Source of the DNA: Thamnaconus septentrionalis
Lineage: Eukaryota > Chordata > Actinopteri > Tetraodontiformes > Monacanthidae
DNA: 64,000 nt
Direction: 5' to 3'
Assembly (NCBI GenBank): GCA_009823395.1
Contig: CM020514.1
Location: forward strand, 4,190,966-4,254,965
Shown: positions 1 through 64,000 of the stretch, piece after piece
How the letters are laid out: every line of letters starts with the position of its first letter
Position numbering within the stretch: the first letter of the stretch is position 1
Program-made: the position numbers and the translations under genes
The notes under the pieces: model-generated
Told to the model about the DNA's origin: nothing
The model's database searches: none
The model's input: only the letters and a program-made list of their open reading frames with translations

Positions 1-61
1 AAGTGGAGAAGCTTATCAAAGATGGTGCGAACAACAAAAAAACAGCACTAAGAGCAAATAT

Positions 62-92
62 TGAATAATAATAATAATAATAATAATAATAC
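62..92. repeat. (AAT)n microsatellite
   Basis: About ten tandem AAT units in AT-rich intergenic DNA. Confidence 0.9.
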
Positions 93-829
93 TAAATTAA
101 TACTTTTAAAAGAATAATTATTTTCCGTACAGATTTGTACCATATATTCTTAGTTATTTGTTTATTATACTTTTTTTTATATATCTTTGCTTTTATCGTA
201 GTATAATAGCTCCCATGATAAATGATGACTGACTGAGAGAATTACATTGGAGAGTGCAAGTAGCCTGTTTCACTCGTCGATGTCTGTCAAAATGCTCAGT
301 TTAAAAAATGGCAAAGAAGCGCCTCTGCTTCCACTTGGCTATATCACTTACTGACAAGATGTGATTTGCCTGCTATTAATAGTACTTTGGGAGATAATTT
401 CTGCCTTGTTATCTTAGCAGCCATACTCAAGAAGCCTTGCCAAAGGCACTCTGCTCTCAAGCACGGTTGTGTAACCTTGCTTTCTATCGTTATCTTGGTC
501 TTGTGTTGCTCCCATTTTTAATTCAGTGCTCACTTGCTTCACTGCTTTCGCTCTTCTAACGTCTCTGTCCACCTCTCTCTTCTCCTCTTTGTCCGGCCTT
601 TACTGACCTGTAAAGAAAAGCTACACATTTAGGAACAGGGTAAAACATATTTCTGTGCCGTGTAACAATAAGGGGCTACAAAATATTTCATTTGCACTGT
701 ATTTATTTGTGCATTATGTTTCATTGTTGACAGTAAAACATAACTAAAGGAGTAGAAAGCAAATGGCATATCTTCTGATCATCTGTTCATCAGTTCTGGC
801 CTGTTTAATTTAGATAAACAAGAATGGGC
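93..829. other. Intergenic, no gene seen
   Basis: AT-rich sequence. Its open frames are short, lack family motifs and have no exon-like splice context. Nothing is recognisable apart from the repeats listed separately. Confidence 0.5.
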
Positions 830-835
830 CAACAT

Positions 836-1040
836 CCATCCTTCTATCCTTTTCTATCACTGCTTCTCCTTCACTCAGGGTGACAGGTTTGCTGGAGCCT
901 ATCACCGCTGTCCTGGGGCAAAGATGTGAACAGAGCAGCCAACTCATTTGCACTCTGTATTTGCAATATAGAATTCCCACTTAGCCTAATGTGCATGTCT
1001 TTGGACTGTGGGATGAAGCCAGACAAACAATGTGACATGA
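836..1040 (+). repeat. Dispersed repeat family A, copy 1 (partial)
   Basis: Starts with a CATCCATCC-like edge followed by a CACTCAGGGTGACAGG block, GCTGGAGCCTATC, and TTTGGACTGTGGGATGAAGCC further on. The same ordered blocks recur at 12243, 38700, 40272 and 59578. This is a common teleost interspersed repeat layout. No coding capacity is seen. This copy is shortened in the middle. Confidence 0.75.
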
Positions 1041-1769
1041 CCGACACAAACATCCAAATATCTGTAAATTAGCTAAGTTATACTTTTTAAGTTCTGCCAC
1101 AGAGAAAAATAGCGAGGTTCTGTTTCTTTAAAAATTCTGTTGAGTTCAGCACATAACTGGTTCTCTTATTTAATCATTGATTTGAAAAGGAGATAAAGAC
1201 ACACAGCAATGAAAGTGCTTACAGAGTCTAATAAGTTCAAAAGCAAGCGTCAATCGAAATCTGACTAATCTTTGCAGTGGTTAAAAAAAAAAGCTAACAT
1301 TGATCTGTTTTAAAGGTTGGGTAAGTCTCTAATACATCACTACATTACTGAACCTTATCTGCTTTTCAAATCCATCATTACATCACACGTGCTGCAGCCT
1401 GACATGTAATAGGACTGATACAATAGAGAGACACGCAAAGGGCTTGACATTGATTTTTGATCGCTCCCAACCAATCAGATTCTTTGCAACTGGGAGACAA
1501 TTGCCCTTGACCCTGTGCCGACTGAGGGCCCCTCACTATTCTGACCAGGAGGAACATTGTAAATCCAATCTGGCTTTTTTTTTTTACTTTCTCCCCAATT
1601 GATACTGCTTTCATGTTGTGTGTGGTTGTGCTGTACACTCAAGATAATCAGGAGGGCCTGTACACATCATGTTAACATAAAATACCCTTTGGTATGTTGA
1701 ACTAGACATCATTGTGGCTGTATCAGAGACTACTTCACCGAGCAATACTGTTTTTGTATTTTTGTTTTG

Positions 1770-2560
1770 TTCTTAAAAGGCACTGCAAATCCAGCGTCTG
1801 GCAGACTCTGGAGACACCAGAGGCTTTTTCAGTGGCACTTCGGCTGTCTGCGGCCCAAGCCTTCACGGCTTGAACCCATTGCTCTCAAAGGACGGACAGG
1901 AGCTGCTGATGGACAAGTCCATCAACAAGCGATGGAGAGAGCACTTCCATGAACTCCTCAACCATAACACTGCAACCCAATCAAACCTCATCAGTCACAT
2001 CCCTCAGAGTACCATCAGGGAAGACATGGGGGAAACTCTGACCTTACCCGAGGTCCAAGATGCCATCAGGAGCCTGAAGAACAACAAGGCCACCAGTCCA
2101 GATGGGATCCCAGCTGAGATCCTAAAAGAAGGTGGACCAGAACTCATGTGCCGCTAGGAGGTCTGGGAAAAGGGAGAACTCCCCTCAGAGCTCAGGGATG
2201 CTGTGATCGTGACCATATTTAAGAAGGGGGATAAAGCTGATTGTGGAAACTGCAGAGGTATCTCACTCCTGTCAACAACGGGCAAAGTACTGGCTTGTGT
2301 TCTCGCTGACCGCCTACTGCCAAATTCTGAGGAAATTCTCACAGAATCACAGTACGGCTTCCGTCTATCTAGAGGTACAGCAGAGATGATCTTCACAGCC
2401 CGCCAACTCCAGGAAAAATGCCGGGAAAACAAGGAGCCTTTGCGCATGGCTTTCATAGACTTAACAAGGCCTTTGACACAGTAGATCAGCAGGCTCTGTG
2501 GACCATACTGTTGAGGTATGGCTGGATGTACGCCTTTGAAATTATGATGGCATTGACGAC
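1770..2560 (+). pseudogene. LINE reverse transcriptase fragment
   Basis: Translation in successive frames gives a non-LTR retrotransposon reverse transcriptase. It holds the upstream block with RWREHFHELL, then LKNNKATSPDGIPAEILKEG, then a finger/palm segment with IFKKGDKADCGNCRGISLLS, and finally AFIDLT followed after a frame change by AFDTVDQQALW. The copy is dead. A TAG at about 2155 interrupts the frame next to a small deletion, and the frame shifts near 2465 just before the AFDTV block. The second half of the polymerase, including the catalytic YADD region, is absent. The clade is not certain from this fragment. Confidence 0.85.
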
Positions 2561-2656
2561 ATGTGTTTTTCAGTTACCCACTAAACACACAAGCCTGCTC
2601 GCATGCGAGCCAAACACATACAGAAAGACTTGTCTGGTAGGTTGGGGACCTCCTAT

Positions 2657-2839
2657 CAAAAGTCAACATAAGTCCCTGGAGGGGACATAGATGAAAACAT
2701 AAAGATTGCCAGGGGGAAATATTTTGTTTTACAATAATAAAAGCAAATGACAGGACTCCAAAACCATTATTTTGCCCTACAGACCATTTACAAAAGTGAC
2801 CCTACTGAATGCACTTTTGTTGTTGTCCTGATGTCACTA
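2657..2839 (+). repeat. Dispersed repeat pair C, copy 1
   Basis: A block of about 183 bp starting AAAGTCAACATAAG and ending TTGTTGTTGTCCTGATGTCACTA. It is repeated with small differences at 6626-6808 in the same orientation. It lies directly downstream of the LINE reverse transcriptase fragment. I do not recognise the family. Confidence 0.8.
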
Positions 2840-5800
2840 GTTAGGAGCTGGAAGTGGATCGACCATTGCATCGAAGATCAGGCTAAACGCCTCCTGAGTA
2901 TCTTCCAGCATTGCTGTTGGCTCAACGATTAAATTCTGGTCTGAAATACTGTAGATCAGTGCGCTGCCTCCTGTGCCATGGCAACGCATCCATGATCAAT
3001 TGTCAGGAATGCCCGCGACAACTTTCAAAGATGTAATCACGTCACTATTGTTTTACTAGTGTCAGGCATTTACTATGCAAAGACAATAATGTCTGCAATA
3101 CATAATCAGCCATTTCCACCATACTTTAAATTCTGCAAACATGATGTGTTTGTTTTTTTTTGTTCAATTTAAAGCACTTTCTCACCTGCAGTTGGGCCAT
3201 GGCAACTTCAGACAAACAAGTTCAAAAGTGAGGACGGTTGGTGTTTCAGGCCCCCTTCATGCCTTACTATGATGGACTCACATATGAATTAAGTCAATGA
3301 GGATAAATGAGGCCTTCGCTTTTCCTCTCTTCCAATGTGCTTTGACTAAAAGCTGGACCTTTATGTACTTTCTGCCTTTTTAAATGATCTCTCTTGATCC
3401 TCAGGAGTGCATTGAATGTCTTTAAAGCTATTATTTCCTTTGTGTGTTGTGTTCAGCAAAGCCTCACGGGCAGAGAGCAGCTTTGACTAGAAGACTGTAA
3501 GTGCTCACAAGTCGTGCTTACTTAGAAGAGACAATATTGTGTATCAAATCTCTGAAATTCGAGATCCAATCTTGAAGAATTCCACCAGCTTCTTGAATGG
3601 AAGACTTGTCCATATTTCTGCAGTACTTTTGTGCTAGAGAGTGTGCATGTACATGTCATGGTCTGCTGTCACCATCAGTGAGATTCATGGCGTCAAGTTT
3701 GTTCAGGAAATATTCATGACATCAAGGGCCTGCTTTGCTAAGATCCAGGATAGCGCTTGCAAAATCGATTGCACATGCAAATCGATTGCACTCCCTATTA
3801 GTTTGCATGCGGCAAACAAAAAGTGGTGGCAAGAGGATTTTGTGTCTCACCAGTCTCTGCAATAGAGTCTATTCTACATATTTGGATACAATGACATCTT
3901 TAGTGTGTTTAATGTGATGATGTATGATGATGCCATTGACGATTTTGCGGCAAGAAAATCATGCTCAAGCAACGACCATAGTTTTACAGTAGCATGTAGC
4001 TATTGTTTTGTGGAATAGTGCAGTGTGTCACCTATTTAAAATATTATTGCACCCATTTTGATTTAAATCTTGATTAAATTCTAACTTTTGAAGTTAAATT
4101 TTAATTTCCTTTCCAAATCTTTCCTAAAGCAAGAAATTAGTTCATCATTATGTCAATTTCCATTATGTGTGCGTCCATCTGTTTAATTTGGTTGATGTTC
4201 TTGTTCTTCTATTCACCCTCATTCACCCATTTCTACATCTCCCTGTTTGAGAAAATCTAAAATGGCCATACGGTCTTGATTTTGTCTCTTTTCGCCACAG
4301 ACATGAATCTGTCCTCATCAGAACTAAGTATTTTTTGAAAACGCAGGCAACCAGCGCTGTTACCTCTGACTGTGTTGGAGCTAAGAATAGAACAGAACAG
4401 CCTCTTACATAATGCAGCCTCATTGCATCCTGGGATGAGATGGCGTAGCTTGGCCAAGCAATGGTCAAAGCTATTTTTAATTTTATTACATCATTTAACA
4501 TGAGATGAAAATATTGCCTTTATATCTCATAATAATATTGATGTGCGCTGAGTTTTGGCAGGTGTTGAAATTGTGCATTCAGTTTGGTTCTCAGTCTGAT
4601 TTATGATGAAATAGTAGCTGAATTTTTGACTATAGATGCTTAATTGCTTTTTTACAAAAATGAATTTTCCATGACTGTGTTGTCCCAGATCTCAAACATG
4701 ATGTGACGTGACAGACAACCTTGTCTTCTTCTTTTAATGCAAAATGAAAAATCATTTGCTGTTCTTAAAGCATGCATACGAATTGGTTTTGCAAGCAACT
4801 TGACTTGCAGAGTTCTCTTTATTTCTTCTCAGTCTTCCTGTTCTTCTTCTTCAGTGACTTCCTATAGTTTTGCCCCATAGACACTGAAGCAATTTAGTCA
4901 TAGAATGCAGGTTGGGAAGATGGATGAGCAAGATTTCATAAATGTGAAAGATTAATGATTTATAAATTGCCACTTTTGAGATGACAATAACAATGTTGGT
5001 CAAAGATAAACGTAACAAATAAATCACCTCAGAGAAGAGTCTGTCTTCATTGTTCACTCACTTTCCCTCCCACACGGAACAGCCTGATTTTTCTTTTTTC
5101 AGCATATTCTGAGTGAAGGCAGATGGTCAAGAGGAACACAGGCTCACCTTGCCAACTCCTGCTGAGAAAGAATATGGCACAGTGGCATTTAACAAGTAAC
5201 AATATTTTGTCTCCAAAAAAAGAACTGAACACATCTCACATGTCTTGTTCTGTGTCAGAATTTCCTAGTTTCTGTTATTTTTTCCAACCCAATTTATAAT
5301 ATTTTAAATTGAATGTTTGACTGAAGTCAAGACTGACTGGGTCACTCAATTTGCAATAAGCCCATATTCCTATAGTGGTAGACCTCTGGGCATCATTACG
5401 AAATAAACAGGGTTAAGTTGAGGGGTAAACAATACAATCTTTTTTTTTTTTTTTTTGAAATAACTGCTATTCAACTGCTTTCAAAAATATGCCAATCCAC
5501 AACTTATTTCATCAGCTTTTTTTTTTATGAGTGGTCATATTTTACCACTTCAAGCCTCTGTATTTATTCATGAGACACTGTGCTGTTTGATTTGGGGAGT
5601 AAAAGCTATGCAGATGACCATCAACTATTGGTAAAACAGGAAGAAAACTGAATTTTTGATGCATCGTATGTGCAGAGATGGTGTTCCGACACAGCGGCTC
5701 TGACCCCTGACAACATTGAGCCATTTTGTCTACAAAAGCTGCTGCTCACGACATATTTGCTCCTTTCTTCCCCATTCTGATGATCACTATGAACTCGAGG

Positions 5801-6150
5801 CGGTTGTCTTCTCGATGACCCATAAACGCCTTTCAATGAAAGGCGGGGGCAGCGCTGAGTGGAATGTAGTCATGAAACTTTGTCAGGAATGCCTCTGAAT
5901 GTCTTCATGGCGCCTGACAGTTTTACTCTCAGATACAATGAGAGCTTGAGAAGGTGTAGGGCGACAACCACATCGGCGCGTCTCTCACTGTCTTTCTCTA
6001 CCCGAAACTCGTCTTATTCACGCAACACTGCAACACAGTGTCCGAAATTCTACGATGATTTGGCTCGACAGTCTCAGCAAGTGGCAGCTTTATGACCAAC
6101 AACTACAAACCAACCAATAGAAATGCAGCAAGAAAAGACAATGATCCCCA
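2840..6150. other. Intergenic, no gene seen
   Basis: About 3.3 kb with scattered short frames only. Poly-T runs occur near 5440 and 5520. A somewhat GC-richer patch lies at about 5640-6110 and includes a 19-bp palindrome at 5827-5845. No splice-supported exon, RNA gene or known element could be identified. Confidence 0.5.
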
Positions 6151-6151
6151 T

Positions 6152-6154
6152 GAC

Positions 6155-6192
<38 letters not shown>

Positions 6193-6193
6193 T
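6152..6193. repeat. (GATA)n microsatellite
   Basis: About nine to ten tandem GATA units. Confidence 0.95.
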
Positions 6194-6625
6194 GATATCT
6201 AAAGTCATCTCAATTACACATTTTTTATACATGTACTGACTGTTGGTGTTGATAAATGTCAGTAAAAATTATGCTATCTTTAAACGCTAGTATTGTGCCA
6301 ATTGCTAGCAGAAGCAAATGAATATGTTCCTCCAACTGTCTCTTTAAAATAGGCATATAAAATTTGTCTCTTTTGCCAAGCCAGGGCTGAATCGGAATCA
6401 TCCTCTTCATTTTTGAGGTGTTTTTCTCTGCATATGCAACCATAAAAATGTCATCTTGCTTTTAGGCCATGCCACGACAGAGATCAAAGCGGCACTGATG
6501 CCTTCGAGTGGAAACGCGGGCCCTCGCAGCGTCGCCTGCTGGATACTCAGAAAAAGAGACTTAACCTCACCATCTGTCACTCAACAGTCATTCTGCTGTT
6601 TTTGATCCTCCACTCAGTGGCCATT

Positions 6626-6808
6626 GAAAAGTCAACATAAGCCTCTGGAGGGGACACAGAGGAAAACACAGAGATTGCCAAGGGGAAATATTTTTGTTTT
6701 GCAATAATAAAAGCAAATGACAGGGCTCAAAAATGGTTCTTTTGCCCTACAGACCATTGACAAAAGTGACCTAGTGAATGCACTTTTGTTGTTGTCCTGA
6801 TGTCACTA
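6626..6808 (+). repeat. Dispersed repeat pair C, copy 2
   Basis: Direct copy of 2657-2839. Shared landmarks are GTCAACATAAG, the GGAGGGGACA block, GCAATAATAAAAGCAAATGACAG-like sequence, TTTTGCCCTACAGACCATT and the GTTGTCCTGATGTCACTA end. It has diverged by substitutions and 1-bp indels. Confidence 0.8.
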
Positions 6809-9800
6809 CTTTTAGTTTTTGTTTAATGTAAAGGACAAAAACACTACACACACGCACCAACAAAATCTTACTTATTTTATGTTTTAGTGCAATACTTTAG
6901 AAAATGTATTCAGTTAATTCTAACATGGAATATAGTAATTATTTTATTGTGTTTTCAGTGGAGGTTCAGTTAAGCTTTTGCCTTTTTCTATATTAGCTTA
7001 TGCGATAAGCACTGCCTTACAGTCAGGGATACAGTAGTTTAATCTGGTTGAACAGCAAAAATCCAAGCTGATTCATTTTATCAGTTCAAATGTTTGACTG
7101 CTTCATTTAACAAAGATTACATTTCATTTACTGACGCATCATGACCAGAAGCAAGGGAAATTTTAGGGATTATTTTCGTGTTAAAAAAAATTAAATTTTA
7201 AAGAATTTAGGAATGAAAAGATGATATTACTTGAAGGATTAAGGAAGGAGGCACAGAGACAAATGGAGGCAGGACGAGGACAGTGAAGAGGCAGGAAGTA
7301 GCAATGAGGTGAGGAAGAGGCAACACTTAAAGATGCATTGCCGTCATAATACAGATATTAAGGCAAATAGCAGTTTTAGAAACAAAAGAAACTTTCTCAA
7401 CAAATATGCTAGGACTCTTAATAAAGCGTTGGCATCTGATGGTACAGAAAGAAGTATCACAGGCGGATACTGTAGCTATCTAATGTTTGCTATCCTCTAT
7501 TTACAAGAAACTTTTGAAAAAGTAGAAGAACACAGAGCTGATTGTGAATGTTTTGCAGCGTTATTATTATGACTTTGACTGAATTTCTGTGAAAACCAGG
7601 TCTGGATTTGACAGTTTTCTGACATGTGCCCCTAAAACCTCCTGTGTTGTCCTGAAGCCTGTGATTCATTTACTGCAAAAGGAAAGGAATCTGCACGCTT
7701 AGTTTCTTGTTATGGGGCTGTTTTGCTGCTGTTTTCATTGATAGGTTGGATAGTTTGAGCTGGTTTCTTTTTTGAAAGACTATCTGCCGCTGGTTTGAAC
7801 TCGCAGACATTGCCGTGTGCAACCCTGTCTTCAGTGTACGTGCTCGTTTTAGTGTTGCGAAATGGTGATGGTGGAGCGTGCACAACTGTTTATTGCTGCT
7901 TTCAAATGCCACCTTCAAAGCCTGACCCCACTGAGACACATGCTCATTCGTTTGGACAGCAGTTGCAGTGCAACATCTTAGCTAGCGCAGCAGCCGCCCA
8001 CTCTGGTTATATGTGGGAGCTACTTACAAGCTGAAGACCTGACTTCTCGCAAAAAGACACATCACTACTACTACTCGCTGACAGATTGCGATTGGATTTT
8101 TATTTTTATTTTTATTTTATTTGAATATTTGATAACAAGGTGTTTCGTATACTTGGTCCATGCTGTTTTCAACTTTACATAGTTAGGAAGTGCTTCAGCT
8201 GACAAAAGTAGTGGCTGTTAAAATATCATATCATCAAATGATCATCAGATTTGTATGAGACAATTTTTAGATTTAAATAAAAATTTAGAGCCACTTTTTC
8301 CTGCCCAAACGGTTCCCTAAAATATATCAAACAGCACGTAACAGATAACGTGCATGAGCTTTGGTTCTGAAAGAAATACTGTGAGCTCAACCATCGCTCT
8401 GCCTGAGGAAATTCAATTGTTTCTGAGATTGCACTGATTGACACGTTTTCTTCGATACGACATGAAGTGGCAGGGCCAACAGAGAAGCTCCTCCAGCATG
8501 TGGCTCATGTAAAGGAGATGGTGAGCAGCAAATTGTGACCAAGGGCTCACTTGGACATCAAATTGAACGTGATCTTAACCAGTGACGGCAAACTGACGGC
8601 TCATCTGATTTCTCTGTCATTCTGTAATTAAGTTATCTGCTTCTGCGGAAAGTGCTTAACAGACGGCAGGCTTTTATTGGTCACAACAAGACCATAAAAA
8701 CGGTGCTGGTGCATCATGAACAACAAAGACAGTTAGCTAGTTACCAATTTACAGAATTGTTATTTACAGAACCTCCAAAAAATAAAACCCAAAGGAAAAT
8801 CTCAGCATCTAACCCATGTAGATTGCCTTCTTTTATTTTTTTTTTTTTTTTTTTTTTTTTATGCAATTAGGCCATGCCAATTCAATGCCCATCCAAATGG
8901 GCTTGAATATCATCTAATAGTATCATCAAATGCTGGCCATGTATGCCTCTGCAGTTTCATGCAGCCGATAAACTGATTCTGGCACCATGGAAGCACTGTG
9001 CATTTGCAAGAGAAGAACTTTAATTCTATATAGACAACAAAAGAGCATAATATAAAAGACTTGGTCCACACAGCAGAAACAAAACACGGAAAGTTACAAA
9101 TCACAAGTAAAAATAAAACTAGGACGAATGAAAAGGAGAAAGTTGTTTGTTGCCTAAAGAGCCTCTGTCGCATTTGAAAGAAACAAAACAAAACATTTTC
9201 TGTTTACGGTTTTAATACAATATGGACAGTCTGCCCTGCATTGTACATAGTTCTGGGGCTTGAAAGTGACACGAGTGACCTCAGCGCTTTCCAAAACATC
9301 GCATGCGGTGTTTCATGTCACTGAATCTGCCTTGGAGCACTCTTCTGCAGGCTGGCATTGAACAACTCCACTGTGTGCCACTGAAAAGTCTAGCTGTTAC
9401 AATATCTGACATGTTGCCTGCGGTCTGATGTGTGATGAAGACTGCTGTTGATGTTGACTTTTGACACTTAATATGCACCATATGATTCAGAAAATGTCTT
9501 TGCGCGATGAAAAAAATAAATAGATTCGAGATTGTAGTTAGCATATGCCATTCATTCAAAGTGTTTATAAGCAGGTTTCACTTTTACAAAGACAAGCACA
9601 CTAATTACGATTAATGCACAGGATAACAGGATTTCTACGTATCGAGGCTGTGACATGCTGTTCGACGAGCCTACCTTTGAAGCCAGGTTTAGGGGATTAA
9701 AGGAGCTGGGCCGTTTATGTGTTTTTGAGTGCTCTTCCTCATTTAGGACGGGCCAGATGTCACTCTGCATGGCCATTCATTATGCTGGTAACCTGGCCTG

Positions 9801-9870
9801 AACCTGGCAGCAACTTACTTCCTGTCATTGATACTTCCTGTGACCTTCAGTCTGTGCCAGCGGTGTCTAT
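6809..9870. other. Intergenic, no gene seen
   Basis: AT-rich DNA with a 27-bp poly-T run near 8834. The open frames at 7309-7572 and 7795-8034 have no family motifs, no splice context and no start context, so they are left uncalled. Confidence 0.5.
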
Positions 9871-9874
9871 CTTT

Positions 9875-9899
9875 ACACACACACACACACACGTACACG

Positions 9900-9933
<34 letters not shown>
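9875..9933. repeat. (CA)n/(CG)n compound microsatellite
   Basis: CA repeats flank a short alternating GC core (GTGCGCGCGCGC). This purine-pyrimidine alternation is prone to Z-DNA. Confidence 0.9.
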
Positions 9934-10078
9934 CATCCATAGGTATCTATAGATAGCTCACTTGGCAAAAACAACATAGCACAAAATCAAATCAGCCAAT
10001 TTTCCAAACAATTACTAAGCGAGTTATAACTCGGACCAACGAGGTGTCACTATCTTGGCTGAATTTCAATCTAGACCA

Positions 10079-10395
10079 GGGGTCACCACCAACATGGTGC
10101 TCTTGGACACCAGGTAGCCCCCCTAAGGACCACATGAGTCGGCCCCCCGCTGGCCTGTTTGAAAAATAGCACGACTCGTTGAGCTGCGTTTAAAATTACA
10201 TTTTATCCAACCTTGTCAAGTCATTGATGATAATTGTTGACACCTCATTAACGTGGTCAGTCACATAGGTCAGTGTCATAAATCATAATATATAAAAGGA
10301 AAACGTGTTATTTCAGGAGAGTGCAGCAAACTGATCGCCCTTCATATGACTCGGGTCCCACGGAGTAGCTCTCACATTTTTAAAAGGTTGGTGAC
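10079..10395. mobile_element. hAT-like non-autonomous element (MITE)
   Basis: The left end reads CAGGGGTCACCA. The right end holds AGGTTGGTGACT, which is an imperfect inverted copy of the left end. The interior mentions the usual hAT-type blocks of CATGAGTCGG and GGTCCCACGGAGTAGCTC. No transposase is encoded. Terminal inverted repeats of the CAGGGGT type are typical of vertebrate hAT MITEs. The exact right terminus and the target-site duplication are not clear. Confidence 0.6.
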
Positions 10396-10419
10396 TCTAT
10401 ATATAGTAGCGCCAGTATA

Positions 10420-11020
10420 TATGGCATGGCTCAAATGTTGACGATTCATCCTTCGATCATGTTTTCTTCTTGTCCCTCTCACACTCTCTGCGATGCCCAG
10501 ATTCACTCCATCACCATCAGTGATCACGCGCCAGCCTCTACACACATCTCCACAAAAACACCTAGATCGCCGACTTTGAACTGGAGGCTTAATACGTTGT
10601 TACTCATAGACCAAGATTTTAAAAAAAATAAAATAAAAAATAAAAAATTCTTCAACAAGGTGTGGACATTGTCTTTACAAATGAACAAATTTCCTGAATC
10701 CTCCATTTGTGTTATATGGGAGGCAGTTAAAACTGTAATGCATGGCAAAAATTAATATCGAATTCATGCCACAAGAAAGATAAGGAGCAAGCTTCGGAGT
10801 CAGAATTAGTCAACAATATCAAAACTTTAGAATCATCATTAACCTACCAAAATTATCGCTCCCTTTGGCCAAATATTGGTGCTACCTACTCCAAAATGGC
10901 AATAGAAATCCTGAATACTGGCCTGCTTTCTTCAAACGTGACCTCTGCTAACATCAGCCTTGTACTCAAGCCTGATAAAGACCCTACGCTTCCGTCCAGC
11001 TATCAGCCAATGTTGTGAAT
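10420..11020 (+). pseudogene. L1-type LINE fragment (endonuclease end to RT start)
   Basis: Translation in shifting frames shows an endonuclease C-terminal block with ITISDHAPAS and WRLNTLLL, then a helical linker, then LPSSYQP and LVLKPDKDP-like sequence that precedes the reverse transcriptase in fish L1 elements. Internal stops and deletions make it non-functional, and the copy ends abruptly at about 11020. Confidence 0.7.
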
Positions 11021-11029
11021 CAATACACA

Positions 11030-12240
11030 TCTTGAAGTTGTCTGTAAAGCCACAGCTGCAGGAGGTTTTAGCCTGTGGCTGTGATGTCAGTGGTGCATAA
11101 AACAAAATTCATACAACTGTCCACAGGAGGGCGCATGGTATTTAAGATTTTATTTATTTAAAAAAATTGTTGAAGAACAGGGGGTGCGAAAAGACTGCAG
11201 CCTCTACCAGCCTGTGAATTAATTAGCATCTGCCCATTTTCTTGCATACTGTTCAGAACTATTTTCGATGTAAGTATGCATCACTTTTTTACTGTAGAAA
11301 AGAAATAAAGGGAGAAATAAAGGGAGAAAAGCAAATCAAAGGTGGTGTTTATACACCTGTCAAACGTCATGTGGAAGTCAATGCAAAGCATTTGTGGATA
11401 GGGTGCTGTTTCTAATTAGGCTTATTTGCATAAAAGAAGGAGTCATTTTGCGTGAAATAATAAATTAAAATATTTTTCAATGAGTTTGGTTTTCTGCCAA
11501 AAAAAGCCAGGCTATCGCTTTGTGGATCTGGCCCAATGGACTTTCAGGAAATTGGGTAACACACAAGTAAGGATCAATGTAAATGTGAAAAAAATTTGCT
11601 CTAAATAATATAATTTGATCTTTAAAATTGTTACTGTTGTTTATAGCAAGAGAGAGTTTCACTATTTAGTCAGTTAGGCTTTATAATTCGACTAACTGTA
11701 ATGAATGATTAGCTAATTAGTTAGTGTAAATACTTTAACATAATATATATTTTTTTTAAATACTCATGCTGTAGGCGGAAATATGTACACTGCATTGATG
11801 CATGTATTTATGAAGCGTAAAAAAAAAAAAGCCCCACAACTGTAACTACAATCATCTTCCAACAGAGGGTGCAAAGCTGCTCAATATGAAATACAGCTGC
11901 CTCTGAAGTAATTTGCCTTCTTTTTCTTTCTCCCGTCACTCGCTGAAAACTGTGGTTTGTGTTCAACAATCAGGTTTAGAGTTGAATAACAACAGTTGAG
12001 AGAACGTGCTGGTTTGGCATCCTTTGTGTTGCTAGGGTCACAGCATTGTTTCAGCAATCTGAGTGTCAGCACAAACGGCATACTTCAGGCTTTTAAGAGC
12101 AAATCCCACTGAGTCATCAGCCAGCTGCAATGTTTTGTCCACTGGTTTTGCTGAGCTATGTGACCCTTGTTTGATGAGAGCTGTGTCATAAGACAGCCCT
12201 TATTTTGAAAAGGGAATAATTAGTCAAATTGTATCTCAAC
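11030..12240. other. Intergenic, no gene seen
   Basis: AT-rich, with short homopolymer runs near 11750 and 11820. No recognisable gene or element. Confidence 0.5.
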
Positions 12241-12242
12241 TA

Positions 12243-12620
12243 AACTTCCATCCATCCATCTTCTATACCCGCTTACTCCTGCACTCAGGGTCACGGGGTT
12301 CTGCTGGAGACTATCCCAGGTGTCATGGGGTGAAGGCAGGGTTGCACTCCGGACAAGTCGCCAGTTCATCGCAGGGCCACATTGAAAGACAAACAAACAT
12401 ACACCCATTCAGACTCACACACCTATTCACAATTTAGAGTTCCCAATTCACCTCACACGCTTGTTTTTGGACTGTGGAGGAAGTCAGAGTGCCCGCAGAG
12501 ATCCTATGCAGACACAGGGTGAACATGAAAACTGCACAAATAAAGGCCCCAGGCTTGAGATCGAACCCACAACCCTCTTGCTGTGAGCCGACAGTGCTAA
12601 CCGCTGCACCATCGTGTCGA
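12243..12620 (+). repeat. Dispersed repeat family A, copy 2 (most complete)
   Basis: Ordered blocks are CATCCATCCATCTTCTATAC, CTGCACTCAGGGTCACGGGG, CAAGTCGCCAGTTCATCGC, AATTTAGAGTTCCCAATTC, TTTTTGGACTGTGGAGGAAG, AGATCGAACCCACAACC and the terminal AGTGCTAACCGCTGCACCAT. This is the best reference copy in the window. The other copies preserve the same order. There is no open reading frame of note. Confidence 0.85.
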
Positions 12621-13655
12621 ACTTACTTTTAAAATACTGATACATAAAAGACCTTTGACAAATTACTCGGTTACTGAGTTTGGGCAGTAACCGAGCCACT
12701 TTTAGCCACTTTACAAGCCAATTTTTTTCCCTTTCGGTTAATTTCTCTGTCTCTCATAAAGTGATCAGCCGTGTCCTTGGAGAGGTAAAAGCTACAAAGT
12801 CCAGGGGCTTCATGTACAAAAGGTACGTTCGCACAGAAACTCGTCGCACACCCGTTTTCAATGTTCACGTTAAGATGTAGAAAAAGTGACAAGACTGTGG
12901 AAATGTGCAGTGCTTCATGTCAGCTTCCTAGCTGACGTACTTACGTATACGTTTCTACACTCGGTTCGTTGGCGATGCTCACTGGTGATGTTTGGAAAAC
13001 GATTACTGAAATCGTATCAAATAGGCTATTATGAAAAATGAACGCATTCAATTAGTCTGACGGGTATAAGAGCACGCACACACAGATGTAGAAAACAACA
13101 CTAACGACGGCAGAATTGTCACTATTGGAGGACGTGACAAATAGACAGACACGAAAGAAAGAGACTAAAGATCAAGCGGCGCCCTCACGTGAGGAATATT
13201 GTGTTGTTGAATGTTTGCGCCAGCCGGAAGCATTTTGTTCAATCAGTGACAGATCATCTATGGTGCAAGCATTACAGCTGATTAATATTGTGGCTAGGTG
13301 GCTGGTTCAATGGATGATTCATTCATCCTTAATGACTTGATTTTTACTGGCGTACTGTGGCATTTGTGGTGCGATCCATGTTGGTGAAATGTAAAATTAC
13401 TCAATTTGCACATAATGTAATTGTTAAATCTACCTGGGGTGACCATGGCTATCCCTTGAAGATGTGGCTGATGACGCCGCAGACTGACCGAGAGCGGATA
13501 CAGTATATAATGAAGCCCATTAATTAATTAACTTGAGACATGTACATATTTTCCAAGTTCCTACTTTGTTTACAGCTTACAGTGAAGTTTTTCTTATTTC
13601 GTATTGAGATTGATTGTAGAATAAAAGAAGTTCCAACCTGTAAAGTTTATTTAAA
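12621..13655. other. Intergenic, no gene seen
   Basis: No confident gene. Patches at 12800-13000 with GTACGTTCGCACAGAAAC-like sequence faintly resemble fish Harbinger-type repeats, but I could not define ends. Confidence 0.4.
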
Positions 13656-14960
13656 AATGGTGTGTCAGAGCACCATCCAGTCCAGGGATTCCGAAAAGTG
13701 TCAGTACTGCTATTCTAACATAGGCCAAAATCACAGTAAAAGACCTGTCCCTGACCTGAAGGCACTGAGATGCGACCCTCTCGTTCACAAGGGTGAACTG
13801 CAACACATGGCGCCTGAACTGTGGGGCACTAAGCAGGCCCATCGTGTGCAACGCCAAAGAGTCCAGCCACTTTCGAGGAGCTGGGTTCCAATAGTCCAGG
13901 TGAGCCCGACTATATCAACCTACCGCACAAGTTCAAGCTCCTTCACCCCAGTGAGGTGACATTCCATGTCCCTACAGCTAGAGGTTGTTTCTGAGGCGCG
14001 GACCCACTTCGCTCAGCTTCCTTTTCGCCTCGACGGATTGATTTAGCGTCTGCATCACTTCCAACGATGTTCCCTGTACAGCTTCCTCACCATATGACCC
14101 CCACTCTTGAATAAGCCGCCAAAATACTTGAGCTCCTCCACCTGGGATAGTGCTTTCCTCCAAACCTGGAGTGAGCACTCAACCCTTTTCCAGCAGAGTA
14201 CCATGGCCTCAGTTTTGGAGGGGCTAATCCTCATCTTCTCCAGTGAGAGTTGCAGGTCCGTGCACGATGAAGCCAAAAGGACCACATAGTTTGCAACCGG
14301 CCAAGGTGGGGAAGGGGTATCCCTGGTGGAGGCCAACCCCCACCGGAAATGAGTCTGACTTACCACTCCCGATGTCCACGTACTGTTCCATTGACGTGTC
14401 AACCAGGACTGCCTTATAACATCCAGAGCCCTCGGGTAGCCAGGACTGATTTCATCTATCCCCAGGGCTTCACTGCTGCAGAGCTGTTGAACTGCCTCAG
14501 CGACTCAAACTAGATGCCCTCCACCCTGGCACCCAGAACTCCTCCAACTCCCATGTTTTGCTACTGCTGCGAAATGCTTAGCCTTCCAGTAACTGTCGGC
14601 AGCCTGTGGAGTCTCACAGGACAGGTAAGCCCTGTAGGTCTCTCTCTTCAGTTCGGCGGCTCCCCTGACCTCAGTTGTCAACTGCAGGTGCGAGGCTTGC
14701 CGACTAGACCCAAAGACCTTACTGTTATAAGCTAGCCACCTGAACAATGGCTTTGTGGAACAAGACGTATAAGGACTCTATATTCCCCACTGTCCTTGAG
14801 ATGCGGTTGATACTCTGCCATACGTGGGAATTTAAGAGAAGCCAAGTCTACGGCATACTCGCCTCTGCCTGAGGGCCCTCTGCCAGCAGATGGTGGGCCT
14901 CCTGTGGTGGGGAAGGTAGTTTGACCAGGGACCAATGATTGGTAGTGTTGCTTTGTTTGT
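13656..14960 (-). pseudogene. Degraded LINE, reverse strand
   Basis: Minus-strand translation in several frames shows the late reverse-transcriptase region of a common teleost LINE. One frame holds LEKMRISPSKTEAMVLCWKR, ECSLQVWRKALSQVEELKYFG and a KLYREHRW-like end at about 14055-14402. Upstream pieces at 14505-14935 hold KRETYRAY. The 3' end extends to about 13660 with short matching blocks such as CTTCGCTCAGCTTCC. Many stops and frameshifts are present. It appears to be the same family whose endonuclease part lies on the plus strand at 39560-39910. Confidence 0.8.
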
Positions 14961-16465
14961 TTTTTACTCCTCCTTTCTTGTATTTCTTAGAGTTAGTGTC
15001 TCTGGTTGTCGCTGCCCGGCTATCTGGCTATGCTCCGTGGGGTGGTCCATCTACTTATGTATAGAAAACGGATGGATTTTCTTTATTATTTAATCTCTAA
15101 ATTTATTGCTAAATCTCTGATGCTACTCTGATGTCTGCTTTTATTACATGTTAAAATCACATCCCTGATTCTCCTAAAAGGAAAACTAGGAATCTCCACC
15201 TGCACCCCCCAGTACACAGGTATATATTTCGCTGTCACACTGGTTCAGCGAGTTTTTTTGAAATTGTATGGCCCCCAAAGCAATGTATATTGTTATGTTG
15301 TATCTGGCTCCGTGGTCTATTTAGCTTGAATTTTCATTCTATTTTCCAAAAAGGGTATTTTACATTTACCTCTGCTATTTAGACAGCTTTTCTTCACTGT
15401 CAGCCTTTACCCACAGTCATACTACCAAACAATACTGTTCACTATTTACTCATTTTGAATGGAGAATACATGGAGGTTTTCAAGGATTACATGTAACATT
15501 GACACTTTGAGACAAAACACAAGGATACCATTACAGTTTGCAAGGACAAAGAGGAACAAACAAACTGAGTGGTCTAGTTTTACAGCAGAACACATTTTAA
15601 AGAACAGTCAACAGACAATCACATCTTTAAGCCAGGTTTTATGTAACTTGACTGATTAAATGATGAAAAGTCCTTCTCAGGAGCTTAGTTGGCAAAACAG
15701 TGTTTAACAAACTGTGACTGCAATCAAAGATGGGGTGTGCCCCAACACGAAAGACAGTCTGTGTCTAATAAGTTTTTGGCAAGAATAATTACACAGACAA
15801 TTGAACAGATGGGATCAAATGCACACAACCAGTTGCAAGAGAAATGTTCAAAGTTTGTCTTGCTTGCACTTGACAAAGTGCAACGACATTAAGGACACCA
15901 CGCAACTCTTGATTTTTATCCATATGGAATATGCGACTACTTCTGGTGTATCCTAGGACCTTGCAACCATACAAAGCCTGAAAGGCACAATAAATGGTAT
16001 AGGCATTTTGATGTTTGTCAAGCCATAAGAGAATTGGGACCTGACTGTGGAGGTGGGCAAGGTAGATGGAGCACCGAAGATGGCTGGCTGTATGTGGTAG
16101 GGAGAGTGGGCTCAGTGTGTGTGTGACGCTCCCCACCTCCTTCTGCCCTGTGACTCAGCAGGTCCACTGGCAGCCAGAGACACACCTGGCCTGTGTTCTC
16201 TTACCCCTCTTTTTGTTAAATGCAGCTCTGGAGAGTGAATACTGGTTTGGTTGCCTTTATTCATTATCTATTAATTGTAGGACTTGGTCCCTTCTGTTTC
16301 ATCTTCTCTTTTTTTGAGTGGTTTAGCTTGATTTTTTTTTTTTTTTTTATTGTTCTTTGTTTCTGTATATTTGGTTTTGCTGTTTTATGTTTGTTTAGTA
16401 TGCAATTACTTAATCACAAAATCATTCATACCTCTTCAGTTGAGAAGTGAAGCTGAAGTAGGCAA
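14961..16465. other. Intergenic, no gene seen
   Basis: Short frames only, such as 15459-15659 and 15789-16136, without motifs or splice context. A poly-T run lies near 16332. Confidence 0.5.
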
Positions 16466-16735
16466 CCAGTTCAGTGGTCTAGTGGTAGAGTGTCCGCCCT
16501 GAGACTGGTTGGTTGTGGGTTCGATCCCCAGCTGAGTCATACCAAAGACTGTAAAAATGGTACCCATTGCCTCCCTGCTTGGCACTCAGTATTTGGGGTT
16601 GGAATTGGGGGGGTTAAATCACCTAATGCCAGGGTACAACACTGCAGCTGCCCACCGCTCCCTCAGGTAATGGGTCAAATGCGGAGGACAAATTTTGCAT
16701 CTTTCGGGATGTGACAATCACTGGGACTTTAAAAG
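16466..16735 (+). mobile_element. tRNA-derived SINE
   Basis: The head resembles a tRNA gene with an internal RNA polymerase III promoter: an A-box-like AGTGGTCTAGTGGTAG at about 16472 and a B box GGTTCGATCCC at 16519-16529. A non-tRNA body follows with GCCCACCGCTCCCTCAG and GGTCAAATGCGGAGGACAAA, ending near GACAATCACTGGGACTTTAAA. This body and tail layout is typical of teleost SINEs. It is not called a tRNA gene because the acceptor stem does not pair. Confidence 0.8.
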
Positions 16736-16869
16736 GAGGGCACCTCTTGAATGCACTTGCATGCTAAGCCAACAGTAACTGTCTTATTTGCAGTGCATGT
16801 GTGACACGTGCTGGTTTTTGCTGTGATCGAGTGCAGTGTGGTTCGGTCAAGTGAGCACGTGTGGTGCGG

Positions 16870-17125
16870 TTGGGCAATTTCTGTAACTCTCCATGAGACT
16901 TCTGCACCTGTCGACAGGTATTTTGGCCCACTCCTCTTTAGCAAACTGCCCCAGTTGTCTCAGGTTTGAAGGGTGTCTTCTCCACACTGGATATTTCAGC
17001 CCTTTCCAAATGTTCATTGAGATCATCAGGGCTCATAGAAGGCCACTTCAGAAATAGTCCAATGTTTTGTTCTTAGCCATCCCTGAGTGTTTTTGGGTCA
17101 TTATCCTGTTGGAGGACCCATGGCC
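16870..17125 (-). pseudogene. Tc1/mariner transposase relic
   Basis: Minus-strand translation gives the C-terminal part of a Tc1-like transposase. WVLQQDNDPK carries the second catalytic aspartate, FLKWPSMSPDDLNEHLER is a damaged version of the segment that normally carries the third acidic residue, and NLRQLGQFAKEEWAKIPVDR follows after a frame change. The copy is truncated at both sides, frameshifted and inactive. No inverted terminal repeats were found beside it. Confidence 0.85.
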
Positions 17126-17359
17126 TGTGACTGAGACCACTCCATATGCAAACAACCAATGGTTGAATCGCCGATTCGGACCTACAGCGTCTGTACACAG
17201 TCAGAGACAGAACAGACTGACAGGCCTGAGAATGTTTTGTATTGAATCTGTTCTTCTGTTTAGTGTCATTTGCTGGGTTGAACCATCTCAGTCTGGAAAA
17301 ATAAGGACAGCTTGGAGAAGATGGCAAAACTGCTTCTAAGATCTCTTGCACAGCTTTTT

Positions 17360-18020
17360 TATAAGAGTTTTTTTTTACAAGAGGAAGCTCATTTCAAGGG
17401 CTTAGTCCATCATCTCTGACCATTAGCACCATTTCTGAGTTTTCAGCTTTCAAGGTTCGAGCTGCTTCCCTCAAGGCGGAGGTTTATCCTTTCTCAGTGT
17501 CGATGTGTGGCAGTAGTCATGGCTTTAGATGAGAAAAAAGAAGGGGCACAAAAACAACAGTAGCACGTTTTTGGATTTACAAAACATAACAAGTGCAAAA
17601 TAACCATATTGTAAGTTCTTTGGTTTTGGCTGAGTGAAAAAAAATGTTGGTTGTGACAGCAGCCGCTGTGTTGCCACAGCAAAGTTCTGCAAAACTTCCA
17701 CATCAAACACAGTTTGACTTTTTGTTGTAATAATAGCAGAAAAGCACGTGCAATAAGCACAACACACTAGTATTCCACATTGGTTAATCATTGGTCATTA
17801 GGTCATTAATTAAACATTTAATTTAACTAAGAATTCAAGGACTGAAAACACTAAAAAAATAAAAATGCAGAGTCACTATTAAAACAATATGAATTTTTTT
17901 TGCACCATGTAAGTCTTTTTAAAAATAAAAATCTTCCTCCTCTCTGAGTTCCACTTCCACCCATTTCCCCTGCCTTTGTTCTGTATCATGATGGCACAAA
18001 TAAAATTAACAGTGATCGCA
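17360..18020. other. Intergenic upstream of gamma1
   Basis: AT-rich. The overlapping minus-strand frames at 17494-17791 have no motifs. Nothing is recognisable before the gamma1 promoter. Confidence 0.45.
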
Positions 18021-18024
18021 GAGC

Positions 18025-18092
18025 TGCTTGTTCATCAACTTCCAGTTAATTTAAATGACAAAACCCTGTTATAGAGCCCATAAAGTATAAAA
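18025..18092 (+). promoter_or_regulatory. gamma1 promoter: degenerate MARE and TATA
   Basis: TATAAAA at 18086-18092 lies 57 bp before the GGCAAG-linked ATG. TGCTTGTTCAT at 18025-18035 matches 8 of 11 bases of the TGCTGGGTCAG element seen in neighbouring genes and lies 61 bp upstream of the TATA, the same spacing as in the others. No clear SOX-like box follows it. Confidence 0.55.
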
Positions 18093-18148
18093 GCCGGCTG
18101 GCAGCTGCAGGATGTTGGACAGATTCCCACATGCACCGATCATCAGAC

Positions 18149-19074
18149 ATGGGCAAGGTAAACAGACAGTCGATCAGAAATGTATGTGAAAGAGTAGAAG
18201 AGCTGAACAAAAGATGTGTCAGTCTTAGATAACACTTTTTTCAAATAGACAAAATGAAAAATTGCTCCTAATCTATTTGCATGGTTTGACGTTTTTGGTC
18301 TTATGTTTGTTTGTTTTTCTCTCATTTTCAACAGATCATCTTTTATGAGGACAGGAACTTCCAGGGTCGCTCCTATGAGTGCGTGAGCGACTGCTCTGAT
18401 ATGTCGGCCTACCTGAGCAGGTGCGCTTCCTGCAGGGTGGAGAGCGGCTGCTTCATGGTCTACGACCGGCCCAACTTCATGGGAAACCAGTATTTCCTGA
18501 GAAGGGGAGAGTACTCTGACTATGGGTCTTTTGGCATGAGCGACTCTATCCGATCCTGCCGTCTGATTCCTCAAGTATGTATATAAAATATTAGTAAGCT
18601 CCAAAATGCATAACGTTCAATAATAGTGTTTCATAATAATTCGATGTTTAGTTGGAATTGTATTGTTTTGTTCATTTATTTGGCTGAGCTGTAAGGGCGT
18701 GAAAATCTATCAAAGTAAAACAATTTTTTACTTTAGATTTTTTTCCAACACAAAGAAAAGGAAAACTGTATTACAATGTTTGTACCTTTTCTCCACAGCA
18801 TGGAGGCTCCTACAGACTCAAGATCTACGAGAGGGAGAACTTTCAGGGCCAGAGCCAAGAGCTAATGGACGACTGTGACAACATCCAGGACCGCTACCGC
18901 ATTTCCGACTGCCAGTCGTGCAACGTGATGGACGGCCACTGGCTGATGTACGAGCAGCCCCACTTCAGAGGCAGGATGATGTACCTGAGGCCCGGAGAGT
19001 ACAAGAGCATTAAAGACATGGGATACAGCGGCATGAGGCTCAGCTCTGTTAGACGAATAATGGATTCCTGTTGA
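18149..19074 (+). CDS. crygm: gamma-crystallin M, gene gamma1
   Basis: Lens structural protein of 174 residues (MGK start), soluble in fibre-cell cytoplasm, where beta/gamma-crystallins give refractive index. Exons are 18149-18157, 18335-18574 and 18799-19074, with GT/AG introns. Exon 2 encodes the N-terminal domain (residues 4-83) with Greek-key starts FYEDRNFQG and VYDRPNFMG. Exon 3 encodes the C-terminal domain with IYERENFQG and MYEQPHFRG. The only tryptophan is in VMDGHW. AATAAA overlaps the stop at 19074. An in-frame upstream ATG at 18131 would add MHRSSD, so the start is ambiguous. It is the most divergent of the plus-strand copies: YGSFGMSDS replaces the MSMMGMS-type loop, so it is less Met-rich. 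Subtype numbering is not certain. Confidence 0.93.
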
Positions 19075-19089
19075 ATAAAATAAAGAAGG

Positions 19090-20080
19090 TTATGTCACAC
19101 TGCATTTTCTTCTCATTTTACTTTGATTTCAATCTGTTCTGAAAATCTGCATGCTGGATCTTTGAAGCACGTACAAGTGCCTCAGTCCAGACGAGTCACG
19201 CATACGTTTTTGTAAGAATGCAGACATGAGAAAATATAATCTGCCTGAATAATGCAAGAAAAATATATCGAAGCAACTTTGAGCAAAATCACATCACTAA
19301 ACCTAAAAACACAATTCAAGGGACAACGATATTGAGTCTTTGGAGTTATTGATGAATATCGTTTCATGGGAAGAAGTTTACTACAAGCAAGATATTGAAA
19401 AAGCCCATAATACATTCACAGCAATTTGTCTTCTAACAAATGGTTTCCATTGATAATCTGGAGTAAAATCAAATTAAAAGGGAAAGCCTTGGCTAAACAA
19501 AGAGTTGAAGGGAGCCTATTGTGTTAAAGATCAGACTTTACAAGAAATGTGTGTTGAATCCAAGCACTCAGATCACATCCAGTTCCAGGACGTCAAAGAT
19601 GCTGCATATCCTGTTCCCTAAATTATCAGATTATTGTCCAATCTTGTTGTTTTTAACCTGCACATGAACACAGTGACTTTCTGGGACATATTTTTTTTTT
19701 GGAATGTCTCTATCTCTTTCTAAATCAAAGCCCAAAGCCAGTATCATTTTGGAGAACACTGTTACAAAACCCTCCCTTGCTTAAGCCCAGAAGTAAATAG
19801 CATAAAAGAAAATGCAGGAAGTTGTCTGCATCCATATCTGATAATAAGCCATGCTCAGCATTTCCCTTGATTTTCTGAAGCAGCTCATGCTAACTTACCA
19901 GCATAAAGTAAAAACATATTGATGCATGTGTTTTAAGTAATGGACTTGCACCATAGACTGCATTCTAAAATGGTCGGTCCTGGGATTTTAACTATTACTT
20001 AATAACTATTATTAACCATTGATGTCCTCTGTGGGTCTATTGAAATTTAGAAATGTTACTATTTGCCTTTATTCAGAGAA
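19090..20080. other. Intergenic between gamma1 and gamma2
   Basis: AT-rich, no gene or recognisable element. Confidence 0.5.
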
Positions 20081-20560
20081 ACCATCCGTTGGACCTGACA
20101 TTTTAAACAATTTCAGACCAATTTCCAGGTTAAGGTTTTTTTAATCTAAAGTTTAAGAATATGCCAGTTTGAAAGTTTCAATCTGCAGTCTGCAGCCTCC
20201 ACAGTGGTGACTTTGCTCTGATCAAGGTTTCAAATGATCTGTTGCTTGCTGGTGATTCCCCTCCTTTCTCCATTTTTAAACTTCTTGTCCACAGCGCTGC
20301 ATTTGATAGAGTAGATCATAATGTTGTAATTACATATTGGATTGCAGTGCGTGGTCGTCAGTAAAGGGAAGTGGCATTGGACTGGTTTATTTAATAACTT
20401 TGAAATGGTCCCTTTCAGTCAGGCCACATGTGGTTCTCTCTTGTCTGGTGTCCCCCAGAGGTCTTAGCTGGACCTGCCCACAGCTGTTGCAGTATTGCGA
20501 ATTTCTATCACAATCCTTCATTTCTTGTAAAGAGGTTGAACCTGCTTATTTTTGTTTTTG
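20081..20560 (+). pseudogene. L2/CR1-type LINE reverse transcriptase fragment
   Basis: Across shifting plus-strand frames the region resembles the fish L2-like RT: a residual RPISxL-like start, a SNDLLLA-like block, a degraded AFDxVDH motif near 20305-20325, and SGVPQRS followed by LAGPAHSCC-like sequence near 20450-20480. Several frameshifts and stops are present, so it is inactive. Confidence 0.6.
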
Positions 20561-20899
20561 CCTCTGATCATGAGTTTGATGAAGTGTTAACGTGTGTCTT
20601 ATCCTTATCCTTATACTTATCCTCCATTGAGGCAACTGACAAATGATCCAACTATTGCAATCTCCATCACCGTCATCAATTCCATCCATCATAATTTTAA
20701 GATTAGACTGTAATGAACTTCATCCCAGTGTTAGCAAACAAAACGTACAACAAACGACAAAATACAACAGACTTTTAACCCACATAAACAAAATTGACCA
20801 TATTGGAGTGGCCCCATTGGATAGCATTGAGTTTCAGGATTCATTTCAAGGTTTCGCTACTAAGAGGCAAGGGTCCTGAGATTCTCTGGAAGGGCCACC

Positions 20900-21920
20900 T
20901 TAACTGTCCACTTGGTAACAAGAACAAAACACGTCCATCCATCGCTTGACCGACACAGTCCTAATTTAATGCCTGATGGGTTCATTATTTTTTGGTTAGT
21001 TATTTCACTGTCTTCTGTCAGTCAACGTAGTGGTATGATTTGCAGTTTCAACAGTGCTGAAAAGTCAATAGAAAAATCTTCATTTGCAGTTGGAGCGATA
21101 TGACTGACATGTAACTGACTGATGATTGCTTCCTAAAATGCAACCAAATATTAACAAAATAAATGAAAATAAAAATGATGCACCCCTTTCTTTCAGAGAG
21201 ACTTTATCTATCGGACATGTTTTAAAACTGAGTCTATTGGAGATGGGGACACTTTCATTTTTAAATGGCAAGGCACAGAGGGCATAGGCAGGCTACGAAC
21301 CCCAGACAGAAGTAGAGCAAACAATTTGAACACTGTTTGCGGCGTTCATATGAGGCCAAGTAGACACAAAGAATAGCAAAAACAATTTAATGATGCATTT
21401 TAAATCAATGTATCATTGTCGCGACATGAACCTAGAAATAAAACATTTCATATTAAAAATAGAGTTGTGAAAGTTCCCGTTTTACTGTCAAAGTTTATAA
21501 TATATATATATCATTGTAATCATAGTTATATTTTTCAATTACATTTAAAAGTACACATTGCTCTGTTTTTTTTTGTTTTTGTTTTTTAGCTAGAATGCTA
21601 CTTTGTTAGCACTTGTCTTTGGGCATGTGTATCAGCACTGGTGGGCATTTGTTTTTTTTTTTTTAGCATATTCTGAAATTATATCTGATATTTGTAAATT
21701 AATCTAATCATTTCAGCCTCACATATAAACAATTTGATAATGTATTAAACAACAATGCTCAACACCACAGCGGAGAGAACAGCTGATACATTTGCAGCGT
21801 TAATCCGCCTGCACCCCATAGGCAGCGCTGCCGCAGTTGGCACTGCACCAGATGCATACTGTCTGGAATAATAGCCATTTACAGACTGATTTAACACACA
21901 TTATAGCTCTTGCATTTGGC
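20900..21920. other. Intergenic upstream of gamma2
   Basis: AT-rich with poly-T runs near 21570 and 21650. No gene was recognised. Confidence 0.5.
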
Positions 21921-21922
21921 AC

Positions 21923-21987
21923 TGCTGACTCAGGCTTTTTGAAACAATGGCTTCGCAGATCATCTATCTATCACGGCGGGTATAAAA
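21923..21987 (+). promoter_or_regulatory. gamma2 promoter: MARE, SOX-like box, TATA
   Basis: TGCTGACTCAG at 21923-21933 is the best match in the window to the Maf recognition element. AACAATGG (SOX-type) is at 21943-21950. TATAAAA is at 21981-21987, 58 bp after the MARE start and 69 bp before the ATG. Maf and SOX factors are known regulators of vertebrate crystallin genes. Binding here is inferred. Confidence 0.75.
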
Positions 21988-22049
21988 GTGGCGGTTCTCA
22001 GCCTTTGGAAGTTACCGCCACAATCAGGGAGAGGACCAACCACCTAAAA

Positions 22050-22817
22050 ATGGGCAGAGTAAAATCATTTTTGTTTCCATTTTCGTTCCGTCGATAAATA
22101 TGTATATAATTGTCTGTGCTATGACAGGTGAACTTGCTCACACCGACTCTCATATTTTCAGATCATCTTCTACGAGGACAGGAACTTCCAGGGTCGTTCC
22201 TATGAGACCAGCAGCGATTGCGCTGAGCTGACCTCCTACCTGAGCCGCTGCAACTCCTGCAGGGTGGAGAGCGGCTGCTTCATGGTCTATGAGCGTCCCA
22301 ACTACATGGGCCACCAGATGCTGGTGCGCAGAGGAGAGTACCCAGACAACCAGCGATTGATGGGGATGAGCATGAGTGACTGCATCCGTTCCTGCCGCAT
22401 GATCCCCATGGTATAGCGCTTTTGACCGATTCTTTCAGGCGTGTTCCTAGCGTATAAGCATCTGGAACCCATTTCAAAACATCAAAGCACAATCGAGACA
22501 TAAATCTGTATATGTGCGTGTGTGCCATTTTACAGCACAGAGGCCCATTCAGGATGAGAATCTATGACAAGGAGAACTTCGGAGGCCAGATGAACGAGCT
22601 CTCGGAGGACTGCGACAACATCCAGGATCGCTTCCGCATGTCCGACTGCCAGTCCGCCAACGTGATGGACGGCCACTGGCTGCTGTACGAGCAGCCCCAC
22701 TTCAGAGGCAGGATGATGTACCTGAGGCCCGGAGAGTACAGGAGCATGAGAGACATGGGAACGGGTCCCATGGACATGAGAATTGGATCCATCCGTCGAA
22801 TTGTGGACTCTTGTTAA
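22050..22817 (+). CDS. crygm: gamma-crystallin M, gene gamma2
   Basis: Two-domain lens crystallin of 179 residues starting MGR. Exons are 22050-22058, 22162-22410 and 22536-22817, with introns of 103 and 125 bp. Greek-key signatures are [27 protein letters not shown] and YEQPHFRG. Exon 2 is 249 bp, two codons longer than the commonest 243-bp form, because of the [10 protein letters not shown] loop. Exon 3 is also longer, with [11 protein letters not shown] before the last strand. SAN replaces the SCN/SCQ found in the other gamma-M copies, losing one cysteine. One tryptophan is present (DGHW). AATAAA is at 22861-22866. Its MARE is the strongest of the array. Confidence 0.94.
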
Positions 22818-22869
22818 AGAAACAAATTGGATAGAATGAAAGATATAATAATTTTATATCAATAAAGAA

Positions 22870-23980
22870 TTTATAATTTCTCAATCTTGGTTTTAAAAGC
22901 ATCATTTATTAATGCAGGCACATTTAATGAGCACAATCCTTAACCTGTGTTAGTTTTCATGGGGAAAAAGAGATTTTATAAAATGATAGAGCTTCATTAA
23001 TCCCAAGCAGGGGAAATTCAATCAACACTGAGGTGAATTTTGCTTCACTTTTTTTTTTCTACTTGTGTTCCACAGCACCACTTGGTTATGGTTACACATA
23101 CACATATAGGTAGGTATGAGGAAAGGAGAAAAATAAATCATCAGTGTGTTGCAACAGATTGTGATCAGCACTATGGAATAAATATTCAAAGTGAAAAACA
23201 CATTTCAATTTTATATACAATAAACTGTTTAAGCAACAAATACAAATCACAACAATAATATTGACTTATAAAACCGCATTAGAATCCCCAGCTTGTCTAC
23301 GTAGAGGTTTTACTCTCAGATGTACAGTATTTTTAACTGTGTATGTAAAACGTTAAAATAAGTTTATTATATTGAACATAAAGTCCCTTTTTTCCAATAT
23401 CAGTTAAATCTATATTTCATTGTAATTCTCGTGTTGATGGCAAATGAGATAATTTCCCTTAAAGGCCAAATACACATTTCAACAAATGGTTAATTACATA
23501 GTGAATATATATCATACAACATATATTTATATTTTTCTGTATTGATTACTGTAGGAAATGAATTGGTTCAATGTTGATCTGCAAATGTGCAAAAATAAAA
23601 TTTAAAAAAATTACATAATGAATCACAAAAAATGACCCGTAACAGCATCTTAGAGTCACACTTGGATAAAGTGAAACACATTAATGACCAAATGAGTCAG
23701 GTGCACTTAACAGAGTAAACTGTACACTGAATTTATCTAATGTATTGTATACGTGTACATATGTATATATTCATCCACATGTATAAATCACTGGAAGTGA
23801 AAGCAACTTCACAAACTCTTACTACCCCTTATCTAAAACATGAATATTGTAATATAATAAAAGTAAGAGGCTGCATGAAAATTTAAGATGTAAATAACAG
23901 ATATTAAGATTTAATTATCACATTTAAAATACAGAATAAAATTAGCGAGCAATGCCCATATACATTTCCACAAAGGGTTT
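22870..23980. other. Intergenic between gamma2 and gamma3
   Basis: AT-rich. The block at 22975-23030 with CTTCATTAATCCCAAGC and GGGGAAATTCAAT resembles a tail seen again near 42150 and is probably a LINE or SINE end. Nothing else is recognised. Confidence 0.45.
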
Positions 23981-23982
23981 CT

Positions 23983-23983
23983 G

Positions 23984-24052
<69 letters not shown>

Positions 24053-24290
24053 CACATACATACATATATAGATATATAGATAGATGGATGTGTGTGGTGT
24101 CAATATGTATGTATGTATGTGTATATATTTAGACATGTATATATATATATTTATATACATATATACTGTGTAGTGTATAAATAAATGGAAGTATATTCAT
24201 ATAAATATAAATGCATATAAATATACATATATAGTAATATATATATAGTTATATATATATATATATACACATATATCATTGAATTATCAT
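23983..24290. repeat. (CA)n(TA)n microsatellite with AT-rich tract
   Basis: CA repeats at 23983-24016 pass directly into TA repeats to about 24049. ATGT, GATA and ATAT runs continue to about 24270. The tract is highly unstable and has cruciform potential. Confidence 0.9.
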
Positions 24291-24503
24291 TATCATTAAA
24301 TTTCATATCATAACATTATTTTAGAAGTTAAATATCCAACACAATCTGAAAAGCTGTCCAATCATAGAAGGTTCTTTTCATTTTTAGATGACAACAATGT
24401 GTACATATTGTACAGTTCATGCATTTACACCAAAGAGGTAGAGCACAATGTGACATAATAACCCTTTAGCATCCTGACTGCTCAGTAGGCTTCTATGGCA
24501 TGA

Positions 24504-24572
24504 TGCTGGGTCAGGGATTCACAGAATAAAAGGCCTATACTTTTTTTTTCCCCGCATTGATCAACTATAAAA
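24504..24572 (+). promoter_or_regulatory. gamma3 promoter: MARE and TATA
   Basis: TGCTGGGTCAG at 24504-24514 lies 62 bp upstream of TATAAAA at 24566-24572. The SOX-like box at the usual place is degenerate (AGAATAAA). The upstream block GGCTTCTATGGCATGA resembles the 5' flank of the MARE in gamma5 and gamma6. Confidence 0.7.
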
Positions 24573-24644
24573 GTAACTGTTTCCCCTCAGCACAACATAA
24601 CACACGACAGACAACGCTGGGTGCTGGCTAACAACCAACCAAAG

Positions 24645-25428
24645 ATGCTGGGCAGAGTACGTATCAGGCACAATCCTACCAAAAATAATCGACTGTATCT
24701 CAGTGGAACTGAATTATTATTACATTAGACAACCATGGGAAGGTTAGATTTCAGTTCAGCTGTATGTTGTGTAAAATTCAAGTTTTCTCCTTTCAGATCA
24801 TTTTCTACGAGGACAGGAACTTCCAGGGTCGTCAGTATGAGACCAGCAACGACTGCCCAGAACTGACTTCCTTCCTGAGCAGGTGCCAGTCCTGCAGGGT
24901 TGAAAGCGGCTGCTTCATTGTTTACGATCGCCCTAACTATATGGGAAACCAGTATTTCATGAGAAAGGGCGAGTATGCTGACTACATGAGCATGATGGGA
25001 ATGTCCGATTGCATCAGGTCTTGCCGCATGATCCCCATGGTACATAAATATCCAGATCAATCTCAGAATAATAATGTACAGTGTATGAATGCACTGAAAC
25101 GGTGCTCTCATAGTTGATAACATTTCTTATCCTTGTATGTTCTCAACAGCACCGTGGCCAGTTCAGGCTAAGGATCTTTGAGAAGGAGAACTTCAGCGGC
25201 CAGATGAATGAGCTGAAGGACGACTGCGACAACATCATGGACCGCTACCGCATGTCCGACTGCATGTCCTGCCAGGTGATGGACGGCCACTGGCTGATGT
25301 ACGAGCAGCCCAACTTCAGAGGCAAGATGATGTACCTGAGGCCCGGAGAGTACAGGAGCTTCAGGGACCAGGGCATGAGCGGCACCAGGTTCATGAGCAT
25401 GAGGCGCATCAGGGACGCTTGCAACTAA
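24645..25428 (+). CDS. crygm: gamma-crystallin M, gene gamma3
   Basis: Two-domain lens crystallin of 177 residues with exons 24645-24656 (MLGR), 24797-25039 and 25150-25428. The N-domain Greek keys start FYEDRNFQG and VYDRPNYMG, and the C-domain keys IFEKENFSG and MYEQPNFRG. It has the Met-rich loop MSMMGMSDC, one tryptophan (DGHW) and the C-terminus RRIRDACN. The first exon has an extra Leu, unlike the MGK of most copies. AATAAA is at 25436-25441. Introns of 140 and 110 bp have GT/AG ends. Confidence 0.94.
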
Positions 25429-25444
25429 AATGCTGAATAAATCT

Positions 25445-26285
25445 CACAACGAAAACCCTCCGTGTTCTTTTGATGTGAAGCCACTGCTTGTCTGAGGGCT
25501 GGACAGCTACAAATCAAAGAATTCACATTAAATTTAGAATTACACAGGTGTAAAAATGGCATAGTCCCTTGTTAGACTTTCATGCATATAAAAGCTACCT
25601 GCTGGAAAATAAAGAATGCATTTTTGTACAAAAAAACATCAACAGTCGTATCATTTCATCAACAAGGAAGACTTGGTTTGCCTAGGAAACGAGCTACTTG
25701 GTATACCATAGGTCTCCAACTAGTCTTTCCATTCTACTCTGACACCCACAATTGTCACACACTTCATATTTTTTCTTTATTTAGGCTATTTTCTGCAGAC
25801 CTATTTTCTCCTTCCTTTGGACTATTCACTGTAAACTATTCCTGATGAACCAGATGACTGGTTAGAAAGTCCCAGTAGATAATACATTTGGGAAATACAC
25901 TCAATAGACTGGTACCAACATCAATGCAACATGAAGTGTTAGATGCATTTTTAGAGTTGACTTTACTTTAATCTAAATCCAAATTCAGTTAACTCAATAC
26001 AGAATTCATCGATTTAAATTACAGTTAAGGTATTGGGGAACTGCAGTCAAAGTGTGAACGTGTCACAAGTTGCGACAGCAGCTCATGGACACATTGATAA
26101 TTAATGTCTGAACAAAGCTAATCTATTTAGCACCACCATGCATGTTTTTGTCCATGGATTCATTTGTTGAATAGAATTAAGGAAAAATAAATGAGGGTTA
26201 ATAGAGTCAATAGGGTCAAGTACCAAAAAAGCCAGATGACCTTAACCAGTTGATAAAAAAGGCAAATGAAATAGAATCAAAATAA
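25445..26285. other. Intergenic between gamma3 and gamma4
   Basis: AT-rich, no gene recognised. Confidence 0.5.
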
Positions 26286-26289
26286 GGCA

Positions 26290-26900
26290 AAGAAATGAAG
26301 GTATATGAGCACAAATGTTGTTTACAAACAAAACTAGCACTAATACTAATCCAGTTTGGCTACTACAGAAGAAAGCTATACGAATTGTGTTTTTTTGATT
26401 TAGTGGATTACAAAACTGTACAGATAATCTATAAAGTACACAGTAACCTGCTTCCTGACTGTATTCAGAGGCTGTTTGAAACAAGAGAGAGTCAATATGA
26501 ACTGACAGGGGATTAGGAATGTTTAAAAAACCAAGAGCAAGGAGAAACATAAAGATCAGATGTATGTCTGTTAAAGGGGTGAACCTGTGGAAGGGTTGTG
26601 ATGAGGAATTCAAAGTATGTAGTTCACTTTGCGCATTAAAAAGAATGTTTAAAAACAAGGTGGTAAACAAATATGAAACTGGGGAATGATTAGCCTGTTT
26701 ATGGAAATGATTTGCTGTTTTGTTCATGTATGGACTATTACAAAAATGAGCAGCTTCCATGATATGTCAAGAGGGTAGGTAACATAAGCTTCAGCTTCAG
26801 CCTGCACCTCAATAAAATGTTGTTGTCGCTGTATCCTTTGTTATCTGTTTGTGTGTATTCATACAATTATGACTGAATAAACTAAACTTAACTGAACTGA
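26290..26900 (+). pseudogene. LINE 3' end fragment
   Basis: Plus-strand translation shows the C-terminal tail region common to fish LINE polyproteins: the YYRRKLYELCFFDLVDYKTV and IIYKVHSNLLPD blocks, followed after frame changes by a GVNLWKG-like block and KNKVVNKYETG. The end near 26780-26890 carries ATAAGCTTCAGCTTCAGCC and a GACTGAATAAACTAAAC-type tail. Stops and frameshifts make it a relic. Confidence 0.65.
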
Positions 26901-27720
26901 AACTAAACTAATCTATGAATTCTTTTCATTTCTAAAGACTGTGGTTGTCGTAGATTTCCAGTGCATCGGACCAAAAGGTGTAAACATTATGTCACAATGT
27001 TCAAAGCAAATATTTACATTTTCAGGATAAAAGTATAATCAAAGTTTCAGACTAACACAATTTTCCAGCTAGTGAACCGTTAGGTGGGTCGCTAGCGGGA
27101 GGGTTGACTGTTGAAGAAAGGACCAAAATTCACAGGCCAAAATACACCCTGGAGGAGCAAAGGGGTAGAGCGGTCTGCTGGAAAAACCCAGTAGATTCCG
27201 AATCCCGTGACAACAAACCTGCACACAAAGTTACGCAAACGGGCCCCTTCAACAAAGGCCCGACAGAGCCTTGTCAGTTATTAAAGAGTATAATGACATT
27301 CACCAGTTACTTTTAGATAAAAATATATAATCAATTCCATTAATAAATCATCAATTTTCTGATATTTACACCCGCTCAACATTTGTATTATTCTTTTGGG
27401 AATTGTTAGTCATGATTTTAAATTGTAATTTCATTGCCCTCTTTTCTGTATATTCTGTCTACTGAGTTTTGACAAGAAAAAAAAAATCTAAGTGTCATGC
27501 TAGTAATAAAAGAAGTTGCCAGATACATTTGCCTCAGAAGAGGCAATACTGGAAAAATGACTTTTGTGTCGGCCCGACAAAGGATTCAGTAAACAACACA
27601 ATGTGCTCATGTGTAATTTAACTTTTCCATTTAAAAGAGTATTGAAAAAAAAAAATCTGTCCATGGGTTTCACTGTTTGTATATGAATAAGCGCCTCAAA
27701 TTCTATAGGCTTTTATATTG
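26900..27720. other. Intergenic upstream of gamma4
   Basis: No gene recognised. A short frame at 27104-27316 has no known motifs. Confidence 0.45.
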
Positions 27721-27723
27721 CAT

Positions 27724-27787
27724 TGCTGTGTCAGGATTTAAAACAATAGCGTGGTTCACAGTCTTTGTCTGCGAACCAGGTATAAAT
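27724..27787 (+). promoter_or_regulatory. gamma4 promoter: MARE, SOX-like box, TATA
   Basis: TGCTGTGTCAG at 27724-27734, AACAATAG at 27742-27749 and TATAAAT at 27781-27787. The order and spacing match gamma2, gamma5, gamma6 and gamma7. Confidence 0.72.
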
Positions 27788-27869
27788 GTTCCTTGTCCAC
27801 ACACATAGGGCATCAGTTCAAACTGTTCTCTCAGTTCTCTGGTAGATCTGGAATAACACTGCAGTCAAC

Positions 27870-28578
27870 ATGGGCAAGGTACTACACAACAAAGAGGCAG
27901 CAGTCAACACATATTTCAAATGGAAATATAATTATTACTTTTGGCCTAATTCAATATCTTTCACAGATCATCTTCTACGAGGAGAGGAACTTCCAGGGTC
28001 GCTCCTATGAGTGCATGAGCGACTGCTCCGACATGTCCTCCTACCTGAGCAGGTGCCAGTCCTGCAGGGTGGAGAGCGGCTGCTTCATGGTGTACGACCG
28101 TCCAAATTTCATGGGGAACCAGTTTTTCATGAGGAAGGGCGAGTACGCCGACTCCATGAGCATGATGGGAATGAGCAGTGGTATCAGGTCCTGCCGCATC
28201 ATTCCCATGGTAGGTCTCGTACACCTTCTGCATTTTTGTTGTTGTTGTGAGTCACAAATGAAACAAAGAGTTCACCTCTGTATTTTCTCCAACTCAATAC
28301 AGCACCGCGGCCAGTTCAGGATGAGGATCTACGAGAGGGAGAACCTCAGCGGCCAGATGAATGAGCTGACGGACGACTGCGAAAACATCCAGGAGCGCTT
28401 CCGCATGTCCGAGTGCCAGTCCTGCCAGGTGATGGACGGCCAGTGGCTGATGTACGAGCAGCCCAACTTCAGAGGCAGGATGATGTACCTGAGGCCCGGA
28501 GAGTACAGGAGCTTCAGGGAGCAGGGCATGAGCGGCACCAGGTTCATGAGCATGAGGCGCATCATGGATATCTGTTAA
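27870..28578 (+). CDS. crygm: gamma-crystallin M, gene gamma4
   Basis: Lens crystallin of 175 residues with exons 27870-27878 (MGK), 27967-28209 and 28303-28578, and introns of only 88 and 93 bp. The short introns leave a long continuous open frame through both, but the GT/AG borders match every paralogue, so the introns are taken as real. The N-domain begins FYEERNFQG and has the loop MSMMGMSSG. The C-domain has IYERENLSG, where Leu replaces the usual Phe of the Greek-key signature, a change shared only with gamma8. DGQW replaces DGHW. It ends MDIC. AATAAA overlaps the stop (28577-28582), with a second at 28581-28586. Confidence 0.94.
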
Positions 28579-28589
28579 TAAATAAAAAC

Positions 28590-29610
28590 ATTGATCAAAA
28601 TAATGTATGACTGTCTGAATGAATGAGTAAATAAATAAATATCAACGAAATAAAATAAATAATTCAACTTTGAAAATTCTGGTGTTATGTCTTCAATCTT
28701 CTATTTTGACTAGTTTTTTTTCCTGTATTGTAAAATTAACTCTCAAATTTGACAATTTGAGAGTGACTTATTGGATGGGTAATTATAAAAAAAACAAATG
28801 TGCATTAACACATACTTATTTGATAAAATATAATGAAAATGTGAATAGTGCAATTACAATTAGCTACCATAAAGGAATAATGAGAAGGTAAAGACATAAT
28901 GGGAGATTTTACTGATTATGCACTTTCCTCTGTTCCAAATGGAGCAAATGGAGTTATCTAATTCACCCACCTAGTGTCAAATTACACTCATATTACAATT
29001 ACGGTCACATTACGGAATGGTTCACAGAAATACCGTATTTCAACTTAAACATACAGTATTTCCCAATTATTCACCATTTACAGTTAAAAAAAAAAAAAAA
29101 CATGTCTTGTAGTCATGTATGTTTGAATGTATGTCTGAATGACATGAAAGATGCAGTGGAACCTTTGTGCATATTGCGCATCAACATTAAACTCACTGAA
29201 ATATTTAACCTGCGTTTGTCCAATTCATCCCTTGCCAAGTCCCAATCCCCATGGTTACTGTTGCTAATGCCTGGCAAGCTTTCACTTTCACTTTGTTCAC
29301 GCCAGCATGTCAACGTGTATATTTCGACAACATTGCTGAATGGTTCAGGAACATGAGAGGCAACTAGACAGAGAGGACTGAAATATGCATTTGAGCAGCG
29401 GAGTAATATGAATGAAGAGGACATTCAAATCAAGGCGAAGGCTAACTGTTCTTACTGCCAATCAAACGTATAAAAGAACATGTGGCCAGTGAGCGCCACC
29501 TCTAATATGCAGAAAATATGCATGTGTATGATGAAAAGTAGACACACACACTCTGAGACAAGACAACTGAGTAAACGTAACTGAACAGTTTAATTCCCCC
29601 AAGAACTGTT
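28590..29610. other. Intergenic after gamma4
   Basis: AT-rich with a poly-A run near 29086. No gene recognised. Confidence 0.5.
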
Positions 29611-29611
29611 C

Positions 29612-29650
29612 ATTCCCTAACGCACACACACACACACACGCACATGCACA
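29612..29650. repeat. (CA)n microsatellite
   Basis: ACACAC run interrupted by CGCACATG. Confidence 0.8.
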
Positions 29651-29659
29651 CACTCACGC

Positions 29660-30560
29660 ATTCACTATTAAACAATTATTAAGTAAGTCAGAATCTTAGA
29701 CTGAAGCATTACAAATTAAAAGCATTTCGTAATCACATAGTTAACACCTCCGTGGCTCCTTATAATTCCACAAGTTTAGTTACTGAAGTTGTGAACTTGT
29801 GAACATGAACTGCAAATAAGCAACATTATTCCCCTTCCATCCTACCACTCACAACCAGGTATGTTGTTGGTTCACTTGAATTACAAAACACATCTTCAGG
29901 CAATGCAGGACATTGAAACCCTCTGAAAGAAGGAGATAAACGTTAACTAATACTTTATACATGAGAAAGTCATTTTGGTATTTAAAAAAAAAAAGCATGA
30001 CTTACATGTGTGATGGCCTCTCACTGGTCTTAAAGTTAAAGCTATGCTATAAAGGTATGTTATTAAGGTTGCTATTCCCTCAAACTTTCAATGCCAGCCC
30101 TTCTTTGCTCATTTTTGTGAACCTGATTTTGTCACTTTTGTGTATCTAAGCATGTAAAAGCTCAATAAAGACGGATTGCCAGTTTTCAAGACTCTGGGTT
30201 TTATTATTCAATGTGCCTACTAAAGTGTGTATATGGATATCTTGCCAATTTCATTTGTAGAGAAATGAACAAGTGTTGGTTTAACATTTCTTTAATTAAC
30301 ATAAACTTCAATGTTATATATCGGATTTTTCTTTCCCGGTAACATGATTTAAGTTTCCTGGCTTAAGTGCATTAACTAGTAGATCAGACTGAGAGAGAAA
30401 ATGTTTCCTTACAAATCAGTGGTCAAAGGGATGTTTTCAGAGGTGTGCGTTTGCTGCCCCTTTATTGTACATGTGAAAGTGCTCATTGTTACGACTTGCT
30501 CATGAATGGATCTATTCTAAAGTCTTCTAGGGGATCCAGTCGCATAGAAACGCGACAAAT
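29660..30560. other. Intergenic upstream of gamma5
   Basis: AT-rich, no gene recognised. Confidence 0.5.
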
Positions 30561-30594
30561 ACCCCTCAGCACTCTATAGGCCTCTATACCATGT

Positions 30595-30656
30595 TGCTGG
30601 GTCAGGGTATTTAGACAATGGAAGCCACAGATCCTTTAGGTTGGTCAGGTATAAAA
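30595..30656 (+). promoter_or_regulatory. gamma5 promoter: MARE, SOX-like box, TATA
   Basis: TGCTGGGTCAG at 30595-30605, GACAATGG at 30614-30621 and TATAAAA at 30650-30656. GGCCTCTATACCATGT precedes the MARE, is nearly shared with gamma6 and gamma7, and extends the conserved module upstream. Confidence 0.75.
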
Positions 30657-30707
30657 GTAACAGCTAAAACAGACCCACCATCCGTGTAGCATCATCTCAC
30701 AGCAATC

Positions 30708-31448
30708 ATGACCATGGGCAAGGTAAGAACTGAAAGCAACCAAGTATTCTAAATGACAATTTTCATTCATACAAAACCATTTTAATGTTGAGCTCCTGTG
30801 TCCTTTTTTTTTTTTTTTTTTTAATCCATTTTTAGATCATCTTCTACGAGGACAGGAACTTCCAGGGTCGCTCCTATGAGTGCATGAGCGACTGCTCCGA
30901 TATGACCTCCTACCTGAGCAGGTGTCACTCCTGCAGGGTGGAGAGCGGCTGTTTCATGGTCTATGACCGTCCCAACTACATTGGAAACCAGTATCTGATG
31001 AGGAGAGGCGAATATGCTGATTCCATGAGCATGATGGGAATGAGGGACTGTATCAGATCTTGTCGCATGATCCCCATGGTAGGGGTTTTACATGGATTGT
31101 GCTATTTATTTTATGGTTATACCCCTCTCGATGAAACTTACTGATCTTTAAAATGTTTCTTGCCCTGAACTGTAGCACCGTGGCCAGTTCAAGATCAAGA
31201 TCTACGAGAGGGAGAACTTCAGCGGCCAGATGAATGAGCTGAAGGAAGACTGTGACAACATCACAGAGCGCTTCCGCATGTCCGACTGCCAGTCCTGCCA
31301 GGTGGTTGACGGTCACTGGCTGATGTACGAGCAGCCCCACTACAGAGGCAAGATGATGTACCTGAGGCCTGGAGAGTACAGGAGCTTCAGGGAGCAGGGC
31401 ATGACCGGCACCAGGTTCATGAGCATGAGGCGCATCATGGATATGTAA
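30708..31448 (+). CDS. crygm: gamma-crystallin M, gene gamma5
   Basis: Lens crystallin of 176 residues with exons 30708-30722 (MTMGK), 30836-31078 and 31176-31448. Greek-key starts are [27 protein letters not shown] and MYEQPHYRG. The Met-rich loop is [10 protein letters not shown] single tryptophan lies in VVDGHW. The C-terminus is RRIMDM, one residue short of the paralogues that end in Cys. No AATAAA lies just downstream. ATTAAA at 31476-31481 is the likely polyadenylation signal. Intron 1 holds a 20-bp poly-T run before the acceptor. A second in-frame ATG at 30714 gives the usual MGK start. Confidence 0.94.
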
Positions 31449-31718
31449 AAACATTTGAATCTTAGGGCAATGGTTATTAAAGATCTTTGAAGTATCATTG
31501 TCTAAACTGTGTTGTCTCTTGACCTTACGTTTAATCTTTGGGCTTTTAGATATAAGGGGTTGCTACACTACCCTGAGTTTAAATATTGTGTGTCTACTAA
31601 CTAAGGTTAAGGAGCACTTGAGCTCGGCAAGATGGCTCCTACTGTGCCTATGTGTGACAGATGATCTACCATGGCTCCATGGATCTGCAGATTTTACTTT
31701 CAGTACTCCTGAAAATAC

Positions 31719-31747
31719 TACTACCACCACCACCACTACTACTACTA

Positions 31748-31806
<59 letters not shown>
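31719..31806. repeat. (ACT/ACC)n(AAT)n microsatellite
   Basis: ACT/ACC trinucleotides lead into about 20 AAT units. Confidence 0.95.
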
Positions 31807-31809
<3 letters not shown>

Positions 31810-32034
31810 TTCTTGCCACTCTGAGGACTTCAATCTTGAGATGCCTTTGGTTGTGATTTAACATTTTACAAAAATGTATAAAGATTGATTGATTAATCTG
31901 CCTGTTAGCAACTCCTCTAGGAATGTGAGACTGAAATTAGGATAGTTCCTAAAACCCAACTAACCATTTCAGACACTTTGCATGGACTGCATTGAGCTGA
32001 TCAGATGGGAAGGAAAAGAGTATAGTCTGTTGAT

Positions 32035-32500
32035 AACGCAGTACCCTGCCTTCCCGGCACTGCGGCGGTAAAAGTACTTGTGAGAGAACTAGTTCCACTA
32101 TTTGGCATTCCACAAATGATGTTCAGGGATAATGGAACACCTCAAAATCAACCTGAAGGGGACATTGTGACTACCATCCACATTCAGGGGGGAAGGTGGA
32201 AAAGTATAATCACATAAAATATAAATTAAGAAAGACAATGGCAGAGACAGGGAAGAATTGGATCTATTGCCCACCGATTGTTTTGACAAACATGATAATA
32301 ACACTAACTCCATCTTATTTGATTGCATTTGAACTAATTTATGGCAGTAATTTTTATATTCTAAAGCGGGGGAAATCAGCATCATTCATAGCTGAATATA
32401 TGTTAATTATGCTAAGTTTCCATCTAAGCCACTGAGTGGTACAAGCCACCTGAGGAGCAGGAATAGAGAAACTAGAGGTAAGACTGAAAGGTGGTTTCGC
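32035..32500 (+). pseudogene. Endogenous retrovirus integrase relic
   Basis: Plus-strand frames show the end of a retroviral-type integrase core: LVRELVPLFGIPQ followed by a DNGTP segment near 32135-32145. The following block, at about 32196-32435, matches the post-catalytic part in layout. It is badly broken. A large part between the two blocks is missing and stops are frequent. It probably belongs with the envelope relic just downstream. The clade is not determined. Confidence 0.55.
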
Positions 32501-32599
32501 CTTCTAGAGGCGGACTCATCTCAAACTTAGTGAAAAATTAACATCCTCAAAGTAGAATTATAGTGTCCAAAGATAACTGGCAGAGACAAAAGAAATAAA

Positions 32600-33400
32600 T
32601 TGATCAGCATGGGTGGATGAGAATATCAGGAACAACTTGCATTGTGCAATCGCACAACAAGTCCAACTGTGTTGCATGTCAAACTTGCAGCGCTTGCCTC
32701 GAGACCGGCAGGGAAGTTGTGCACCAGTTAAACTAGTTGCCCCTTTCTACTTGATACCAGAACGACTTGGGGAGTTGCCGCTCATCCGACCCCAGATGAA
32801 GATTACAAAACGTAAATGCAACACACCACACGGGTCATTTAATCTGCCGTTGTATGCAGACGATACTGCATAACCACCTGGCATTGACGGATTTAAGGCC
32901 AGAAGCGAAACAGCATTGCAGCGGCATGATGGGAATCTTTTTTTTCCCCAATGGATTAATAACATTACCATTATAATCAGCAGAGATTTGCCCACATCAC
33001 GAGGGATACAATGAAAGGGTTGGTGGAGCAGATTGGTGCGACCTCTCTTATGGCTCACCAAAATAAATAGACAGGCGCTGGACATGATCTTGGCTGAGAA
33101 GTCGGGGGTGTTTACAATGTTTGATAGTGTTTTGTGGACTTTTACTCCCAGCAATACGGCTCCAGACGGCAGTGTGACACCCCTTTCCGACAAATTGGCC
33201 AACAACGCTTCTGCGGCTAATCCCATCACCACCTGGATGGAGGCAATGTTAGGCTGGTTGAGTGGCACCCTGAACTGTTTGCTAGTTGCATTAGCTGCTT
33301 CTGCTACAGTCCTGGTGGTGTGTGGGTACTGCTGCATTCCATGCATCCAAATGCTGGTCCAACGCCTGACTGGTGGCCAGTGACACATCAATAAAGACAC
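32600..33400 (+). pseudogene. Endogenous retrovirus envelope relic (surface remnant and transmembrane subunit)
   Basis: The frame at 33033-33383 resembles the C-terminal part of a retroviral transmembrane envelope subunit. It has a helical region, a conserved block before a disulphide loop, and a long hydrophobic membrane span (about residues 83-105 of that frame) ending in a Cys-rich stretch. The cysteines expected in the loop are replaced by non-cysteine residues and the fusion-peptide end is not in this frame. Upstream, at 32600-33000, short broken frames look like a surface-subunit remnant. CAATAAAG occurs at about 33390. The copy is interrupted by stops and frameshifts and cannot make a full envelope. 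Confidence 0.6.
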
Positions 33401-33404
33401 TGGC

Positions 33405-34175
33405 TAATTAACAACTTCTTATTATTATACTTGGTCTCAAGAAATTGTTTTCTCCATCCTCCTAGAAGGTCCCACGTTGGTTGCCCTGAGATTTCCTTGA
33501 CACGTGCACATGCGCACACACATACACACTTGAAATACATATATTTATATATGCATGCATGAAAAACTAATGAAATAAAAAACATTTAATGTAAAGGCCT
33601 ATTAAGAGTTTAGCCTGCTGATTTTATTGCTAACCAGTGAAAAAAATTTTCTGGAAATGAAACCCTAACTTTCCAGACAATACTATTATATTTTCTCATG
33701 GTTATGAGATCGAAAATTCTGGATTTAATGGGAGTGAAGGGAATATTTTTTCGCCATTATATTTTGGATAATCTTTGGCATTTTCAAGTTTTTATCATCA
33801 TCATCATGCAGCTTTTTTTCATCAAAAATATCAGTCTCATGTCATCAAACTGATATTTAAAGGATTCAAATCCTGATTATTATTCAACATGTGACATATA
33901 TTTTTTAAGTTCATCAAAAGAGTTGATCCAAAAAGTAAAAAGAAAATCTTATTCTTTCGCGTTTTATAGCAGTTTTTGAAAGACAACATTTTGTCCAGTA
34001 GTGTGTAGAAGTATTGTAAATTTTCCATACTATTCTAGTATTGTACTATAAATTTGATGATACACAAAAACTAACTACCTAACTTGACATTTTGGATAGT
34101 CATGTGCAATCATAATCATAATCATACTGTCCGAGTCTGCCTTCCCTTTTATTTGATAACCAAACCAAGCCTCCG
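33405..34175. other. Intergenic, no gene seen
   Basis: AT-rich. No LTR could be delimited after the envelope relic. Confidence 0.45.
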
Positions 34176-34179
34176 CAAG

Positions 34180-34620
34180 CTGTAGAGTCTCTTGAGTTTT
34201 ACCTCAAGTTAAATAGGAGCTCCTGCAGCGGTCTACTACTGGTCTCCTGTACACCCTGTACAAGAAGGGGCAGAGCCAAGCGTTCTTCCGCTTGTGTGGA
34301 GATGATGACCATGTTCTACCACACGGTGGTGGCCAGTGCACTCCCTGCTGCAGTGTGTTGGGGAGGCAGCCTTACAGAAAAGAAGCAACAAGCGATTAGA
34401 CAAGCTAGTGAAAAAAGAAAAAGCAGGCTCAGTGCTGAGCAAGAGACTGGATATGCCAAGATTTACTGTATGGAGGAGAAAGGCGCACTGAAGCTATGAT
34501 GGACAATAGACGCCCTTTCCACAGCCTCCTTCAGTGACAGAGGAGAAGCTGCAGCTCCTCTCGCTGCTCTCCAGAGTGGAGCACATCAGGAGATCCTTTG
34601 TCAGCTGACACACATCACAC
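34180..34620 (+). pseudogene. LINE 3' coding end fragment
   Basis: Plus-strand frames resemble the last part of a fish LINE polyprotein: MFYHTVVASALPAAVCWGG at about 34311-34370, then after indels a block with TASFSDRGEAAAPL and an IRRSF-like end. It is interrupted by stops. Confidence 0.6.
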
Positions 34621-34624
34621 ATTT

Positions 34625-35890
34625 GCCTTTCTAACTATTATGGTACAAGTCTTTCAAACTATCTATAATAGCTTCTGTTATTGCCTTTGTTTTACTATTG
34701 TCCTATCCTGTTTGCAATTGTTGTTATAGTTTTGGTCAAATTTAAAACTAAAATTAGAACCTTGTGAGTGGTAAAGTGCAATTAGGAGCATGTGTGCAAA
34801 TTGAATGGTATGGTATGGCTCTATACAATCAAAGCAAAACTGGACTGGTTAGGTGGACTGGTGGCTGTATATTGTCAAAAAAAAACTATAAAAGCAGGAA
34901 TGTTGATTGTTTCTATATGTCAGGCCTGTGATGGAGGGGCCCCACTTTTAACCTTGTGATGGCCACTGATGATGCATTCAGGTTCAAAACGCATCATCTG
35001 TGGCTCTGAATAGATTGATGGATGGATGGATTGATGGATGGATGGATATGTAAATAGATCAATGAGCAGTTCAGCAAGTACAAAATAGGCAGCAGAAAAG
35101 ACCTTCATTTAACTTTTAACAAAAGAGAATCATCAACGTTCAGGAAAACAGGATGTATATGGAAAAAAAACACTAATCGAACAAAAACATCTGTCTAATC
35201 AAAATGAATGCAACAAATTTAAAGACACATGCCAAGAGGTCATCAAGAAAAAACAAAATAAATGTTTCGGCACACAAGATCTAAAAATATTCTAAAATGA
35301 ACAGAGATTTATAAAGTCAACACACTTTTACCCAGTTAACTGGCATAATAAACAGGCACAAATAGCCATTTGACCACTGAATGTTTTTACATTTTACCAC
35401 TTACAGATTTAGACACTGACAATTCTTTCACCTGCCAATGCGTCACAGTTCGTTTTGTATGCTCAAGAGCAAAACAGCTATGAAATGTACTTGTTGATCT
35501 CCCTGCCAAATACCCCCATTTACTCAAGCTGTGGCACATCACTCAAGGAGAAGGTGAGTAGTTTACTTTTTATTGCATAATGCAGTGCAAGCAACCTCTG
35601 AGTTAAATTAGCAAAATGCTCATGTAAATTGATTCGAGACATTTTAGTAGTTTAACTGAAGATTTTAGAGGATTATTTGAAATGTTATCTTCAAGCCAGC
35701 AGTGAAGCCAGAGATTGATGATTGGTACATTACAAAAAGATACTAACTAAAAAATTGAAAATTCAGATGGAAAAAATAAAAGAGCTTGCGGCCATGGACC
35801 TACAAAAGGTGAATATCTATTGTCCTCAATTGCTCGTTCATGTCATTTTACGGCACAGTAACGCTGTGTGTTAAACACAGAGCTCTATAC
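34625..35890. other. Intergenic upstream of gamma6
   Basis: Contains a (GATG)n run at about 35014-35047. Otherwise AT-rich with no recognised gene. Confidence 0.5.
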
Positions 35891-35895
35891 CATGT

Positions 35896-35960
35896 TGCTG
35901 GGTCAGGGATTTAAATAATGGGGGGCCCACTGAGTGTACTGGGTCTGATCAAGTATAAAA
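35896..35960 (+). promoter_or_regulatory. gamma6 promoter: MARE, SOX-like box, TATA
   Basis: TGCTGGGTCAG at 35896-35906, AATAATGG at 35914-35921 and TATAAAA at 35954-35960. The left flank GCTCTATACCATGT matches gamma5. Confidence 0.75.
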
Positions 35961-36030
35961 GAGAGGGTTAAACTCAGTGGGACAGCAGTGTAGCAGTAAC
36001 AGTAGCAACAACCGCAGCTCACCTCCGAGA

Positions 36031-36794
36031 ATGACCACCACTGATATGAGCATGGGCAAGGTAAGTCTTAAATTGCCGCACAGTCACAACTGAAAATGTT
36101 CTTACAGTCATGAAGGGGAAAAAAAATGGAAGACATTTCCAATCAAATCAAATGTTTCTATCTGTAAAACCCTTTCATCGTGTCTCAGATCATCTTCTAC
36201 GAGGACAGGAACTTCCAGGGTCGCTCCTATGAGTGCATGAGCGACTGCTCCGACATGTCCTCCTACCTGAGCAGGTGCCAGTCCTGCAGGGTGGAGAGCG
36301 GCTGCTTCATGGTCTACGAGCGCCCCAACTTCGTGGGAAACCAGCATTTTATGAGGAGAGGCGAATACGCTGACTCCATGAGCATGATGGGTATGAGTGG
36401 TGGTATCAGGTCCTGCCGCATGATCCCCCTGGTAAGTTTAGAATAGGAAAATTTCATATCTCGGTCTCGTACAGATACGAATTGTTCACTAATTTTCTCT
36501 TTTCTTTTGGCATTCCAGCACCGTGGCCAGTTCAGGATGAGGATCTTCGAGAGGGAGAACTTCAGCGGCCAGATGAATGAGCTCCTGGACGACTGCGATA
36601 ACATCCAGGAGCGCTTCCGCATGTCCGAGTGCCAGTCCTGCCAGGTGATGGACGGCCACTGGCTGATGTACGAGCAGCCCCAATTCAGAGGCAAGATGAT
36701 GTACCTGAAGCCCGGAGAGTACAGGAGCTTCAGGGACCTGGGCATGAGCAGCATGAGACCCACCAGCATCAGGCGTATCATTGACCTGTGTTAG
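36031..36794 (+). CDS. crygm: gamma-crystallin M, gene gamma6
   Basis: Lens crystallin with exons 36031-36060, 36189-36431 and 36519-36794. The first in-frame ATG gives a 182-residue protein with the unusual leader [10 protein letters not shown]. The third ATG, at 36052, gives the standard 175-residue MGK form. Greek-key signatures are [27 protein letters not shown] and MYEQPQFRG. One tryptophan (DGHW) is present. The C-terminus is IIDLC. AATAAA is at 36810-36815. The first 139 bp of exon 2 (36189-36327) are identical to the inverted gamma8 gene. Confidence 0.94.
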
Positions 36795-36829
36795 ACGTGT
36801 CCACCTTGAAATAAAAACTGAGAGATAAC

Positions 36830-38340
36830 CCGATCTTTGCATGATACTTCCTCTTTAAGTTTCAGGAACACTGTGCCTCATGCAAGAACATGTTTGCATT
36901 CGCGTCGTGAGTTCCTCTTATTTTTTTCCCCCGTACGATCGGCTTGTACAAATGTGCCACGTCATGCTCTTAATGTCAGACGCTTAAATGTAATCGTGAT
37001 GAATCACATCATAAGGAAGGACTTTACCAGTTCAGAGATCAAGAAAGAAATCGGTCATTTTTAGCAGAATTAAGGATACTGCAAAAGCCAAGTAGTGTGA
37101 AAAAAATCACAAGCGCTGTGAATGATGTGTCGCCTGTCTGTCACATTGTTACAGAAATGGTTCGATATGAAAATGGCGTCAAAAAGACGTCCAGCCAAAA
37201 TAAGTCAGCCAAGACGGATCTGGCTTCACCTTCCGTTTTCCCACTTATAAACAGAGGTAAACTAACTTTCAATTCAATCTTTAGTTGTCATAACCAAAGA
37301 TATTGTTCAGAGCGTCCATAGACTGCATCGCAAATGATATATAAAAAAAAAAAGTACAAAATGATGCAAGAAGTTATGGGCAGTGAAAGTGCGTCATTGA
37401 GCAGCCTTTCCTCCACCAGCAGTGCACTGCCTTCCTTGGACCAGCAGGAGCCGCCAATGCGAAGCCTGCACTCGCCAAGACGCACACGTTAAGTGCAGCA
37501 AACTTGATTCATTAATAATATTTATTATATTAATATATAAAATATATAAATTGTTTTGCTTCATTTGAAATTTGTTTGATTACTTTACATTGAAGGGTTA
37601 TCCAAAAATAATCCATTATACATTTAAATGAACAATAGTACCAGGCTATGTGAATAAAATATCCATTTTTAATTTGAATAGCAGAGTTAAACTGGATACA
37701 TATTGATGAGTAAAACATAAAATTGCCTCAAAGAAAAACCAAAAAAACAACTTAGGTTTGAATAACAGCAGGATAATGGCGCAAAACTCGTACATCAGGT
37801 CTGGAGCAATCGTAATATTTGTTTGCGCCTGAGAGAGGATTGAAAATACTAGAAAATCGGTGTTTAAGGCAATTTGTCCCAAATCGCGTGAATGAATGTT
37901 TTGAGAGCAAATCGGCATACTTGTGATAAACACAAAGGTCCCACCAGACATTTAATGAGAGGAGCCTGGCCTCTGACCTTTTCACACACCTTTATAGCCC
38001 AGTTATCACACGGGGGCATCAAGACCGTGTGTTCAACAGGTGGGAACTATTTATGGTATAGATTGATTGTTCAGGCGAAATAAACAATCAGTCAACAGGG
38101 GCAGCCACAATAATCTTAATGTGCCTCACCACATTAGCTCCCTCCCTCATTTTAAATTAAAAAAAATACCTAGTTAATGATTAATATTGCAGCATTATAA
38201 TACTGTAAAATATTAAGGATGAATGGATGGAAACAACGCATCTGGCGAAACTGACCAGACGTGAACAAAACCACCATTACTGGAGTGTTGCGCCTCCCTG
38301 AGTGTTCTCTGCTTTTGAAATTACCTCTGTTTACTATCCT
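36830..38340. other. Intergenic between gamma6 and gamma7, left part
   Basis: Mostly AT-rich. A Ser-rich open segment at about 37360-37491 and a frame at 37097-37321 are discussed as a finding but not called. A poly-T run lies at 38350-38376. Confidence 0.45.
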
Positions 38341-38580
38341 CTTTCTAGTATTTTTTTTTTTTTTTTTTTTTTTTTTAATGATTCCGAGTGGGAATACGTG
38401 TGCCATATTCAAATGCGCTGATAGCTTTAAAATTAAACAATGGAAGGAGAAGGAATGCAAAACTCATGAGCCTCAAATGCACGAAGAATGCCCCTCTCTC
38501 TTTCCATACAATAAACAAACAAACAAACAAATGAATGAAGCTTTAGACATTCAACAAGTTAGAACATAAATAGCATGTAA

Positions 38581-38700
38581 ATGGCAAAAGTCATTCCGAT
38601 ATTCAAAGCTGGAAATAAACATTTATTGTCCAACTACAGAGCGGTTTCTCAGCTTTCACAGTTCTCAGAAATACTAGAAAAGTCGCTTGACGAACTCAAT
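38581..38700 (+). pseudogene. LINE reverse transcriptase fragment
   Basis: The frame starts AKVIPIFKAGNKHLLSNYR and continues to EILEKSL, the first conserved block of a non-LTR reverse transcriptase. It is cut by repeat family A immediately downstream. Confidence 0.7.
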
Positions 38701-38940
38701 ACAAGACATAATATTTTCACGGGGGTCTGCTGGAGACTATCTCAACTTCATAGGGCTAAGGCACCGTGGACAAGTCACCAGTTCATCGCAGAAAGACAAA
38801 GGACAGACAACCATTCGCACTGACACACACATCTACAGGCCAATTTAAAGTTCCCAATTCAGCTCACATGCATGTTTTTGGGTTGCTGGAGGAAGCCGTA
38901 GTTGTAGAGAACCCACGCAGACACACAAGAGGAAGAAAAG
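38700..38940 (+). repeat. Dispersed repeat family A, copy 3
   Basis: Blocks GGTCTGCTGGAGACTATC, CAAGTCACCAGTTCATCGC, AATTTAAAGTTCCCAATTC, GCATGTTTTTGGGTTGCTGG and GAACCCACGCAGACAC appear in the same order as in the copy at 12243. The left end is truncated inside the LINE fragment. Confidence 0.8.
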
Positions 38941-39053
38941 GCCTTAAAGAGCATGTTAAAATTTTTATTTCCAAACTAAGGGGGGAAGCTGGGTTTCTAC
39001 TATAAAAACAAGTCATATTTCCCACTCAATAGTCGGAAGCTTCGCTAAGCTGC

Positions 39054-39400
39054 CTCAGCCACCATTGTGCACTCTATGCTAAAGCTGACATGCCCTCCTT
39101 GAGCACAAGGCGTTTCAAACATTGGATGACCCTGGTTTACAAGGTTTTTCTTGGCATGGTTCCTATATATTTATGTACTTTACTTTGGAGGACTGGATGC
39201 CATTACTCCCTTCATTCAAATGACATTCTGTATCTTTCTGCCCCCCGTATTGATACTGAAATCGGTTAAAAAGCAATCCATTTCTCTGCTCCCTCTTCTC
39301 AGAATGATCTCCAATCTGAGCTGAAATTATCAGAGCTCCCACCTACCAGACCAGTCAAAGAATCTGGCTGTCAACACGGGGCCTCCTGTTGCGGTTTGAC
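39054..39400 (+). pseudogene. L2/CR1-type LINE 3' fragment
   Basis: The frame reads through a C-terminal LINE tail: HWMTLVYKVFLGMVPIYLC, then YSLHSNDILYLSAPRIDTE, then [20 protein letters not shown]. Stops separate the blocks. Confidence 0.7.
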
Positions 39401-39559
39401 TCCAAGAGGCTGGCTCCCAGGTTTATTGGCCCAACCTGGCAACCCAGCTGGTTCGGGAGAGTCCCATAGTTCTGTGTTGGGGTTCTCATGGGTGTGCGAA
39501 AGGGTTGCATCCCTGCGCCAACAGCTCAGGAATTTGTCCTGACTGCTGTTAGCTTATAT

Positions 39560-39910
39560 GGACATCATAGGAGTCACTTTTTGGAGTCCTTGGGATGACG
39601 CCGGACAGTGTTCCGAAGGGGAACTCCATTGTCCTGCTTTGTGACTTGACAACGTGACCTGGAGGGGCGTGATTGGGAGGAATGGCCTGCCCGATCTAAA
39701 CCCGAGTGGCGTTCAGTTATTAGATTTCTTTGCCAGTCGCAGTGTGGCCCTAACCGACACCATGGTCCTCAAGGTAGTCCATTTGGCACCAGCACAGCCA
39801 ACGCCGGATGTCAATGATCGTCTCATCAAACCTTCAGCCAAATGTACCGGACTCACGGGTGAAGAGAGGTGGTGAGTTGTCAGCTAATCACCGCCTGGTG
39901 GTGAGATGGA
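39560..39910 (+). pseudogene. LINE endonuclease fragment
   Basis: Plus-strand frames give TWRGVIGRNGLPDLNPSGVQ, LLDFFASRSVALTDT and, after a frame change, a HRLVVRWIRW-like block. These follow the layout of the endonuclease of a common fish LINE. The coding frame is broken before and after. Confidence 0.7.
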
Positions 39911-40271
39911 TCAGGTGGCAGAGGAGGAGGATACCACACAGACATGGTAGACCAACAGGAAGAGAGTTTCTTCCGCATCCTTAGGGCTGTGGGGGACATA
40001 GAGTCCATATGGAACTTGTTCCACACCGCTATTGTTGATGTGGCTGTTGTTGGCTGCGGTCGTAAGATCGCTGGGGTTAATCGGGGTGGCAACTCTTGTA
40101 CCCACTGGTGGACACCTGGGGTGAGGGGAGGCCATTATAAAGTGACACCCATTGCTCTTCAACTTGTCCTTGAGTCAAGGATCTCTCCTTTGTGGTTTCT
40201 TGTTTTTTAAGGGTTTTCGTCCCCTGGTTCTAGCATCTAAGGCTACAGTGTTGAATTTGCAGAGCAAACTC

Positions 40272-40545
40272 ATGCATCCATCCTTCTTGTACACCCACTT
40301 TCTCCTGCAGTCAGTGTTGCAGGGGTTTGCTGGAGTTTATGTCAGCTGTCCTAGGGTGATGGCAGTTCATTGCAGGGCAACGCATTTAGAGTTCCCTATT
40401 TGCCTCACATGAATGTTTTTGGACTGTAGGAGGAAGCCAAAACACCAAGAGAGAACAAATGCAGACACAAGGAGAACATGCAAACGCCACAGAGGACTAC
40501 GACTGGGATTGAACCCACCCCGTGAGGCAACAGTGCTAATGACTA
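40272..40545 (+). repeat. Dispersed repeat family A, copy 4
   Basis: Blocks CATGCATCCATCCTTCTTGTA, TTTGCTGGAGTTTATGTCAGC, TTTAGAGTTCCCTATTTGCC, TTTTTGGACTGTAGGAGGAAG and ATTGAACCCACCC occur in family order. It is followed by a (GATT)n run at 40552-40581. Confidence 0.8.
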
Positions 40546-40551
40546 CACACT

Positions 40552-40581
40552 GTGATTGATTGATTGATTGATTGATTGATT
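40552..40581. repeat. (GATT)n microsatellite
   Basis: About seven GATT units. Confidence 0.9.
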
Positions 40582-40599
40582 GCTTTATATAATTTTGCA

Positions 40600-42440
40600 T
40601 AAATCTTAGTCCGATGCAACCTTCCATTTGGTCCATTCTCAGGAAACCCCGGTTGAAATGAAAGTTCAACTTACTTAAAATTAAAGACGAGCATTTTTAT
40701 GACAAAATAGTAAAACTTAAAACAAAATATCTGTCTAATTAAAATTCAACACACTGTGCGCACTTTAGGTACAGAAATGATATAGTCTAATATAGCATGC
40801 AATGTGCACATAGTCAGAGCATGAAGACCATTTAGCGGAGAATTCAGTTCAACAGGCTGATGTCACCAATATAGTGATAAACATTCACACATTTCCAATA
40901 AAAGTTGAACAAAATAAGGAAGTTATTTCATTTTATTTCATTGAAATTTGAATAATCGCTATGCTAGACCCACAACATGCCTGCCCAGTGAGCCATCGCA
41001 GCATCTTTTTTGGTATAGTTTCTGGTAAGATCTGTCTCTCCCTGTGTGCCAAAATGCTGTGCCATTTTTGTTGTCACTCCCCCACTCACCACCGAAGGCA
41101 CCCATTATTCTCGGAATTGTGAACAGACACTAAAGACCGGTGCATTGTGATTAGTTTATGTTTTTTCAGTGATATTACTTGTATCTACAATATAAAGACC
41201 AATTCTGGCAGGACTTCAGCGCTGTTCAATTTCTAATCTCCACTAAAGAAATTTTCCACCGAGTACAAAAGTCACAATAGTCAGACCAAGTGATTGGACC
41301 GAAGGTTGGAGACAAGTCTAAATTATCATGTCATGAGTTTCAATACCTCAACAAAGTTGTAGAGTCACCCCTCAGTACGTATAACTCATAAAACCTTAGC
41401 TTTTGTCCACTGTCTCTTCTCTAATGTTCCCTAGTTGGCTTTACTCATCACTGATATCACTTCAAATCCTTCACTTATTGTGCTAATGCATTTACTGCTG
41501 TCCCTGATCCTAAAAACTACAACCTTATCTTTCGCATTTTTGTTTTTCTTTGTGAACCTTTGTGTTCTTGACAAGTTATTGCCCCACGCTCAACCTTCTT
41601 TATTCTTCAAGGAAAGAAGCTTTTTTTTTTCTCCAGTGCTGACCGCGCAATGACTTTCAAATGAGTTGACCCTTTTTTTTTTAAGCAAAGACGCAGGGAT
41701 GTGCAATTACAAAGTATTATAAATAGTTCTTATTGCCTCCTGGCTGAAATGGGTGTTTTATTGAATCTTCCACATATTTAGAAGAGAATAACTACTCATA
41801 TGGGTGCCGTCATTAACATGGGAGAGATATCGATGGAGTGTTGATGTGCTTTGCAAAGTCCCAAAGGGAACATTTCTAGAATTTACTTTTTTAGATTTCA
41901 TTGGGAGATTAGAGATGCCTTTTTAGATTTACATGAAACATTGGTGAAGTGAATTTGTAATGTATTAAAATACCTTTAAAATCAATAGATGAATTATTAT
42001 TTAAGATCATGTATTGGGTTAATACAAAAAATATGGCAACACCTTTATTTTTTGGACAGTGTTATTTACAAACCAGACAATCCAGTATATTGTGTCTGTC
42101 AGCCTATTAAATGTTTTCTGCTGTTTGTAGATAGAATAGAGTAGAATAGAATAGAACGCCTTTATTAATCCCACATATGGAGCAATTTGCATAATTACAA
42201 ATTCTGTATGACAGAAAAACACACATGAAATACTTTATTTAAAAAATACATACAAATAATAATATTGATAAAACGTTTGGGAAATAAATGACCCATGTAA
42301 TTAGTTGCTACAGAAAGGTTTGCTTTTGAAAAACATGGTCTCTGTTGTTATGCAGCAAAGACAATGCAAAGTGGGGCCTCTTCTAACAAATGCAACCCCC
42401 GCAAATCACAATCTTTTGAAGGTCACTCTCAATTGTACAC
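40600..42440. other. Intergenic upstream of gamma7
   Basis: AT-rich. At 42127-42200 the block GCCTTTATTAATCCCACA followed by GGAGCAATTTGC resembles a LINE/SINE tail, with a related copy near 22975. No gene was recognised. Confidence 0.45.
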
Positions 42441-42459
42441 AGGGGCCTCTGCTCCATGT

Positions 42460-42522
42460 TGCTCTGTCAGGAGTTTAAACAATGAGGTCATGTATCCTTT
42501 GGGTGGCAGGTCAGGTATAAAA
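42460..42522 (+). promoter_or_regulatory. gamma7 promoter: MARE, SOX-like box, TATA
   Basis: TGCTCTGTCAG at 42460-42470, AACAATGA at 42478-42485 and TATAAAA at 42516-42522. The left flank GGGGCCTCTGCTCCATGT and the TATA flank TCAGGTATAAAAG match gamma5. Confidence 0.75.
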
Positions 42523-42584
42523 GCATCAGAGCACCATCAAGAAAATGTTGCAGTCAATTTCCACAAACAGTTGCAACTGTCACC

Positions 42585-43389
42585 ATGACCATGGGCAAGG
42601 TGTGTAGAGCGATTCTTCTACCTTTTCAACCGTGATATTTGACATTAAGATAAAATTTATAAAGAAAAAATGGAGTTGTAACATTTCAGATTTTTCTTGT
42701 TATGTCGTTTGTTGTTAAAATCGCCCTTTCCCTTTTTTTCCCTCCAGATCATCTTCTATGAGGACAGGAACTTCCAGGGTCGTTCCTATGAGACCAGCAG
42801 CGACTGCGCCGACATGTCCTCCTACCTGAGCAGGTGCCATTCCTGCAGGGTGGAGAGCGGCTGCTTCATGGTCTACGATCGCACCAACTACATGGGAAAC
42901 CAGTTCTTTGTCAGGAGGGGCGAGTACTCAGACTACCAGCGCATGGGCATGAGTGATTGTATCAGGTCCTGCCGCATGATCCCCATGGTAAGTTTCTAAT
43001 TTTCAACCCATGCTAACGTGTTAGCATTTGAGAAACACCTGTGGCATGAACAACGCACAATCGTGAGGGTTAACAAATGGTGTTGCTTTTTCTTTCCCTT
43101 TTTGGCTCAGCACCGTGGCCAGTTCAGGGTGAGGATCTACGAGAGGGAGAACTTCGGCGGTCAGATGAATGAGCTGATGGACGACTGCGACAACATGATG
43201 GACCGCTACCGCATGTCCGACTGCCAGTCCTGCAACGTGATGGACGGCCACTGGCTGATGTACGAGCAGCCCCAGTACAGAGGCAAGATGATCTACCTGA
43301 GGCCCGGAGAGTACAGGAGCTTCAGGGACCAGGGCATGAGCGGCATGAGGTTCATGAGCATGAGGCGCATCATGGATTCCTGTTATTGA
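42585..43389 (+). CDS. crygm: gamma-crystallin M, gene gamma7
   Basis: Lens crystallin of 177 residues with exons 42585-42599 (MTMGK), 42748-42987 and 43111-43389. Greek-key signatures are [27 protein letters not shown] and MYEQPQYRG. The exon 2 loop is shorter (QRMGMSDC, 240-bp exon) than the MSMMGMS class. One tryptophan (DGHW) is present. The C-terminus is MDSCY, with an extra Tyr after the usual Cys. AATAAA is at 43416-43421. This is the last plus-strand gene before the array inverts. Confidence 0.94.
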
Positions 43390-43424
43390 ATCAGTAGTAT
43401 GAAACACTGGATTTAAATAAAGGC

Positions 43425-44680
43425 ATGGAATTTTCTTGTAATTGAATATCTCTGTCATTTTTCGTTTTCCCTGGACTGAGCTGAAGAATTTGAACGACTC
43501 AACTCACACTCTCATTCATTTGTTTCATAACTATAACATGTTGCCGGTGATTAACGTAGACTTTTATTGTGTATTAATAATTTTAGCCAGCTGCCAAATC
43601 AAACAGATGCATACCTACAAATCATGTAGGCTTCTTGAAAGCTATTCAGACTAATCAGTTTGACAGTCTCCTGGTGATTAGATGAGTCAGAGGGCCACTT
43701 CCAAATGTTCTCTCTTGTTATTCAGCTGTTATACAACCCTAAAGAATTCCTTGTCTATTTGAGAATAAACCAGGGGTGAACGCTGCAGCAGGCTTTTAGT
43801 GTGGACTGAATGGGCAGCAGCAAACAATGGGAAAATACTAGTATTCTGAAGGCTGTCCCCGCAATGCAAATATAAATGATAACAATGATAAATTGATGAG
43901 TATAAATTGTGTAGGAAGACGAAATCTGACCCATAGTTTCAGTGGTAAAACTTATCTAAAAAAGTTAACTTTGTGAGTAATTTTGAAAAACAACAGCTCG
44001 CAACAACATATTAAAAACTGATGAAGAATGAAAGTAAAGAAAGGACTATGAAAGAGTTCACTTTGTAACCGTGAGCTTCAAAATTTTCAATTTTCAAAAG
44101 TGAACTTTCCTAACACTGCTGGTTGCACATATTTTTTTAGTGTGGTCTTTCATTTAGAAGTGTGATTGGGTATTTATTTTATTTTATTTTCATTTTTTGG
44201 AATAAATACTACATCCCTGTGCCCTACTAGGGAGTGGTTGGTTCCCCAGCTGTTCTATGACCGTCTGTCTACTTCTCCATCCTTGCCTGTGTTTTAAAAT
44301 AAAGATAGTATAATGTTCATGACCTACAATCTAATAAAAAAAAAAAATTGAAAGAAATTTTTAGGCTGACGTCAGTGTTGCATGTAGATTTTAACTGTAA
44401 TGGTAAAAAAAATATGCAGAGCCTTCAAGTTTTAAGACCATTTGTAAGAGATGGGGAAAATATTCCCTCCAGTTACTGTTTTTCCATTGTGGGACCACTG
44501 ACAACAGATGAACTTAGTTTCTAATAAGTTTATTATAAATTCCAATTTGATAGCATGCAAGATACAGGAGCTTGTTGCAAGTGCAGTGTCTGAAGCTTTG
44601 GCCCTACTCCTGCAGGCTTCTTGCCTGATAAGACAAACAGACCCTCGTTAGCGCAGCACCTGCATTAGGTTACTTCCCTT
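43425..44680. other. Intergenic between gamma7 and gamma8, left part
   Basis: AT-rich with no recognised gene. Confidence 0.5.
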
Positions 44681-45260
44681 GGAAGCCTTCATCTCAACTC
44701 CCTAGGAAGACTGTGTAGATAACACACATTCCAACTTTGGCCAGTGACTTTCCCATCCTTTCGCCTTCTGTTTTACAATTGTCTCTTTGTCCTCCTTATA
44801 TGGAAATGTGCATGATGACGAGACCTGTGTGTATGAGAAGGTGATGCTCCTCAGGCGGACCGGTTGCCCGATTGATGCCCGACTTCTTTGTAATAAACCT
44901 GTTTTTATACAATCAAGTCGGTGTCCACGGGGATTCCTTCAACATCCACACTTCGCTGCTGCAACCTGAAGAATCCACCGTACAAGTTGTTGTGCAATCT
45001 TTGCCAACATTCCAACAGAAGTTCTCTTTCTCTTATGAAGCCATTCCTGTTTGGCTGGTGAAATGTATCCGGCTGCGTCAGGTAAGTCGCACCTATCAGA
45101 AATACCACCTGCGGATGGGGCCGCCTCATTCAAACGCATCTTTTTTATCAAAAGCGTATCTCTTGTGTTTGGTAACTGTCCGTAGACGGACGTTACCTGA
45201 CTGCGGCGCTGGGCGCTATCAAGCTCGGGACCTCGGGACTGCGACCTGAAACGTGATCCA
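44680..45260 (+). other. Possible solo LTR remnant or unidentified repeat
   Basis: GC-richer than its flanks. It contains TTTGTAATAAACCTG followed shortly by GTCGGTGTCCACGGGG, a layout like the polyadenylation end of an LTR. The frame at 44872-45249 shows no known protein motif. I could not delimit matching ends, so this is only a suggestion. Confidence 0.25.
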
Positions 45261-45959
45261 TTATAAATCTTTCTTTTGTGGATTAGATCTTATTATTGTA
45301 GATAGTTTGATATATGTTGTTGTTTTTAAGGCCACATAATTAGAATAAGAAATAGAAAAGACATATAGGATAATTTACCATTTACAGTTTAAAAAAAAAC
45401 ATGCAGTTGTGTAAAAAGGACACTGGTTCCTTTGCTGATGAGTGGCAGTGTTTATGAGCAATGATGCTAATACATACTGTATGTGTAAAAGCAGGATGAC
45501 ATTTCAATATGCTTATGATAAACCGAATGGTTCACACACGCTCCAATCTGAGACAGTTGAACCCAATGGTTCAGATTTTTTCAAGATCTTATCGGATACT
45601 GTTCCATTTATTGTAAAGTGATATCATAGCACTATTCCAAGGCACGCATTTTGATATATGCCAGTACTTTGAAAAGGTCCTCCTTACGGATAGGGGCTAC
45701 ATTAATCAATTCGATAAAATATTTCACAAAAATAAACCTAGCCAACTTTAATTGTTGGTTCTGTTGCATCATATGCATCAAGCCCACTTAATGATGTTGC
45801 ACCAGGATACCTTAACTGGTTTTTGAAATCCCCTTTAAAAGTTAAGTGAGTAATATTTGGAAATTTTGAGAAGAAAAACATCAAGTAAGTGTTTGCATTT
45901 TAGATTGCAGCGCTCTTTTGCTCCCCTCCCTTCTCCTGAGCTTGCCAGTGCACACAGAC

Positions 45960-46375
45960 TGGGATAACTCGTCCACCTTCTTCTTCTTTGGTTTATTTGA
46001 GGACAAGAGCATTTAGCCTAAGTAAGAAACATGCTGTCAGGCAGTTTTACTGTCCACACATGCTTCTTTACAAATATGGCGCAACAAGATGGCAGCCATT
46101 TAGGAGCAAGACCCTTGATATATGTATATTGTCATATATATAGAAGAACCGTTCTATAGTTAGGAAAACCGAATTACTTTTATTGTACTGCGAGTACACA
46201 CTTTTAAAAATGTTTTTATGAACAGTATATTAAGCTTTTACCAATATAAAAATCATAAATCAGGCCAAATTCTACACACTGGACCTTTAAGTGCAAGACT
46301 AAAGAGTGTTGTGGTCAAAACAAGACCGAGACCATGTCAAAGTGGTCTCATGGCCGGTCTGGAGTACTAGAACGT
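45960..46375 (+). repeat. Dispersed repeat family B, copy 1
   Basis: Blocks CCACCTTCTTCTTCTTTGG, AATATGGCGCAACAAGATGG, GGAGCAAGACCCTTGATATA, TTTTATTGTACTGCGAGTAC, CACACTGGACCTTTAAGTGC and CTGGAGTACTAG. Related copies lie at 51340, 53775 (reverse) and 60313. It is a non-coding interspersed repeat of unknown class. Confidence 0.75.
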
Positions 46376-46532
46376 GAGTGTTTTACAAGCTGATGCTAAA
46401 CTGATTTGGATTGTGTTCTATTTGTATTATTTATTTTGAAAGGTTACTAAAGGTTTTGCCACTCAAAAGAAACCACTGAACGTTGGTATGATTCACATAT
46501 CATCTTTATTTACTCAGGTCAAATACATATAT

Positions 46533-47288
46533 CTAGCACATGTCAGTGATACGCCTCATGCTCATGAACCTCATGCCGCTCATGCCCTGCTCCCTGAAGC
46601 TCCTGTACTCTCCGGGCCTCAGGTACATCATCCTGCCTCTGAAGTTGGGCTGCTCGTACATCAGCCAGTGGCCGTCCATCACGTTGCAGGACTGGCAGTC
46701 GGACATGCGGAAGCGCTCCATGATGTTTTCGCAGTCGTCCATCAGCTCATTCATCTGGCCGCTGAGGTTCTCCCTCTCGTAGATCCTCATCCTGAACTGG
46801 CCGCGGTGCTGTATCACACGTGAAGAGAAAGCGTGAGCGCAGCTCGTTAGCACACTTCGGGGAGCGCATCATATTTTACGTCGTGTGAAAATGGATGCTC
46901 TCTTACATGGGGGATCAGTCTGCAGGACCTGATGGTGTCAAACATCATTCCCATGCTCATCATGCGCTGCATGTCGTGGTACTCTCCCCTCCTGAGGAAG
47001 AACTGCATTCCCATGAAGCTGGGGCGCTCGTAGACCATGAAGCAGCCGCTCTCCACCCTGCAGGACTGGCACCTGCTCAGGTAGGAGGACATGTCGGAGC
47101 AGTCGCTCATGCACTCATAGGAGCGACCCTGGAAGTTCCTGTCCTCGTAGAAGATGATCTGAAACGGAAGATATGGATGACACAAATTTAGGAATTTAGG
47201 AAGTTGTTTTTTTTTTTTTTTAAATACTACATTTACTTTTTTTTTAGTATAGGTAACAGTATTTTTTAATTCCACTTACCTTGCCCAT
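46533..47288 (-). CDS. crygm: gamma-crystallin M, gene gamma8
   Basis: Reverse-strand lens crystallin of 178 residues with exons 47280-47288 (MGK), 46907-47158 and 46533-46808. Greek-key signatures are [27 protein letters not shown] and MYEQPNFRG. Exon 2 is 252 bp, the longest in the array, owing to the Met-rich loop [13 protein letters not shown]. One tryptophan (DGHW) is present. It ends ITDMC. The AATAAA signal (TTTATT on the given strand) is at 46505-46510. Exon 2 is identical to gamma6 over its first 139 bp. Exon 3 shares the rare ENLSG and DCENI forms with gamma4 but has [11 protein letters not shown] like gamma7, so it looks mosaic. Confidence 0.94.
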
Positions 47289-47359
47289 GTTGGTGGTTTT
47301 GGTTGTTCTTGGTTGTTGACGGTTGAACTCGCTGTGCCTGTTTCAGGTCACCCGCGCCT

Positions 47360-47425
47360 TTTTATACAAAGTCCCAGGGGCAACAATGTGTTGTTATTCA
47401 AATGTGCAAAGCTGATGAATTAGCA
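47360..47425 (-). promoter_or_regulatory. gamma8 promoter: degenerate MARE and TATA
   Basis: On the minus strand TATAAAA is at 47366-47360. TGCTAATTCAT is at 47425-47415, 59 bp upstream, and matches 8 of 11 bases of the array consensus. The SOX-like box is not clear at the usual place. Confidence 0.5.
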
Positions 47426-47429
47426 GTAT

Positions 47430-49025
47430 GACTTTTGCTGAACCGGACCTATAAATGCGCAACAATGGTGTCCCATCCATACATTTCTGGCAGCAGCAAT
47501 CTGTATTGTTTCCCATAAGCTTAAGCTTTTTGTGTGCCCCATTCACTATCAGAACGTTCTCCACATATGGTGTAGTTATCACTGACAAGTATGACACTGA
47601 CGCAGTGAGGAAATTTTTACAAACATTTGAAAAAATTAAATATGATGAACACTATCATTAGTGTTGTAAGTATATTGCCATTTTCATTTTTAACAAATAA
47701 TTAGTTATTAAATTAGTACATTTCTTTAATATAAGACATAGTAAGCAGTTGAACAGGTAGTTCTTGTCTAGTGTTCGTACTTTTGCCATCTTGAAAAATA
47801 TTTTGCTTCATAAAAACACATTATTTGTTGAATAATTAATCTTATAAATCAGAACAAAATTCATACCTACATAAATCTGGTTTATTTTTAGCTGGTCAAA
47901 ATATGAAGACAAAAGACATAATTCTAGGAGACAGTGGCAACAGCCAGGATTTATTTGTGACAGCAAAAAAAATGCTAATAAAATGCCATTGGCTCTAATA
48001 GTCAGAAAAGAATGTTTGTTGCATTCTGCAAGAACCTTTCAGGTATTTCATTTTATTACTTATGGACTGAACCTCTCTTTCCAATAGTGGGGTATATCCA
48101 CAGACTGATGAACGTTTGAAATAAATCTTATGGATATTTTGTATGTATACGCATTCATCTTGCATTTGAGCTGATTAAAGCATTTAAAAATATAAAATCT
48201 GACAATATAAAGATATATAGACGCATGTCTTAGACTCATCAGCTGAGAAGGTATGTAGCATGTTCATTTTGGTATGGTAGTTTGAAATCAATTAGGTTTT
48301 TTTTTAGACATTTTTTCTTTTGTAAATCTTATTGACACACACACCAACAGAGGTGCCAATAATCTTTTTTATCTATCTTTTTGAAAATTGTCATTCAACA
48401 TGTTGCACTCAGGTTCATGGTCCAGTTCTTTTATAATTACAGTAAATCCCAATTTATTACCATTATGCTTAATTTGTTATCATTTTAGCTTACATTGCCT
48501 GAAAACAGTGTATTTCTTTTCTACGCTCCATATTCAGACAGAACAGGCGACAATGGCAGCATTTAAAATAATGGCCATTCATCCCAATAATTAACTTAAT
48601 TCTTATTACATATTTCTGGCTTCTTTAAATAAATCATCATCAATTCACGTGGTTTGTTTTAAGGTGGTGTATTCTTTAATGCATATTTCAACTGTCATGT
48701 ATCAAATATCATCTTTTTCAAATAATTCACAAAATCCCTTTGTAAACATCTTTCAAAAAAGAAGAAATCAAAAGAAAGTTACTTTGGCACAGCCAGAAAA
48801 AAGTTACTAAAGAAATCAAATGATGATTTATTTGCTTTGTTTCAGTCAGAAAGTGCAGTTTTAAAATAAAAAGTAAATACAAAAAACACATGAACATGAA
48901 GTTGTGCAGAGTCTCCTAGCCACACTTGTTAAACACTTGTTTTTCTCAACACTCTCTCACTTTTTTAATGCCTTTTACAAAGTAATTAAAAACACACATT
49001 CACAAAGGAAGTTAAAAATTTGCCA
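47430..49025. other. Intergenic between gamma8 and gamma9
   Basis: AT-rich. The two genes are both on the minus strand. No gene or known repeat was recognised. Confidence 0.5.
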
Positions 49026-49072
49026 TCTTTAATAAATAATGTTGGAAGGTGATTCGTGACGTTCTTGAACAG

Positions 49073-49900
49073 CTAAAATTCAGTGACCCTTCTGAAGGAC
49101 CCGACAATGGCACAGGTAGCACACCAGTCGCGATACCTCCTGTACTCCCCAGTTCTCAGGAAGTACTGTCTGCCTCTGTAGTTCGGGTACTCGTAGAAGA
49201 TCCAGTATCCATTCATAACATTACAGGAGTAAACGTGGCGGTGGTGGAAACGGTCAGACACACAGGGACAATCATCCATGAACTCCATCATGTGGCCGCT
49301 AAAGTCAGGCTTCTCAAAGATGCGCAACCGGTAGGAACCACGATACTGGCAGAATGACAAAAAAAAAACAGACAGTTAACAAAGTACTTTGGTGTATTCC
49401 TGTTAAGTAACATCATGCTTTGTTTCCTTTGTATGTTTGTCACAAAATGTGCTCAAGTGGAAGAATGCAAACCTTAACGCACCAGCTATGCAGAGGTAGC
49501 CACGAATATTTTTGCCTTTCCTTCGTCTCCATACATATTCCACTTACCGCTGGAATCATCCGACATGAGCGGATGCAGCTACTGAAGCCCATCCACCTCT
49601 GGTAGTCCGGGTACTCTCCCCTCCTCATGAAGTACTGGTGGCCCATGAAGTTGGGTCGCTCATAAATCATGAAGCAGCCACTCTCCACTCGGATGGAGTT
49701 GCAGCGGCTGAAATATGAGTGAAGATCTGTGCAGTCATTACTGCACTCATAGCTCCGACCCTGGAAGTTCTTGTCCTCGTAAAAGATAATCTGGTGAAAA
49801 AGTAAATATGTGTATGTTAACATGTGGGTTTGTTAAGTTACATTAACATTGTTAACCACTGTAAATGTCTTATTGACACTTTTTTAACAACATGACTATG

Positions 49901-49983
<83 letters not shown>

Positions 49984-50034
49984 ACAACATCACTAAATGA
50001 CAGCAGAGAGGAAAACAGTGCTTACCTTGCCCAT
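49073..50034 (-). CDS. gamma-crystallin, canonical-like subtype, gene gamma9
   Basis: Reverse-strand two-domain crystallin of 174 residues with exons 50026-50034 (MGK), 49548-49790 and 49073-49345. The N-domain has FYEDKNFQG and IYERPNFMG. The C-domain has IFEKPDFSG and YEYPNYRG, and ends RVTEF, similar to canonical vertebrate gamma-crystallins. Three tryptophans are present (QRWMG, GYWIF and RDWCA) against one in gamma1-8, and the protein is less Met-rich. Its exact orthologue name is not certain; gamma-MX or gammaS-like fish genes are candidates. Intron 1 contains an 80-bp (ATT)n tract. ATTAAA is at 49033-49028 on the minus strand. Confidence 0.9.
49898..49982. repeat. (ATT)n microsatellite in gamma9 intron 1
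   Basis: About 28 uninterrupted ATT units inside the 235-bp first intron of gamma9. Confidence 0.95.
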
Positions 50035-50071
50035 GGTCTCTGTTGGAGAGATTCCCCATGTTTTCAGGCCT

Positions 50072-50078
50072 TTTTATA
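50072..50078 (-). promoter_or_regulatory. gamma9 TATA box
   Basis: TATAAAA on the minus strand, 38 bp before the ATG. AACAAT lies upstream, in the minus-strand sequence TTAAATAACAATAC, at a SOX-like position, but no MARE core was found. Confidence 0.55.
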
Positions 50079-50084
50079 CAACCT

Positions 50085-51035
50085 TTTGACAAGCAAAGTA
50101 TTGTTATTTAAATTTTCTTTTCGTTATAATTGAATGCTCCTGGCACATGTTTACCTTTTTTGTTGGAGCACAACATTATGGTCAGAAATATGGATTTGTT
50201 TTTAGTTTTTTCTTTTTTAAAAAAAGATAAATAATTAAATGGTTTAGTGGTTTGACGTACATAGACAAAGGAAAAGACTAGTATGGTATCCACACATCTA
50301 GTGGACAATGACTGTGGAACAATATAGAAGATCCCTTTTTCCATTAAATATGTTCCACAGCGGAGCAGGAAGCTACTGCACAACTGCACTGTGCAAAATG
50401 TGGATGCGTTTTCACCCAGGCATTCAGAGCTTTTCAGATTTTATTATGATTTGTAGGTTTAAAAAAAATAGACTTTTAGGAGAGGAAGAGTTTACTCCAA
50501 AGATAACAGGTAGCTTTTTTTTCCCGTCTAATTATTTATTATTTAAGCCTTCCCAGTTTTGAGTAACTTCCTGTTTTGGTATATATAATTTTTTTTTTAA
50601 TTAAAATGTGTGCTGAAAACATGACTTTGAGATTAGGCGTGTGCATTGCTCTTAAGGTGCCTGCCTCATTGACTGGGTTCCTACCTACTTTGTCATTGTT
50701 CATGATTATTATATTGATAAAGTCTTCCATTGTAGATAACATCAGTGGCAACATATGGCATAGGGGAACAACAGCGCTGTATTGTATGCTTAAAAGAGAA
50801 GAACTAACTAGCAGGCACTATGTTACACAAGTCAGGCAAGACAGTCCCCCCAGTAAAAAAAAAAAAAGGTATCATTTACAGTAAAAAAAAAAAAAAAAAA
50901 TAGTATTCTTTAAATCTAATTGGACAGTAAACCACAGCTACCATGCACAAAAAAAACATGTCAATGCATCTTTACTGTTTTATGATGCAGACACAGAACC
51001 GACTCTGTGCTCTCCGGCCTTATGCAGTCCAGTTC
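50085..51035. other. Intergenic upstream of gamma9
   Basis: AT-rich with poly-A runs near 50857 and 50885. No gene recognised. Confidence 0.45.
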
Positions 51036-51040
51036 CCCTT

Positions 51041-51190
51041 TTAAATGGAATGATCGCACACCGTCCTCGAGTCATCGCTCACATTCCAGAGGTTTAGGTC
51101 AGTCATGTTGAAGTGTTCCTGCATATTTGAGCAATCAAATATCAAACTCTCGCTGTGGAAGCTACAGCTGATGCTGTAGGTGTCCTGGTG
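51041..51190 (-). pseudogene. Decayed gamma-crystallin exon 3 remnant
   Basis: Minus strand. An AG acceptor after a T/C-rich tract is followed by a CAC codon, as in most gamma-M exon 3s (HQD, compare HRG). The frame then reads through a degraded C-terminal domain. DCSNMQEHFNMTDLN aligns with [15 protein letters not shown] of the paralogues, and the next WNV aligns with CNV. The Greek-key signatures IYERENFSG and MYEQPxFRG are destroyed or lost, and the frame stops about 50 residues in. No exon 1, no exon 2 and no promoter were found beside it. Confidence 0.65.
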
Positions 51191-51238
51191 CTCGAATGGG
51201 GGAAAAAAAACTGTAAACGAAATCAAATGAAATAAAGT

Positions 51239-51240
51239 AC

Positions 51241-51299
<59 letters not shown>
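51239..51299. repeat. (ATGT)n microsatellite
   Basis: About 14 ATGT units followed by TA repeats. Confidence 0.95.
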
Positions 51300-51300
<1 letters not shown>

Positions 51301-51339
51301 TATATATATATATACACAGATATATATACTTCCTTAGAA

Positions 51340-51530
51340 ATATGGCGCTACAAGATGGCAGCTAATTAGGGGCAAGACCCTTGATATATGTATATTGTAA
51401 ATATAAAAATCTTTAATCAGGCCAAATTCTGCACACTGGACCTTTAAGTGCAAGACCTAAGAGTGTTGTGGTTGAAACATTAAGACCAAGACCATGTCAA
51501 AGTTGTTTTCATGACCAGTCTGGAGTAGTA
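51340..51530 (+). repeat. Dispersed repeat family B, copy 2
   Basis: Blocks AATATGGCGCTACAAGATGG, GGGGCAAGACCCTTGATATA, CACACTGGACCTTTAAGTGC and CAGTCTGGAGTAGT are in the same order as in copy 1. The left CCACCTTCTTCTT part and part of the middle are missing. Confidence 0.75.
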
Positions 51531-51534
51531 TATT

Positions 51535-52330
51535 TAATATATATACATATATAATGCTAATATATATTATGCTAATATATAGATATTAGCATAATTTTCA
51601 CATATCCATAAACTTATTGGAAACTGTATGAGGAAGGACTTCATTACTGCTGTAACTACATTGTGTCCGTACATTTTACTTTACTTATTTTCACCTTAAC
51701 AAGTAATTTGTCAGGAGAAATGTTATTTAACTCAGAAATTGGTGCAAAGTCAAGTGATGCTTGTTTGAATTATTGAATATTCAGTACAGCGGGCTGCGTG
51801 TGCGTCATGATAGAGGGAGTCACGTGAGCTAAATTTCCGTAGATGATGATTGACGATTAATCAGAACAATCATTTTAATTACTACATGTCTGAGTTATTA
51901 GTTTGACGCATGTATTTTACCAAGTGAATCCATGAACGATAGCATTTTGTAAACTTTTATATCACCAGTAGAGATAGAGATTTTTGTAAAGGAAGTATCC
52001 CTCAGAAATCAGCCTTAAAATGAGTGCCTTATACAACAGGGCAGTGTGTCGTTGTCAGTTATCACGTTTAACTATGATTTTAGGAGGAATTTGCATGTGT
52101 TCTTTCAGGGAAGTGTGAACTTGTAACAACGACATAACTTTAGCGGTGGTTCGGATGAGACAGAAAGTCCAACCAAATTATGAATTTACATTTAAAATGA
52201 AAAAGAGCGTAGAATTAGAGTCAGTTATCCACATTACCAGGCTGCTACTGCCATCTACTGGCGGCATGCCTCGCAACCACACTGACCCAAACTGATAAAT
52301 CAGGCGAGCCTACTCTTGAGTACACTAGCG
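51535..52330. other. Intergenic, no gene seen
   Basis: AT-rich with no recognised element. Confidence 0.5.
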
Positions 52331-52331
52331 T

Positions 52332-52402
52332 TCATCCATTCATCCATCCATCCATCCATTTATCCATTTATCCATCCATCCATCCATCCATCCATCCATC
52401 CT
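52332..52402. repeat. (ATCC)n microsatellite
   Basis: ATCC/ATTT units in tandem. Confidence 0.95.
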
Positions 52403-53015
52403 CTGTACTTCCTCCTGGTCAAATATATTATTTTCTTTACAGCACCATGTTTGTTCTTAAGTCGATGGCTCTCTGAACAAAACCAAGGCACTCTGACATT
52501 ATAAAATATTAACATAGAATGATACAGTTTGCCGCTGCTGAGGGAAAGTATAGTAAAATTACAGAGGTTTTGGTAAACACGCATCCAAGTGTCCTTCATT
52601 ATGGTACATTTTGTCACAATGTAAGATTTCCTAGGAACCAAGTTGGAAAATAATTTTTACTTTATTTAAATGTTAATAAGTCAAATAATTTGATGAATTA
52701 ATGACTTTTCTAAAAAAATAAATAAAATAAAACATTAATTTCCCATGGGCTTGTTGCACAAAGCAGGTTTTGTTAAAACTGAAATGAGGGAAACTTTGAG
52801 TTGTCCATTTCACTAAGGCGAGTAGCCCAAACCACAGAAAGAGGGGTAATTAGCCTGTCTCACAAAGGGAGGTAACTTGGTCAGTTGGTCAGTTGGTCAG
52901 TTGGTCCTTTGCAAGCCCCTGCGACATTGCAGCACCTCATCATGAATCTGGTGGCAGCAGGTCTCGAGGGTTGTGCCGTTGAACTGTCCGGGCTCTGTTC
53001 ACCCACCTGGCTGGG
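52403..53015. other. Intergenic with short tandem GGTCAGTT
   Basis: Four near-perfect GGTCAGTT units lie at about 52878-52906. No gene was recognised. Confidence 0.5.
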
Positions 53016-53019
53016 ACGC

Positions 53020-53720
53020 ATCTCGCCGTCAGTCTGGCCGGGTTCTATTGTGCTTTCTGTATGAATTCCTCAACAGCCGTTGCAGCCCTAACCAATTTGC
53101 TGAAAGCATGAAGTTAAGCATGAAGGCATCCAAAAACATTAAGACACTACTATGTGCTGCGGTTGCACTGCAGCTTGATGATGATCGATGCAGTCCTGCT
53201 TCATGTAGGGAAGGCGTTGACAGACCCCTTTATTGATCCTCGAAGAAGAAGTTTAATTCACACCGGCTCAACTGCTCCCCACTAGAGAAGGTGGCCCTGG
53301 CTTTGATTTGGGCCCTCGTACACTTTGAGGTGCATGTGTGGACTGGAGTTGGTCCAGTTATGGTTTATGCAAATCACAACCCTCTTACCTTTCTTTGTTC
53401 ATGAAAATGTTCAAACCGTCACCTGATGAGGTGAGCATTGCACCTGCAATCTTACTGTTTGGACATGCGACATATCACGGCTAAGGATGATATTGTAGCA
53501 GATGTCCCATTCCCCTTTACCGCAGCACAGCAGACCCACTTTGCCATTGGCCGTATGATTTTTGTTTCTTGTTTGTTTGTTCTCCTTAAGGTTGGGTGCC
53601 TGGTGTTGTTTGTTCACCCTGATCGGGTTAAGAAGGTAGGTGTGATGCCCATGAAGTGTCACGAGGGAAGGTTTGGTGAGCATGTCCAAATTTTACAGCT
53701 TCCCACCTGTAAAATTTGGC
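53020..53720 (+). pseudogene. Ty3/Gypsy-type retrotransposon RT/RNase H relic
   Basis: Plus-strand frames show the RNase H side of a Gypsy polyprotein: EKVALALIWALVHFEVHVW with ANHNPLTFL after it (53283-53400), then LHLQSYCLDMRHITAKDDIV near 53440-53500, which is the layout of the block before the integrase zinc region. Frameshifts and stops separate the pieces, and the usual aspartate in the TDHNP motif is absent here (ANHNP). No LTRs were found. Confidence 0.65.
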
Positions 53721-53774
53721 TTGATTTATGATTTTGTATTGGTAAAAGCTTAACATACTGCCCAAAAATACGTT

Positions 53775-53985
53775 AATAAAAGTGTATACTCGCAGTACAA
53801 TAAATGTAATTTGGTTTTAGAACGGTTCTCATATACATAAGAATACATAGAGCTATAAGGGCCTTGCTCCTAGTTAGCTGCCATCTTGCATTGCAATTTT
53901 ATAAGGGAGCCCACCTGACAGTGGCCCTAAATACAAAATGCCCTGTCAGGCGGGCTTCCTTAAATTTTTTTACACACTGGACCTT
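53775..53985 (-). repeat. Dispersed repeat family B, copy 3 (reverse)
   Basis: The reverse complement contains GCAAGATGGCAGCTAACTAGG, GAACCGTTCTAAAACC and TTTATTGTACTGCGAGTAT in family order. Confidence 0.7.
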
Positions 53986-53989
53986 CAAG

Positions 53990-55500
53990 TTTATTGGTAT
54001 ATAAAGATATTAAGTATAACTTGAAATATATGCCATGGTTTCATCTCATTTTTTGTCGTGACCATGAGCCAGGTCATGGCAGTGGTGTTGCAGAACCTTA
54101 CTGCTGGATGGTAGGACCTCAGTGGACTTCAGTCATATTGAAAATGTATCGGAATGTCTGGCCTTCACTTGCATAAGACATATAGAGACTAGTGTGATGT
54201 GATACACCCCACACAAATAATCACAGACAAATGAATTATATATATTAAAGTGAGTGTATACAAGAGGAGGAGCAGAATCGTACAGGAGTCATGTGCTGTT
54301 GCTAATGCCCTATTATCTTTTGTAACTGTATATTATTTTCCCCCTTGCAGTTCTGCATTACCTTATTCTCCAATTACATGGAAAGAAAAATATATAGATT
54401 TCATTTGCCAGATGATGATTATCCCGTTTATTGACAACAAACTGTTGGTAAATGCTGCTTCATATTTTTCTAAACCTGTGAATCATCAATTTTTCCACCT
54501 TTCTTTGCAAAAAGGAACAAATTCAACACGTAAAAAAAAAAAACTACTGCCACATTCCTGGTAATTCTAAAAAAAAAAAGGTTCCACTCTTCTAAGCAGT
54601 TCAGTCAGCTTTAATCTTCCTCAAACAAGATTTTGGGAAAATGGTCACCATGCACTCGTAAAAAATAATTTTTGAAAAAAGTGACTGGATAAGTTTTTTT
54701 TTATTGCTTTATTGATCAAATTGCTCTCTTTACGTCCTGGGTTTACAACAGCGAATGTCTGATAGACCATACTTAGATATACATATCATTGAATTGAATT
54801 GAATTGAATTATATATTTGATAGCTCCTTTGTCTCTTACATGTAGCCATCTGGCATCTCAAAGCAAGTTGCTTTGGATAATTGCTATATTCCACCACAGG
54901 TCCAATAATAAGTAAATAGTAAGTACTATGTCAAAAAAAAAAGTTTTGAAAAAGTTTTGCAACTATTTAATTGAACTCTACATACATGAATGCGGTATGT
55001 TAGAAAATATGTGTTTGGGGTTTTTATTTTGGGTTCTTTTTCCACTAAAAAAAAAAAGAAGAAATAAAAATTACAATTACTATCAATGTGAGCAGTTGTG
55101 TTGGCTTATTTATTATTATTGCAGTACATAAGTATGTGTGTACGTTTGTGCACTCTTTAATAATTGAGACTTTAGTAATCTGCTTGTGGTAATAAATACT
55201 GAATTCTGTATTTCTTTAAATAAACCAATTACATTATTTTTAGCTGCATAGTAATGGTCAAATGATTAGTTAATTTAATTTAATGAAATCAGTTGCAGCA
55301 AATTTCCTGTTACGAACACAAAAAGAAGTTTCACAAGAATGTAATTTATTTGTTTTGACAGTGTCATTGTTTTGCTCTGGTTTCCAATCATAGCCAAATA
55401 AATAATGATTTAACTACTTTGTTTGATAACATTTCCCAATTCCACTGATATTTGACTTTTTAAAGAATACAAAAAATGAACAGTCTTTACCCAAAAGCAA
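53990..55500. other. Intergenic downstream of gamma10
   Basis: AT-rich with poly-A/T runs near 54530 and 55060. No gene recognised. Confidence 0.5.
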
Positions 55501-55534
55501 AATTAACAATAAAAAATAAAGATGGAAGATTCCA

Positions 55535-56824
55535 CTAAAAATCTGTAATTCTGCGAAAGGACCCGGTGGTGGCGCAGGTGGCCCCCCAGTCACTGAACTT
55601 GCGGTACTCTCCAGGCCTCATAAAGTACTGGCGGCCATGGTAGTTGGAGTGCTCGTAAAGGGTCCAGTAGCCGTCCAAGACGTTGCAGGAGTAGATGTCG
55701 TGGCTGCGGAAAAAATCTTGCACCGACTCACAGTCGTCGCTGAATTCCATCATCTGGCCTTGAAAGTCAGGCTGCTCATAGATGCGCATACAATAAGGCC
55801 CCTCGCTTATCTGGTGACGTACAGGGAAGATAAAACACAATATTGACCCTAAATGAACAACTGATAATTACTTTGGATTACTTTAAGATTAAGATAGATG
55901 TGTTCAAGTTACAATACAAGTAAAAATCAACTGTCAAGTATTTACTGTACTTACATAAGAGAATGTGCGACAAGAGCGGATGGTGTCATTGTAGCCCATC
56001 CAGTGCTGGTAGTCTGGATACTCTCCCCTGGTTAAAACATACTGGTAGCCATTATAGTTTGGTTTCTCATACAACACCCAGCAGCCACTCTCCACTTTGA
56101 TGGAGTTGCAGCGGTTGAATTGGGTGTGCATGTCAGCGCAGTCGGCTTCACACTCATGGGAGCGGCCCTGGAAATCTCTGTCCTCATAGAAAATGATCTG
56201 AATGCAGGTGGGAAATTAAAGCAAAAGCAAACAGGGCTCTGGGGTCAAAATTAGAAAATCATGACATTGTGATTGTTCATAATTGTTACATTTCAACGTG
56301 CTCACTGTGCATTGCATCATCTTTGTAGATACTGTCAAGCCTCAGCTTATTGGTTTTCATACCAGAGTTTGACAGGCAGGAAAACAGATAAATAAGAGTC
56401 TGTCTTTCTCTCTCTCTTCTACCGACACATGACTACATGGCGGCAGCAGGCCTTGTATTTTGTTTCTCATGATTTCTTTCATGCAGAGTTTTGTAGAGGT
56501 AATTAACCTGTACGCAATGACATTTTGGAATGTGCAAGCAATGAAAAAAAAATGAAAATCATTAAATGTCAATGCTGAAAAATTACACAATTTATATTTA
56601 TAGTGTATACATGTTTGTATGTATATGTATGTATTTATTTGTTATGCACTACATGAATTACAATCATTTATAGCACCGCATCACTGGATAAACAGGTAGA
56701 ATTTTGCATTTTGAATTATCTTTGGCAAGAGGTCAGTACACACTGGTTAAATTAACCAGCATATTTCACTCATACTTCAAAGGGTTGAAGTTTTACACAA
56801 ACATGTTCTTACCTTGCTGCTCAT
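55535..56824 (-). CDS. gamma-crystallin, canonical four-Trp type, gene gamma10
   Basis: Reverse-strand crystallin of 176 residues with exons 56813-56824 (MSSK), 55955-56197 and 55535-55810. Greek-key signatures are [27 protein letters not shown] and LYEHSNYHG. Four tryptophans (GCWVL, QHWMG, GYWTL and SDWGA) keep the canonical vertebrate gamma-crystallin set. The C-terminus is RRITDF. It is the least Met-rich member and resembles gammaS and mammalian gamma proteins more than gamma-M. The orthologue name is uncertain. Intron 1 (615 bp) is the longest in the array. A consensus poly(A) signal lies only at about 55345-55350, some 185 nt past the stop. Confidence 0.9.
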
Positions 56825-56895
56825 GCTGTAAAAGTGTGCGGGAGCTCGTATCCTTTCGGCAATGGTGAATTCAAAATGCAGAACCAGAAGCCCAA

Positions 56896-56902
56896 TATAT
56901 AA
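56896..56902 (-). promoter_or_regulatory. Possible gamma10 TATA-like box
   Basis: TATATA-type sequence on the minus strand, about 72 bp before the ATG. No MARE-SOX module was seen at the spacing of gamma2-7. Confidence 0.35.
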
Positions 56903-56909
56903 ACCTCTA

Positions 56910-57775
56910 TCAAAGGGATGCTAGATCCCCCTTTAGCTGTTAATTCAATGAGCAGGGATTTAAAACCCTTGCATTGATGCCAAACGTCTAGATCCTGAGT
57001 ATAGAGCAGATCCCTGAATCATCACTGAAAAAGTCCTACGAGGCAAATTACTGACCAGTTGTACCCTCTATATTGGTATCGGCGGCTGAAGGATTTATTC
57101 TTTCAATACTCTATTATCTCTTAATGCCTATTTTCACCAGGAAGAACAACAGGGACATTCTTTTTTTAGTTGAAATTGACTGAAAAATCCACTGAGGATG
57201 AATGAAGGAAGTGTGAATATTTGCCAAGAGTGAGGAAAGTAGTGACATGAAATGCAACAGCATGAGTTATGTAACTAACTCTATTTGTGGTAAAAGTGAG
57301 ATCATTTTTCAATTAGCTCTTGTCAACTTCAAATGACACAATTTAAAAGTTATTTTTCCATTTATTCCATTTCAGGAACAAATCAGAAGTATCAGGAACA
57401 ACACTTAGCTCTTCCTATTTTGGTAAATATACCGTATCTCCTCCTGACCTGTCCATTCCCAATGAGCACAAAACTTCTGAGCTTGGTGTGTGTGTGTGTG
57501 CAATGATTAACGTCGTGTTTCCACAAAGGCAGACCTGACATCAGCATTTTAGTTGGGGACAAGCCTGTACGTGTGAGTGTGGAGTGATTCTCTAAAAAAA
57601 AAAGGAATCTGAACGCTTTTGCTTCCAAGCTGTCACATCCTCCTTGTATTCTCTTCATCCCTTCACCCCCCCCTTGAAGGATTCCTCTTGACATTCCCTC
57701 AAGGTCCAAACCACATCTATCCTCAGCAGATACTGTAAAAGGGACAGCGATGTGTAGCAATTGGGGAGGAAACGG
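56910..57775. other. Intergenic between gamma10 and pikfyve, left part
   Basis: No gene or known element. The gene 5' ends face each other across about 2-3 kb. Confidence 0.45.
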
Positions 57776-57779
57776 TCAT

Positions 57780-57970
57780 ATTAGTCTAACAAGCCCACAT
57801 AGGCCTTGAGCTCTGTGGCTGACGTTTGGGTGGGAGGGTCAACAACAGCTGTTATCTTGGCTTCCACAGTGTGAACTCCACTAGCATATACGCTATGTCC
57901 CAAATACTGAATTTCATCCGACAGCAACTTGCATTTGCTTCTTTTTAATCTCAGACCAGCATCTTATAAA
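57780..57970 (-). pseudogene. Ty3/Gypsy reverse transcriptase C-terminal fragment
   Basis: Minus-strand translation gives the end of a Gypsy RT: CKLLSDEIQYLGHSV, then VDPPTQTSATELKAYVGLLD, the usual YLGH...ELKxFLGL layout. It ends abruptly on both sides. Confidence 0.65.
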
Positions 57971-58278
57971 CTGGTCAACATCCCCTGCTTACGGACAATA
58001 GTTTTCTAGTTTGTAAAAACTTTGTTTATTGTTGATGTGGCTGTGCAGCCTCATTGCATGGTGTTTCTCAATTATGATTGAATTCTGTTTAATTACAGAC
58101 AAAAATAGACAAGGTGGAATTCCGTTTGATATTAAGTTTGATAAATGACTGTTTTTAACATATCCATGTTCAAACTGTGTTCCCAAATGTTCCCTTGTTT
58201 GGAATTGCTATATGTGCTAAATAAATCGTCGCTCATTTTAAATATTAATACACATCGGTCTCCGTAGGTGGGGGGAAA

Positions 58279-58560
58279 TGACGTAAGCCGGAAGTGGGCG
58301 GAGTTAGCCTCAAAACCTAAAGTATGTACTTGGGCTGTCAACAGTTTGTGTGGACTGTAGAATTAAAAAAAATAAGCGATGGAAAAGTACATCGGTTTGC
58401 TCAGAAAAGATCTACTTTGATCGGTTAAAACGGCCGCTAATGCATTTGGGTTTTGTTTTTTGTTTTTTTTGCATTTTTGGTATCCGTGCATTTTAGTAGG
58501 CGTGTTCGTGCGTGTTGGTGCGAATCATGGACACAAACGTCACGAAAGGCGGAAGTAGTC
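58279..58560 (+). promoter_or_regulatory. pikfyve promoter-like region
   Basis: TGACGTAA (CRE-like) at 58279-58286, CCGGAAGT (ETS) at 58288-58295 and GGGCGG (GC box) at 58296-58301 lie side by side. A second GGCGGAAGT occurs near 58549. CpG dinucleotides are more frequent from 58260 to 59150 than in the crystallin intergenic DNA. There is no TATA box. This is the layout of a broadly used housekeeping promoter. The transcription start and the non-coding first exon cannot be placed precisely. Confidence 0.5.
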
Positions 58561-58659
58561 GACAGCAGCGGTTATTATCGTGTGTTTTCTTTAAACATCT
58601 GCGGCGAGCTCTCTGAATTTGTGTGATTCTCCATCACACACATGCAACGGGCATTCGGA

Positions 58660-59575
58660 ATTTTCTTCAGTAGGGGAATAGCAGCTAGTTTTCATTGAAA
58701 GACACACTTATAAATACTGTTTTAGATGACTAGCTAGAGAGCTTATCGACAGGTAGCATGTTTGGATATGCCACTGTAAGCTCTCCGTGCAGGTAGCCGA
58801 CGAGCCTTGCCTCACACCGCCTCGTAAGTTGACCACTGTTGTGTTTCCTCTTACAAAACACGTAGGTGTTCGGGCGGTATCGTTGTCTTTGGCCACAAGG
58901 TGCGCAGAGACGAATAAGACGCTGTTGCTTGCTAGTCCATACTTCACTGAGTCAATATTCTCTTCAACGGTATATTCAGTCTGTTGGTGTTGACAAACGT
59001 GTGTGCACTCGGGTGTTTGTACAGAAGTACAAAACAAACAAGTTAGTTTCTGCGGGTGATTCGCGTGTCGTGAGATATGTGACCAGGAAAACCGTTAAAA
59101 CTTATTCAGCGAGGTCCCGTTTCAGCTGATTATGATCACATGACGTCCTTGTCATTTGACTTAGAATGGCGTTACTTCTGCTATTTGCTAAACACCGGAA
59201 AATGTCATGCGCTGTGATCTTCGAGCCTACTTTTGATATTTGATGTATAAACTAATTTTTTTATTTTATTTTTTCTCGGCTGGTCAAATGGCAGTGTTTA
59301 GTTGTTACAGGAATGTATAACATTGCGGACGATAAGTTTAGCCGTCGCTTTGCTCATTGACACTGTCAGTTGTAGTTTAGTTTAAGCGTTCAGCGGTTTA
59401 AACTATAACAATGACAACAATGAATGAACAATGAATTATTTTCATTTTATTTCTTACCGATGCTGAAATTCACCGTTGCCTTATTCCTGATCTTGTAGAC
59501 ATGGCAATTATGGGAATACGGTTTGTTAGTAATTCTGGTTGATACAAGTTACAGTTTAGCAGTGTCATGGCTTAT
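58660..59575. other. Probable pikfyve 5' exon/intron region, not resolved
   Basis: A non-coding first exon is expected between the promoter-like region and the acceptor at 59879. I could not pick its donor. The short frames here have no motifs. Confidence 0.35.
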
Positions 59576-59577
59576 TA

Positions 59578-59830
59578 GCTACTTCTCTTGTACTTAGGGT
59601 CATGGGGGTTGTCGGAGCCTGTGCCAGCTGATTTTAGCTGATTGCAAGATAAGTTGCCAGTTTATTGCAGGGCCACCTAGAAAAACAATCAAACATTCAC
59701 ACTCACAGTTACAACTGTGGCCAATTTTCCAAAGGCACGAGCGGATAACATGTAGACGCAATACAGAAAGGCTCTGGCGATCAAACCTTCTCGCTGTGAG
59801 GCGGCAGTGCTTTGTACTGCACCGCCAACC
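59578..59830 (+). repeat. Dispersed repeat family A, copy 5
   Basis: Blocks GGGTCATGGGGGTTGTCGGAG, AAGTTGCCAGTTTATTGCAGG, ATCAAACCTTCTCGCTGTGAGG and GCAGTGCTTTGTACTGCACCG. It ends about 50 bp before the acceptor of the first pikfyve coding exon. Confidence 0.75.
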
Positions 59831-59892
59831 ATATTGTTGGTTGGATATTTCTCACATCTATTTCTTGTTTCTGCAGCAGGGGAGGCAGTGAC

Positions 59893-62800
59893 ATGGCTAC
59901 TGGCGGTGCTGGTCAACAGGCCTCATCTCCATCTTCGCCTGACTGGAACAAGGAGCCACATGTCCTCTCACCTGCCAGCCCTTCTCATCTGACCCACTTC
60001 AAACCTCTGACCCCGGAATTGGACGAGCCTCCTCTTCGTTCGGCATACAGCTCATTTGTCAACCTATTCCGCTTTAGCAACAGAGGTCGGGAACTCACGC
60101 ACACATTAACTTTTAGTCAACACAAAATGCAGAGCCGTTTGGATGGTGGCGCGGCTCGTGTGATGTTGTTACGCTATGGGTGGAAATAGTATGTAACTGC
60201 TTCGGTGAAGCAATGAATAGGTTAATAAATATTTAACATTAAATTTACACCTTAAATTTTACGTAAGTAGTCCACAAATCTGATTTTCAAATGTTTGGAA
60301 TCAGTCACTTATCTCATCCACCTTCTTCTTCTTCTTCTTTGGTTTATTTGAAGACATTCACCCTAAATGCGAAAAGTGTTGTCATGCGGGCTGGATTGTC
60401 CACACCGGGCTCCCCTAGAAATATGGCGGTGCAAGATGGCAGCTAACTAGGAGCGAGACCCTGAGGCAGATAGGACTGGATTGTGCATTTGAGCGGAAGA
60501 CTAGTTCGAACAAAAATAACATTAAAATTCAGGAATTAAAATCGGTTTCTGAAGTTAACACGACAACATTATGAGAATTGTGTCACTATCCAAGAAAAGT
60601 TACGTATGTGTCAATCTCAGTACGACACTCAAGTTTGGGCAGTTAATTGAACACAGTCATGTGAGGTCATGTGATAAAAATTCTTGCCTGCACCAGTGCA
60701 GGAAAAACTAGGAGCCACATGATGCAGATGTTTTTAGTCTCATCTCACTCTTCTCCCCTCAGCTTCTCTTGCATCTCACTCTAACATTTCGTACTCATAA
60801 AACCACAAAAAAAGGCTTTGAAATCTATGAAAAACAGCATAAATAGCAGCATAATGACGTGTTTTTCTCCTTTTCACTTTACCTTATCTACAGAATACTT
60901 ATATTTTATGAGACTTCATATACAAATACACAAATACAAACCCCATAAACTAAATAAAGTAGGATTTTAAGAAAATAATGAAAAGGATTTCGGTCTCACT
61001 TAAAGCCAAACGAGTATTTTCTGTGTTTCTTTGTCTCCTATTCTGACTCTGTGTATGTGTGTGTGCGTGCGTGTGTCCGTGTGTATGTACAGAGGATGCA
61101 CGTTCCCTTTCAACTCTTCCAGAGAAGCCAGATGGTTCCTCACCATCCCCGCAGTCAGAGAGGAGGAGCTGGTCCTCCAGTCCAACCCACTCGCTTCAAA
61201 ACACCCACTCCAAAATGCCTCGAAAACAACCCATCGACCAACTGCGGAGGCCTTCCACAGCCTCGGGTAAACATGATACAGTTTGGTTCTCACAAAATTA
61301 TTAAGTATATATAGAAGATTGCCTGCCATATGTATAGTTTTAGAGTGTGTGGCTGTCCCAATTATCTTTGCTAAATTATTTTAAGTGTAAAAATAGATAT
61401 CAAAATAGGCAACATACCTATTTGGAGGCCTCAACTCTTTTTCTTTTTACCTTTTTTTTCTATTGAGTGAGTCTATGGAAACTTTAATTGGTTATTTGGG
61501 TCAGAAAATGTCAACCGGGGCCTTGGATGACATGGAGGTGTGTTTTAAATTGGGGTGAGATTAAATCGTTTTTCTTCTTTCCCACTCCTTTATGAGTGTA
61601 ATTAATGAATTTAAAGATGAATTTTGCATGTCTTCAATCGTCATTATTATGAGCTGACACCAACTTAAAACTTTTAGGACCCTAAGAGTAGGCAACATGA
61701 GTTTGCCAGTTTTTTTTTTTTGTTTTTTTGGTGATGTTTTTCATTTTAATTCAATAAACAATATCATGTTGATGATGGCAAACCAAAACGGAAGGATGTG
61801 TGTTTAAGTGGTATCACATAGGACAATGCAACGCTATCTACTGTGGGGCTTTCTTTATCCTCACACATGCAGACGCACAGATGTCAGGCAGCGCAGCACT
61901 TGACTTGACTTAGACTTTATCATACTGCCGTCATGTCACCTCTACAATCTTAGCTCACGTTAAAAAAAAACGTAATTAAAAATAGTAAGCTGAAAGAAGA
62001 TGGATGCAACAAAGCCAGGGGTACTATTATACATGATGCTAACATCCATCTCTTTTTAACATTGTTTTTTTTTTTATTTGCATGATATTAACAACATCAT
62101 GATGAAGCCTGACTGCAGTGTAAAGGTTGGGATTCCTCAGTCTGTTGGTTTTGGCCTTCAGTTCAGCCTCATGTCGAAGATCTTGCAGTGGATGTTGGGG
62201 CTTGTGTGTGTCCCCTGATCACTTTCACTGCATTAAGGGAAGGGCTTGCAAGATCCCTCCAGCTCTCCCTGTGATGACTTTACAGATGCGTATCTGGGAC
62301 CTGCTCTAGCTCTGCTTCTTGTTGTTAATTTTTTGGTGCGGCCAAAACCGAGAGCACAGCTGCAAAATCACGTTTTCGCCGGTCGGCGTCGAATCGGCGG
62401 CGCTGTGCCAGACTCCCTCTGAATCGTGTGGGCTTTTTTTCTCCCCCTTGTGCTTGATAATAGACGGCAGCAGGAAGTCTGATGCCTCTCTCAGCAATCA
62501 CGATCCTCGCACGGCGGTGCAGCTACGCACTGCACTGAAGAGGTTGAAGGAGATAATGGAGGGGAAGAGCCAGGTACGCACAGCAAATCTGACGAGGCCT
62601 TTTGTCGCTGCGGATGCTGTAAACGAAAAAAACACGAGTTGTGACGCCTGCTAGCCTGTGACGCAGTTCGTGTCGTGTTATGTCCCCTCCGATCCAAGGA
62701 CAGCGATCTGAAGCAGTATTGGATGCCGGACAGCCAGTGCAAGGAGTGCTACGACTGCAACGAGAAGTTCACCACCTTCCGACGGCGCCACCACTGCAGG

Positions 62801-63756
62801 CTCTGCGGCCAGATCTTCTGCAGCCGCTGCTGCAACCAGGAGATCCCTGGAAAGTTCATGGGCTACACAGGTTGGCGGTGCGCCGGCAAATTGCACAGAT
62901 TGAGGATGAAATGCATGATAGTCGACATGTTGGGGACTAGTTTGAAAAACTGAAAGTGGTCCAAAACACCTTGTTCATCCGTTTCCCTTCAAGACCTGTT
63001 CATAAGTATGTATGTAGAAGTATGGCCCTTTTAATTGAAGCGTCCCTCAAGAAACGTTCAGTTCTTTGCCCAGTGCACAGCATTGCACAATGCATGCGTT
63101 TGTATTGATCAGGTGCTTGGATGGCTCATTTCATCTTGAGGAAGTTACTGGACTAATGAGCGACAAAAGGCTGGTAATGGACATTACATTGCAGCTTAAA
63201 GATTAACTTTATCCGAAAGAGCAAAAAAAATGAATCAAATTCACCCAATATAATCATCTTTTTATGCAGACGTGCTGAAACAGGGCCTTGCATTAAGTCT
63301 CCATGACTCTATATGGTAATCACAGATGTATTAATTATTTGTTATCAAGTTTAGTGCTCTACATTAGAGACTTTCTACATGTCGGGCTCCAGCAGGCTTT
63401 GCTTGGGACACTTCACTTCACATAAAACTACTGTTTCCTTCTCCAATCAAGCAATTAAACTTGCACAAACCGTTCAATTCATTGCCTGAATTTCTTTAAT
63501 TCCCTGTTTCCCTTCATGCTCTTGCACTTCGTCCTTCGCCGCGCCAAGGAGACCTGAGGGCCTGCACGTACTGTCGCAAGCTAGCGCTCAACTACGCCCA
63601 CTCGGCCGACTCGGGCTCCATCGGAGACGACCTGAGCGCGCTGTCCGACTCGCCGTGCTCCGTGTGCGTGCTGGAGCCCAGCGAGCCGCGGACGCCCGTG
63701 TGTGGACGCAAGGCCAGCAGGAACATTTTCCTCGAGGAAGACCTGACGTGGCAGAG
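59893..63756 (+). CDS. pikfyve: PIKfyve, 5' part (phosphoinositide kinase with FYVE finger), continues past the window
   Basis: Makes PI(3,5)P2 from PI3P on endosomes and lysosomes. Coding exons are 59893-60085, 61093-61266, 62464-62573, 62699-62870 and 63549-63756. Phases 1/1/0/1/2 agree across every junction, giving 285 codons plus 2 nt. The N-terminal region matches vertebrate PIKfyve in SHLTHFKPLTPELDEPP and SAYSSFVNLFRF. Exon 3 holds HDPRTAVQLR and LKRLKEIMEGKSQ. Exon 4 carries the FYVE finger with WMPDSQCKECYDC, FRRRHHCRLCGQIFCSRCC and PGKFMGYTG. Exon 5 gives ACTYC, the last zinc pair, then SRNIFLEEDLTWQ. The DEP, Cpn60/TCP1 and kinase domains lie beyond the window. The second exon's Ser/Arg-rich linker is weakly conserved. 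Exon 1 follows a CAG at 59875-59880 in a pyrimidine tract. Confidence 0.93.
60313..60470 (+). repeat. Dispersed repeat family B, copy 4, inside a pikfyve intron
   Basis: CCACCTTCTTCTTCTTC, AAATATGGCGGTGCAAGATGG and GGAGCGAGACCCT are in family order. It lies between pikfyve coding exons 1 and 2. Confidence 0.75.
61270..62460 (+). other. pikfyve: pikfyve intron
   Basis: Intronic sequence between coding exons 2 and 3. Poly-T runs and AT-rich stretches only; no gene was recognised. Confidence 0.6.
62871..63548 (+). other. pikfyve: pikfyve intron after the first FYVE exon
   Basis: Intron splitting the FYVE finger in the Gly codon of YTG|DLRACTYC. No element recognised. The last 240 bp of the window after 63756 is also intron. 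Confidence 0.6.
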
Positions 63757-64000
63757 GTGAGCACGCGCGCAGACACACGTCGAGATAGAAAAGAGTTCAC
63801 TCTCACTTCGCTATCATTCTGGAATGACTGTATTATTTTTTCGTTCTTTCATTATTTTTTTTTCCATTTTTTCATTTTACGGTCAACAATAATGCCCTGA
63901 AGTTAGATACCGCAATGTGTCAACATCAATAATCTCCCAAACCTACATGCTTACCTCAATAAATACTTTGCCATATAAATATGTCAGAGTTTGACCCTAT

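Follow-up and report, generated by a model that had tools for sequence, protein, structure and literature searches.

Probable paired Maf and Sox sites before the TATA box mark gammaM-crystallin promoters in Thamnaconus septentrionalis

The approximately 70-80 bp upstream of the TATA box in the gammaM-crystallin genes of Thamnaconus septentrionalis probably represent the ancestral, TATA-proximal lens-fiber promoter of the gammaM clade with Maf and SoxB inputs, and paired Maf and Sox switches set before a TATA box are most likely what these promoters share. In the proposed arrangement, a large Maf dimer of the c-Maf or L-Maf type would occupy a MARE that is asymmetric and half palindromic (most members read TTGCTGNNTCAGG), a SoxB factor would bind ACAAW(G) on that strand about 20 bp further downstream, a distance of two helical turns, and the two would jointly recruit the TATA-bound machinery. 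Such a module would predate the spread of gammaM genes to at least three other contigs and would have been retained by purifying selection. The identity of the factors, their cooperation, lens-fiber activity and selection are what we infer from the sequence of a single species.

The window, meaning the whole stretch of DNA analyzed, spans 64,000 nt of T. septentrionalis (GCA_009823395.1, CM020514.1, 4,190,966-4,254,965, forward strand) and contains ten gamma-crystallin genes, gamma1-10. Two PF00030 stretches were identified in gamma7, which was scanned along with gamma9 among the window proteins, and two whole-domain PF00030 exons per gene were present in 24/24 gamma genes. The top solved-structure match of gamma7, the one protein searched in this way, is gamma M7, whose 269 bits exceed the scores of gamma B (229) and gamma S (173); its coding region occupies three exons at 42585-43389 on the plus strand. 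The gamma2 coding region (22050-22817, plus strand, three exons) is an example of a gammaM gene lying behind the module. Phylogenetic analysis placed gamma1-8 together with the genes on contigs C7 and C13, the C19 pair and two C1 genes in a single clade (support 100/99), with gamma9 and gamma10 outside; the gamma4 and gamma5 models that entered this tree, and the dS values below, carry two or three surplus residues at the end of exon 2. Both gamma9 and gamma10 are on the minus strand of the window and lack a MARE.

The exact MARE-type core TGCTGNNTCAG occurs five times in the window, always on the plus strand and always in a gammaM promoter. The sites read TGCTGACTCAG at gamma2 (21923-21933), TGCTGTGTCAG at gamma4 (27724-27734) and TGCTGGGTCAG at gamma3 (24504-24514), gamma5 (30595-30605) and gamma6 (35896-35906). 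None of 100 shuffled versions of the window reached five exact cores (mean 0.77, largest 4), and the genome-wide total of 8,673 in 474 Mb corresponds to about 1.2 per 64 kb, with 1,389 matches to the backwards pattern. When one mismatch is tolerated, cores are at chance level in the window (21 found versus 18.7 expected), and thus the 8/9 site of gamma7 (42460-42470, plus strand, TGCTCTGTCAG) is supported by its position and not by rarity. The cores that the initial annotation had placed before gamma2-7 are all present, as are the degenerate sites it had described at gamma1 and gamma8, each of which matches the core at 7/9 positions. The former, TGCTTGTTCATCA, lies at -61 (18025-18037, plus strand) with ACAAA 33 bp past the MARE start, and the latter, TGCTAATTCATCA, at -59 (47413-47425, minus strand) with ACAAC 31 bp past it.

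An additional block was described upstream of the core in gamma3-7. This block is recognizable in gamma3 (GGCTTCTATGGCATGA, 24488-24514 including the core), gamma5 (GGCCTCTATACCATGT, 30579-30605), gamma6 (GAGCTCTATACCATGT, 35880-35906) and gamma7 (GGCCTCTGCTCCATGT, 42444-42470), all on the plus strand, but is degenerate in gamma4. The sequence CATGTTGCTGNNTCAGG also occurs at the promoters of the C19 pair, and only five matches exist genome-wide, four of them at gammaM promoters, including the two near-identical C19 copies; the fifth (L040, on C1) has no TATAAA in the 160 bp that run from the match start. With four of the five matches at gammaM promoters, the objection that the pattern might occur equally often at random positions was not borne out.

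Downstream of the core, SOX-like boxes were found at the expected places on the plus strand in gamma2 (AACAATGG, 21943-21950, with ACAAT 21 bp past the MARE start), gamma4 (AACAATAG, 27742-27749), gamma5 (GACAATGG, 30614-30621), gamma6 (AATAATGG, 35914-35921) and gamma7 (AACAATGA, 42478-42485), with the amendment that gamma6 reads ATAATGG, not ACAATGG. Despite its perfect MARE, gamma3 has no clear SOX box; gamma3 and gamma6 carry ATAAW instead of ACAAW, and no ACAAW is present in the module of the C1 gene C1_14.6. The TATA boxes, likewise on the plus strand, follow at 21981-21987 (gamma2), 24566-24572 (gamma3), 27781-27787 (gamma4, TATAAAT) and 35954-35960 (gamma6), and are preceded directly by GGTCAGG in gamma5 (30643-30656, TATA start 30650) and gamma7 (42509-42522, TATA start 42516). 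The C13 promoter has the TATA variant GCATAAAA.

The distances between MARE start and TATA start in gamma2-7 (58, 62, 57, 55, 58 and 56 bp) fall within the 55-62 bp initially proposed, but the accompanying suggestion of a rigid helical MARE-TATA spacing did not hold, as the interval ranges from 47 to 62 bp across the ten promoters whose cores match at 8/9 or 9/9 positions. It is the interval between MARE and SOX starts that is tight, at 19-22 bp in the eight promoters with a clear SOX box (SD 1.30 versus 4.69 for MARE-TATA over eight promoters). Although ACAAW alone is common (62/104 control segments), its occurrence on the plus strand 19-22 bp from the MARE start, seen in 8/13 promoters and in four of the seven outside gamma2-7, compares with a background of 1.6% per 4-bp window, and the remaining 13 ACAAW occurrences are each at a different offset. 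Helical phasing of SOX relative to TATA (R 0.68 at 10.5 bp, P 0.018, with 11 related promoters treated as independent) is a lead only, with R unchanged at 0.67-0.68 for periods of 10 and 11 bp. A possible, if rather doubtful, extension is that spacing evolved mostly by steps of about one helical turn, with SOX-TATA distances of about 26-28 or 34-39 bp and MARE-SOX distances of 19-22 or 31-33 bp, such that Maf and SoxB, two turns apart on the same helix face, would act as one unit on TATA in a geometry ancestral to the aquatic lens-crystallin clade, and this geometry rather than exact distance would be under selection.

The form of the core bears on which factors might recognize it. Relative to the 13-bp palindromic MARE TGCTGACTCAGCA, the left arm and core are present and the right arm GCA is not retained, as scored in the aligned gamma2-7, C7 and C19 promoters; the gammaM site is best described as a half-palindromic MARE-type site. 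According to PMC9903618, half sites flanked on the 5' side by AT-rich sequence can be recognized by Maf homodimers; in describing the MARE consensus, the same paper identifies the TGC flank as the contact of the Maf extended homology region. In the nine-row promoter alignment, TGCT and TCAGG are common to all rows; the C13 promoter, which lies outside the alignment, has TCGGC. Binding of the core by AP-1, Nrf2/small-Maf or another bZIP pair, as part of a stress- or FGF-responsive element, would fit the TGASTCA present in three of the 13 modules (gamma2, C1_13.5 and C1_14.6; 1/104 controls) and the GC-N3-GTCA of gamma3-7, an arrangement similar to the antioxidant response element. We regard it as unlikely, since the AP-1 core is missing from 10/13 modules and the Maf-type TGCTNNNTC, which includes the TGC flank, is found in 11/13 (gamma1-8, C7, C13 and C19a) versus 3/104 control segments. 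A retinoid reading, in which the GGGTCA in the gamma3, gamma5 and gamma6 MAREs and the pre-TATA GGTCAGG serve as half-sites of an RAR/RXR element, appears more improbable still. The mouse gammaF promoter was reportedly found to be retinoid-responsive by Tini in 1993, and RGKTCA half-sites are present in 5/13 modules (gamma3-7) and 14/104 control segments, but the same search returned none in gamma1, gamma2, gamma8, C7, C13, C19a or either C1 gene, and the letters common to the nine aligned rows are TGCT and TCAGG rather than GGGTCA. Searches of the 13 modules for forkhead (RYAAAYA), CRE (TGACG) and HSF4 heat-shock (GAAnnTTC or TTCnnGAA) sites each returned 0/13, and an Oct-like ATGCAA was found in 3/13; the absence of heat-shock sites contrasts with the HSF4 binding reported upstream of mouse gammaF (PMC2653017).

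Conservation of the gammaM promoters is confined to the module. Local-alignment scores of 60-bp segments were compared with the 99% point of a null made from random pairs of 60 bp, and from -70 to -10 this point was exceeded by 13/15 pairs within gamma2-7 and 8/12 pairs with C7 and C19a, whereas only 1/15 and 0/12, respectively, exceeded it from -130 to -70. Within gamma2-7, the corresponding numbers were 1/15 for intron 1, 0/15 for intron 2 and 0/15 for the 5'UTR, such that promoter similarity ends near -70 to -80 and is close to background in the introns, in the 5'UTR and further upstream. Segments of 50 bp (-62 to -12) passed the 99% null in 7/18 pairs of gamma2-7 with C7, C13 and C19a and in one of the three pairs among the latter, and a 30-bp piece around the MARE, measured against the 50-bp null, passed in 7/15 pairs within gamma2-7, 1/18 across and 0/3 among C7, C13 and C19a. 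Promoter segments of 80 bp gave 13/15 and 9/12 against the 60-bp null, an unmatched comparison that flatters the promoter and was set aside in favor of the matched 60-bp figures. These patterns speak directly to the idea that duplication or gene conversion alone, through young or exon-homogenized copies and without selection on the module itself, accounts for the similarity. The copies are in tandem, the exons of gamma4-8 are fairly similar (dS 0.18-0.42) and conversion of exons is plausible; however, these same genes show similarity at or near background in their introns, in the 5'UTR and past about -80, which would limit the conversion tract to approximately 80 bp every time, and the module is present away from the cluster on C7, C13 and C19. 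This explanation is thus largely refuted and very unlikely. The initial view of a lens grammar copied with each duplication survives in part: a Maf-type, SOX-type and TATA module is shared amid near-background DNA, but the genes on C7, C13 and C19, and the decayed forms on C1, indicate more than local copying.

Genes outside the window provided a held-out check. A matrix trained on gamma2-7 alone was used to scan 287,000 positions of the same genome, and it ranked the C7 promoter 6 and the near-identical C19a and C19b promoters 8 and 9. The C13 site, at rank 13 with a score of 19.2, is inside the background and is outscored by two sites (ranks 10 and 12) that look like chance matches, yet it led to exon 1 of the C13 gene. 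The rank-10 match on C19 (L037, about 5946), positioned between the two C19 genes, is presumed to be chance. C1_13.5, C1_14.6 and gamma8 were absent among the best 25 matrix matches. The module therefore precedes gammaM genes on C7, C13 and C19, with a decayed version on C1. When a core of at least 7/9 on the plus strand between -70 and -40 was required, with both interval and cut-off set after inspection of the window promoters, it was present in 14/14 gammaM genes, 0/10 other gamma genes and 3/69 other TATAAAWR sites; TATA picks were weak for gamma10, C1_3.9 and C1_10.7, and because the gamma genes are related these per-gene counts are not independent. In this genome the module is accordingly missing from all ten non-gammaM gamma genes.

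Genome-wide, the core and TATA at this spacing yielded 22 matches versus three for the backwards pattern. This excess is close to that of the core alone (8,673:1,389), and thus the count itself is uninformative and only the identity of the sites informs. Six of the 22 are gammaM promoters, and the five that also have ACAAW at 19-22 bp are all gammaM. Each of the 16 others either lies over 470 kb from the nearest PF00030 exon or belongs to a contig for which none is listed, and five of them (three on C3, one on C7 and one on C17) resemble copies of a single repeat. Four of the 16, considered as further lens promoters (L047, L055, L060 and L064) were read by eye, and no crystallin exon was recognized downstream.

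Control of mammalian gamma-crystallins by Maf and Sox1 is already in print (PMC2653017), so the concept is not new, and the mammalian gammaA-F promoters (Maf, Sox1/2) share both gene family and factor classes with the gammaM module. The latter has its MARE and SOX sites in a fixed order, MARE first, with starts about 20 bp apart, and belongs to gammaM genes. Synergy between Maf and Sox was reportedly observed by Rajaram and Kerppola in 2004. SOX and Maf inputs are also said, from work by Muta in 2002, to act at the chicken delta1-crystallin lens enhancer (SOX2, Pax6, Maf). That element is an enhancer apart from its promoter and also uses Pax6, whereas the gammaM module is TATA-proximal and family-wide. 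The betaB1-crystallin promoter likewise has a short start-site region with a MAF site driving lens expression, and the 150-bp human CRYBB1 region is functional in zebrafish, according to PMC11979377, in which gammaM genes are termed aquatic-specific. No match to the core and TATA at the gammaM spacing lay close to a crystallin gene of another kind, as judged by distance to the listed PF00030 exons. Among the openly licensed papers listed, no title or abstract dealt with a MARE in a fish gammaM promoter, a result that supports novelty weakly.

Tissue-specific gene regulation has a classic example in the crystallin promoters, and the module described here marks a 14-gene clade in one genome and predicts unseen promoters of the family. 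Natural variants in spacing and site loss are provided by gamma1, gamma8, the two C1 genes and gamma3 with its lack of a clear SOX box; together with the shortness of the module, they make Maf-Sox cooperation and its spacing rules testable with reporters of about 100 bp, across many promoters together. A module kept while the neighboring DNA diverged is a good place to study how lens genes are switched.

The window spans C14:4190966-4254965 of a 474-Mb genome, which its gammaM genes suggest to be that of a fish. Protein searches of the window recovered ten gamma-crystallin-like genes, gamma1-7 on the forward strand and gamma8-10 on the reverse strand, modelled as three exons each, the second intron having GT-AG ends. 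The gamma7 protein carries two PF00030 domains, and its closest solved structure is an entry named gamma M7. Across the genome PF00030 gave at least 120 matches, and 48 of those listed are whole-domain exons that assemble into 24 gamma genes, ten in the window, eight on contig C1, two each on C19 and C3, and single genes on C7 and C13. Gamma9 has a long ATT microsatellite in intron 1 (49901-49982), and a sequence resembling, by eye, a tRNA-derived SINE lies upstream of gamma1 (16470-16720).

The exact MARE-type core TGCTGNNTCAG occurs five times in the window, always at the gamma2-6 promoters as the initial annotation had described, and five such matches were reached in none of 100 shuffles. 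Genome-wide, the core is found 8,673 times (approximately 1.2 per 64 kb) versus 1,389 for the backwards pattern, indicating that the word is common for reasons unrelated to the module. With one mismatch allowed the window count is at chance level, and the gamma7 core (8 of 9 positions) thus carries weight through its position only. The reported distances from MARE start to TATA start were reproduced for gamma2-7 (58, 62, 57, 55, 58 and 56 bp), and the SOX-like boxes stand where they had been placed, with that of gamma6 reading ATAATGG and gamma3 lacking a clear SOX box. GGTCAGG lies immediately 5' of TATAAAAG in gamma5 (30643-30656), gamma7 (42509-42522) and the C7 gene (L036:2887-2901, reverse strand), with looser versions at other promoters; in gamma5 it repeats the right half of that gene's MARE.

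In this genome the core also marks one clade. Using a window of -70 to -40 relative to the TATA box and a cut-off of 7/9, both chosen after a first look at the upstream cores, a forward-strand core was present in 14/14 gammaM-clade genes versus 0/10 other gamma genes (Fisher P = 5e-7 assuming independent genes, which these related genes are not) and at 3 of 69 other TATAAAWR sites in the same DNA, one of which reached 8 or more. On the opposite strand a 7/9 core was found in one of the ten other genes (C1b_5.8), and approximately 6% of random windows of equal width reach at least 7/9. When the proteins of all 24 genes were placed in one tree, the same 14 formed a single group with support of 100/99. 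Ten of them have cores matching at 8 or 9 of 9 positions, while gamma1, gamma8 and two C1 genes (C1_13.5 and C1_14.6) match at 7; gamma1 (18025-18037) and gamma8 (47413-47425, reverse strand) have a common variant, TGCTNNTTCATCA, at -61 and -59, respectively, and C1_14.6 has TGATGACTCATCA at -44. Outside the clade, gamma9 (50034-50110, reverse strand) and C1_19.6 (L032 near 9927, reverse strand) share ACAATACTTT upstream of the TATA box and have no MARE at -40 to -70; ACAATACTTT perhaps marks a separate promoter type of non-M genes.

Genes on other contigs served as a held-out set, as the initial annotation drew on the window only. A MARE, SOX and TATA matrix trained on gamma2-7 (gamma3 omitted from the SOX part) was scanned over both strands of the window and of the loci retrieved from other contigs, 287,000 positions in all, of which the best 25 were listed. 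Training promoters took ranks 1-5 and 7, the C7 gene rank 6 and the two near-identical C19 genes ranks 8 and 9, after which scores dropped from 32.5 to 25.2. A C19 site between the two genes followed at rank 10, gamma1 at 11, a window site without a known promoter at 12 and a C13 site at 13. Background sites score as high as the C13 site, whose score is insufficient by itself to pick out this promoter; reading the DNA 3' of the site revealed an exon 1 that a simple search had missed. When each training gene was left out in turn, it ranked first or second among non-training positions in 6/6 cases. Gamma8 and two decayed C1 promoters were absent from the best 25. The C19 genes (L037:3901-4455, with the copy approximately 2.9 kb downstream) are intronless, their exons 1, 2 and 3 fused at the splice junctions of the C7 gene, and yet retain the MARE-SOX-TATA promoter upstream, which points to loss of the introns by cDNA-mediated recombination rather than to ordinary retrocopying.

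In pattern searches of all 474 Mb, CATGTTGCTGNNTCAGG had five matches, four of them gammaM promoters, and its backwards pattern none. TGCTGNNTCAG followed after 33-47 bp by TATAAAA, which by design omits 4 of the 10 good promoters, had 22 matches, six of them gammaM (gamma2, gamma5, gamma6, C7 and the C19 pair), versus three for the backwards control; this ratio approximates that of the core alone, and the count by itself is therefore not evidence. Five of the 22, each a gammaM promoter, have ACAAW, the SOX core, at 19-22 bp. A looser A[CT]AATG or ACAAAG at 18-23 bp retained seven, the six gammaM promoters and one C1 site (L047, C1:16839867-16839931), which has TGCTGTGTCAGG, then ATAATG (at 21 bp) and TATAAAA (at 58 bp), and where no downstream gene was recognised by eye. 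Of the 22 matches, the 16 that are not gammaM are each separated by over 470 kb from every PF00030 exon listed on the same contig, or lie on C8 and C11, for which none is listed.

The tight distance is that between MARE and SOX. In eight promoters (gamma2, 4, 5, 6, 7, C7, C13 and C19a) the SOX core begins 19-22 bp after the MARE start (SD 1.30), while the proposed rigid MARE-to-TATA spacing was not borne out, with an SD of 4.69 over the same eight and a range of 47-62 bp in the ten good-core promoters. Excluding C19b as a near copy, forward-strand ACAAW occupies these positions in 8/13 promoters (gamma2, 4, 5, 7, C7, C13, C19a and C1_13.5), including 4/7 outside gamma2-7, against a chance of 1.6% for a 4-bp window; the 13 other ACAAW occurrences, from 100 bp upstream of the MARE to the TATA box, all differ in offset. 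SOX-to-TATA distances cluster near 26-28 or 34-39 bp, and gamma1 and gamma8 have ACAA 31-33 bp past the MARE. These distances hint that spacing may shift by one helical turn, a weak test on genes that are not independent.

Similarity of this kind might simply be inherited through duplication. Local-alignment scores of 60-bp segments were set against the 99% level reached by randomly drawn pairs of that length. Within gamma2-7, 13/15 pairs passed for -70 to -10, 1/15 for -130 to -70, and 0, 0, 1 and 0 of 15 for four segments farther upstream; introns (at most 60 bp each) passed in 1/15 (intron 1) and 0/15 (intron 2). In comparisons with C7 and C19a, 8/12 pairs passed for the promoter segment and 0, 0, 0, 2 and 0 of 12 for five upstream segments. 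In a separate comparison with 50-bp promoter segments (-62 to -12), passes numbered 12/15 within gamma2-7, 7/18 against C7, C13 and C19a and 1/3 among these three, and for the 5'UTR 0/15, 1/18 and 1/3, respectively. The exons have a mean synonymous difference of 0.32. The conserved block is thus short and bounded on both sides, a pattern that agrees better with selection on the promoter than with recent copying, and pure duplication fits less well.

The gammaM core fits a Maf recognition element that keeps the left-arm TGC and TRE-type centre but not the right arm. A review gives the Maf consensus as TGCTGACTCAGCA, with the extended homology region contacting the TGC flank, and states that binding to half sites is possible where the 5' flank is AT-rich (PMC9903618). 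Retinoid or AP-1/Nrf2 explanations of the module fit less well, and HSF and forkhead sites were not found in the modules by the motifs tried. Judged from sequence, the module most likely works through a large Maf and a SoxB factor that activate jointly; the two would sit on the DNA two helical turns apart and feed the TATA promoter in fibre cells, with binding, cooperation and cell type all presumed. A 2004 paper by Rajaram and Kerppola claims Maf-Sox synergy in its title. No paper on a gammaM MARE was found among the openly licensed papers searched; what would be new is the module of the fish gammaM genes, along with its restriction to one clade and the rule for its spacing.
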